This document shows positions 1-64,000 of a DNA stretch of 64,000 bases, in pieces. The notes beneath the pieces are model-generated. The model was not told the origin of the DNA. It searched no databases and worked only from the letters and a program-made list of their open reading frames with translations. Numbering within the stretch: the stretch's first letter is position 1; each line of letters opens with the position of its first letter. This stretch comes from Begonia masoniana (taxonomy: Eukaryota; Streptophyta; Magnoliopsida; Cucurbitales; Begoniaceae), in assembly GCA_022432975.1 (NCBI GenBank), contig CM039505.1, positions 25,675,825 to 25,739,824 of the forward strand, in the 5' to 3' direction. The translations under genes were made by a program, and so were the position numbers.

Positions 1-2671
1 TGATTTCACCAACCGGACTCCGATGGCTAGAGGATTCTCAAAGTGAGAAGGAGTCGAACATCAAAGGGATGCTCGTATTGGCACTCACCTCTCACATGCA
101 TAGATCGTTATGAATTAATGGAACATACTTATTTAACTTGATATTGTAAATTAGGATGTTCCGTTTAAAATCATATATATATATTATAAAATCATTTAAA
201 ACATAAAACATATAAAATGTGTACCATTGCATGAAGAAAATCAACATACATTTTATTCATTGAAAATTTACATGAAAATCAGAGTACTAACACGGAAGCT
301 ACTATAAAAATAGGTCACTACATGTGACCTTTCAAAAAGATTTATACAAATGAAAACCAAACATCTCACCTAAACAAAAAGACCATCTACCTTGATGGTT
401 CACCTATGGCTCTTTGCAAACTTTATATTACCTTATGTTTTTTCCTCGGTGAACGTTCTCGATATCTGAAAAATATAAATTATCCACATAATGAGTTTTT
501 AGCCCAGTAAATAAATCAAACACAAAGAATAACTAATCTAAACTCTATTAACACCATATAGGATCAATCATCATCTTCCACTACAACGATTCTTTGAAAA
601 TCATATAAATCATGTTCTTATAAAAGTCATGCAATTGCTATAAAAAAATGCATGCTCGTTTTTGAAATCACTCAACCATTGTTTGAAATTATTTTCATTA
701 AATAAATCCAATGTAAATAGAATGAACTTTGCAAGATTAAAACTATCTTTTTAAGAAAACTTCAATGCATCTTTTAACAACCAAATGTTTATGTTAAAAA
801 TGCAATACACTCTAATTCCAACATGTATAACCATCACACAATCCTACACGTTCTTGAGCTTTCTCCGGCAGGACTGTAGGACCCTATGCATTGTTTCATC
901 TTGAGGTTCAGGGATTTTCAACCCAATTAGGACATTAAATTGACCTCCTTCTCATTTTCATAGTCATATACATCGCACACGAAGAGGCAAGTCCAACCAT
1001 TAGGTTCATGTGTTACCAAGATTGCCAACTTTCTCTTTTCCTCAAATGCATGCTTTAACACATTTTATAAGACCAATATCATGCACATTTAAAACCATGC
1101 AACTCATCCATTCAAATCATTTTGAAAACCAACATATCACGTTGATTTAAAACAATGTTTTCAAAACATTCCTTTTTAACATCACAATACAATTTGAAAA
1201 CATATTTTTTTTTTAATAAAACACCATTCATTTCATATCAAAACGACATCCATTTAATCAGTTCAATCAACAATCAAAATTCTAAGCCTAACTAGAACCA
1301 ATGACATATTTAAATCTATCATCACCTAAACAATGCAATAAAAGTTAAATTAACTATTCTAAATGTAAGATTTACTTACCTATTGAAGGTTCCTCCTCTT
1401 CCAAAAAATTTCTACCTGGTGAACTGATTTTTAGTCCTATAGAATCATCTCCTCAAGCTGAGTAATTTTCCTTTGAGGAGCAAGTCCAAAATCTCACTTT
1501 TTCTTTATTTTTTTCTCTTCTCAATATGAATCCCACGAACATGGTTGTCTCTTCAGACTTTGTCCCTCATTTCTAGATGGTTCTTAGATAAACTTCATTT
1601 TTTAACCCAACCTCTTCATGTCTTTGTACAAAATTGTCATTTCTTATATGAATATTCTCAAAAATACCATGATTACTTATTTTTAAGTATACTTAGCTGA
1701 AACTAATTAATTTTGATTAGTCTTAAGTTAATCAACATGATTAGTATAATTAATCATGATTAGCATAATTAATCATGATTAATTAGCTTTAATCATACTT
1801 AATTAACTTAATTAATTATTTAAGCAAATAGCTTATCCAACATATGCTGATTGTCACGTATCTTAACTCCATTGGTTATCCAAAGCTATTGTATGGATAC
1901 ATGCTACAAAATCTTGAAAACATTTTTTTCTTATTTAACTTTCTCCAAATTTCCACTCTAAGATGTAGTTTAAAGTCATTTACCAAAACAATGTAGTTTA
2001 AAATATAAACTACATTCATCAGATTAAAAAGTAAATAAATTTTGCTAGATACATCCAACTTTTTTCATTCTAAAACCATTCTTTTCCTCTACATGTCTAG
2101 TTTAAGTCTGTTAAATCTCATAGAAATCCAATTATCACAGCAAAAGTTATTACACTTACTATCAAGTTTGTTCCTATAAAACAGTTTCATTCTTGGCATT
2201 CGCAAGAACTTTGTACCATTTCCTTAATACAACTTTCATAACTTATATTCATATATCATCTATAATAAATGTCCACAATATATTATTAACAATAGAATAT
2301 TAAATGTTCAAACCATTACAGTGGTACACTTATGCTGCCTAAGCCGGGGAAACGCCAGGAAGAGATCACATTGTCTGCACAGTGGAGGAGGAGATAAGTG
2401 AAACTCTACCCCGTTTATTTCCCTAATAATGCTGTAATAGCGTCTTGCTAACTCTGTGCCTATGGGGGGCATTTTCTGTTAGAAGGAATATGGGAATTAG
2501 AGAGGAGAATGGAAGGAATTTGGCATCGAGAATTCTGTTATCAATCTCTGCCTCCCTTCTCTCTTCTTCTCTACATAATCTAACTATTGTGCTACTCAGC
2601 TGTGGTTTTGCTATAATTTAGTTTATAAGAATTGTCAGCAATTGGATTTGACTATTTAGTGCCAGGAAGTT
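1..2671. other. AT-rich intergenic sequence, no gene seen
   Basis: No long reading frame and no family that I recognise. Around 1735-1830 there is a run of short AT palindromes built from ATTAATCATGATTA-like units. From about 2340 the base composition becomes more mixed, and this part may be the decayed upstream and 5' untranslated region of the Aurora-like fragment that follows. A sequence reading CAATAG/GTAAGT on the minus strand near 1380 looks like a splice donor, but I could not attach it to any gene. Confidence 0.5.
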
Positions 2672-2918
2672 ATGGGTAAGCTGTTTTACACCATGACAGT
2701 TTGCTGCAATTATGAGTGTTTAATTTTGATTGCTGATTGATTTGGGAATATTCTAAGAATTCTCATAATTTATATTTAAAAAACTAAAAATATTGTGCAT
2801 GCATTGATAGAGGCCCCTGCTCCGAAGAAAAAAAGGTGGATGCTCAACGACTTTGACATCGGGAAGTCTCTAGGACAAGGATAGTTTGGCCTTGTATAAT
2901 TGGCTAGAGAAAAGAAGG
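2672..2918 (+). pseudogene. Aurora kinase N-terminal fragment (dead)
   Basis: Seen: an ATGG at 2672-2675 is followed at once by GTAAGC, and a second exon-like block opens after GATAG at 2810. Joining them gives a frame starting M-E-A-P-A-P, then KKKRW, LNDFDIGKSLG, a broken glycine loop and LAREKK. The DFDIGK-LG-G and LAREK signatures are those of plant Aurora (AUR) Ser/Thr kinases, which phosphorylate histone H3 and spindle proteins in mitosis. Two in-frame stops fall in the block, TAG at 2881-2883 inside the glycine-rich ATP loop and TAA at 2896-2898. The catalytic part of the kinase is absent downstream. Inference: a 5' gene fragment, by duplication or deletion, that kept its first intron and therefore is not a retrocopy. 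Family assignment is firm; the first-exon model is plausible but unproven. Confidence 0.75.
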
Positions 2919-3828
2919 TTATTTCTCTTCTTTCTTACTAGCTTGGTTGTTGAATTACTTATCATTTTTTGATGGTTGGACATTTGGAGTAGAATTTAGT
3001 GTTTGAATTGAAAAACACATCATAATTCAGTGTTTCAATTGATCTTTTTCCTAAGTCACGTGCCAATCATGTATTAGGTTTTAACTTTCATTTAAAAGTT
3101 TAGTTCGATTTGTTAACAATGCATAGTTTGATGTTTTAATTGACAAAAAAATTATTCAGTGTTGAATTGAAAAACACTCTATAGTTTAGTGTTTCAATTG
3201 ATCTTTTTCCAACTTTATTGTTGTGTTTGAGGTCCGTAAACAACTTGAAGTTACTAGTGCCATCTCCATGGAGGTTAAAAAATGAGTGTTATGGTATTCT
3301 TCAAACTTAATATTGAAGCTACAAACACCGAATTCGTATTCAATCCAGAAGGAATTATTCGTAGCTACAAAAATGAAGGACAAGTTATATTTAAGAAGAA
3401 GAGATTGATACATGACATAGGTGTGACCTAACCCTATAAGCACGCGATCTTTTAATGTTTGGAATCTTTTAATATTTTATCTTATCTATAATTTTTTCGT
3501 ATTTAATTTTATTTATTTAAATTTCTTAGACGGACTTTATTTTTTTAAAAGTTTCTCAAATATTTATTTGATTTTCCTAGAGATTTCTTAAGAATTTTAA
3601 GTCACAAATCCAACTCTATGTAAAGAGTAAAACTGAATGTTAGAGGGAAATTTTGACTTTTGACAATTAATACAAACTATCCCTAGCTTGAAAATTATTT
3701 CTATATTCTTTTTTACTTTTTTTTTTTTCAATTTCAAAACAAATCTTCAAACGTACCAATTAAGTAAAGTCATATTTATGCTCTCAACAATATCATTTTT
3801 TTGAAAAGTGCTAGAAGCTATTAACTAG
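2919..3828. other. intergenic sequence with a duplicated segment
   Basis: No kinase sequence continues here. The block at 3001-3050 (GTTTGAATTGAAAAACAC, then GTTTCAATTGATCTTTTTCC) recurs with changes at 3160-3210, so this looks like an old local duplication in intron-like DNA. The remainder is AT-rich with T runs and no supportable gene. Confidence 0.5.
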
Positions 3829-3833
3829 GATAA

Positions 3834-4060
3834 TGTGGAACCCTCCGGCCCAACACTATGGGATATCACGAAATTTTAACCAAGCACGTCACCCTTCGGC
3901 CCAATACTATGGGATATCGCGGAGTGTAGCCCATGGATCTAGTAGCCTGGAGGTCCTGGGTTCGAGTACTGGGAAGACAAAAACTCCTAAACCAGGGTGG
4001 GAGAAGGTTGTGAGTGGGGACCACCCAGTGCTCCGCGATATCCTATAGTTTTGGGCGGAG
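3834..4060 (+). repeat. module 1 of the TIR element
   Basis: Two tandem copies of the terminal motif (3838-3868 and 3890-3922) lead into a tRNA-like segment that lacks the A box but has the B box GGTTCGAGT at 3959-3967. The module closes with an inverted terminal motif (CTCCGCGATATC near 4031). Confidence 0.7.
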
Positions 4061-7000
4061 GGCGCCTTTTTTGTAAGACCCTCTGGCCCAACACTATGGG
4101 ATATCACAGAGTTTTAACCCAGCACGTCATCCTCAAGCCCAACACTATGAGATATCGTAGAGCACTGGATGGTCCCCACTCACGATCTTCTCCCCCTTGG
4201 AAAAGGGGGTTTTTGCCTTTTCTACCACTCGAACCCAGGACCTCCAGGATATAATCCATGAGCTACAAGTGATGATACCACTTGAGCTAGTAGCTCAAGT
4301 GGTACCATCACTTGTAGCTCATGGATTATATCTTGGAGGTCCTGGGTTCGAGTGGTGGGGAATGCAAAAACTCCCTTTGTAACGCCTCCAAACTACCCCT
4401 TAGCTCGGGTTGTTACTTTGCTTACACTCCAACATCACTCTATAATTTTTTTAACATTTAAAATGAAGTTTAAAATAATTTTTGATAAAAAGTCGACTCG
4501 ATTTTTGGGTTTTTTGAACTCTAAAAAACATGTGGAAAACGTGAGTAAAATGCGTAGAAAACGTGTAGAAAAAGGTCAGGTTAAAACATATTGGAAATAA
4601 GAAAAATTTGAAAAAAAATCAAAATAGCCCACCATGGGCACCGCGCGCCGCGCGCATGCAACCCTGCGCGCTAGGTGCCGATCGATCGGCGACCTCTCGG
4701 GTCGCTCGACCAACCACAACCAACCTTGCCGATCGATTGGCGCTGGGCACCAATTGATCGGTGCTGGGCACCAATTGATCGGTGCTAGGTGTTGCGCGCG
4801 CCCCAGCAGCGCGCCACGCCCGTGCCCTGGTGCACCTCTTCAGCGCCTCTGCGTGCCACCACCCAACCACCAATGCACCTCAACACCCTTTTTCCACCTT
4901 TTTCCTATTTTCTTCACATTCCACCCTACCATTTCATCCTAAAACATCCTTTAACCATCTTCCACTAATTTCCATCATTCGACCCTTTAAAACCCCGAAA
5001 ATACGACCTAAAAACGCAAGCAAAAACATAAAAATTCCTGGAAACCAAAACGTTTCTTTTTTAAAAACTCGGACAACATAACGTTTAGTTACTAAACACC
5101 CAAAACCTGAAAACCAAACATTTTATACAACTAAAATACAATCCACACACCAAAAAGAGTTACCATACACTTCAAAATCCTCAAAACTCAACTATCTAAG
5201 CACTTTCCTATCAATTCTCTATCAAAACATCTATGCTACACAAACACATACGGAGCTCAGTCAGAATCGCCCTAACAAATTACCAGCTCTGACACATGCA
5301 AGCGAGTCCTCAACTGCCATCCTCATCCACCCCACGCTCCTCGACTCACCTGAAGGCTTATCGTCACCTACACTATCGAACATAAAACGTAAGCCTAATG
5401 CTTAGCAAGTATGGAATAATGAATGCAAAAACACAATGCATACTAAACCCCTAACACATGCAGTTTCTACACTCTCAGTTGTCTTCGTTTCGTTTTCATT
5501 TCATTACTCTTTCACTTTTCCGTGTGGATCAAGTAGGCACATATCCGAGCCTCGCTTCCTAGACGGCCACACCTTTACCCAGCAGAGCAAGATCGGATAT
5601 CACACATCCGGGTTCTGTCCATTGGATGGCCATACACGATCTCCTCCCAATCGATCATAGAACCCTCTCGAGGTGCTACACTAGCACTACTCCCCGATGA
5701 GGCGTTCATACTCACGATGCATTATATATTTTAGCAGTGCATCTCTCATAGAAGCCCTCTCGGGGTTGTACACTCAAACATTGATTCCCAACGAGGCCTT
5801 CTCGGGGTGCTACACCCAATCACTGATTTCCGACGAGACAGCTCTAATCGAGACCATGTCGCAGCGCTTATTATCTTTTTACATTTCATACTCACATATC
5901 AAAACCATGCTCAAAACTCGTTTTTCGTAGTTTGAAAACATGATGCATGCCAATACAATGCTTAATCACAAAACAAAACAAAAACAACCAAACAAACAAC
6001 CAAACAAACCCTACCGTTCAATGGTGTAGGCACGAAGGCAAAATACAAGCATCCGCTACTTACCTAGATCTCCGTAACATTTGGTTACTCCAAATTCTCA
6101 ACTCGACCTAGCATAAATATGGAATTCACTTAGAAATCATCAAAACATAATCTAAAGGATGCCTACTCTATTCCTAACAACTAATCAAACTAACTCTAAA
6201 ACCTCAAACCCAAAATCCCGAAATTCCCCTTTTTACATTGCCCAAACTTCAATCAAACATAACTCACTCGTTTCTCAACGGATTTAAATGATCTAACCCA
6301 TTCCGTAAACCTCTACATGTCTAATATCCATTGAATCAAACCATTTTACCAACCAAACAAGTATGGCCGATTGAATTCTGCACCAAACAAAATCGTCTAA
6401 CATTGACCCAAAAATTGGTTTTTCACCAAAATTAACCAAACTCTTAATCTTTCTATAAAATCAATCTATGCCACTCTATCTAAGGTCTAAACTACCAAAT
6501 ATCAAGAAAACACAACAACGAAAACCAATTTTCGGAATCCCCCATTAGGATTTCCTAAACTCTTCCAAAAACTCACCAAAACTCACTTAAAACACCTAAA
6601 ATCACTAAAGGTAAGCTTAAATCATAAAACCCTCTAAAATATTACCTTAAATCTTGAAGAAAATGAAGGAATGGAAGAGAAGAAGATCACCCATGGCTGC
6701 TGGTTTCATCGTGGGAGAAAAGAAGAAGACTAGGGTTTTGTTTTTCACTCCCTCATTTTCACCATTGAAACATCCCTTTTTGCTTTATCCACTTTTTCAC
6801 CACTCAACTATACCAAATTATAATTTAACCCTCCCCTCATCACTCTTTTACCTCTCACGTGGAATGCTCCACTCCTTCCCCCCTTTCATCTATCTAATTT
6901 TCTATTCCTTTCTTTTAAAACAACAATTCACACCAAACAACTTACCTTAATACTTTACTTTCAATCAAACCTTCACTTTCTAAATTAATTGCTTATACTA

Positions 7001-7228
7001 ATTCTATGGTAATTACTACGTACTCCTAATGTAATCAAATCGAAGGCAACCTGTAGTCGAGGAAAATTCCCGGGTGTTACACCCTTTTCCAAGGGGGAGA
7101 AGATCATGAGTGAGGACCATCCAGTGCTCGACGATATCCCATAGTGTTGGGTCGGAGGATGACGTGCTGAGTTAAAACTCTAAGATATCCAATAGTGTTG
7201 TGCCGGAGGGTCTCACAAAAAAGGCGCC
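4061..7228. repeat. 229-bp inverted repeat (modules 2 and 3)
   Basis: Left arm 4061-4289 and right arm 4291-4377 plus 7087-7228 are inverted copies, each 229 bp once the solo LTR 4378-7081 and one target copy are removed. The centre is the single base 4290, inside CTTGAGCTAGTAGCTCAAG. Each arm contains an A box (minus 4278-4289; plus 4291-4302) and a B box (minus 4227-4235; plus 4345-4353), so two tRNA-like promoters stand back to back and point outward. Both arms end in GGCGCC followed by T or A runs. Confidence 0.75.
4378..7081 (-). mobile_element. solo LTR, gypsy type (minus strand)
   Basis: Read on the minus strand it starts TGTAACACCCGGGAATTTTC (from 7081) and ends GGAGGCGTTACA (at 4378), 2704 bp. 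CCCTT flanks both sides (4373-4377, 7082-7086), and the interrupted TIR element resumes correctly across the site, so the ends are certain. No internal gag-pol is present, so this is a solo LTR left by LTR-LTR recombination. Near its 3' end (4680-4800) are repeats with GATCGATCGG and CCAATTGATCGG. On the minus strand a GGTAAGT donor-like site lies near 6060 and the acidic-frame region near 5371, but in this copy the frame runs on past the stop position found in the other LTRs. The short frames inside are not genes. Confidence 0.9.
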
Positions 7229-7323
7229 TTTTTTGTGGACCCTCGAGCTCAACACTATGGGATATCGCAGAGTTTAGCTCAAGTGGTACTAGCACTTGTA
7301 GCCCATGGATCTAGTAGCTTGGA

Positions 7324-9753
7324 TGTAACACCCGGCATTTTGTCATGTAAATATTCCTTGAATTATTAGACGGAATTAATGAGAATAAAAAACAACGGAA
7401 GGGCAAAATAGGAAGCCAATTAAGGTTGGTGGGAGGAAGCCAATGGTTGAGTGACACTTGACAACTTGTTGAAGAAGCCATGTTCTTCTTCTCTTTCCTC
7501 CTACGTGAAACCCTCATTTTTCCTCTGCTTCTTTCCACTCCCCTATGTTTTCTCTCTTCCAGACGACAAACGCTCTTCGAAGTTCCTTCGATCTCCTCAG
7601 TTTTCTTCTGTTTCTCTGCCTGAGGTAAACATCTGCTAAAGTTAACAAGTTTGGATAAGTTAAAATGTGAGTTTTGTTGTAGTTTGGGGTTACGATAATT
7701 TGGAGAGAACTCATTGTTTTTGCATGAAAACACGTTGGTTTGTTTTCTAAAGATTTGAATGGAGTTTGAAGCATATTCAACTAAGTTATTAGTTAGCATT
7801 TGTAGCTTTGTTAATTTCTCTTTTCGTGCACGTCATAAGGTTCGTGCATCACCGTGGTTTCACGAGCAAAGTTTGCTGTTTTTCGGATATCAAGTAAGTT
7901 CATGTGTGTAGATCGGCCCTTAAGGCCCTACAACACGGAGATACTAGGATTTACTTTGTCGGGTTATTTCGGGTAGATAAGTTAGAGTTTCGTTCTGATT
8001 TTTCTGTATTTCTTTTCTTTTTCTGCCGTTTATTTCCTGTTGTCTGCTATTTCAAGTTGGAGTCCTGTAAACGTCCATGCATACACGTTTTTCGAAAGCT
8101 CATGCAAAATGTTTTCTGTACACGTTTTGAAGTTAAAAAAGATAAAAATCTGAATGTAATGTATCGGTTAAGTGTAGGACGGGGACTGGCCCTCTGTTTC
8201 TGTATATTCTGTATTTCTGTATGTGCCTGATAGTGCACTTGCCAGTTCCCCTATAAGCCCCACTTATACTCCTCTGCCAGTGAAACATAATGTAATGTAC
8301 TGTCACTGTATTCTGAAAGTTCATGCATAAAGCATATGCATCACTGCATTTTATTCATGTTCTAACTGAGTTTTAGACTCATAGGTGAACTCCCTGTTGT
8401 AGGTACGGATCACGTGGATGATGACTTTGTGCCCCAGTCTGACGAATAGGTGGGTGGTGGCTCGAGCTTTCGGGGGTGGTTGCGACAGCCAGACATATTT
8501 CTGTCCTGAGGTTTAAGTTTCTAAAGTAAAGTTCATATCTGTAAACTCTACTGGGATTCTGGTGTTTTGTTTTTAAAACTCTGTTGGAAATTTGGATAAT
8601 GTGCAGGTTTGGTGTCTAAGTTTTTAAACCTCTGTAATTGACAGTTGTATATATGTTTTGAAAACATTCTGGAACTGCTTGAGTTTTTCCTTTTTAGGTT
8701 GTGCATGGATGGTCTCGAATTTTAGAGCTATCCATGCAGTCTGTTTTCTTGAATCTCTGTCATTTGTAAAGTATGTTTTACAACTTAGTTTTGAATTGGG
8801 TTTTGAGAGTCTGAAAATTTTTATGCCTTCTGTTTTATGCTCCTTGTTTATACGTTTTCCTGTTAAAAGTTGTCAAATTTTGTCTTTAAAACTGCGTCTT
8901 CCGCTACGGTTTATTTAAGCCCTCCGGTTTATTTACATCTTCCGCCTTTGTCACCCAGTCTACATCTTCCGCTCAGTTTCAATTACATCTACTGCCTTAT
9001 GGCTACGTCCACCACTCCGGTTTAATTATGTCTTCTGGTTTATTTATGTCACCCGCTCCTGTCACCCAGTCTATATCTTCCGTCAGTTTACTTACATCTA
9101 CCGTCTGACATCATCCACCACATCTTCCGCCAATTCAACTACATCTTCTGTCTGACGTCATCCACCCACATCTTCTGCCAATTCAACTACATCTTCTGTC
9201 TGACGTCATCCACCCACATCTTCCACCCAATTCACTTACATCTACCGTCTAATGTCATCCACCCACATTTTCCACCAGTTCAACTATATCTTCCGCCTGA
9301 CGTCATCCACCCACATCTTCCGCTCAATTCACTTACATCTACCGTCTGACGTCATCCACCCACATCTTCCGCAAGTTCAACTACATCTTCCGCCCTATAT
9401 CACCCTATTCTATCATTTACTGTAGCTTTCTCCCAGTATGCCTTTCAGTTTATATTTTTCATTTATTTTCACTGCATGTATTTTATCACGTTTTCCTCTG
9501 CATGCCCGTCGTCCATCCAGTCTTTTATTTAAACGTTCCAAGTATTCTGATTTCCTTCTGTCATTCATTCTGCAGTCTGATTTAACTGTTTTCCATTTTG
9601 CTTTTAAATCTAGAGAATGTTTTCTCTCTCTGTAAAGTCTTAAGGGTTTGTTTTAAAGGTTCAGTCTGTTTATTCAAAAAAAAAAATAGTCCCCGTTTTG
9701 AATGTCCCGGAGTGATGTCTTCTCGGACCCCGATTAGGTCGGGGGCTGTCACA
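7324..9753 (+). mobile_element. solo LTR, gypsy type
   Basis: It starts TGTAACACCCGGCATTTTG and ends GGGGGCTGTCACA, 2430 bp, flanked by TTGGA on both sides (7319-7323 and 9754-9758). It interrupts a tRNA-like module of the TIR element, which continues intact afterwards. It closely resembles the LTRs of the large chromovirus at 26134-55950 and the LTR starting at 62561. Landmarks: a donor-like CAAGTAAGT at 7892, the conserved CTTAAGGCCCTAC box near 7920, an acceptor-like TGTAGGT at 8399, the acidic 15-codon frame at 8402, and a degenerate minisatellite of ACGTCATCCACC/CATCTTCCGCC units at about 8930-9410. Confidence 0.92.
8402..8449 (+). other. acidic 15-codon frame in LTR (copy 1)
   Basis: After TGTAG, codons from GGT read GTDHVDDDFVPQSDE and then TAG. 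The same position in the other LTRs holds an acidic frame of identical length. It may be the last exon of a spliced LTR transcript, joined to a donor at 7894. Expression is not shown. Confidence 0.45.
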
Positions 9754-10078
9754 TTGGAGGTCCTGAGTTCGAGTGCTGGGGAAGGCAAAAACTCCTCAAC
9801 CAGGAGGGGAGACCTTTTTTGTGGACCCTCCAGCCCAACACTATGGGATATCGCGGAGTTTAGTTCAAGTTGTACTAGCACTTGTAGCCTATGGATCTAG
9901 TAGCTTGGAGGTCCTGGGTTCGAGTGTTGGGGAAGACAAAAACTCCTCAACCAGGGGGAGAAGGTCGTGAGTGGGGACCACCCAGTGCTCCGCGATAACC
10001 CATAGTGTTGGGCTGGAGGGTGATGTGTTGAGTTAAAACTCAGCGATATTCCATAGTGTTGGGCCGGAGGGTTCCACA
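9754..10078 (+). repeat. modules 4 (end) and 5 of the TIR element
   Basis: Module 4 has its A box at 7275-7286, before the solo LTR, and a B box at 9766-9774 with one mismatch. A T6 run at about 9808-9813 is a potential RNA polymerase III terminator. Module 5 follows with terminal motif, weak A box (9861-9872), B box (9917-9925) and two inverted terminal motifs that form the right end of the element. Confidence 0.65.
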
Positions 10079-10083
10079 GATAA

Positions 10084-11880
10084 ATTCCACTACTTACGCA
10101 AAAATCAATTATCAATCTCACCCTTTTAACGCCGAAACCAAATCTTCGTTGCACACTCTCATGGTGAACTTTTTATCAACCAGTCTTCTATAAGAACTAA
10201 GCATATGAAACACAATAAACATGATTAGTCGTTCTTGAATGCATAATCTAGGGAGATAAGCAATATTTAACCAAACAAGTCTTATAAACAAGTAAATCAA
10301 ATTTTTTATCTTCCTTCTTTTGTTTCATCTCCATGAAATACTTCTTACAATTTCTCTTTGAGTGGCGATGAACATCATAATGAAAACACTTTCTTGTGTG
10401 GCTCGAGCTGCTCTTGTTCTCATCATTGAGATTGTTCTTCTTGGGGTTATCCTTCTTTATCCCTGCTTGCTGGGCTAACTAGCCTTTTCTCTTCATTCAA
10501 TGAACCAATCCAGATCGTGTTATTCATGACTTTCTTAATAGTCTCAAGGCAGGATGAGTCCAAGGGTTTTTTCGAACATATTCCGTTGAGACTCCATCAT
10601 TGCACAAACGACTCTATGTTCTCAAATTTAGTATTGAGAACATCAAACATATCTGTGAACAAGTAACAATGAGTTTTGCATTTCCTCAAAGTAGTGTCTT
10701 ATAAGCCTCTTTGAAATTCCTAGAAGCCTTGAAAGAGAAGGATTTATTTAATGGATAAAATCACCCAATTAGAAATGGAGTATTTTAAGGAAAGAAAACT
10801 TGAGACTTTAATGGATAAATTTTAGCCCAAGAATTTACTATTTTAATTTTAATTAAGTACGCAAAAAATTAAACTAAATTTTGGATCTTCTGACATTGAG
10901 CTAGGATTATTGAGGTTTAGTCACTAGTAGGCCCACTTAAGGCATATATTTATTTTATGTTTAGTTTTCCCATGTTATATTTTAATGAATAATTTAATTA
11001 TTTTATTATATAAAATAATTGTTAAAAATCTCTTACTATTGTTTTATTTTAAGACATACATTCTTTCATGCACGATTGTTGCGACATGAAAAACTTTGTT
11101 TTAACTAGAGTAATGAGACATCTGACTGTGCCGTGTCCATGGTCACAAAACCTTAAACTTGATCACGACATATTTCGTGGCTTTTTGTGATCATCAAATA
11201 TCGCCGTTTTTATTTTAAATGCATAAGACATGATGTGCTCAGAGACCGTGAGTGACTTCATTTTTACTCAATTTTTCATTGTTGTTAATTTATTAATTAT
11301 ACATAAATTCTAGAATAAAATATGTCTCTATTGAGTTAAGCTGATTACCTCAAACAACTTCTCCATTTCATGACTTAACTAAGAAGTCTTTCAGTTGTTG
11401 ACTCAAGAGTAGCCAGGGAGTGAAGATTTCTATATTTTATAAATTTCTTATAATTTATTTTACTTGAGAGGTTAGATTTTAATAAAACTTATAAACCTTT
11501 ATTTTATTTAAATTTTATCTAGCACTTGTAATTTGGATTTATATTATAACTTCATCTAGATGTTATTTATTGGATATGTTAGCTCATTGTTTTTTGCCAC
11601 TACTTCTATTTAAATTATTAAGTTTTTCTCTACTTTATTAAATTTTAAAAATTAACGGGACTCATTCTTGTTTTTGGGTTGGGTCATTCCTCATTCTGTC
11701 TTGGATCCCCTTTAGAGCGTCATGAAAATTTGGGTATCAAAATCAGGTTACCATCTTGAAAAGTGACATCTATAAGATAGATATAGTGATAGTATAAAAG
11801 AATTAATTTTGTGCCTAAGGACGGAGATTTTGAAAATGTTTCCTAGAAGAGCCCTTAGAAATCATGATTCTGAATTATTA
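10084..11880. other. AT-rich intergenic sequence
   Basis: Apart from the small copia gag remnant at 10322-10476 I see no gene and no element end. From about 10740 it is AT-rich with scattered stops in all frames. A degenerate GGGTATCAAAATCAGG near 11730 resembles a primer-binding site of the gypsy type and could mark the start of the old element whose pol follows, but no LTR end is recognisable. Confidence 0.4.
10322..10476 (-). pseudogene. copia gag zinc-knuckle remnant
   Basis: The minus strand reads KCFHYDVHRHSKRNCKKYF preceded by a polar stretch rich in K, N and S. This spacing matches the CX2CX4HX4C nucleic-acid-binding knuckle found near the end of plant Ty1/copia gag, with the second Cys replaced by Tyr. 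Further gag or pol is not recognisable around it, so it is a short relic. I am fairly sure of the motif and unsure of its extent. Confidence 0.45.
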
Positions 11881-13190
11881 GTGGTTTGTGACTACCCTGA
11901 TATTTTTCCAGAGGATTCGCTCTAGTTGCCAACCGAGCGCGAGATTGAGTTTTGTATTTATTTAGTGCTTGACACGGCTCCAATTTTGAGTACTTCGTAT
12001 CACATGGCTCTGAAAGAAATAAATGAGTTGAGAATTCAGTTAGATGATATATTGTAAAAGATCTTTATTTGGAATAGTATCTCACTGTGGGGTGCGCTAG
12101 TTTTATTTGCAAAGAATCAGGATGGCTCACTTCGCTTGTGTATCGTTGATTTATACAAAATTTTTCTTCTATTTTTATGTCGTTGACTCAACTGACTAGT
12201 AAACACCTAAAGTTTATTTGGGACAACAAATGTTAGACATCTTTTGAGGAGCTTAAGTAGAGATTGACTACTGCGCTAGTTTTAGCAGTACCCGATGAGA
12301 ATTTACCCTATGCAATGTATATTGATGCATCAGGAGGTTAAATTGTTTGCAGCAAGACAAAGTGATAGTTTATGCATCTTGGCAATCAAAGACGCATGAG
12401 CAAAATTATCCTAGTCACGATTTAGAGTTAACTGCTATTATTTTTGCTTTGAATATTTGGTGAAGCTATTTGTATGATGTTAAATTCAAGATATTTTCTG
12501 ATCATAAGAGTTTGAAGTGTCTTTTCACGCAATGTGATTTAAGCCTTCGACAGCCCCGATGGATGGAATATATGAGTGATTGTGATTTTACCTTGAAATA
12601 TCATCCTGGAAAAACCAATATTGTCACTGATGCCTTAAGTTGATACCCTTAAGGGTCTCTTTCTTGTCTCTTGTTGGAGGATTGGAAGAGGTGTTTGACT
12701 ATTGAAGATTATGAGTTGCAGTATCAGGAAAATAGTCAGAGAGTTTGAGTATTTATTTTAGTAACGCCCACTACACTTATGTAGCGTGTTTAAGATTTGC
12801 AAAAAATTTGATGACGAGGTAAAGGTAAAACTTGAAAAGATTTGAGCATGAGAAAAATTTGACAGTTGGAAGGTCAACTATGTGTTTCTATATTTCAAAT
12901 GACGAGAGTAGGTCCTGCTGATTTGGTTTTAAGGCAAGCACTCCTAGCAGAAGACCATAAGTCCTGATTTGCTGTTCATCAAGGTAGCACTAAATTGTAT
13001 TACGACTTGAAGTGTTAGTGTTGGTGGGTTAGAATAAAGCAAGATATGACTGATTATGTATCCAAGTGTTTAACTTGTCAACAGATTAAGGATGAGCATT
13101 AGATACTAGTTGGATTGTTGTAGCCTCTATCAATTTCTAAGTGGGGAACGAAATAAAATCACTAAAGATTTTTTAACTGGATTACTGAGA
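11881..13190 (+). pseudogene. decayed Ty3/gypsy pol fragment
   Basis: Translating across several frames and stops recovers pol pieces in order. DYPDIFPED and an REIEF segment mark the entry to reverse transcriptase (11890-12050), followed by FAKNQDGSLRLCI (about 12110). A jump deletes the RT palm, including the YxDD-type centre. Then come the RNase H region ([20 protein letters not shown], about 12390-12450, and [14 protein letters not shown] at 12597-12640) and the integrase zinc-binding region ending CLTCQQIKDEH (about 13066-13100). It is truncated at the integrase core by the LTR that starts at 13253. It is much older than its neighbours, with many stops and indels, and cannot be functional. 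Confidence 0.8.
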
Positions 13191-14901
13191 ACCGTGCAGA
13201 AGTTTGATTGTCACAATTCAGAGGCGGGCCTAACAAAATGTCGGGTCGGGCATGTAACACCCGGTTTTGCGAGATTTTATAATTCCATTAAATAATTGCA
13301 TTTTTGTAAATATGTCAATTAAGTCTGTTTTGCGAACGGAAAAGTTTTATTGGAACCTAAATAATAAATTGGAATTATAGTGAAATAAGGAAATTTGGAG
13401 AAAACGAATAGTTAGTCAAATAGCGAGAAAGGTGGAGAAACAAATATAAATCAAATGGAGGGGTAAATAAGTAATTTGCCAAGCAAAATTTTATTAAAAA
13501 TCACAAAATCCTTTCTTCCTCAACACTTCAACGAAACTTTCATTTTCTCTCCTCTCCTCGCGGCGATTCGTTCTCCGATCTTTGAAGTTTCTTCACGTTT
13601 TCTCCTCCAAACCCGACTCTAGGTATGAATCTATAGTTTTGGAGCTTTATATTTCAATTTCTAGGGTTATACGGATTAGGGTTTCGTTAGGGTTTTGTTA
13701 GAAACGTGAAATAGGGTTTGAGATCGATAGAGTTACCGTCATTATGGCTCAAATGGACGTATTTATGGTCGTTGGTGCGAATGAGTTGAATTAATGAAGG
13801 TTGTTGTGAATTGTCTTAGGTGAACAACGCTCGTGGACGGAGCCTGAGTTGCAACGGACACGAGGTAAGTTTCCGTGACTCGTTTGACCGATTGGCCTAC
13901 ACCATATGACTATGTCGATCGAGGAATTGGAGATGCTTGCTGTGTTGGGTAATTAAGTTGGGTAGTTAGTTTAGTTAGATTGTTGAATGTATAAGTTTAT
14001 TGTTTGTTGTGCTTTGTTTTCGTTATGTCATTGCACACATGCACGCATCATGGTTTTATAAAAAGCATGAAAAAGGAATTTATATGCATGTTTTTACAAA
14101 ACGGAAAGGAATAACGAAAAGGTAAATGAATGTAATGATGGTCACATCGGTGGCGGTGGTTCAGACATGGCTGTCGGATGAAGCATGTTTTCCTCTGTAA
14201 CACCCGGTTTCAATATAAATCAAAATAAGTTATTAAACGGAGGTATATAATCTTATGGTTTAAAATTGAGTGAAATGTTGATTAGGTTATTAAGTGACTA
14301 GGCAGGGGTAAGATGGTAATTGCGAATTTATATTGTGGATAACGTATTTAAGGAAAGTGTTAATGAGATAGCCGCCACTGTTTCATTTCATTTCCTCTTC
14401 CACTCTCAGCTCCTCAGCTTAGCAGAGCGCGATAGGAGACCCTCTTCGATCCCTCCAGCGATTTCCTCAGAACTATGTGAGTTTTGCTTTTATTTCTTGC
14501 TACATTGTAACTGTCGAGGGTTGATAAATGAAGTTTTGAGAATGCGGTATGTGAGTGCTAGTTTCGGTTTATGAGTTGAATCGGGAATGCACTACGATTA
14601 GGGCTTCCAAACTAATTTCCTTAGCTTTCTGGGTAGCTAGAAGGAAGTTTGACGAAAGTTTAAATTAATGTTCGATTTGTGGAACTAGGTTTGAGCAAAC
14701 TCCCGAGGGAGAGGTTTCAACAAGCTTCCCAGGAGACCAGGTAAGTGAAGTTTGCTTGTGCCTTCGGGCCTACATCACAAAACGTTAGGATTATGATTAC
14801 TTGTGTGAATCTGTATTCTATGCATCATGTTTTAAAACATACGAAAATGAATTTGAATGCATGATTGGCATGGTAAGGATTGAACATATTGAAACAGTCA
14901 T

Positions 14902-15127
14902 GAGAATCAGTTTCACTGTTAAGGGAATTAATCCACCCCTTAATGAGACAGGGATGTATGTACTTTGGAAGAGCTGATCCAACTTCCAATTAAACAGGGG
15001 GATCTGAACAGGAGAATCAGTTTCACTGTTAAGGGAATTAATCCACTCCACCCCTTAATGAGACAGGGATGTATGTACTTTGGGAGAGTTGATCCAACTC
15101 CCAATTTCACAGGGGGATCTGAACAGA
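14902..15127 (+). repeat. tandem duplication of about 113 bp
   Basis: A block starting AGAATCAGTTTCACTGTTAA and ending at GGGGATCTGAACAG occurs twice in a row with a few substitutions and a small length difference. It lies inside the putative intron of the solo LTR 14196-16327. Confidence 0.8.
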
Positions 15128-15252
15128 AACGAAGCATGAGCAACTGAGTTGAGAAAGTAGAAATTGCATATTAGGAATTTATATTTCGTTGTTTCATTTC
15201 TTGTTGGCTTTACTTACTTAGCATTAGGCTAATAGATGAGTTTTGTGATGTA

Positions 15253-15300
15253 GGTGTTGAGGACACTGCAGGTGAGTTTCCTGAGTGCACAGATGATTGA
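15253..15300 (+). other. acidic 15-codon frame in LTR (copy 2)
   Basis: After TGTAG the frame reads GVEDTAGEFPECTDD and then TGA. Joined to the upstream donor at 14741 in the phase used by the other copies, it would be preceded by residues LPRRP. Confidence 0.45.
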
Positions 15301-15758
15301 TGTGGTTGGAGGAGTACATCCATGTCTCGGCTTGGTAAACTGTTGAGGCGGGCTAACTGGTGTCAGCAGATGTTGAGGTTTAGTTGATAATGATCTAGTC
15401 TGAGTAGGTCGAGTTTTCACGACAGTAGAGATTTTAGTATTTCGAATATATTTTGAATATTATCAATTCTAGCAACCTCTTGAGTTTTAAGAGTTGGTTT
15501 TTACTGGATTTGATTAATGGAATGGTTTGAATTGTCTTTGAAAGGTCTTGGAGAGGCAAGAAAAATTTCTGTCTGTAGTTAGAGTTGTGCCTGTTTTTCT
15601 ATCGGATGATGTCGAGTGTTTTAGTCGCCCGTTGATGTCGAGCTTTTGCTCGTCAGATATTAAGGGTTAAGTCATTCGGATGAGGAGATCATCCGGATGA
15701 CGTCACCGGTTGATATAGAGAAAGTCGTTTGGATGAGGAGATCATCCAGCTGACGTCA

Positions 15759-16010
15759 CCGGTGGATGTCCCTGTTAGACTGACCGGATGACTAAATTTA
15801 TATTTTGTCGTTTAGTGACCGGTGGATGTCCCTGTTAGACTGACCGGATGACTAAATTTATATTTTGTCTTTTAGTGACCGGTGGATGTCCCTGTTAGAC
15901 TGACCGGATGACTAAATTTATATTTTGTCGTTTAGTGACCGATGGATGTCCCTGTTAGACTGGCCGGATGACTAAATTTTATGTTTTGTCGTTTAGCGAC
16001 CGGATGAAGT
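15759..16010 (+). repeat. 60-bp tandem repeat, about four copies
   Basis: Exactly 60-bp units containing GGTGGATGTCCCTGTTAGAC and GACCGGATGACTAAATTTAT repeat four times, the last copy being degenerate. Position inside the LTR, after the acidic frame and before the LTR end, matches the minisatellites of the other LTRs. Confidence 0.85.
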
Positions 16011-16530
16011 CTCCAAAAAGCCTTCTCCTTTTGTTGACTTTGTTCAAAGCGGACCGAGTTTGACTTTTTCGATTTTAAAGTATTTTCACGAGTTAAACCT
16101 TTGCTTCTTAATCGATTGTTTCTTAAGATTTCTAACGTTTTTTTAACGTGGTCTTTGTTAATTTTATTTTTGTTTAAACGAATTTCCGCTGCAAGATTTA
16201 AATATTTTGAGCTTTTAGAAAATATCAAATTTAACTGTCGAGCGAAGTTTTAAAAAAAAAGAGAGATTTCTTAGTCATGATCAAGCTTTATGTAGCGAAC
16301 CGGGTTCAGAAAACTCGGGGCGTTACATCCTCCCAGTTAGATACGAGGGGCTATCCAATCGCCGGTTGTGCCGCTCCTATCTAGCGAGAGTGAAGCCCCG
16401 GTGACATAAAATGAAATGAAATGAATAGCGAAAAGGTAGGAAGCATGATTTATGAAATGAGTTCACCATTGCTACATGCATTCACGTAGACTTACTGAGC
16501 CTATAACTCACATTTTATTTCTATGGTGTA

Positions 16531-16578
16531 GGTGACTTCGATATAGGTGAGGACGACATTCCTCCGCCCGATGTCTAA
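16531..16578 (+). other. acidic 15-codon frame in LTR (copy 3)
   Basis: After GTGTAG the frame reads GDFDIGEDDIPPPDV and then TAA. A 45-nt exon-like block ending at 13864 (after CTTAG, before GTAAGT) is open in the same phase and would add EQRSWTEPELQRTR before it. The intron would now contain the nested solo LTR. Confidence 0.45.
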
Positions 16579-17084
16579 GCAGGTTGAAGAAGAATGCTCG
16601 TGGGAGTGTGCTGGCTCAGTCGGTGCTTAGTTTGACCCTTGGGGACTAAGTATGTGTTTTGGAAAATTGATGGATAGAAAGATAGGAAAATGATATAGTT
16701 AAACATTTTAGGATGCTTGGATCTGGATAGATATTGTATAGTGTTTTTGAAGATTGATAGTATTTTGTAGTGTTTTTGATATTTGTATAGTTAGAAACAT
16801 TTGGATGTGCATTTTGGATAGTTCGTGACATATATGTATATAATGTTCATTTTGATATTTCTGGAAATAGAGAATGTTATTTTTAAAGTTTTTTTGGAAG
16901 TTCTGAGTGAATGGTGTGTAAGTACAGGGGGGAAATTGTAGGGGTTTCGATTAAGTGTTCGTTAGATTCTGTCGTTTTGTGATCGACAAAAGTTTGTATA
17001 AGTGTTTGGTCAAAGTCAACCAGCAGATGTGTTCGGTTACTATTGACCGGTGGATGCTTGGTGAATAAGTCATCCGGCTGACGT

Positions 17085-17225
17085 CACCGATGGATATGTT
17101 TTGTGAGTGATTGGTGGATGTGTTTTGTGAGTGATCGGTGGATGTGTTTTGTGAGTGATTGGTGGATGTGTTTTGTGAGTGATCGGTGAATGTGTTTTGT
17201 GATTGAGCGGTGGATGTGAGTTGAC
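17085..17225 (+). repeat. minisatellite in LTR of gypsy element 1
   Basis: About five units of roughly 25 bp with core GGTGGATGTGTTTTGTGAGT, alternating GATTGG and GATCGG. Confidence 0.75.
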
Positions 17226-17486
17226 CGGTGGATGTAGCTTAGCAGAAGTGAGCGGAGGATGTGAACAGAAAAAATTTTGGGCTTGGGCCCTTTTTGCCCT
17301 CTGTTCTGCTGGGCCGATTCCTCTTCTGTTTTAATGGTTTTATTTAATTGATTTTTAAATATGTTTCAACAATTTATACTTTGACTTATCAATTTAATGA
17401 AAGGGTTTACTAGAAAGTTATAAAAATAAATAAATAAATAAATAATACGGAAAAATAAGGGTACAGTGTACGGGTCGTTACAGTTA

Positions 17487-17498
17487 TGGTATCAGAGC
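17487..17498 (+). other. primer-binding site (initiator tRNA-Met)
   Basis: TGGTATCAGAGC starts 5 bp after the LTR end at 17482. It is complementary to the 3' end of plant initiator tRNA-Met, as in most plant gypsy and copia elements, and marks the minus-strand cDNA start. Confidence 0.85.
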
Positions 17499-19363
17499 CC
17501 CCGGGTTTTAAAAACGGTTCTGTAGACTGCTCGACTGCACAGCCACTACGCGGACATCCTTCTTCAACTGTAAGTATGTTTAAATGCCTTGTTTAAATTC
17601 GATTTCTTAGGATTATTTGTCTAACTTTTATAGGAGTTATAGAAAATTGTTCGAGGTAGAGACGCCAGAGACGATGCCTTAGATAGGCTGACCGATTTGC
17701 TGGACCGTCAGGCTCAGCATCTGGACCGACAAGCGCAACAGATCGAGAACTTAGTGAACCGAGAAAATCAGAGAGCCCGGGATATAGTTGTTCCGGACAA
17801 CCACAGCATGGAGAGGTTTTAGAAGCTACGGCCTCCAATATTCAACGGACAATCTACGGACCCCTCTATTGCTTAGGAGTGGGTTCGAACGATGGAAGAC
17901 ATGTTGGCGTATGCTAAGGTGGACAATGCTGAGGAGGTCGCGTGCGTCACATTCCACCTAGCATTGGATGCCCGATCTTGGTGGGATTCTGTTAAGGCTA
18001 CTACGGACGTGACATTGATGAGGTGGGAACGGTTGAAGACCGTGTTCTTTGATAAGTATTTCAGCCGTACAGTGAGGGCGACAAAGAGAGCTGAGTTTAC
18101 GCAGCTGAACCAGACCAGTACAGTTGCGGAGTATATCAGGAAGTTTGAAACTTTATCCAGGTTTGCACCGCGCCTAGTTAGCGATAATGAAGACAAGGTG
18201 CAACAATTTATGGACGGACTACACAGGGAGATCCAGAAGAACATCATAGTATCGGGCATTTTAAATGTGCCCTACGAGGACATCGCAATGAGAGCCTTGG
18301 AGTTTGAGGCTGCAGAATTGACCTGCGTTAAGCCTAGAGAGCCTGCTAAAGGCTTCTTTCGCGAGATCTAGCCTCAGGTACAGAATCGAGGCTGGCAACC
18401 CAGAGGACAGCCGCAACAGCAAAGAGGCGTTAAAAGGCCTCATGAAGGAGGAAATGATCAGGGCAAAGGGAAGCAGGTTCAGGTGGCTACTCAAAAGCCT
18501 ATTTGTCCTAAATGCCAGAAGGAACATTTTGGCGAGTGTCGGATGGGTACCAACAGCTGTTATAGATGCGGAGAGGTCGGCCATTATATCATGAACTGCC
18601 TATTATTGGACCGAAATCAGCCAGGCAGAAATCAACAGGGCAGAGATCAGCGAAGAGTTATGCCGAGGATTTTTGCATTTATTGAGCCTGGTAATATCGA
18701 CGACGAGGCTCAGCCATCCGTCATAGTAGGTACTATTTTAGTCATGGGTGTACCAGTATTTTCTTTGGTAGACACGGGAGCTACGCACTCATTCATTTCA
18801 ACTGCTTGCATGGCTAGATTAGGGTTAGTGTCTGAGTTAGCAGAATATGAGTATAGAGTGATGCTGCCTTCGAGAGCTCTTATGCAGTCTGATCGTGTCT
18901 TCCAAGGCAACGTTGTCTCGGTAGGGATTAATACCCTCTATGCTTGCCTGATAGTTATTGGCATAGAGCGGTACGATCTAATTCTGGGGATGGATTGGCT
19001 TTCACGTCATTTTGCCACTATTGACTGTCGATCCGGGTTGGTAACTTTTCGGCCTCCGGATAAGGAAGAGTTTTCATATCAGGCATTAAATAGGTCAAGT
19101 GGGTCACCTATTTCTTATTCTATGAAGGTTCAAGAGCAGTTTAAGGGCGAATGCTCTGTTTATCTGGCTACCGTGATTGATACTCGGTTGCTCAGTGAGG
19201 TAAAACTAGAGGACCTTCCGGTGGTTAGAGAATTCTCTGAGATCTTTCTCGATGATCTTCCTGGATTACTGCCGGACAGAGAGATTGAGTTTGTGGTTGA
19301 TGTGTATCCAGGCTCTGCGCCTGTGTCAAAGAATCCTTACAGACTGGCACCTGCTGAACTAAA

Positions 19364-21728
19364 TGTAACACCCGAGTTACGACTAGGTAATTTTCCTAAC
19401 TGTATTAACGGTCATGAACATTTAATCTTCGCGGTTTAGAATTTTAAGACAAGTGTAACTAATTACATGTGGGTTTAAACTAGGTCGAGTGGCAAAGTTG
19501 TAATAATAGAGGGCTTAGACCGATATTTAAAGGAAGTGGAAATGATTTAAACCTCATTAACTCACTGTAGCCGACATCCTCCATTCTCGGCGATTCCTTC
19601 TCTCACAAGCTCTCGCCCTCTGCCTGCCTGTAATCCTTCCTTCGACTACCAGTTCCCTTGCTATTTCTCGGTTACCTTACGCTCGAGGTATGAGTTAGAC
19701 AATGTAGTTATCAGTTAATCGTTTAGCTCTGTTTTCAGCTTGAACCCGTAACTCAAATCCTTAAACAACAGGGTAATAATATAGTTCATTGTTAATCTGA
19801 GAGTGGTAATGTCATTCCGAATCAGATTTGGACATTTAAAAACAATCAACCCTGAGTAACCGGTAGCCGAATCTGTCTATTTCAGTTCTTGGATTTCAGA
19901 TTTTGCACAGACCGTTAGACTAAGGATTCAGGATGGCTTTGTCTATTAGACCCTAGGATAACTTGAGGTTAGAATGCTAAGGAGACCAGGTAAGTGAATG
20001 TATAGGTTTCCCGGTCAATAGGACCCTACATCAAAGGATGCCAGGTAGAAACTCATACGATGATCAGTGGTTCTTTCATGTTACTGTCTAGCATTTATGT
20101 TGATGAGTAGTTCGATAGTAAGTTTTCACACTGAATGATTGTTCTGTCCTATAGCTAGGATGAGATAAAGAATCCCATGCTCATGCATTATCAATGATTT
20201 ATGCACACGAAAATGTTTTAAATGCATGTTTTCTCATGAACAAGATAAGGTGATAAAATCCCTACAACGTGGATGAGTGAGGGTTGGGGGCGGTTCGGCG
20301 TATGTCACAGTCCGCAGTAGGACATAAGAATACGACCCGCAGTAAGGACCATGATCAAACTCACTGTCGAACCCTCTTTACCGGCACAAATCCTCTCTCA
20401 TCCCACACAACATGAACAATGATATGAATGATGAAGATGGTTCAACGATATGAACTATGATATGAATGATGAATGTGGTTCAGCGATATGAACAATGATA
20501 TGAAAGATGAATACGATCTATGATTATGAATGATGAATACAAACAAGAACATGAACCAGAAATGATTTATGAGCATGTTTTCTCTGAATTATGCATTCAT
20601 GCACTCGTGATAGTATTGCATTCCTTACTAAGCCTTAGGCTTACAGTTACACCTTATGATGTAGGTGAAGAACATTCAGGTGAGGATTTCAAGATCAATG
20701 AGGATGTTTAGGACTGGCTGCTGGATGGTGTTCAAGGTGCAAGTCTGTGGCTGGATGGTGATGGAAACTCTGGTTTATGCTCTATGAACGTTAGTAATGA
20801 TTTTTAATATAGAAGTATAAATGGAATGAAGTTGTGTTATGGTACTGGGATTTGAAATTGTCTGGTTGGTTACTGAATTGAGGATGGTACAATTTATTGA
20901 ATATCTTTTGTTTAAGACTTCCGCTATAGGTACTCTGAGGGAATCATTGATTTCTGTTTATAGAAATGTTAAGTCTGGAAAGTTTGAGACTTGCTTATGA
21001 TCATGTCTATTGGGAGATGTTGTTTAGTCCTACCGGTAGGAGTGGTGTGTTTTCTATCGGTAGACGCAGGATTTCTTTTGCTATCGGTAGAAGTAGTGAG
21101 ATTTCTGTCGGTAGATACAGTGTGTTTATATCGGGTGATGTAGGAGTCTTTTTCCCTGTCGCCTAGTCATCGGTAGATGTAGTTTGTATATTTTTCCTGC
21201 TGACATCATCGGCAGATACAGTTTGTTTATCCTCCTGCTGACGTCATCGGCAGATGTAGTTTATATACCCTCCTGCTGACGACATCGGCAGACGCGGTTT
21301 GATTATCTGCTGGCTGACGTCATCGGCAGATGCGGTTGTATATCTGCCGACGAACGTTTAATGAATTGTGTTGGATACACGTGACTGTCGGTTGATGTGA
21401 GAACTTACGTCTACCGATGGGTGATTAATGAATCACGTGAAATGCACGGGATAACCGGAAGATGTAGCTTTGGTTTATCGGTAGATGTGAGCCCTCTCCT
21501 GCCTTGTCGTTTAGTGATCGGCAGATGAGAGTGAAGTTTTGTCGTTGAGTTCGGCAGATGTCTTTTTTTAAAAATCCCCCCAGCTAAATGTCTTATTTCA
21601 TTGTCCATGTCCTACACGTGACTACAGAATTAGTATTTCCGCTGCTTAGTAAAAAAAAGAACATATAAAAGAGTGAAAGGAGTGAGTAAAGTCATGAATT
21701 ACGTGGCGATCCTTCCCGGGTCGTTACA
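19364..21728 (+). mobile_element. solo LTR inside gypsy pol
   Basis: It starts TGTAACACCCGAGTTACGAC and ends CCCGGGTCGTTACA, 2365 bp, with CTAAA on both sides (19359-19363, 21729-21733). RT coding resumes exactly after it. It contains a donor-like CCAGGTAAGTG at 19986, the box GACCCTACATCA near 20023, an acceptor-like GATGTAGGT at 20659 and the acidic frame at 20664. A minisatellite with CTGCTGACGTCATCGGCAGA units lies at 21190-21330. Confidence 0.93.
20664..20711 (+). other. acidic 15-codon frame in LTR (copy 4)
   Basis: After TGTAG the frame reads GEEHSGEDFKINEDV and then TAG. If spliced to the donor at 19990, the upstream sequence supplies an in-frame ATG: M-L-R-R-P directly before the G, giving a complete 20-residue peptide. 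Confidence 0.45.
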
Positions 21729-22397
21729 CTAAAGAAGCTGAAGACTTAGTTGGAGGAGTTGTTAGACAAGGGGTTCATTCGACCCAGTTTCTCTCCTTGG
21801 GGTGTGCCAGTCTTGTTTGTCAAAAAGAAGGACGGAACTCTCCGAGTGTGCATCGTTAAAGAGAGTTGAATAAGCTAACGGTGAAGAATAAGTATCCACT
21901 GCCCTGGATTGATGACCCGTTTGATCAACTGCAGGGTGCCCGAGTGTTTTCGAGGATTGACCTACGCTTTGGGTTACTATCAGTGAAGGCTCGGAGGGAA
22001 GATGTACAGAAAACGGCCTTCTGAACGAGGGTACGGGCATTATGAGTTTCTAGTTATGTCTTTTGGACTCACGAATGCTCCTGCAGCATTTATGGACTTA
22101 TGAACCGCGTCTTCAAGGAATATTTGGACAAATTGTGGTTGTGTTCATTGATGACATATTGATCTATTCGAAGATGAAAGAGGAACACGAAGGGCACTTA
22201 CGGATAGTTTTGGAAGTTTTACAACGACGCCAGCTTTACCCAAAGTTCTCTAAGTACGAGTTTTGGCTAGACAGAATAAGCTTTCTCGGCCATATCATAT
22301 CTCAGGAGGGAATTTCGGTGGATCCGACAAAGATTGAAGTTGTCAGGGATTGGCCCAGCCTAATAACGTGCGAGAGGTACGTGGATTTCTCGGCTGA

Positions 22398-22497
22398 NNN
22401 NNNNNNNNNNNNNNNNNNNNNNNNNNNNNNNNNNNNNNNNNNNNNNNNNNNNNNNNNNNNNNNNNNNNNNNNNNNNNNNNNNNNNNNNNNNNNNNNN
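22398..22497. other. assembly gap (100 N)
   Basis: Exactly 100 N, the usual placeholder for a gap of unknown size. The sequence changes from gypsy RT before it to the inside of a minus-strand LTR after it, so the two sides need not be neighbours in the genome. Confidence 0.98.
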
Positions 22498-22889
22498 TAA
22501 ATAATTAAAACATTATAAATAAAATTCATTAAAACATTCAAGGAAAAACGGGAGGCAAAATCGGGATTAAGCACTGAAATAGAGGCAGAGGATCGACCGG
22601 CCAGCTGCAGAGATCAATCGCTGCATGCAAAATGCGTGCAGCGATCGATCTCTGCCAACTTGAAGAGATCGATCGCTCATGAATGCTGTAATGAACCAGG
22701 GCGATTGATCTCTGCAACTGACAGAGATCAATCGCTGGGGGGGGGTGGGGTGCCTTACCTACATAAGGGCGGCGATCGACTCTGCAGTTTGCAGAGACGA
22801 CGCTTAAGCAGCGCTAAATTCAAACATCATCCGTTCGCTAAACGACAAAACACATTTTACATCTTCCGGTCGCTAAACGACAAAACACA

Positions 22890-23250
22890 TTTTACATCTT
22901 CCGGTGACGTCATCCGGAAGACTGAACCATCATACAACTATCCTTCGGCATCTGCCGATGACGTCAGCCGGAAGACTAAACCATCAAACAATTCACCTTC
23001 GGCATCTGCCGATGACGTCAACCGGAAGACTAAACCATCAAACAATTCACCTTCGGCATCTGCCGATGACGTCAACCGGAAGGCTAAACCATCAACAACT
23101 AACTCTCGGCAACTGCCGATGACGTCAACCAGAAGACTAAACCATCAACAACTAACTCTCGGCAACTGCCGATGACGTCAACCGGAAGACTAAACCATCA
23201 ACAACTAACTCTCGGCAACTGCCGATGACGTCAACCAGAAGATTGCCTCA
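22890..23250. repeat. minisatellite with TGACGTCA core
   Basis: About six units of 52-60 bp, each with CTGCCGATGACGTCAACC and GAAGACTAAACCATCAA. The same unit in reverse orientation forms the array at 25265-25620. Confidence 0.85.
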
Positions 23251-23558
23251 TCCAGCTTCCGTCTTACGGTAGAGAACACTAAATCATCAAATGACTCCTC
23301 CCAACAGAAAGAGAACACAACTCATTCAAGATGCATATAGCGGAAGACTTAAGCGACAGATCATTTATAAATCTATATAATCATTCCCTGACTCAGTGAT
23401 CCACTAGACAGTTTCAAAGCTCAACGTTTTAAAATAATCTCATCCTACTTAAGCTACCATATCCTTTAACATACTGTAACATAAGAGTCTTAACCAAGGG
23501 TCATAAATCGCCTCTCCAGTCCCGCACTGTCACCTTGAGCATCCTCCAGCAACCAGCC

Positions 23559-23606
23559 TTAAGCATCCTCTTTGAACATAACATCCTCACCTGAACCTTC
23601 TTCACC
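23559..23606 (-). other. acidic 15-codon frame in LTR (copy 5)
   Basis: Minus strand, after TGTAG: GEEGSGEDVMFKEDA and then TAA. Upstream, a 45-nt block between TTTTAG and GTAAGT (24306-24262) is open in the same phase (EEIKERKFGLLRNP) and could be the preceding exon. Confidence 0.5.
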
Positions 23607-24958
23607 TACACCATAAGGTTTAACTATAAGCCTAATGCTTAGTAAGGAATGCATGCTGACAGATATACATGAGTACACAATTTAAAGAGACATAATTCAT
23701 AAACCATTCTTCATTCATGTTCATCTTTATCATTTACATAACATGTATTAAGGCAGGGAACGAGGGAGGAAGACAGGGGTACATAGTCATTTGCCTATCG
23801 CGGCAGTCGTACATAATCATTTGCCTATCGCGGCAATCATGATACATCACTCGGCCTCCCCAGTGGGAGAATTCGCGAGCCATACATATCATTACTCGGC
23901 CTCCACCAGTGGGAGATTTCGCGAGTCATACATATCATTAACTCGGCCTCCACCAGTGGGAGAATTCGCGAGTCATACATAACATAGTCTTTTCCCCATT
24001 CTGCACTTAATCATGGTTACATTTACTTTTCATGTTCTCTACTTAATCATAACGTGGGCATAATGCATAGACATGAGGTTCATAGAGAAAAGTCATATCA
24101 TAAGGACAAGTAGAACATCCTGTAACTTTACATTTACTTACACAACTTCTTCATATCGTGGAAATAACAAATCATAGTCAATAAGCTAACATCTCAGTGA
24201 TTTCCTAATACCCTTGCGGTGTAGGGCCCTAGTGGCCGGAAATCTTAACGCATTCACTTACCTGGATTCCTTAGCAATCCGAACTTCCTCTCTTTAATTT
24301 CTTCACCTAAAACATGTACATTACAGTAGTTAAAACAAAGTCCTAGTAGTCCTAATCATAAACCATCCTAGGATCTAATAGCTAAAGTCATTCCGATTCC
24401 TCTGTTTGACACACTGCAGTCTGAAATCCGAAACTAGGTGGACAGGTTTTTCCATTGATTAAATCCGAGTTGGTTACTTAAAATGCTCAGAATCGATTCG
24501 GGATGACATTTCTACTCCCAGATTTTGAAAAGTCATAAACTACTCGGCCACTGCTAAAAAAAATCCGAACTCAGTGCCGAGCTGAAAACAGAGCTCTATT
24601 TACTAATGAATGACCACATTGTCCATTTCATACCTCGGGTGTGGATTTGCAGAGAAGAGCAAGCTCGAAACCAGCCGTCGGTAAAGGGAAGTTCTGGTAG
24701 CCGAGAGCGAGAACTTGGGAAAGAAGGAATCGCCGAGAGGGAATGTCGGCTACAGTGGCAATAAATGAGATTTAAGGTTTCCATTTCCTATTTATACTTA
24801 ATCCATCAATTCTAATTACAAAACTGCCACCTAACCTAGTTTTACTCAACTTGTAATAAATTTGTCTTAACGTTAAATTTAAATCACAAAGGTTAAATAA
24901 GAGGGTGACAAGAAAATGGTCAGAAAATCACCTGGCCGAAATGTCGGGTGTTACAGTA

Positions 24959-25006
24959 GGTGAAGAAGGTTCAGGTGAGGATACTATGTTCAAAGAGGAT
25001 GCTTAA
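24959..25006 (+). other. acidic 15-codon frame in LTR (copy 6)
   Basis: GEEGSGEDTMFKEDA and then TAA. Nearly the same as copy 5, with two adjacent residues near the middle of the frame accounting for the difference. Confidence 0.45.
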
Positions 25007-25264
25007 GGCTGGTTGCTGGTGGAAGCTCAAAATGACAGTGCAGGACTGGAAAGGCGATTGATGACCCCTGGTTAATGCTCTTTTGTTTCAGTATAATAAG
25101 GATATAAAGTTTAAGTAGGATGAGATTATTTATAATGTTGAGCTTTGAGACTGTCTAGTTGATTCACTGAGTTAGGGATTGATTTTTATAGACTTATAAA
25201 TGATCTGTTACTTAAGTCTTCCGCTATATGCATTCTGAATGGGTTGTAGTATTTTCTGTTGGAA

Positions 25265-25620
25265 GAAGTCGTTTGATGGTTTAGTCTTCCGGCTGACGTC
25301 ATCGGCAAATGCCGAGTGATAGAGTTTGATGGTTTAGTCTTCCGGCTGATGTCATCGGCAGATGCCGAATGTTAGAGTTTGATGGTTTAGTCTTCCGGCT
25401 GACGTCATCGGCAGATGCCGAGTGATAGAGTTTGATGGTTTAGTCTTCCGGCTGACGTCATCGGCAAATGCCGAGTGATAGAGTTTGATGGTTTAGTCTT
25501 TCGGCTAACGTCATCGGCAAATGCCGAGTGATAGAGTTTGATGGTTTAGTCTTCCGGCTGATGTCATCGGCAGATGCCGAATGTTAGAGTTTGATGGTTT
25601 AGTCTTCCGGATGACGTCAC
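25265..25620 (+). repeat. minisatellite with TGACGTCA core
   Basis: About six units of roughly 57 bp with TTTGATGGTTTAGTCTTCCG followed by GCTGACGTCATCGGCA. Inverted relative to the array at 22890-23250. Confidence 0.85.
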
Positions 25621-26133
25621 CGGTAGATGTAAATGTTTCTTTGTCGACTAGTGACCGGTGGATGTCACTGGATGATGTAGAAGATATTTTAACTGAGCAC
25701 GCGAGGCCCACGTGCCCACCGGAAGATCTCTTCCATTAGGCGATGTAAGCAAGTCACGCGCGTTGCACGTGACGACCGGACGACTAAATTTCTGAGGGTT
25801 GCCAACGCATGCAACCCATGCAAACCCGAGTAGAATCATGTCGAGAGGGTTGGAGACATTTCTTCCCTGCTCGAATTTGTCCAGAAACTGATGACCGAGC
25901 CTAGTCGCTCGACTCTGTGAATGTTTGAACCGACGTGGTATAGGAAGTCGAGCACGAAAGGGGTTCGTTTTCCTTAATGGTTCGGCGTCTCTGTTTCCAG
26001 TTTAGAAAAACAAAATATACGCAACGTAAATGTCTGACGAGAAAAAGTAAGTGAATGCAATAATAGTAAAAGTCAAGCAAACGATTAATGAAAGATTATG
26101 ATCACGTGACGGCTCCTGGCCGGGGTCGTTACA

Positions 26134-27341
26134 ATGAAGGGGTAAATTGGGAAGGAATTATGGTAGGTGGGAGGGAGCCAATGCATGGTTGCCAAATGTC
26201 CATAACTTGATGAGAAACCTACCTATTGTTTTCTCTTCTCTCCTCTTCTACGTAAACCTTCATTTTTATCATCTTCTATGTTTTCTCTCTTCCAGGCGAC
26301 CAGCAACAATCCTAAGCTTTTTCTTTTCTTTTCCTGATTTCTCCATTTTCACTAGCAGAAGGTTCGTGAACCACTGTGATCGTGCGTTCAAGCTTGCAGC
26401 ACTTCGGACAACAGGTAAGTTCATGCGTAAAGTTGGCCCTTAAGGCCCTACAGCATGGAGGTACTAGGTTTTGGTTCGGGTAGATAGGTCGTAGGTTATA
26501 CTTTAAACTAAACGTGTTCTGTGTGTTATGTTTCATGTTTGTTTTCATTCTGTCGCCTATCTCTGTTATGTTCAAGCACTATATCTGTTCATGCATACAC
26601 GTTTTCTGGAAAACCATGCAAATGTTTTTCAGCACTAGATTTGAAGTTATGAAAGTTAAAAATATGAATGTAATGTATGGTTAAGTGTGGACGAGGACTG
26701 ACCTCCTGTTATGTACTCCTGTTATGTCCTATTGTGGCATGTACTCCTGTTGCGCCAGCTCTTCCTCCCACTTATACCTTCATGTCCAGTGAAACGTAAT
26801 GTAATGTTCATGTATTTGGAAAAATGTTCATGCACAGCATATGCATCACTGCATTGTATGTTCTTACTGAGCTCTAGGCTTATAGTTGAACTCCCTGTTG
26901 TAGGTACGGAACCTATGGATGAGGATTTTGTGCCTCAATCCGACGAATAGGTGGTTGGTGACACGAGCTTTCGGGGGTGGTTGCGGTAGCCAGACATATT
27001 TCTGACCCGAGAGAGTGAAGTTTTTTTAAAGTAAAGTTCATGTTTGTAAACTCTGATGGGATTCTGGGGTTTTTGTTTTAAAACTCTGTTGGGAACTCTG
27101 TTGGGTTTTTATAATGTATAGGTTTTGGTGTTTAAGTTTTTAAACCTCTGTAATTGATAGTTGTATATATATTTTGAAACATTCTGGAACTGTTTGAAGT
27201 TTTTCTCTTTTAGGTTGTGCATGGATTATCTCTGGTTTTAGAGCTATCAATTCAGTTTGATTTCTTAAACTTCTGTTATGTTCTCTAACACGTTTAAAAT
27301 TATGTTTTGAATCGGGCTTTGGGGTTTGAAGTTTTTATGCC
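26134..27341 (+). mobile_element. 5' LTR of gypsy element 2, first part
   Basis: It aligns with the 3' LTR of the same element from about 170 bp inside the LTR start onward; the first 170 bp, with the TGTAACACCC end and the left target copy, are missing. It contains GACAACAGGTAAGT at 26407, the box CTTAAGGCCCTACAGCA near 26440, an acceptor-like TGTAGGT at 26900 and the acidic frame at 26903. The LTR is interrupted at 27341 by the Athila-like element and resumes at the 27-bp array (33983) to end at 35673. Confidence 0.85.
26903..26950 (+). other. acidic 15-codon frame in LTR (copy 7)
   Basis: GTEPMDEDFVPQSDE and then TAG. Splicing to the donor at 26415 would place LRTT before it. Confidence 0.45.
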
Positions 27342-29020
27342 TGATGACTCTTATTTTAGAGTCATTTTATGCTAATTTTACATAAGAAAATTTATATGAA
27401 TTGAGTGATTGTAATAATAAATTAGTATGAATTTATTATAATTGCTATGCAATGCTGCAGCATTGGTGTTTTGATTGAATTTCATATATTTAATACAGAT
27501 TATCTATTAAAAGCATATTTTTTTCTCCTTAAAATCGAATTTTATATTTTTCATATTTGAATGCAATTTTATTAGAGGGAAAATCAAATTCAAAAGCTGA
27601 AGATTATGGAGAAGAAGCAAATCACGTAAATCAAGGAAATTCGCTGCTCATTATGGGGAGAGAAATTGCTGGAATCATGGAAACAAATCAATTGAAATTT
27701 GAAATAAATGGAAGCAAGCGGATGATGGCAAAAGCTGGGCAGCAATCGGAGGATGTGCAAAAGATGGGCAGCTAAGGAAATAAGACAAAAACTTGGGTAG
27801 CGGAAGATATGAAGGGATTTAAAGAAAGCTAGCAGCGGTTGATTTAAAGAATGGGTAGCGGAAGATGTGAATTCGGGCAACGGGCAGCGGATGATTTAAC
27901 AAGAATAGGCAGCGGAAGAAGCATAAAACAAAGCAACAGTAGAAGTGGAAAGAAGAAAATAAAAGATTGGGCAGCACTAGATGACAAAAGCGGCAGTAGA
28001 AGCTAAAATAAGAAAATAGAAGATGGTCATTTGGGCAGCGGAAGACGTGATGAAGGGCAGCACTAGATGACAAAACCAAAGAGATTTATGGAGAGAGAAA
28101 AGTCATTCTGGAAATGGGCTAAAAAAGGGGGAACAATAAATGTGATTGGAGAGAGAAAGAGATTATGGAATAAAAAAAAAAAGAAAAGAGAATATAAAAA
28201 GGAAGAGAGAGCTCCAGGAGAAGAGAATTTTTTTGGGGGTTGCAAGCAACAGTGGAGGAGGACGACGTTCCTCTGCTTTTTTCCTTCTTCTCTTATTTTT
28301 ATTATTTTTATGTTATTATTTTTTTTAGTTTTATTTAATTATGCATAGTAGCTAAACTTTCAAATCTTGGTTAGGACGATAGTATTCGTTACGGTATTTT
28401 GCTACGATCTTGGTTTTGTTTCTGCAATTATCTATTGAACAATTATTTGTGAAATTTTCTTGCTAAGTCAGATCGTATCGACAGATAGGTTGACGATTCA
28501 TGTTTATATTGTATCGATAGATAGATATAAATTTTAGATGCACGAATAATTAATCAAATTAAATTGTTACAACGTAGTTAACATTAATTTGATTGGCGAT
28601 AAGAATAGCACATATCGAAAATTCAATATTAGTTACATTCTTTCAAGGTAGAAAGAAATTCTAATTTGAATTTACCTAGGCAAATCGAAAGAATCCTAGA
28701 AAATATTTTTATTCTTGCTGTTTTTTAGATAATGCTGCAGAGCATTACCAGAGAATTAGTAGCAGAATCATCGTAACGAAGAAAATCGATCCTAGCCAAG
28801 GCCTTCTTTTATCGTTTTTACCTCGTTTAATCTTGCTTTATTTTATTGAATCATTATTCATATTTTATTTCTAATTTTTATCCAGCAATTTAATATTTTT
28901 ATAAGATTTTTATAGCGATTAATTCAATTAACAATATCCTCGTGGGATCGATACTTTACTTACTCTATTACTTCGTTAGCGACACGTGCACTTGCGTGTA
29001 AAGGTGTAAAATCACTAACA
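27342..29020 (+). repeat. 5' LTR of the Athila-like element
   Basis: 1679 bp from TGATGACTC to CACTAACA. By eye it is about 98% identical to the 3' copy over their shared length, differing by scattered substitutions (for example near 27606 and 27640), so insertion is recent. Confidence 0.85.
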
Positions 29021-29026
29021 AGTTTT

Positions 29027-29044
29027 TGGCGCCGTTGCCGGGGA
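29027..29044 (+). other. primer-binding site (tRNA-Asp)
   Basis: TGGCGCCGTTGCCGGGGA follows the LTR by 6 bp and is complementary to the 3' end of plant tRNA-Asp, the primer used by Athila/Tat elements. Confidence 0.85.
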
Positions 29045-29191
29045 TATTGCTTAGTTGTGATTATTTTGCTATAATTATCTTATTTTATTTTACGTTATTT
29101 TATTTAATTTTGTTTATGTATTTTCAGTTATTCTTGATTTATACCAGACGATTGAAGAATTTATATTGATAACAAGGAAGAAAGAAGAATC

Positions 29192-30811
29192 ATGTTGAAT
29201 CGAATAATTGATGACCGAGATCGACCTATTCAAGACTTTGTCATTCCCACGCTAGACGATCTGAATCCTGGTATTGTGAGACCAGAATTATATGCCACTC
29301 GATTCGAGCTTAAACCGGTCATGTTTCAGATGCTCCAAACCATTGGACAATTTAGTGGAATGGTAACAGACAATCCCCATCGTCATCTCAAAGCATTTGG
29401 AGAAGTGAGCTACTCGTTTCATTTTCCTGGAGTTTCAGTAGAGGCTTTAAGGCTAAAGCTTTTCTCGTATTCTTTAAGAGACCGAGCACGAGATTGGTTT
29501 GATAGCATCTCATCAAATACAATCACTACATGGGGAGAGTTAGCCAAGAAGTTTATCATGAAATACCATCCGCCAGTGAGGAATGCAAGGATGAGAAATG
29601 AAATCATCAGTTTTCATCAGCGAGATGGCGAGTCACTTTATGAGGCTTAGGAGAGATTCAAGGAATTATTAAGACAATGCCCTAGCCATGGAATACCACA
29701 CTGGATTCAGCTAGAGACATTTTACAATGGATTAAATGGGCAAACAAGATCTATCGTTGATACTGCAGCAAATGGAACCCTATTATCAAAATCCTTCAAT
29801 GAAGCGTATGATTTATTAGAAAAGATGACAGTGAACAGCTACCAATGGCCTTCAGAAAGATTTAACCTTACGAGGCAGGCACCTGGAGTTTACGATCTGG
29901 ATGAGGTGTCGGCCTTAAATGCAAAGATTGCTATGCTGGAAAATGCGATCAAGGAGATGAACACACCATCCAAGCCAATAACTAGAGAGGTTTCATGCAT
30001 GTTTTATGGAGAAAACCACGATGAAAATTCATATCCTACTAATCCGGAATCTGAAAATTATGTTGGATACAATATGAACAACAATCCATACTCGCAGACA
30101 TACAATCCTGGTTGGAAACCGCATCTAGATTTTCAATGGAATTCACAGCAGCAGAATGCTACAGCATCAAACAGACTTGCAAAAAATTACAAGCAAAATT
30201 TTTCACAGCCAATGCATAATTTAATGCATCAAGAACAATCAGACAGCTTCGCTAGAGAATATGCTGCTAAGACAGATGTGATCTTGCAGAACTTGGTTAC
30301 ATCAATGAAAAATATGGAGACACATATGGGGCAATTGACTCAATCTTTAAGCACACGAACAGCAAGACAATTACCAAGCAATACAGAAGTGCCACAAAAA
30401 TCAGAAAATCAATATTGCAAGGCCATAGTATTGACGAATGGAAGTGAACTGGAAATTACAGAAAAGCAACAAAAAGCAGAAAATTTAAACAAACAAGAAG
30501 AGTTGCTGGAACAAGATGATGTGGAGGAAGAAGATAAGGATAATCCGGAAACTAGCGTTGATGAAACTGATGCTACAGCAATGCCACCACAGCAACGAAG
30601 TGAATTGAAAACTCAGAGGCCACCACCACCATTCCCTCAAAGACTACAGAAGCATGCAGAAAAAGAAATTGTTGGGAGAAATGAGGAGAGTCTTGGCTAT
30701 GGCGAAGACGTGAATAAGCAGCGGATTACTCTTAATGTATTGAAATATATGAAGTGCACGTACGATGTAGAAGATTGCTTCAACATATCTGAAAAAATGA
30801 TAATGGCATAA
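29192..30811 (+). pseudogene. Athila/Tat gag (interrupted)
   Basis: One frame runs from ATG 29192 to TAA 30811 with a single internal TAG at 29648-29650, in the segment GESLYEA/ERFKELLRQCP. Features: retrotransposon gag domain (SYSLRDRARDWFDS, TWGELAKKFIMKYHP; FYNGLNGQTRSIVD), then a zinc-knuckle position reading CMFYGENHDENSYPTNPE in which two of the Cys are Tyr. Next come a Gln/Asn-rich region, an acidic stretch (EQDDVEEEDKDNPET) and a proline run leading to the lost protease. Gag packages the RNA. With the stop and the damaged knuckle this copy would need Gag supplied in trans. Confidence 0.85.
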
Positions 30812-32381
30812 ACGAAGCAGTTTTCAAGGAGCCACAGGAAACAGTTTGAGGCATTATTTCGAAGGAAGGTTAATCCAGAAGTTTTCAAGCCATCTGTTGA
30901 AAATGCACCTACAATGGAGCTTAAGCACTTGCCATCTCACCTCAAACATAAAGTGACCATAGCATATCATCTACAAATTAAAGAAAAGTGACGTATGGGG
31001 AAGTCTGGCTGAAGACTTGAAAAACTTAGCGCTACTTGGGAGGCAACCCAATTTTTTATATCCTTTTGTATTAGTTTTTATTTATTGTTCTTTGTTTGTT
31101 TTTGTTTTTGCTAAAAATAAACTCATGTTTGCACAAATCAGGGAAGAAGAAGCTGATGAAGAGAAAGCAACATGAAACCCTCCTTCTAATGGAACGAGAA
31201 AGGAAATACCAGGGAAGTCCTAACCCTCTAGCTTAATTTTGTTCTATTTTCTTTTATTGATTCTTTGGACTTCATTTTGTTTGGTAGTGGGGACACTGCT
31301 AATTTTTAAGTGTGGGGGTTAGCTGAGCAGCATGTTTAATTTGGTTTTCTGGATTTACTGTTTACTTTGGTTTTCTGAAAGTGTTTAGAATGTTAGTTTT
31401 GATTGTTTAAACCTTACTTTATGGAATTTAGTCTTCTGCTTAATTTGGTTTAGCTTTGTAGTTCCAACGAAGTGCAATTTAATTTCCTAATATCTTTTAA
31501 TTTAGCAAGTTATTGAATAATGTTATTGTCACATATTATTAGAAATCAATTAAGATTTATTCCCATAAGCTTAGTTTTTCTTAACACACAAACTCCTTTT
31601 GGTTGCTTAGGAATATTATCCTTTCTAGACATTACAATTATATTTAAGTGTCAATAATTTAGTGTTTGATGAAAGAAATTAGCAATGAAAGACTTCTTCT
31701 AAAAAATAATAATAATAATATATAATGAATAATAAGTTTGGGGGTTATATGAAAAAAAAAATTAAAAAAAAAATGAAGAAATGCAATTTCCAAATCTACT
31801 TTCAATTTCGAGTGAGCCTTTTGGATACTCAATGGGTAGAAATAAATTAGAGGAACTTTGGGAGGAACTCCGTTGCATAGTTATTGGCTATACTCCTCTA
31901 TTTCATATGAGTATGTATCTTGAGGTGACACTATTGAATAACCGGAGGACTTCATCACCAATGTTGTCAATTGCGTAAAAAGATAGTGTGACTTATAGAT
32001 AAAGTCAATGTAAAAAATAAAAAATAATAAAATAAAAAAAATATATATTTCCCCTCACTTATTTAAAAATAAAATAAAAGAAAAAAGAAGAATCTTTAAA
32101 TGCTAATGGATTTATGAAGGACATTAGAGAGTTGACATCCTATGATATGTATTGTGATTTCTAGTTTTGATTGTTGAACTTAGCAATTCAAATGGAGTTT
32201 GAGCACACACACACTTTGAAATTGGGTTTATTGGGAATTAAATCTATGTTGATTACTTTTAATTGTGATAGTGAAATTTTTCAATAATTTACAAGTTATT
32301 AGATATTTTGAAATTATACAAATTTGGTCAATGTTATCTTGGGAACTTATTTTTGCATCACTCGAGGACGAGTAATGGTTT
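30812..32381 (+). other. non-coding internal region of the Athila-like element
   Basis: Includes the short pol-entry stub, the GGGAGGCAACCC motif, AAT-rich runs near 31697 and 32010, and no supportable gene. Confidence 0.6.
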
Positions 32382-32396
32382 AAGTTTGGGGGTATT
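32382..32396 (+). other. polypurine tract of the Athila-like element
   Basis: AAGTTTGGGGGTATT lies directly before the 3' LTR start, where plus-strand cDNA synthesis is primed. Confidence 0.75.
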
Positions 32397-33982
32397 TGAT
32401 GACTCTTATTTTAGAGTCATTTTATGCTAATTTTACATAAGAAAATTTATATGAATTGAGTGATTGCAATAATAAATTAGTATGAATTTATTATAATTGC
32501 TATGCAATGCTGCAGCATTGGTGTTTTGATTGAATTTCATATATTTAATACAGATTATCTATTAAAAGCATATTTTTTCTCCTTAAAATCGAATTTTATA
32601 TTTTTCATATTTGAATGCAATTTTATTAGAGGGAAAATCAAATTCAAAAGCTGAAGATTATGGAGAAGAAACAAATCACGTAAATCAAGGAAATTCGCTA
32701 CTGATTATGGGGAGAGAAATTACTGGAATCATGGAAACAAATCAATTGAAATTTGAAATAAATGGAAGCAAGCGGATGATGGCAAAAGCTGGGCAGCAAT
32801 CGGAAGATGTGCAAAAGATGGGTAGCTAAGGAAATAAGACAAAAACTTGGGTAGCGGAAGATATGAAGGGATTTAAAGAAAGCTAGCAGCAGTTGATTTA
32901 AAGAATGGGCAGCGGAAGATGTGAATTCAGGCAACGGGCAGCGGATGATTTAACAAGAATAGGCAGCGGAAGAAGCATAAAACAAAGCAACAGTAGAAGT
33001 GGAAAGAAGAAAATAAAAGATTGGGCAGCACTAGATGACAAAAGCGGCAGTAGAAGCTAAAATAAGAAAATAGAAGATGGTCATTTGGGCAGCGGAAGAC
33101 GTGATGAAGGGCAGCACTAGATGACAAAACCAAAGAGATTTATGGAGAGAGAAAAGTCATTCTGGAAATAGGCTAAAAAAGGGGGAACAATAAATGTGAT
33201 TGGAGAGAGAAAGAGATTATGGAATAAAAAAAAAAGAAAAAAGAATATAAAAAGGAAGAGAGAGCTCCAGGAGAAGAGAATTTTTTTGGGGGTTGCAAGC
33301 AACAGTGGAGGAGGACGACGTTCCTTTGCTTTTTTCCTTCTTCTCTTATTTTTATTATTTTTATGTTATTGTTTTTTTTTAGTTTTGTTTAATTATGCAT
33401 AGTAGCTAAACTTTCAAATCTTGGTTAGGACGATAGTATTCGTTACGGTATTTTGCTACGATCTTGGTTTTGTTTCTGCAATTATCTATTGAACAATTAT
33501 TTGTGAAATTTTCTTGCTAAGTCAGATCGTATCGACAGATAGGTTGACGATTCATGTTTATATTGTATCGATAGATAGATATAAATTTTAGATGCACGAA
33601 TAATTAATCAAATTAAATCGTTACAACGTAGTTAACATTAATTTGATTGGCGATAAGAATAGCACATATCGAAAATTCAATATTAGTTACATTCTTTCAA
33701 GGTAGAAAGAAATTCTAATTTGAATTTACCTAGGCAATTCGAAAGAATCCTAGAAAATATTTTTATTCTTGCTGTTTTTTAGATAATGCTGCAGAGCATT
33801 ACCAGAGCATTAGTAGCAGAATCATCGTAACGAAGAAAATCGATCCTAGCCAAGGCCTTCTTTTATCGTTTTTAGCTCGTTTAATCTTGCTTTATTTTAT
33901 TGAATCATTATTCATACTTTATTTCTAATTTTTATCCAGCAATTTAATATTTTTATAAGATTTTTATAGCGATTAATTCAAT
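32397..33982 (+). repeat. 3' LTR of the Athila-like element (truncated)
   Basis: Matches the 5' LTR to TTAATTCAAT and then switches to the 27-bp array, losing about 100 bp. Confidence 0.85.
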
Positions 33983-35490
33983 CATCCACTCTATGTCATC
34001 CGCCCCTGTCATCCACTCTATGTCATCCGCCCCTGTCATCCACTCTATGTCATCCGCCCCTGTCATCCACTCTATGTCATCCGCCCCTGTCATCCACTCT
34101 ATGTCATCCGCCCCTGTCATCCACTCTATGTCATCCGCCCCTGTCATCCACTCTATGTCATCCGCCCCTGTCATCCACTCTATGTCATCCGCCCCTGTCA
34201 TCCACTCTATGTCATCCGCCCCTGTCATCCACTCTATGTCATCCGCCCCTGTCATCCACTCTATGTCATCCGCCCCTGTCATCCACTCTATGTCATCCGC
34301 CCCTGTCATCCACTCTATGTCATCCGCCCCTGTCATCCACTCTATGTCATCCGCCCCTGTCATCCACTCTATGTCATCCGCCCCTGTCATCCACTCTATG
34401 TCATCCGCCCCTGTCATCCACTCTATGTCATCCGCCCCTGTCATCCACTCTATGTCATCCGCCCCTGTCATCCGCCCCTGTCATCCACTCTATGTCATCC
34501 GCCCCTGTCATCCACTCTATGTCATCCGCCCCTGTCATCCGCCCCTGTCATCCACTCTATGTCATCCGCCCCTGTCATCCGCCCCTGTCATCCACTCTAT
34601 GTCATCCGCCCCTGTCATCCACTCTATGTCATCCGCCCCTGTCATCCACTCTATGTCATCCGCCCCTGTCATCCACTCTATGTCATCCGCCCCTGTCATC
34701 CACTCTATGTCATCCGCCCCTGTCATCCACTCTATGTCATCCGCCCCTGTCATCCACTCTATGTCATCCGCCCCTGTCATCCACTCTATGTCATCCGCCC
34801 CTGTCATCCGCCCCTGTCATCCACTCTATGTCATCCGCCCCTGTCATCCGCCCCTGTCATCCGCCCCTGTCATCCGCCCCTGTCATCCGCCCCTGTCATC
34901 CGCCCCTGTCATCCACTCTATGTCATCCGCCCCTGTCATCCGCCCCTGTCATCCACTCTATGTCATCCGCCCCTGTCATCCGCCCCTGTCATCCACTCTA
35001 TGTCATCCGCCCCTGTCATCCGCCCCTGTCATCCGCCCCTGTCATCCACTCTATGTCATCCGCCCCTGTCATCCACTCTATGTCATCCGCCCCTGTCATC
35101 CGCCCCTGTCATCCGCCCCTGTCATCCACTCTATGTCATCCGCCCCTGTCATCCACTCTATGTCATCCGCCCCTGTCATCCGCCCCTGTCATCCGCCCCT
35201 GTCATCCGCCCCTGTCATCCACTCTATGTCATCCGCCCCTGTCATCCACTCTATGTCATCCGCCCCTGTCATCCATTCTATGTCATCCGCCCCTGTCATC
35301 CACTCTATGTCATCCGCCCCTGTCATCCGCCCCTGTCATCCGCCCCTGTCATCCGCCCCTGTCATCCGCCCCTGTCATCCACTCTATGTCATCCGCCCCT
35401 GTCATCCGCCCCTGTCATCCGCTCCTGTCATCCACTCCTGTCATCCACTCTATGTCATCCGCCCTTGTCATCCGCCCCTGTCATCCACTC
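33983..35490 (+). repeat. 27-bp tandem array with 13-bp half units
   Basis: Units combine CATCCACTCTATGT (14 bp) and CATCCGCCCCTGT (13 bp). The first 17 or so are regular 27-mers; further on, runs of the 13-bp half alone appear in varying number. Because 27 is divisible by three the frames stay open for hundreds of codons; these are not genes. The array belongs to the minisatellite region of the gypsy element 2 5' LTR. Confidence 0.95.
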
Positions 35491-35673
35491 CTGTCTTCCA
35501 TTCTACGTCTTCCATTTTATGTCTTCCATTTTATGCCTTCAACTTTACGTCTTGTCATTTTAAATGTTCAAGAGTTTAAAAAGTCGGGAAAAATTTTATG
35601 TCCAAAAATGTGTAAGTCAAACTCAAAGTCCAGTCGAGTCCCGTGACGGTTCCGACGGGTCGGGGTCGTCACA
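35491..35673 (+). mobile_element. end of gypsy element 2 5' LTR
   Basis: Degenerate CTTCCATTTTATGT repeats, then unique LTR sequence ending GGGTCGGGGTCGTCACA, matching the 3' LTR end at 55950. Confidence 0.85.
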
Positions 35674-35677
35674 GTTA

Positions 35678-35689
35678 TGGTATCAGAGC
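35678..35689 (+). other. primer-binding site (initiator tRNA-Met)
   Basis: TGGTATCAGAGC, 5 bp after the LTR end, complementary to the 3' end of initiator tRNA-Met. Confidence 0.85.
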
Positions 35690-35830
35690 TGTTAGGTTTT
35701 AAAAGCGGTTCTGGAGAACTGTCTTGTTGCGCAACCCGCCACTTGAGATCGCTCCACCAACTATAAGTGTTTAAGTTCCCGTAAAGTCTATTTATTAAAT
35801 TTGATTATTGTTTATAGGATTTTCTTATAA

Positions 35831-38800
35831 ATGGAGAGAAGGCATCAGGATGAAGCAAGCGATAGTGCCAGGGCCATCGATCGCTTAACCGAGCTGGTCG
35901 GCGTTCAGTCTCGCATGATGGAGCGCATGATGGCTGAAAATGGGAACAATAACCATGCTAATGCTCCACGTGATACTAGTGGAGAGAGATTCTGACGACT
36001 CCAACCGCCTATGTTCGATGGATTATCAACAGATCCTATTCATGCTGAGGAATGGATCCGGCAGATCGAACGTATGTTCAACTATGCGGAAGTGGAGGAA
36101 AACAAGAAAGTGATCTGCGCCTCGTTCCATCTCACCAAAAGTGCTGGATTTTGGTGGGACACGGTACAGCCGACTACAGTAGCATTGAGCTGGGAAGGAT
36201 TCAAGAGGATCTTCTATGAGAAATACTTCGACCGTGGTGTGAGGAAGGAGAAGATGACCGAATTCTCTCGAATGCGACAATTTGGAACGGTGGCCGAGTA
36301 TGTTCAGAAGTTCGAGTCACTATCTTGCTACGCACCTCACCTGGTGGCCACTAACAAAAACAAGGTACACCAGTTCATCCAGGGTCTGAAGATGGACCTC
36401 TTACGAGGAATTGCCACCGGAGGGTTTGATGAGGCGCCATATGCAAAAGTGGTGGCAAAGGCTTATCAGTTGGAAGCCTTAGAGGCAAAGTCTCAGAGAT
36501 ATAGAGATACATCAAAGAGAATCCTACATGATGCTCCTCAACAGCCACAACAAAGAGGTCAATTTGGACAACCACGGCAGCAACAGAACATGGGTGTTAA
36601 GAGGCCCAATGAGATTGCTGTTTATCAAGACAGAGGGAAAAGACCAAGGGGAGCTCCTCAGCTTCTTGTATGCCCGCGTTGCCAGAGGAATCATACGGGG
36701 GAATGCAGGCTCTTCACTGGCCGATGCTTACGATGCGACAAGGAGGACCATCAAGTCCGGGATTGTTTGATGCCTGACACGAGGCCGAATCTTGCCGTGC
36801 CGAGGGTTTTTGCAATGATAGAGGAAGACGATGACGCCCAACACACAGCGATCACAGGTACAATATTGATTTGTAATGCACCTGCTTATACTTTGTTGGA
36901 CACTGGGGCCACACATTCGTTTGTAGCAATGGACTTTGTGGGTAGGGAGAACTTATGTATTGTGCCGTCAGATCAACCCTACCGTGTCATGCTACCGTCT
37001 GGAGAGTTTATGCACTCCGAGCAGGTAGTGCAGGGCGATATAGTGTCAGTTGGAGACCAGAAATTGTATGCCAATCTTATCATCATCAGTATGAAAGGAT
37101 ACGAAGTAATTCTGGGGATGGACTGGCTGTTTCGACATCACGCCACCATCAACTGCAGGTCCGGGCTTGTGTCTTTTAAGCGCCCGAACGAGGTAGAGTT
37201 CTCCTATCAGGCAATACCAAAGAAACACAATATGCCTGTTATATCCTCCTTGAAAGCTCAACAGCTGATGAGGTCAGGATGCGTCGGATTTCTTGCCCAC
37301 GTAGTAGATGTTCAAAGACAGGGTGAGGTGGAACTTCAAAATATTACGGTAGTTCGAAACTTCTTAGAGGTTTTCTTAGATGACTTACCGGGATTGCCAC
37401 CTAATCGTGAAATTGAATTTGAGATTGATATATGTCCTGGTGCTGAACCGGTAACGAAGAATCTGTACCGTATGGCGCCAATAGAGCTGAAAGAGTTAAA
37501 GGCTCAGCTAAAGGAATTGGTGGACAAGGATTTTGTGCGCCCTAGCTTCTCTCCGTGGGTTGCTCCAGTCTTATTCGTTAAGAAGAAGGATGGGTCCCTA
37601 CGTATGTGTATTGACTACCGTGAGCTGAACAAATTGACTATCAAGAATAAGTATCCGTTGCCGAGGATCGACGACCTATTTGACCAGCTACAAAGGGCTC
37701 GGGTATTCTCGAAAATTGATTTACGCTTCAGTTATTACCAGTTGAAGGTCAGAGCTGATGACATTCCAAAGACCGCATTCAGGACCCGATACGGACACTA
37801 TGAATTCTTGGTGATGTCGTTTGGGTTGACTAATGCCCCGGCAGCATTTATGGACTTGATGAACAGGATATTCTAGGATTTCTTGGATAAATTTATGATC
37901 GTTTTCATCGACGACGTCCTAGTTTATTCTCGGAATGAGGTGGAGTATGAAGAGCACTTGGCTATTGTGCTATCAACTCTAAAACATCATCGATTGTACG
38001 CAAAACTGTCAAAGTTTGAATTCTGGTTGAGCAGGATTAACTTCTTAGGCCATGTGGTGTCTGCAGAAGGAGTGTCCGTGGATCCAGCCAAGATTCTGGC
38101 AGTGAAAGAATGGCCGAGGCCGAGAAATGTCAGTGAGGTACGGAGTTTTATTGGGTTAGCTGGTTATTACAGAAAGTTTATCAAGGGATTTTTTGTGATA
38201 GCGAAGCCTATGACCAGCTTACGAGGAAGGATACCAAGTACAAGTGGTCCGAAGCTTGTGAAGTAAGTTTTCAGACACTTAACAGAAGTTGACCACTGCT
38301 TCTTTGTTAGTATTGCCAGTTGAAGACGACAAATTCATGTTTATTGCGACACGTCAAGGATTGGCCTGGGATGCGTTTTGATGTAAGAAGGAAAAGTGGT
38401 GGCATACGCATCCAGACAATTAAAGAATCACAACCAAAACTACCCTACTCACGATCTGGAGGTAGCGGCAGTTGTTTTTGCACTGAAAGTATGGAGACAC
38501 CACTTGTATGGGCAATCATGTGAGGTGTTTTTGAATCACAAAATCTTGAAGTACATATTTACCCAGAAAGAGTTAAACATGAGACAAAGGGGGTGGTTAG
38601 AATTTGTGAAAGATTACGATGTTGAGATTAAATACCACCCGGGGAAAGCTAACGTGGTAGCCGATGCATTGAGCAAGATGCCAGCTACTATGCAACCAGC
38701 TATGTCGGCCGTATCAATGCCTTTGAGGACAGAGATTCAGAAGTTCAATATGGAGATAGTTTCTGGGCTATCGGCCATGCTAGCTGACTTGACACTACGG

Positions 38801-40234
38801 CCCACCATCCTAGACCGAATTAAGGAAGCCCAGAATACCAATTCAAAGGAAATGGCTGATATAGTAAGCAAGTTACCTATGGCCTCTTCCGATTTCAGTT
38901 ACTTGGGAGATGGTATTCTGAAGTTCAAAGATAGGTGGTATGTTTCGAGAGACGAAGAGCTGCGAAGGGACATTTTATCAGAAGCCCACTCGTCTTCTTT
39001 TTCTGTGCATCCTGGAAGCACGAAGATGTATCAAGACTTGAAACTTCACTTCTGGTGGCCAAATATGAAGAACGAAGTAGCCAAGTATGTGGAGTCTTGC
39101 ATGATATGTCAACAAGTCAAAGCTGAACATCAACGACCAGGTGGAACGCTTCAGCCTCTTCCGATCCCTGAATGGAAGTGGAAGAATATCACTATGAACT
39201 TCGTTGTTCACCTACCGAGGACGGCTAAGGGCCATAATAGCATATGAGTCATAGTAGACAGATTGACGAAATCGGCCCATTTTCTACCTGTGAAGACGAC
39301 GTTCTCCATGGATCAGTATGCAGAGCTATACATTAGCGAGATCATCAAGTTGCATGGGGTGCCAATATCAATTGTATCGGACCGGGACCCTAGATTCACT
39401 TCGAGGTTCTGGAAAAGCTTGCAACACTCTTTGGGTACCAAGTTAAATTTCAGCACAGCCTTTCATTCACAGACTGATGGACAATCCGAGAGAACGATCC
39501 AGATACTGGAGGATATGTTAAGGTCGTGCGTGCTGGAATTTCATGCTCCTAGGAGTAGATACTTGCCGTTAGTGGAGTTCGCTTATAATAATAGCTACTA
39601 GGCTATGATCGGCATGGCTCCATATGAAGCTCTTTACGGCAGGAAGTGTAGATCCCCATTGTGTTGGGATGAAGTCGGATAAGCCAAGCTTATCGGCCCT
39701 GTGTTATTACAGCAGATGTCCGAGATGATTGCTACTATCAAACAACGAATAAAGATTGCTCAGAGTCGATAGAAGAGTTACGCGGACCAGAGGAGAAGAG
39801 ACTTAGAGTTTGCTGAGGGCAATGAAGTATTCTTGAAAGTGTCACCTTTTAAGGGTGTAATGAGATTCGGTAAGAAAGGAAAGCTCAGCCCACGGTTCAT
39901 TGGACCTTTTCCCATCTTGAAGCGTGTGGGAAGAATGGCTTACAGACTACAGCTGCCAGCGTCAATGGACGGAGTTCACAATGTTTTTCATGTTTCGATT
40001 CTGAGAAAATGTGTACGAGATCCAACTCAAATCATGGAACATGTGGACTTTGATATCATGCCGACGCTGACATATGAAGAAAGGCCCATACAGATATTGG
40101 ATACTTCACTCAAGGTTTTGCGCAACAAGGTAGTTCTATTGGTGAAAGTTTTGTGGTGCAATTATAATGTGAAAGAAGCCACATGGGAAAAACAACAAGA
40201 TGTTAGAGCCCAATATCCGGAGCTATTCGCTTAA
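35831..40234 (+). pseudogene. gypsy element 2 gag-pol, chromovirus (broken)
   Basis: A single frame of about 1468 codons opens at ATG 35831 and ends at TAA 40234, the usual length for a Tekay-like chromovirus. Order: gag core, CCHC knuckle [14 protein letters not shown] (about 36725), protease [10 protein letters not shown] (about 36895), RT with [19 protein letters not shown] (37577) and FIDDVLVYS (37904), and RNase H ([15 protein letters not shown]). Integrase follows with its zinc-binding region and core ([31 protein letters not shown]), then a C-terminal chromodomain (about 40080-40230) that would direct insertion to modified histones. Breaks: stops at about 35993, 37874, 39245, 39599, 39679 and 39769, and frameshifts between 38225 and 38395. 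The first integrase Asp is Asn (codon 39197-39199). Dead as it stands. Confidence 0.93.
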
Positions 40235-40274
40235 GCAAATTTTGGGGACAAAATTTCTATTAAGGTCGGTGGAA

Positions 40275-40814
40275 TGTAACACCCGACAATTTGGCAATGT
40301 AAATATTCCCTTGAATTATTAAACGAATTAATGGGAATATTTATACAATGTATGTTTTTATGAATTTGCCGATATTTTCAATTGAATGTGAGTGATTCGT
40401 AAAACCGATTCGATGAACTAAATAGTAATTTAGTTAAAAACCAATAGTTTAAAATGCATGGAGGAGTAAATTGGAAGGAATTATGGCAGGTGGGAAGGAG
40501 CCAATGGATGGCTGCCAAATGTCCATAACTTGCTGAGAAACCTACTTATTGTCTTCTCTTCCCTCCTCTTCTACATAAACCTTCATTTTCATCATCTTCT
40601 CTTTTCTCTCTTCCAGGTGACCAGCAACAATCCTAAGCTTTTTATTTTTTTCCTGATTTCTCCATTTTCTCTAGCAGAAGGTTCGTGAACCACTGTGATC
40701 GTGCATTCAAGCTTGCAGCACTTCGGACAACAGGTAAGTTCATACGTAAAGTTGGCCCTTAAGGCCCTACAGCATGGAGGTACTAGATTTTAGTTCGGGT
40801 AGATAGGTCATAGG
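40275..40814 (+). mobile_element. 3' LTR of gypsy element 2, first part
   Basis: Starts TGTAACACCCGACAATTTGG 40 bp after the pol stop and gives the true LTR 5' end missing from the other copy. It contains the donor-like CAACAGGTAAGT (exon end 40733) and GGCCCTTAAGGCCCTACAGC, then is cut at 40814 by the copia element. It resumes at 52803. Confidence 0.9.
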
Positions 40815-41962
40815 TGTTAGCTTAAAATGTGTTTAAGTGACTATTATTATTTTAATGATTATGTTTAAACTGGATAATTATGATTAACATGATATTAGTG
40901 AACTAATGATTATTTTGAAATACATGGACTGCATATTTGAATTATGACATAAACTGTATTTATCTGGAAATGCCCTTGAAATGGGTATTATGTTTTCTAA
41001 CATTTTGGCTAAGTGTTAATAGTCTGTGGAAATCAATCGTCCAAAGTTATTAAGAATCAATTGTCCACAGTTCTGCCAAAGTCAATCGTCCATGGTCAAG
41101 ACAGAAAAGTTAAGATGAAATCAATCGTCCAAAGTATCACGTGAAAGTCAGATGACTTCTGTCAAAATTAGTCGTCCACGATAACAGCAGACGCAGTCGT
41201 CCACGATGAATAGTAAAGACGCAATCGTCCACGATGAATAATAAAGACGCAGTCGTCCACGATGAATAAGTAAAGACGCAGTCGTCCACGCTAACAGCAG
41301 CGTAGTCGTCCATATTTACTCATCCAAAGGCTTAGCGCCAGAGACTTTAAAGACAGCTAGCGATAGCGATTCCTGAATTTGAAACGACTATTTTTCTGAG
41401 TACGGAAAGCTCTCCAACGGTCATATTTTTGAAGAAGACTCAGATTGCAGACGAGAGTATAAAATGAAGAACTGTAGCTCAAGGAAAGAACTTTTGCTAA
41501 AATCATCTCTGAATCCTCACGAGCAAATACTTGGCAATACTTTGTATTTCTACTACATCTCTCTACTCTGTTAACTTGAGATTTAACTTTTGAAAGAGTG
41601 TAGCGTGTGCTAAAAATCATATCCTTACTGTGAAAAGTGTAAAGGCAGTGGATTGTCACCCGTTAAGAACAATACAGATTTGTAAAAGGCTGTAGATCGT
41701 CGCCCGTGAAGTGCGATCTAGTTTTCTCTGAGGAGAAAGAAAAAATCTTCAAGGGGGAGCCTTGGAGCGTGGACGTAGGCAAGTTTGGCCGAACCACGTT
41801 AAAAACTACAGTGTCATTTTTCTCTCTATCTCTTACTTTGTTTGTGCCTGTGTGTTTGTTGTCAATTTAGTAATTGCATACAAGAGAGAAAGCGATTAGA
41901 TTAAGTTGATAAAATTTAATAAGTCTAATTCACTCCCCCTCTTAGACAATAACGATTCTATA
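40815..41962 (+). repeat. 5' LTR of the copia element
   Basis: 1148 bp from TGTTAGCTTAAAATGTG to GATTCTATA. It holds only about five units related to the 28-bp repeat (41190-41310), against 114 in the 3' copy, plus older degenerate AATCGTCCA units from 41030. Confidence 0.88.
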
Positions 41963-41964
41963 AT

Positions 41965-41975
41965 TGGTATCAGAG
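41965..41975 (+). other. primer-binding site of the copia element
   Basis: TGGTATCAGAG, 3 bp after the LTR end, complementary to initiator tRNA-Met. Confidence 0.85.
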
Positions 41976-42012
41976 AGAGGTTAATATTGTCTGTATTGTG
42001 ATAATATTCAAA

Positions 42013-45000
42013 ATGGCATTCAACACCAACACTACACACGTAGAGGGTCAATCTATTACTAGACCTCCATTCTTTGACGAGAATGATTATGTTTATTGGA
42101 AATCTAGAATTAGAATTTTTGTTCAGGCTATGGACTATGATATATGGAATATTATAGAATATGGACCATTTAGAGCCATGAAAACTGAAAACGAGATTAG
42201 TGTTCCTAAGGCCCCTCATGAATTGACAGAATCCGATAAGAGAAATTTGAGTCTAAATGCTAAAGCAATAAATACACTATATTGTGTATTGAATATAGAT
42301 GAGTTCAATAGAGTTCAGGGGTGTGACAGTGCATAGGAGATATGACATTTGTTAGAAGTCACACATGAGGGAACCAACCAAGTTAAAGAGAATAAACTGA
42401 GTATGCTTGTACACGAGTATGAACTATTTTCAATGGAAAAGGATGAGACTATCTCCACTATGTTTACTCGTTTTACTAACATAACTAATGGTTTGAAAGA
42501 TCTTGGTAAGACATATTCAGGTGAAGAAATTGTGAGAAAGATTCTTCGGTGCTTACCCAGAGCCTGGCAACCCAAGGTGATAGCCATCCAGGAGGCAAAA
42601 GATCTCGAAGCAATGAAGCTTGAAGAGCTCATTGGTTCACTCATGACACATGAGATAACCATGAGAGCAAATGAAAAGGAAGATCTCAAGAAAAATGAGA
42701 TCTCCAAGAGAAAAGACATTGCTCTTAAAGCCTCCTCAAGCAAACAAGATGACTCTAAGGGAGAAGATGATGATGAAGACATAGCCCTCATTACCAGAAG
42801 GTTTGGCAAATTCCTTCAGAGAAAGAGGATGCAAAGAAAAACATTCTCAAAGAGAGACAAGTTGCAAAAGGAAAAGAAGATCACTTGTTTTGAATGCAGG
42901 AAGCCAGGGTATATCAAGGCTGAATGTCCTCATGCAAAGAAAGACCCCAAGAAATTCAAGAGAAGGGCGATGAAGGCCACATAGGATGACAGTGAAAGCG
43001 ACTCTTCTTCAGAAGATGAGGAAGTTGCCAACCTGTGCTTCATAGCCAAGGAGGATGAGATTAGTCATTCTTCTAGCGATAGTGATGATGATAAAGGTAA
43101 TTTAATTGATGCCTTCAATGATTTAGTCAAACAATACAACATGCTTAAGTCTAAATGCAACCTGTTGAAAAAGGAAAATGCGTGTTTAGTTGAAAAGCAT
43201 GCTAAAGAAGTCGACTCGCATGAAAAGGAAATTAGTGATCTGAAGATTAAAAATGAAAACTTAAATAATATTGTTCTGAAATTTACTAACAGTAGTAAGA
43301 ACTTAAATATGCTATTGGGTAGTCAAAGAGTAACTTTTGACAAAGCAGGATTGGGTTATGAAAGATCCAATAAAAAGAAAGTTTATAAAAACTTCTTTGT
43401 TAAATCATCAACCTGTCATGCATGTAATGAAATAGGACATAAATCATACGAATGTCCTTTAAAATTTAACAGGAAATCAAGTAGTAAACTTTAATGGGTT
43501 CCTAAGAGAACCAGACCTAACTCTAGGACCCAAAAGATTTGGGTACCAAAAAAGACAACTTGATCTTCTGTTTTGCAGGTTGAATGTTCTCCCGGGAGAA
43601 ACTAGTGGTTCCTCAACAGTGGATGCTCGAGGCACATGACGGGAGACTCAACCAAATTTGCTATTGTCAACAAGAAGAAAGGAAATGTCACTTTTGGTGG
43701 AAACCAGAAAGAAAAAATTGTTGGCATTGGCAATATAGGTAATCCTTTTAATCCCATTATTGAAAATATTTTGTTAGTAGAGGGATTAAAACACAATCTG
43801 CTTAGGATCAGTCAATTGTGTGACAAAGGTTATAAAGTGATATTTAAATCAAATGAATGTGTGACTAAAGATGTGACTAATAGTAAAATTCTGTTCAAAG
43901 GGTATAGAAGAGAGAATGTGTATATTATTAATTTAGATTTCTTTAAACTTGTTGATGAAAAGTGTTTTGCTGCTAATTTGCAGGTTGATAGTTGGACTTT
44001 GCATAGGAGATTAAGACATGTAGGTATGGATACCTTAACTAAGATTACTAAGGATAATTTAGTTAGAGGGATTCCCAAGATATTCTTTGAGAAGGATAAG
44101 GTCTGTGAAGCTTGCCAAATGGGCAAGCAGATCAAAAGCTCCTTTGCATAAAAGAATGCAATTTCTACCTCCAAGCCCCTACAACTTCTTCACATGGATC
44201 TCTTCGGTCCTTCTAATGTAGCCACTCTAGGTGAAAAATTCTATGCCTATGTCATTGTATATGACTTCTCTAGATTCACATGGGTATTCTTCCTCAAGTC
44301 AAAAAATGAAACTTTCGATACCTTCTCTAGCTTTAGGAAGAGAGTTCAAAATGAAAAGGAGCTCACCATTGTTGCTATTTGTAGTGATCATGGTGGAGAA
44401 TTTGAAAATGAAAAATTTGAACTCTTGTGTCTTAAGTATGGAATTGAGCACAATTTCTTCTCTCCTAGAACCCCTCAACAAAATGGAGTTGTTGAGAGAA
44501 AAAATAGCTCTCTCCAAGAGCTTGCTAGGACCATGCTTAATGAAAATTCTCTTCCAAAGTATTTCTGGGCAGAAGCTGTTTCAATAGCTTGTTATGTGCT
44601 TAATCGAGTCTCTATAAGACCTATTCTTGAGAAAACACCATATGAGCTTTGGAATGGAAAAACCCATACTGTTAAGTACTTTAGAGCCTTCGGTTTTAAA
44701 TGCTTTATTCTTAACACTAAGGATAACTTAGGAAAATTTGATTCCAAATCTGATCTTGAAATTTTTCTTGGTTATTCTTTTTCCAGTAAAGCCTATAGAG
44801 TTTTTAACAAAAGGACTCTAGTTGTAGAAGAATCTGTACATGTCAACTTTGATGAGACCCCTCAACCCACAATCAATGTGGATGAGGACGATTCTTTAGA
44901 GAAGCATCTGGATTCTCTTTCCTTAGACAAGCCTTCAGATACCCTTCAATGAAATAACTCCCTAGAACCTACTTCAAATACTCTGGAAATTGTTCCTGTC

Positions 45001-46680
45001 AAGGATGAAAATTCTGCTCTTCCTAGAAATTGGAAATATGTCAAAAATCATCCCTTAGATGAAGTCTTAGGTGATCCTTCCTTAGGAGTAAAGACTAGAT
45101 CCTCTCTTAGGAATCTCTATACCAATGTGGTATTTATTTCACAAGTTGAACCTAAGAAATTCGAGGATGCAGAGCAGGATGAAAACTGGATTGTGGCTAT
45201 ACAGGAAGAGCTAAACCAATTTGAAAGGAACAATGTTTGGGAACTTGTTCCAAAACCAATTGATCATCCAATTATAGGAACAAAATGGGTGTTTAAAAAC
45301 AAGATAGATGAAAATGACATAGTTATTAGAAACAAAGCTAGGTTATTTGCTAAATGTTATAATCAAGAAGAATGAATAGATTTTGAGGAAACCTTTGCAC
45401 CCGTAGCTAGACTTGAATCTATTAGGATGCTTTTAGCATATGCTTGCTACAAAAACTTCACACTCTTTCAAATGGATGTAAAAAGTGATTTTTTAAATGG
45501 TTATATCATGGAAGAAGTTTATGTAGAGCAGCCCTTAGGATTTAAAGACTTTGAAAAGCCTAACCATGTATACAAACTTAGGAAATCTCTCTATGGACTT
45601 AAGTAGGCTCCTAGAGCTTGGTATGATAGGTTGAAGAATTTTCTTGAGGAAAGGAAGTTCAAAAAGGGTAATTCCGATTCAACCCTGTTTACCATGCAAA
45701 AGGACAAAGATATTCTCCTAGTTCAAATCTATGTAGATGATATCATATTCGGATCTACAAATGTTTCACTTTGTGATGAATTTGCCTCTGTTATGCAAAG
45801 TGAGTTTGAAATGAGTATGATGGGGGAGTTAAAATTATTTTTAGGATTTCAAATTAGCCAAAAATCCGATGATATTTTCTTCTGTCAAGAAAAATACATT
45901 AAAGATCTCTTAAAAAGATTTGGATTAGAATCTTCTAAGTCCTCCAGAACTCTCATGAGCACCACTACCAAATTGGACAAAGATGAAAACAGAATAAGTG
46001 TTGATATTAAAAAATATCGTGGTATGATTGGATCTCTGTTATATCTGACAGCTAGTAGGCCAGATATTCTCTTTAGTGTCTGTCTCTGTGCTAAATTTCA
46101 AGCTGCCCCTAAAGAATCTCACTTAATTGCTGTCAAAAGGATTTTCAAATATTTAAGTGAGACATATGACTTAGGTTTATGGTACCCGAAGGGTATTTCT
46201 TTTGATCTAATAGGATATTCAGAGTCTGATTATGCTGGAATTCTGATAGATAGGAAAAGCACAAGTGGTACTTGTCAGTTTCTTGGTGAATCTCTAGTGT
46301 CTTGGTATTCTAAGAAACAAAATTCTGTAGCACTTTCAACTGCAGAGAGTGAATATATTGTTACTGATAGTTGATGTGCTCAAATGTTTTGGATGAAGCA
46401 AACTCTAGAAGATTATAATCTTTTCTATGATAGGATTCCCATTCAGTGTGACAACACCAGTTCCATTAACATTTCAAAGAATCTAATTCAACATTCTAGA
46501 ACAAAGCACATCGAAGTTAAATACCATTTTATTAGAGATCATGTTCAAAAAGGTGATATTGCATTAGAATTTGTCAATTCTGCTGATTAATTTGCAGATA
46601 TCTTTACCAAGCCTTTGGATGAAAAGATGTTCAATAATATAAGAATAAGATTAGGCCTCATTCGAATTGAGAAAAACTGA
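42013..46680 (+). pseudogene. copia gag-pol (Sirevirus-like, broken)
   Basis: One frame from ATG 42013 to TGA 46680 with no frameshift but about twelve internal stops: near 42334, 42343, 42982, 43492, 43561, 43603, 44149, 44950, 45373, 45604, 46372 and 46588. Order: gag with UBN2-like core, knuckle CFECRKPGYIKAEC (42889; the His position is Tyr), a Lys/Glu heptad-like region (43141-43320) and a second knuckle CHACNEIGHKSYEC (43414). The protease site reads FLNSGCSRHMTGD with Asn for the catalytic Asp (43615-43617). Then pre-integrase and integrase core (LHMDLFGPS, CSDHGGEFEN, PQQNGVVERKN), RT (FQMDVKSDFLNG; YVDDIIFGS at about 45731) and RNase H (LSTAESEYI). Domain order with integrase before RT is copia. 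Not functional. Confidence 0.93.
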
Positions 46681-46869
46681 GGTTCTTTTCATGTTGGAGA
46701 ATATTGAATAATAGAGCAGTTTTGTCCATGAAGGCATGGATGTTGTCAAAATGGACGATCTCCAAAAATTTCCTTCTCTGTGAAAACATGGTCATTATGG
46801 ACGTTGATCGTGGACGTTACCAATGGACGTTGTCGATGGACTTTGACGATAGACGTTCTCCAAATGGTC

Positions 46870-46877
46870 TATATAAA
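46870..46877 (+). promoter_or_regulatory. candidate TATA box for the post-pol gene
   Basis: TATATAAA lies 154-161 bp before the ATG of the post-pol frame. CT-rich leader-like sequence lies between them (46880-47030). This suggests an internal promoter; no transcript evidence is available. Confidence 0.4.
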
Positions 46878-47030
46878 CTCTTTCAAACGGGAACAGAAAC
46901 CCTAAGTTTCAAATTTCCCTCTCAAACACCTCTCAACCCTTTCCTTCGCCCAGCGACTCCTTCCCGTCTCTGTTCGTTGGCGCGGATCTCTAATCCTTCT
47001 ACTTTGTCTCTCAAGCTCAGATTATTATCT

Positions 47031-48914
47031 ATGGCTTCTTCCTCTAGAGCTCCGCAAGTCTTTGCGAGGAAGAAACAGAAGTCTTCTCACCCGACGAGCT
47101 CCCCATCTGTCGTCATTCCTCCTCCCCTTCAATGGCCGAATCACGAGTTCATTAACCAAGAAGCTTTTAATAGGTAATATGAAAGTTATGAATTTAGACC
47201 TATTATTCGCTCTCGTGGCATTGTCTTTCAAGATTTATCTGATTTGGACCTTGAGGTTCCTTTACTGAGGATGGGGTTAATGGGACTCTTCGATTTAGTG
47301 CTCAATTTTTTGTGCAACCCCAATTAAGATGTTTTATGCCGACATGGATCATTTTACATGTCCATTAGTTATCAGAAGTTATGTCTATGGCAGACATATT
47401 GAACTTACTCAAGAAAGTCTCCATGACATCCTTCAATGCCAATTTCTGAATGGATCTAAGAAATATTTTGAGGCATCCAAGATTCCATCTTTTTTGAAAG
47501 ACCTGAAGGCAAGGAATTAGTGAAGTTAATCGTCAAGGATCCCAATTCCTCTCCCATGAAGTTGAAAAGTAAGGATTTAAATCTGAGGGCTAGGATCTTC
47601 CACCTGATGATTCACTTTAACATTCTGCCTGTTGAAGGTCATCGGGATCACGTCAGTGGAATGGATCTTTTCATTCTGGGACAGCTTTTCAAAACTGAAC
47701 AATTCCATCTAAGCTACATTATTCTCAATCGGATGCTTCAAGTACTCAGCAATCCGACCAAGTCTCTACCCTACAATCTTCTCATTATGAAGATTCTTCT
47801 TAGTAATGGTGTCCACTTTCCACCCTCTGATCAGATTTTATCCCTCAAGAAGTCTGATTTCTTTTTATCCACCACCTTATCTCGAATGGGCATCACAAGA
47901 GATGATCAAGGTGTGCTGGTTGAAAAAGGTGGTCAGCGTGGTGTGTCAAGGCGCCTATTAATTGAAGAAAAAGAGAAAGATAGCACTCTAGATGATATTT
48001 GTCTTCTTGACCTTGCCCCTCTGCCACCTCCAGTGTTGCTCATTCAAGCTTCTGATGAGTCTGGTCATGATCCAACTCCCCTTTAAGAACCTTTAAGTGA
48101 TCATGACCCTCCTCTAGTCCAAGCTGATCTCCTACGACCAATCAGTCCAATCCGTGCCCCATCTCCAACTCTTCCTGTGCCTCCTGTGCCAATTAGGGCT
48201 CCTCCTAAAACAATAACTCGCCTCACTCCTTCAGTGAGGCCATCTATTTCAGAAGACCACTACAATGACCTCTAGGCCAGCATTGCCAGTCTCGGGACGG
48301 CTCTTGAGTCTTTTTAATCCATGTATCTATCCCGATTAGATCATCTTGAGACGACTGTACTCTCCCGCCTTGAACATCTTGAAGCCTCCACTATTACTCG
48401 GGATGCCTTTCCAGACCCCAATACTCGCCTTACTCAAGTGGAATCCTCTTTCAGTTTGGCTCTTAAGGGTGTCACGACACGCATGGATTTGTTGGAAACC
48501 TCTCACAGTAAAGCCAATGATGATGTCATTGAGTCTGTGCGATTCCACACAAATCTTCTGACAATCAGTGTGCAGCAAGATAATCATAGGCTTCTCGATA
48601 AAATTGCAGACATTGACAATTTCCTGCACCGGGGTGATGGTCAGCCAACTCCTGCTGATTTGGCCCTGGATGCATCTGATGAGAACAATGGTGTCGCTCA
48701 TTCCCCTCCTGCTGCTTCTGCCCTTGCTGTCCCTGTTGATATTCCTATGGCAGATGCAGGTGATGCTCCTTTTGTTGCCAGTGTTTTTCCTCCTCCTCCT
48801 CCTGTTGAGGCCATTATTCCTCCAGCAGAAACTTCTTCCCCTCCAGTCCAGTTTGATTTTATTATTGAGTTAGGAGCTCTTATGGGATGGGACATCTCAT
48901 CTCTCCAGATCTGA
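47031..48914 (+). pseudogene. post-pol frame (putative plant transposon protein, broken)
   Basis: It starts MASSSRAPQVFARKKQKSSH at 47031 and ends at TGA 48914, about 628 codons long. The middle (47330-47870) has FYADMDHFTCPLVIRSYV, LRARIFHLMIHFNILPVEGH and LSYIILNRML. These resemble the conserved domain called putative plant transposon protein, found in many plant retrotransposon-linked proteins; its role is unknown. The C-terminal part is proline-rich (48080-48240), then a heptad-like region (SRLDHLETTVLSRLEHLEAS) and a Pro/Ala-rich tail. Broken by a TAA at 47175, shifts near 47265, 47325 and 47510, and stops at about 48084, 48273 and 48315. Its place after pol matches the envelope-like frames of Sireviruses, but I see no clear signal peptide or transmembrane segment. 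Confidence 0.65.
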
Positions 48915-51900
48915 ATAGTAAAGACGCAGTCGTCCACGATGAATAGTAAAGACGCAGTCGTCCACGATGAATAGTAAAGACGCAGTCGTCCACGATGAAT
49001 AGTAAAGACGCAGTCGTCCACGATGAATAGTAAAGACGCAGTCGTCCACGATGAATAGTAAAGACGCAGTCGTCCACGATGAATAGTAAAGACGCAGTCG
49101 TCCACGATGAATAGTAAAGACGCAGTCGTCCACGATGAATAGTAAAGACGCAGTCGTCCACGATGAATAGTAAAGACGCAGTCGTCCACGATGAATAGTA
49201 AAGACGCAGTCGTCCACGATGAATAGTAAAGACGCAGTCGTCCACGATGAATAGTAAAGACGCAGTCGTCCACGATGAATAGTAAAGACGCAGTCGTCCA
49301 CGATGAATAGTAAAGACGCAGTCGTCCACGATGAATAGTAAAGACGCAGTCGTCCACGATGAATAGTAAAGACGCAGTCGTCCACGATGAATAGTAAAGA
49401 CGCAGTCGTCCACGATGAATAGTAAAGACGCAGTCGTCCACGATGAATAGTAAAGACGCAGTCGTCCACGATGAATAGTAAAGACGCAGTCGTCCACGAT
49501 GAATAGTAAAGACGCAGTCGTCCACGATGAATAGTAAAGACGCAGTCGTCCACGATGAATAGTAAAGACGCAGTCGTCCACGATGAATAGTAAAGACGCA
49601 GTCGTCCACGATGAATAGTAAAGACGCAGTCGTCCACGATGAATAGTAAAGACGCAGTCGTCCACGATGAATAGTAAAGACGCAGTCGTCCACGATGAAT
49701 AGTAAAGACGCAGTCGTCCACGATGAATAGTAAAGACGCAGTCGTCCACGATGAATAGTAAAGACGCAGTCGTCCACGATGAATAGTAAAGACGCAGTCG
49801 TCCACGATGAATAGTAAAGACGCAGTCGTCCACGATGAATAGTAAAGACGCAGTCGTCCACGATGAATAGTAAAGACGCAGTCGTCCACGATGAATAGTA
49901 AAGACGCAGTCGTCCACGATGAATAGTAAAGACGCAGTCGTCCACGATGAATAGTAAAGACGCAGTCGTCCACGATGAATAGTAAAGACGCAGTCGTCCA
50001 CGATGAATAGTAAAGACGCAGTCGTCCACGATGAATAGTAAAGACGCAGTCGTCCACGATGAATAGTAAAGACGCAGTCGTCCACGATGAATAGTAAAGA
50101 CGCAGTCGTCCACGATGAATAGTAAAGACGCAGTCGTCCACGATGAATAGTAAAGACGCAGTCGTCCACGATGAATAGTAAAGACGCAGTCGTCCACGAT
50201 GAATAGTAAAGACGCAGTCGTCCACGATGAATAGTAAAGACGCAGTCGTCCACGATGAATAGTAAAGACGCAGTCGTCCACGATGAATAGTAAAGACGCA
50301 GTCGTCCACGATGAATAGTAAAGACGCAGTCGTCCACGATGAATAGTAAAGACGCAGTCGTCCACGATGAATAGTAAAGACGCAGTCGTCCACGATGAAT
50401 AGTAAAGACGCAGTCGTCCACGATGAATAGTAAAGACGCAGTCGTCCACGATGAATAGTAAAGACGCAGTCGTCCACGATGAATAGTAAAGACGCAGTCG
50501 TCCACGATGAATAGTAAAGACGCAGTCGTCCACGATGAATAGTAAAGACGCAGTCGTCCACGATGAATAGTAAAGACGCAGTCGTCCACGATGAATAGTA
50601 AAGACGCAGTCGTCCACGATGAATAGTAAAGACGCAGTCGTCCACGATGAATAGTAAAGACGCAGTCGTCCACGATGAATAGTAAAGACGCAGTCGTCCA
50701 CGATGAATAGTAAAGACGCAGTCGTCCACGATGAATAGTAAAGACGCAGTCGTCCACGATGAATAGTAAAGACGCAGTCGTCCACGATGAATAGTAAAGA
50801 CGCAGTCGTCCACGATGAATAGTAAAGACGCAGTCGTCCACGATGAATAGTAAAGACGCAGTCGTCCACGATGAATAGTAAAGACGCAGTCGTCCACGAT
50901 GAATAGTAAAGACGCAGTCGTCCACGATGAATAGTAAAGACGCAGTCGTCCACGATGAATAGTAAAGACGCAGTCGTCCACGATGAATAGTAAAGACGCA
51001 GTCGTCCACGATGAATAGTAAAGACGCAGTCGTCCACGATGAATAGTAAAGACGCAGTCGTCCACGATGAATAGTAAAGACGCAGTCGTCCACGATGAAT
51101 AGTAAAGACGCAGTCGTCCACGATGAATAGTAAAGACGCAGTCGTCCACGATGAATAGTAAAGACGCAGTCGTCCACGATGAATAGTAAAGACGCAGTCG
51201 TCCACGATGAATAGTAAAGACGCAGTCGTCCACGATGAATAGTAAAGACGCAGTCGTCCACGATGAATAGTAAAGACGCAGTCGTCCACGATGAATAGTA
51301 AAGACGCAGTCGTCCACGATGAATAGTAAAGACGCAGTCGTCCACGATGAATAGTAAAGACGCAGTCGTCCACGATGAATAGTAAAGACGCAGTCGTCCA
51401 CGATGAATAGTAAAGACGCAGTCGTCCACGATGAATAGTAAAGACGCAGTCGTCCACGATGAATAGTAAAGACGCAGTCGTCCACGATGAATAGTAAAGA
51501 CGCAGTCGTCCACGATGAATAGTAAAGACGCAGTCGTCCACGATGAATAGTAAAGACGCAGTCGTCCACGATGAATAGTAAAGACGCAGTCGTCCACGAT
51601 GAATAGTAAAGACGCAGTCGTCCACGATGAATAGTAAAGACGCAGTCGTCCACGATGAATAGTAAAGACGCAGTCGTCCACGATGAATAGTAAAGACGCA
51701 GTCGTCCACGATGAATAGTAAAGACGCAGTCGTCCACGATGAATAGTAAAGACGCAGTCGTCCACGATGAATAGTAAAGACGCAGTCGTCCACGATGAAT
51801 AGTAAAGACGCAGTCGTCCACGATGAATAGTAAAGACGCAGTCGTCCACGATGAATAGTAAAGACGCAGTCGTCCACGATGAATAGTAAAGACGCAGTCG

Positions 51901-52104
51901 TCCACGATGAATAGTAAAGACGCAGTCGTCCACGATGAATAGTAAAGACGCAGTCGTCCACGATGAATAGTAAAGACGCAGTCGTCCACGATGAATAGTA
52001 AAGACGCAGTCGTCCACGATGAATAGTAAAGACGCAGTCGTCCACGATGAATAGTAAAGACGCAATCGTCCCTGATGAATAGTAAAGACGCAGTCGTCCA
52101 CGAT
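48913..52104 (+). repeat. 28-bp tandem array, 114 copies
   Basis: Unit: GAATAGTAAAGACGCAGTCG followed by TCCACGAT. The stretch 48913-52104 is exactly 114 x 28 bp. Copies are identical by eye except for one variant near 52060 (CAATCGTCCCTGAT). On the minus strand no frame has a stop, so three very long frames appear; they are artefacts of the repeat. The array is the expanded minisatellite of the copia LTR, here in its 3' LTR. Confidence 0.97.
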
Positions 52105-52802
52105 GAATAAGTAAAGACGCAGTCGTCCACGCTAACAGCAGCGCAGTCGTCCATACTTACTCGTCCAAAGGCTTAGCGCTAGAGACTTTAAAGACAGCGA
52201 GCGATAGCGACTCCTGAATTTCAAACAGCTATTTTTCTGAGTACGGAAAGCTCTCCAACGGTCATATTTTTGAAGAAGACTCAGATTGCAGACGAGAGTA
52301 TAAAACGAAGAACTATAGCTCGAGGAAAGAACTTTTGCTAAAATCATCTCTGAATCTTCACGAGCAAATACTTAGCAATACTCTGTATTTCTACTACATC
52401 TCTCTACTCTGTTAACTTGAGATTTAACTTTTGAAAGAGTGTAGCGTGTGCTAAAAATCATATCCTTACTGTGAAAAGTGTAAAGGCAGTGGATTGTCGC
52501 CCGTGAAGAACAATCCAGATTTGTAAAAGGGTGTATATCGTCGCCCGTGAAGTGCGATCTATTTTTCTCTGAGGAGAAAGAAAGAATCTTCAATGGGGAG
52601 CCTTGGAGTGTGGACGTAGGAAAGTTTGGCCGAACCACGTTAAAAACTACGGTGTCATTTTTCTCTCTATCTCTTACTTTGTTTGTGCCTGTGTGTTTGT
52701 TGTCAATTTAGTAATTGCATATAAGAGAGAAAGCGATTAGATTAAGTTGATAAAATTTAATAAGTCTAATTCACCCCCCTCTTAGACAATAACGATCCTA
52801 CA
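52105..52802 (+). repeat. 3' LTR end of the copia element
   Basis: Matches 41263-41962 of the 5' LTR with scattered substitutions and ends CGATCCTACA. The LTR portion 5' of the array is missing. Confidence 0.88.
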
Positions 52803-53371
52803 GTAGGTTATACTTTAAACTAAATGTGTTCTGTGTGTTCTGTTTCATGTTTGTTTTCATTCTTTGCCTATCTCTGTTATGTTCAAGCACCGTATCTGTT
52901 CATGCATACACGTTTTCTGGAAAACCATGCAAATATTTTTCAGCACCAGATTTGAAGTTATGAAAGTTAAAAATGTGAATGTAATGTATGGTTAATTGTG
53001 GACGAGGACTGACATCCTGTTATGTACTCCTGTTATGTCATGTTGTGGCATGTACTCTTGTTGCGCCAGCTCTTCCTCCCACTTATACCTTCCTGTCCAG
53101 TGAAACGTAATGTAATATTCATGTATTTGAAAAAATGTTCATGCACAGCATATGCATCACTGCATTGTTTGTTCTTACTGAGCTCTAGGCTCATAGTTGA
53201 ACTCCATGTTGTAGGTACAGAACCTATGGATGAGAATTTTGTGCCTCAGTCCGACGAATAGGTGGTTGGTGGCACGAGCTTTCGGGGGTGGTTGCGGCAG
53301 CCAGACATATTTCTGACCCGAGAGAGTGAAGTTTTTTTAAAGTAAAGTTCATATCTGTAAACTCTGTTGGG
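52803..53371 (+). mobile_element. 3' LTR of gypsy element 2, middle part
   Basis: Resumes the host LTR at GTAGGTTATACTTTAAAC and runs to CTGTTGGGAT, where it switches abruptly to the 27-bp array. The roughly 280 bp or more present at 27065-27341 in the 5' LTR are missing at this junction. Confidence 0.85.
53214..53261 (+). other. acidic 15-codon frame in LTR (copy 8)
   Basis: GTEPMDENFVPQSDE and then TAG. One residue (D to N) differs from the 5' LTR copy at 26903. In this LTR the donor-like site (40734) is now 12 kb away because of the copia insertion. Confidence 0.45.
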
Positions 53372-55773
53372 ATCCACTCTATGTCATCCGCCCCTGTCAT
53401 CCACTCTATGTCATCCGCCCCTGTCATCCACTCTATGTCATCCGCCCCTGTCATCCACTCTATGTCATCCGCCCCTGTCATCCACTCTATGTCATCCGCC
53501 CCTGTCATCCACTCTATGTCATCCGCCCCTGTCATCCACTCTATGTCATCCGCCCCTGTCATCCACTCTATGTCATCCGCCCCTGTCATCCACTCTATGT
53601 CATCCGCCCCTGTCATCCACTCTATGTCATCCGCCCCTGTCATCCACTCTATGTCATCCGCCCCTGTCATCCACTCTATGTCATCCGCCCCTGTCATCCA
53701 CTCTATGTCATCCGCCCCTGTCATCCACTCTATGTCATCCGCCCCTGTCATCCACTCTATGTCATCCGCCCCTGTCATCCACTCTATGTCATCCGCCCCT
53801 GTCATCCACTCTATGTCATCCGCCCCTGTCATCCACTCTATGTCATCCGCCCCTGTCATCCACTCTATGTCATCCGCCCCTGTCATCCACTCTATGTCAT
53901 CCGCCCCTGTCATCCACTCTATGTCATCCGCCCCTGTCATCCACTCTATGTCATCCGCCCCTGTCATCCACTCTATGTCATCCGCCCCTGTCATCCACTC
54001 TATGTCATCCGCCCCTGTCATCCACTCTATGTCATCCGCCCCTGTCATCCACTCTATGTCATCCGCCCCTGTCATCCACTCTATGTCATCCGCCCCTGTC
54101 ATCCACTCTATGTCATCCGCCCCTGTCATCCACTCTATGTCATCCGCCCCTGTCATCCACTCTATGTCATCCGCCCCTGTCATCCACTCTATGTCATCCG
54201 CCCCTGTCATCCACTCTATGTCATCCGCCCCTGTCATCCACTCTATGTCATCCGCCCCTGTCATCCACTCTATGTCATCCGCCCCTGTCATCCACTCTAT
54301 GTCATCCGCCCCTGTCATCCACTCTATGTCATCCGCCCCTGTCATCCACTCTATGTCATCCGCCCCTGTCATCCACTCTATGTCATCCGCCCCTGTCATC
54401 CACTCTATGTCATCCGCCCCTGTCATCCACTCTATGTCATCCGCCCCTGTCATCCACTCTATGTCATCCGCCCCTGTCATCCACTCTATGTCATCCGCCC
54501 CTGTCATCCACTCTATGTCATCCGCCCCTGTCATCCACTCTATGTCATCCGCCCCTGTCATCCACTCTATGTCATCCGCCCCTGTCATCCACTCTATGTC
54601 ATCCGCCCCTGTCATCCACTCTATGTCATCCGCCCCTGTCATCCACTCTATGTCATCCGCCCCTGTCATCCACTCTATGTCATCCGCCCCTGTCATCCAC
54701 TCTATGTCATCCGCCCCTGTCATCCACTCTATGTCATCCGCCCCTGTCATCCACTCTATGTCATCCGCCCCTGTCATCCACTCTATGTCATCCGCCCCTG
54801 TCATCCACTCTATGTCATCCGCCCCTGTCATCCACTCTATGTCATCCGCCCCTGTCATCCACTCTATGTCATCCGCCCCTGTCATCCACTCTATGTCATC
54901 CGCCCCTGTCATCCACTCTATGTCATCCGCCCCTGTCATCCACTCTATGTCATCCGCCCCTGTCATCCACTCTATGTCATCCGCCCCTGTCATCCACTCT
55001 ATGTCATCCGCCCCTGTCATCCACTCTATGTCATCCGCCCCTGTCATCCACTCTATGTCATCCGCCCCTGTCATCCACTCTATGTCATCCGCCCCTGTCA
55101 TCCACTCTATGTCATCCGCCCCTGTCATCCACTCTATGTCATCCGCCCCTGTCATCCACTCTATGTCATCCGCCCCTGTCATCCACTCTATGTCATCCGC
55201 CCCTGTCATCCACTCTATGTCATCCGCCCCTGTCATCCACTCTATGTCATCCGCCCCTGTCATCCACTCTATGTCATCCGCCCCTGTCATCCACTCTATG
55301 TCATCCGCCCCTGTCATCCACTCTATGTCATCCGCCCCTGTCATCCACTCTATGTCATCCGCCCCTGTCATCCACTCTATGTCATCCGCCCCTGTCATCC
55401 ACTCTATGTCATCCGCCCCTGTCATCCACTCTATGTCATCCGCCCCTGTCATCCACTCTATGTCATCCGCCCCTGTCATCCACTCTATGTCATCCGCCCC
55501 TGTCATCCACTCTATGTCATCCGCCCCTGTCATCCACTCTATGTCATCCGCCCCTGTCATCCACTCTATGTCATCCGCCCCTGTCATCCACTCTATGTCA
55601 TCCGCCCCTGTCATCCACTCTATGTCATCCGCCCCTGTCATCCACTCTATGTCATCCGCCCCTGTCATCCACTCTATGTCATCCGCCCCTGTCATCCACT
55701 CTATGTCATCCACTCCTGTCATCCACTCTATGTTATCTGCCCCTGTCATCCGCCCCTGTCATCCACTCCTGTC
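53372..55773 (+). repeat. 27-bp tandem array, about 87 copies
   Basis: Same unit as the array at 33983-35490 (CATCCACTCTATGT + CATCCGCCCCTGT), but almost perfectly regular, with no runs of the 13-bp half unit until the last 70 bp. Both strands give long open frames (HSMSSAPVI or its other-frame and antisense versions) that are not genes. Confidence 0.96.
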
Positions 55774-55950
55774 TTCCATTCTACGTCTTCCATTTTATGT
55801 CTTCCATTTTATGCCTTCAACTTTACGTCTTATCATTTTAAATGTTCAAGAGTTTAAAAGTTGGGAAAAATTTTACGTCCAAAAATGTGTAAGTCAAACT
55901 CAAAGTTCAGTCGAGTCCCGTGACAGTCCCGACGGGTCGGGGTTGTCACA
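55774..55950 (+). mobile_element. end of gypsy element 2 3' LTR
   Basis: Nearly identical to 35491-35673 and ends GGGTCGGGGTTGTCACA. The flank ATAAT would be the right target copy; the left one is lost. Confidence 0.85.
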
Positions 55951-56754
55951 ATAATGGTAAGAGTAATCTACTGTTTTCATTATTTGTAATATATAATAAT
56001 TATATAAAAAAATATTGTGTTTACTTTGTTATTATACTATATTAAAATACTTACTAACGTATCAAATAATGATTTGTTTAATTAATGTAATAAATTATTA
56101 TTTATAATTTATTACATTGACTATATATAAATTATACTAATTATTATTTGATTAGTCGATAAATTTATAAGAATAGAATAATATAATAAAAGCAATACAT
56201 GCAATGTTACTCCAATTTTGTGCGAATGACAAAATGCACCCTTATTCTGCACTAAATACGTGATGGTATCCCTAGCGTCAATTTTCTTTCGAATCTGTGC
56301 TTATTCCCTCCTCTATTCGCTGCTCCGCTAAACCTCTGCAATTGGAGCTCACGTTGTCGCTCTTCATCAATCGGTTCGCTGTTCTCCTCTTCTTTTCATC
56401 TATTCACTTTCTTAACCCTGTTATTTCATGTTGCTTGGTTTTCTTCTCCTACGGCATTATTCTCTCTGTTTGATTCATGATGTTCCCTCATTTTCATTGC
56501 CAGAGTATGTTCTTTTGTTAATTCAGCGTTTTCTTTTGCAATATGTGCTCTTTCCTAAAAGTGAATAAAAGGGTAATTCGATTTTTTATGGATTTAGTCA
56601 CTTCTGGTTTTTGTGCTCAGTAGCCGACTTAGATATTAAGGGTTTTCATCAATTTCACCAGATTTTTTTTTGGTTTTTGTATTATTTGTAACTTCAATTT
56701 CACTATTATTTGCTTTGTAGCATTCAAGGAGGACATTGACCTGGAGCAGCCAAA
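55951..56754 (+). promoter_or_regulatory. upstream and 5' UTR region of eIF2 gamma
   Basis: 55951-56220 is very AT-rich. From about 56230 composition becomes leader-like, with CT-rich sequence. A possible first non-coding exon ends near 56371 (CATCAATCG/GTTCGC), and a 5' UTR intron would close at the TTTGTAG acceptor at 56720, 34 bp before the start codon. The 3' LTR of gypsy element 2 ends only about 280 bp upstream of this leader. No clear TATA box. Confidence 0.45.
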
Positions 56755-61720
<4,966 letters not shown>

Positions 61721-62560
61721 GATAGTTTTTCTGGACTTACATACAAAGAAGCAGCAGGAGAGAACTAAAAAAGAGAGAATTCTGAAATGTGGGAAGGAAG
61801 ACAGTTGTTGGGTACCATTTTTGTTAGGTGGAGAAGAAAACATTGTTGGAATACTTCTTGATTCATTGTTTGAAATATTGTTGATTATGTTTTTCTTTTT
61901 CTGTTTCATGATTTATAAGAAATGTATTTGAATTTCTTAAGTAAACAACTCTAATCAAAATCATTGCTCGTGGACTGAATCTGATGTTCACTGAATTTTT
62001 TCGGCTTGGATTGATGTTATTCATATTAAATTTGGTCAAGTTGCCGGATATTGTCCTTAAAAGTCTAAGAATTTGTGACAACGGAGTGTTATGTTATTTT
62101 GTTGCAACTAGTGTATCAAAATAAGATAATGTTAGATTTATTTTTTAATTTTATAATCTTATGTACTTTTTGACTTAGCATTAAAGTGAAATTTATTAAT
62201 TAGTATAATAATTAAGATTAATTATAATAGTTGAATAAAATATTATATATACCAATTAATGAGTGCAACACCAAATAATATGATTAGAGTGTAAAATTCT
62301 AGAGTAAATCTAGCCTTACTAGTCAAAATAAAAACAAGAAAGACATCCTTGAGTGTTCATAACAATGTAGAACTAATAAAATGCGACACATTAGAATTAA
62401 CATGACACTTAATGATGATGATTAGGTGTTATTAAGATGGCACTTGATGAGAGTTAATAGTTTAGTACAAAGCAACTCAGATGGAGTGTCCAAATTCCAC
62501 AAGTCTAAACGCTCACGCTTAGAAGAAACACCAACAACAAGTGGGTGAGTGGGGGAAAAC
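61721..62560 (+). other. 3' UTR of eIF2 gamma and intergenic DNA
   Basis: T-rich sequence with TTTATAAGAAATG near 61912 could hold the poly(A) site, but no canonical AATAAA stands out. From about 62100 it is AT-rich with no gene. It ends at the LTR start. Confidence 0.5.
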
Positions 62561-64000
62561 TGTAACACCCGGCATTTTGCCATGTAATAGTTTTCCCGGA
62601 TCATTTAATCGGGATTAATATTATATTAATACAAAGGAGTGTTTTGGTGGAACTGTTGGAATAATTGTGGAGAACTAAACTAATGTGTAACTAAACAAAA
62701 CATTAAGTTTAAAATGCATGGAAGGGCAATTTGGAGAGAAATTAAGGTTGAAGGGAGTGAGCCAATGGTTGAATGACATCTGGCGACTTGATGAAGAAGC
62801 TAAGTCTTCCTCCTACGTGAAACCCTCACTTCTCATCTGTTTCTTCCTACTGCTCTTTGTTTTCTCTTCCTGGCGATTTTGACAAAGCACCAACACTTTG
62901 TTTCATCGTTTTTCTTCTGTTTCCTTCAACCAAGGTAATCATCTACGGAAGTTATTGATTTTGGACAAGTTTAATGCGAGTTTTCACTGGGGTTTAGGGT
63001 TATTAATTCCGTGAAAACTTACTGTTTTGGATGAAAATACGTTAGTGTGTTTTCCTAAAGAGTTGAAATGAGCTTGCTGCATATTTTACAAGTTATTTGT
63101 TAGCATTTGCAGCTTGTTTAATTTCTCTACATTTCAGCAACAGATCCGAGCATTCTAGGGACATTCGAGCATTCTACACTGCAGCAAACAGGTAAGTTCA
63201 TAACCGTAGGTTGGCCCTTAAGGCCCTACATCACGGAGGTACTAGGTTTCCTGTTCTGTCGGGTTGTTTTGGGTAGAAAGGTTATAGTCTATGTTCTGAA
63301 ATGTCTGGCTTCGATTTATTTTCTGTTGTCTTATTTCTGCTGTCTGCCTGTTTAAGTTCAAGCACCGTTCATGCATACACGTTTTCTCTGAAAGACATGC
63401 AAATGTTTTCTGTACACTGTTTGAAACTAAACAAGATAAAATCCGACTGAAATGTACCAGGTTAAGTGCGAGACGGGGACTGGCCCCAGAACTGTTTACT
63501 GTTTACCGTTTACTATACTGTATCCCTGATTGTGCCTGATAGTGCACCCTCCCCCTCCCCCACTGTTTGTCAGTTCCCCTATAAGCTCCACTTAATTCTA
63601 CTACCCCTGTAACTTAATGCTCTGTACTGTCACCGTATTTCTGAAAAACTGCATGCATAGCATTTTGCATCACTGCATTCTGATTATGTCCTTACTGAGT
63701 TTTAGACTCATAGGTGAACTCTCTGATGTAGGTACTGAACGCGAAAATGAGGACTTTGTGCCTCAGCCTGATGATTAGTTGCTGGTGGATCGAGCTCATG
63801 GGGGTTTGGTTGCTGCAGCTAGACATGATTTCTGTTAAGAGGTTTCTGTAAAGTTTTTCTGAAATCCCGATTTTTGTGTTAAAAACTCTGTAGAAAACTC
63901 ATCTTTTGGTAAATTCTGTAATTATATGTTAAGTCCTGTACTATCCCTCAGATTTTGAAACAATGTACAAGTTCTGATGTTTCAGTTTTAGAAACCACTG
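62561..64000 (+). mobile_element. gypsy LTR, runs off the window
   Basis: Starts TGTAACACCCGGCATTTTGC and is colinear with the solo LTR at 7324. It has donor-like ACAGGTAAGT at 63189, GGCCCTTAAGGCCCTACATC near 63213, acceptor-like GATGTAGGT at 63726 and the acidic frame at 63731. Target copy GAAAAC or shorter lies before it. Whether it is a solo LTR or a complete element cannot be seen. Confidence 0.88.
63731..63778 (+). other. acidic 15-codon frame in LTR (copy 9)
   Basis: GTERENEDFVPQPDD and then TAG. Splicing to the donor at 63192 would place QQT before it. Confidence 0.45.

Follow-up and report, generated by a model that had tools for sequence, protein, structure and literature searches.

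Several LTRs in the window, by which we mean the whole stretch of 64,000 nucleotides of Begonia masoniana DNA analysed here, carry a short acidic reading frame of constant length, which raises the question of what such a frame is doing in a retrotransposon LTR. An earlier note on this DNA had listed nine frames of exactly 15 codons, running from GGT to a stop codon that differs between copies and each directly following TGTAG. All nine are present: at 9/9 of the named sites in the window 15 sense codons lead from GGT to a stop, which is TAG, TGA or TAA. TGTAG precedes eight of the nine, its final G being the first G of the frame; the copy at 24959 follows CAGTA instead because it is cut off at 24956, beside an inserted minus-strand LTR. 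Other details had to be corrected, as the minus-strand copy starts at 23606 (23559 being its low end) and, among the example sequences, GTEPMDEDFVPQSDE belongs to the copy at 26903, the one at 8402 reading GTDHVDDDFVPQSDE. The LTR at 4378-7081 is the exception that it was said to be, with a frame at 5368 (minus) of 35 codons. Over both strands of the window, 8 of the 12 TGTAGGT sites head a 15-codon frame, which is more than chance. The coordinates are collected in Table 1.

Table 1. Positions of the 15-codon frames, candidate splice signals and pol end in the window
Feature	Position	Strand	Remarks
Acidic 15-codon exon (proposed) GTDHVDDDFVPQSDE-TAG	8402..8449	+	LTR a (start 7324); exon proper from 8403, after TGTAG
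Proposed exon GVEDTAGEFPECTDD-TGA	15253..15300	+	Solo LTR b, 14196-16327, TSD TCCTC
Proposed exon GDFDIGEDDIPPPDV-TAA	16531..16578	+	5' LTR c, 13253-14195 plus 16328-17482; PBS next
Proposed exon GEEHSGEDFKINEDV-TAG	20664..20711	+	Solo LTR d, 19364-21728, TSD CTAAA
Proposed exon GEEGSGEDVMFKEDA-TAA	23559..23606	-	LTR e, start 24955, minus
Proposed exon GEEGSGEDTMFKEDA-TAA	24959..25006	+	LTR f, truncated on its 5' side at 24956
Proposed exon GTEPMDEDFVPQSDE-TAG	26903..26950	+	LTR g, 5' LTR of element A
Proposed exon GTEPMDENFVPQSDE-TAG	53214..53261	+	LTR h, 3' LTR of element A
Proposed exon GTERENEDFVPQPDD-TAG	63731..63778	+	LTR i, start 62561
Exception, 35-codon frame, same acceptor	5261..5368	-	LTR j, start 7081, minus
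Putative 3' splice site, CTCAT branch-point-like site and TGTAG	8378..8402	+	LTR a; equivalents in b-e, g-j
Candidate LTR-internal 5' splice site GTAAGT	7894..7899	+	LTR a
Equivalent internal donors	14741 (b), 13865 (c), 19990 (d), 26415 (g), 40734 (h), 63192 (i)		
Equivalent internal donors	24261 (e), 6063 (j)	-	
Putative LTR exon 2, 45 nt, open, phase 1 at both ends	13820..13864	+	LTR c
pol C-terminus, SH3_Tf2-1 and chromodomain, ending YPELFA-stop	39773..40234	+	Element A
3' LTR start	40275..40826	+	Element A; resumes 52803-55950 past inserted element; would belong to the skipped intron

The nine copies represent four diverged LTR groups, {8402, 26903/53214, 63731}, {15253}, {16531} and {20664, 23606, 24959}, and not nine independent cases; those at 26903 and 53214 are the LTR pair of a single element (A). 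A fifth lineage, LTR j (5368, minus), kept the splice acceptor discussed below and lost the 15-codon frame. Between groups the exon is 38-54% identical (24959 left aside), against 54-73% for the 48 nt upstream of it. The 48 nt downstream are 19-35% identical in a gap-free comparison, in part because of indels. The copies at 8402 and 63731 reach 27% in this gap-free comparison, yet the region can be aligned between them.

Protein-level constraint on the frame is supported by several tests. Each of the seven copies tested has exactly six acidic GAN codons, and 42 of their 43 GAN triplets lie in the reading frame. When neutral descent from a frame-bearing ancestor was simulated at approximately the observed divergence, the frame was kept in all seven modelled copies with P=0.001, rising to P=0.003 at 0.8 of that divergence and P=0.012 at 0.6 of it; a net charge of -5 or lower in all seven had P=2e-5, 2e-4 and 2e-3 (1.0, 0.8 and 0.6 of approximately the observed divergence), and frame, stop and acidity jointly had P of about 3e-5 or less. 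In the group {8402, 26903, 63731} third positions make up 11 of the 16 variable columns (binomial 0.004), an excess that is absent from {20664, 23606, 24959} (variable columns 3, 4, 2). Two observations point the other way. Frame 0 already stays open over 8-67 codons ahead of the stated start (10 copies), and the +1 frame is open as well, for 30-40 codons in 8/10 copies, although its stops scatter. The translation constraint claimed earlier thus survives in its fixed stop, lasting acidity and acidic codons confined to one frame, with the third-position excess limited to the 8402/26903/63731 group. Exonic enhancers are typically GA-rich, and the pattern might alternatively be non-coding, a purine-rich splicing enhancer following a conserved acceptor, with a stop shared through ancestry and chance. 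The GA-rich makeup and the acceptor flank, better conserved than the exon, agree with this, and descent accounts for part of the pattern, as indicated by the P of 0.012 with which frame and stop persist at the smallest divergence simulated. We nevertheless consider it unlikely, given the concentration of GAN triplets in one frame, the three different stop codons at a single position and the joint probability of frame, stop and acidity.

A plant-type 3' splice site, with CTNAY about 20 nt before TGTAG/GT (the slash marking the junction), is found in every copy except the truncated f, and because the copies begin at this site we read the 15-codon frame as an exon. No start codon common to all copies was found, spliced or unspliced. 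The stand-alone LTR peptide proposed in the earlier note is disfavoured for these two reasons and is at best weakly supported, and the constrained frame is better taken as a terminal exon, most probably one belonging to pol. An internal CAG or TAG/GTGAG within the exon of b-f and j, which might mark a micro-exon, was set aside; it is absent from the 8402 group.

Transcripts that keep the intron might be translated into a small peptide ending in the 15 codons. Read unspliced, the frame continues upstream without a stop as far as an ATG in d (20664, 48 codons), e (23606, 16), g and h (26903 and 53214, 64) and i (63731, 38), and also in f and j; this explanation was kept for that reason, and the same upstream ATGs in d-j slightly lowered our confidence in a pol exon. 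It remains very unlikely, as a stop precedes any ATG in a, b and c (8402, 15253, 16531), so that a start codon is missing from two of the four frame-keeping lineages and from one member of a third, and as the GTAAGT donor and the acceptor would be left unexplained.

These internal GTAAGT donors, which precede the acceptor in nine LTRs and have a small predicted hairpin on their 3' side, could also belong to a 5' leader whose transcription begins close to the 5' end of the LTR, with LTR exons 1, 2 and 3 spliced and the 15 codons ending a uORF that regulates gag translation. Donor-like exon 1 sites occur in the seven LTRs examined, with CCAAT- or TATA-like motifs upstream of exon 1 (by eye), and an in-frame ATG is found in exon 1 of LTR e, between a TATA-like box and the presumed start site, and in LTR d, five codons before the donor. 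An exon 2, its boundaries picked by eye, can be drawn in 5/7 LTRs with a length divisible by three and no stop in the same phase (45 nt in b and e, as in c, and 54 nt in a and i) and so could also be included in the transcript. In b the AG giving 45 nt was chosen, the alternative AG giving 52 nt and an in-frame stop; exon 2 of g measures 53 nt with an AG boundary and was counted as not divisible by three, d has no exon 2 acceptor, and that of j is 44 nt with a stop. In the seven LTRs tested, exon 1 read in the needed phase runs into a junction stop in a and j, and in b, c, d and i no ATG follows its last stop. A leader of this kind is therefore rather improbable, and it would also leave the database pol models with a tail, described below, unexplained. 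Coding through LTR exon 1 was likewise discarded, as it is not common to the LTRs.

With moderate confidence, we propose that the frame is the last pol exon of Tekay-type chromoviruses, located in the 3' LTR and spliced on as an acidic integrase tail. An intact element would have a donor G/GTAAG just past the chromodomain, where the protein ends YPELF-G-K; the intron would cover the polypurine tract together with the first part of the 3' LTR, and the donor would be joined to TGTAG/GT in phase 1. The junction would recreate the Gly codon and give integrase a 15-residue acidic tail. Unspliced RNA would yield the short C-terminus and, as the only form that retains the polypurine tract, stay the replication template. 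LTR duplication would have produced the copies of the 5' LTR and of solo LTRs as a side effect. The acceptor signals, the frame, its constraint and gene models joining pol to a tail are what is seen here, and from these sequences we infer that splicing probably takes place in Begonia masoniana and that an intact relative of element A would have the donor. Such a flexible tail would most likely tune the contact of integrase and chromodomain with basic chromatin proteins or DNA. A 3' splice site with a phase-1 open exon and a conserved stop is present in 4/5 LTR lineages, j being the exception.

Element A holds the only pol end that tblastn detected in the window. Gag, protease, RT, RNase H, integrase and chromodomain follow each other in the order of a Ty3/gypsy chromovirus (Pfam, on pieces of A), with a partial RT match, 39248-39772 (core integrase) lying outside the scan and a Chromo match of 23.6 bits, just below the cut-off of 25.1. 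The Tekay chromodomain motif is given as EEXTWEXE (excerpts of PMC3350952); element A reads KEATWEKQ at this place and most of 14 aligned relatives EEATWExE. The LTRs are long (2.1-2.4 kb in b, c and d), and in A and c they are followed by TGGTATCAGAGC, a primer binding site labelled as tRNA-Met-type partly after excerpts of PMC3605345. Such a site behind a long LTR is a Tekay trait. The pol frame of A contains several in-frame stops and ends at YPELFA before the 3' LTR begins, thus not running on into it as in CRM group A. No usable phase-1 donor was found at this pol end, a point against the proposal, where TTCGCTTAAGC has GCTTAAG instead of GGTAAG. A donor within the polypurine tract of A was rejected as weak; pol of the relatives usually stops at or just past YPELF.

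The C-termini of database pol proteins bear on the proposed join. We collected 225 of them from 240 rows (120 listed of 7992 matches and 120 listed of 2533) and assigned classes by regular expression. Among these listed matches many Tekay-type proteins end YPELF or YPELF-G-K, 136/225 models ending 0-2 residues past the motif, which counts against the proposed join, and 13/225 being without it. Further endings among them are G-K-F, G-K-V, G-K-I, G-K-P and G-K-S-N-F-E-D, and the G-K endings could represent a G/GTAAG donor read through in the matching phase. Gene models that join a YPELF-type motif to an acidic Gly-initial tail were found, among the listed matches, in Zingiber and Henckelia. Model P0051 (Zingiber) ends YPELF-GEDVSPDTVEDLRME, a tail of exactly 15 residues, and P0125, on a different Zingiber contig, ends in the homologous GEDVSLDTMEGLRTE; P0136 (13 aa), P0133 (29) and P0140 (28) have such tails straight after YPELF or YHELF, so that tail length varies (13, 15, 28, 29). 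In P0045 (Persea) an acidic tail comes after other residues, and the regular expression filed it as read-through. The predicted structure of P0051 is poor (mean pLDDT 66.6, residues 208-220 below 50), which suggests that its tail may be flexible. With its last 40 residues as a query only P0051 itself matched, and scans of viral contigs, bacterial genomes and plasmids returned no plant relatives; the 18-base pattern is also present in two bacterial contigs. Any phase-1 donor fits the phase of the exon, and plant elements are known to produce spliced subgenomic RNAs (excerpts of PMC3735527 and PMC7730604), so the tail might be joined to a different donor further upstream, such as one in gag, to give a small accessory protein like the 3'-LTR proteins of retroviruses. 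We regard this as highly improbable, since the database joins found go to the chromodomain and inspection by eye of the starts of the window's two gag genes showed no obvious phase-1 donor.

Many plants contain Tekay elements in abundance, with more than 60% of beet chromovirus RTs in excerpts of PMC3605345, and the chromodomain is described as the end of their pol. If the pol-exon reading is true, a hidden LTR exon would alter the C-terminus of integrase, the part thought to select insertion sites, and would account for the use of a single transcript as message and template. That Tekay elements across flowering plants share an LTR tail exon, a polypurine-spanning intron, two RNA pools (template and message), two integrase isoforms and an effect on insertion sites is a more tentative and rather doubtful extension.

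Coding sequence in the 3' LTR is familiar from the MMTV superantigen, which is reached by splicing, and from HIV nef, although these are separate and much longer proteins of animal retroviruses. No description of a spliced acidic LTR exon of this type was found in the literature searched. Excerpts of PMC3605345 describe the beet Tekay elements (Bongo) with a continuous ORF, which in Bongo3 stops upstream of the 3' LTR, and mention no spliced tail. Spliced and unspliced RNA pools with differing coding content, as we propose, are described for BARE (excerpts of PMC3735527) and the sunflower elements Tyran and Varan (excerpts of PMC7730604), but these are other elements with other introns, BARE being spliced just past the gag domain. 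CRM group A resembles our proposal in that pol ends within the 3' LTR, which encodes its last part, a putative targeting domain after integrase; it differs in that the coding sequence itself continues into the LTR and encodes a CR motif, not an acidic tail (excerpts of PMC3059260), and 'splic' and 'intron' are absent from the main text of that paper. The gag-pol frame likewise reaches into the 3' LTR in the beet elements Bingo1 (Reina) and Beetle7 (CRM; excerpts of PMC3605345). An unspliced extension of pol into the 3' LTR is thus already known from CRM and Reina chromoviruses, and splicing to an LTR exon is what would set the Tekay-type elements described here apart.

All nine 15-codon reading frames reported in the earlier note, running from GGT to a TAG, TGA or TAA stop, were found within LTRs of probable Tekay-type chromoviruses (Ty3/gypsy; LTRs a to i in the table), where they form four diverged groups (a, g/h and i; b; c; d, e and f). 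A tenth LTR, j, is indeed the exception: it retains the acceptor, but has a frame of 35 codons. The window is filled with nested plant LTR retrotransposons. Among these, element A, of which g and h are the 5' and 3' LTR copies, has model matches in order to gag, protease, RT (partial), RNase H, integrase zinc-binding, SH3_Tf2-1 and chromodomain, the last one slightly below the model cut-off. LTR limits were set by TGTAACACCC starts, GTTACA/GTCACA ends, target-site duplications and primer sites.

Coordinates of LTRs, acidic exons and other features in the window
Feature	Position	Remark
Acidic exons of LTRs a, b, c, d, f, g, h, i	8402, 15253, 16531, 20664, 24959, 26903, 53214, 63731	
Acidic exon of LTR e; 35-codon frame of LTR j	23606 (-); 5368 (-)	
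LTR b, solo	14196-16327	duplication TCCTC
LTR c		5' LTR; b inserted within
LTR d, solo	19364-21728	duplication CTAAA
Element A, 5' LTR parts	26134-27342, 33982-35673	
Element A, 3' LTR parts	40275-40826, 52803-55950	
GTAAGT donor with hairpin-like block	7894, 14741, 13865, 19990, 26415, 40734, 63192 (+); 24261, 6063 (-)	
LTRs resembling 5' gene ends (examples)	13253-17482, 14196-16327, 24955-22400	
Tandem repeats 3' of acidic exon	9075-9394, 15758-16003, 22895-23242, 25271-25629	several LTRs
Large tandem arrays, 28-bp (115 copies) and 27-bp units	48912-52131, 33994-35499, 53372-55791	27-bp inside LTRs of A; 28-bp inside an element inserted in A
Insertion	27342-33982	repeats at both flanks, 98.6% identical
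Plant snoR71 (RF00097, 52.1 bits)	29588-29694 (-)	within insertion 27342-33982
RVT_2 (copia-type) match	45607-46374	within element inserted into 3' LTR of A
Pure T run, 861 bases	58060-58920	possibly assembly artefact
N gap, 100 bases	22398-22497	

All seven copies tested, namely a, g, i, b, c, d and e, contain exactly six GAN codons in frame, compared to 0 and 1 in the other two frames over the whole set. All seven also carry a net charge of -5 or -6, while -5 is attained in 0.2% of open frames in random sequence of matched composition. In neutral simulations on a hand-set tree with lineage j left out, unadjusted for the choice of this site from 64 kb, frame and stop were retained by all seven copies with a probability of 0.001, 0.003 and 0.012 at 1.0, 0.8 and 0.6 of approximately the observed divergence when the ancestor already had the frame; when it also had a charge of -5 or below, such a charge was retained with 2e-5, 2e-4 and 2e-3, and both properties together in 0/1.16 million, 9e-7 and 3e-5. 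Variable columns at codon positions 1, 2 and 3 numbered 3, 2 and 11 in a, g and i (binomial 0.004), or 4, 2 and 11 with h added (0.008), and 3, 4 and 2 in d, e and f, i.e. without a third-position excess. The +1 frame is open for 30-40 codons in 8/10 copies, with scattered stop positions. Given the fixed stop, the in-frame GAN codons and the charge compared to simulation, the acidic frame is a real, constrained feature, and the translation constraint proposed earlier is upheld.

Every copy except the truncated f carries TGTAG/GT directly before the frame and CTNAY about 20 nt upstream, which has the look of plant branch points; the acidic frames start at predicted splice acceptors. Between the four groups, identity is 54-73% in the 48 nt upstream, 38-54% in the exon and 19-35% in the 48 nt downstream (j and f left out; ungapped, so that the downstream figure is deflated). 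A GTAAGT donor precedes the acceptor in nine LTRs (a-e and g-j), at a distance of 489-696 nt in the eight LTRs measured, but 2667 nt in c, which carries the inserted b; in h, donor and acceptor are split by an insertion.

The LTRs examined resemble small multi-exon 5' gene ends, the order being promoter-like motifs followed by three exons with introns between them, namely a CT-rich first exon, exon 2 (44-54 nt; its acceptor is lost in d) and the acidic exon. A GC-rich hairpin-like block closing with CCTACA (e.g. GGCC-CTTAA-GGCC; predicted fold strength -2.8 to -15.5 kcal/mol) lies 3' of the GTAAGT donor in 9/9 LTRs examined and may recall the packaging/dimerisation hairpins of retroviruses. 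Units of some tandem repeats downstream of the exon contain TGACGTCA-like motifs; TGACGTCA itself occurs 4 times in a, 2 in b, 1 in c, 2 in d, 7 in e and 0 in both j and i, the latter clipped at the window end.

The frame had been taken for a separate LTR peptide. Unspliced, frame 0 is open upstream for 8-67 codons and meets an ATG in d, e, f, g, h, i and j, and reaches none in a, b and c. When LTR exons 1 and 2 are joined on, most of the seven LTRs tested either close the frame or lack an ATG; in e an exon 1 ATG lies close to a TATA-like box, and in d an ATG lies just upstream of the donor. Spliced or unspliced, then, the copies have no start codon in common, and a spliced terminal exon of pol is more likely than such a peptide.

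Among the matches listed, 136 of 225 database pol C-termini, with classes assigned by regex, end 0-2 residues past the chromodomain motif; the others are of the G-K type (9), read-through (27), other short ends (11), longer tails (29) or unclassed (13). In one Zingiber protein (P0051) YPELF, the motif closing the chromodomain end, is followed by GEDVSPDTVEDLRME, 15 acidic, Gly-initial residues, and P0125, from another contig of the same species, ends with GEDVSLDTMEGLRTE after other exons (11/15 identical by eye). Acidic Gly-initial tails also occur in P0136 (Zingiber, 13 residues), P0133 and P0140 (Henckelia, 29 and 28). Gly-initial tails of at most 33 residues, minus the G-K read-through P0143, make up 8 of the 29 longer tails among the matches listed; a charge of -5 or below is found in 4/8 (P0051, P0133, P0136 and P0140, but not P0134, P0135, P0167 and P0180) and in 0/5 equally short tails without initial Gly (P0016, P0048, P0058, P0078 and P0166). 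These C-termini point to pol as the probable gene of the acidic exon. The G-K-F and G-K-S ends, read from protein only, would fit codons GGT AAG, a phase-1 G/GTAAG donor.

The pol of element A terminates YPELFA-stop, reading F-A-stop-A-N-F compared to F-G-K-S-N-F in relatives (DNA TTCGCTTAAGCAAATTTT). As the G/GTAAG donor is absent from this pol end and several in-frame stops lie further upstream, this copy has decayed; its pol end neither proves nor disproves the spliced-exon model.

Judged from sequence, the acidic frame is most likely a putative spliced terminal exon of pol within the 3' LTR. The literature searched, which holds few subscription journals, gave no account of Tekay pol taking in an exon from the LTR by splicing, and passages of PMC7730604, PMC6317226, PMC5838962, PMC3735527, PMC3059260, PMC3350952 and PMC3605345 describe no such exon. 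Beet Tekay elements have a continuous ORF and long LTRs (PMC3605345), CRM group A encodes the CR motif in the 3' LTR (PMC3059260), and the gag-pol of Bingo1 (Reina) and Beetle7 (CRM) extends into the 3' LTR (PMC3605345).
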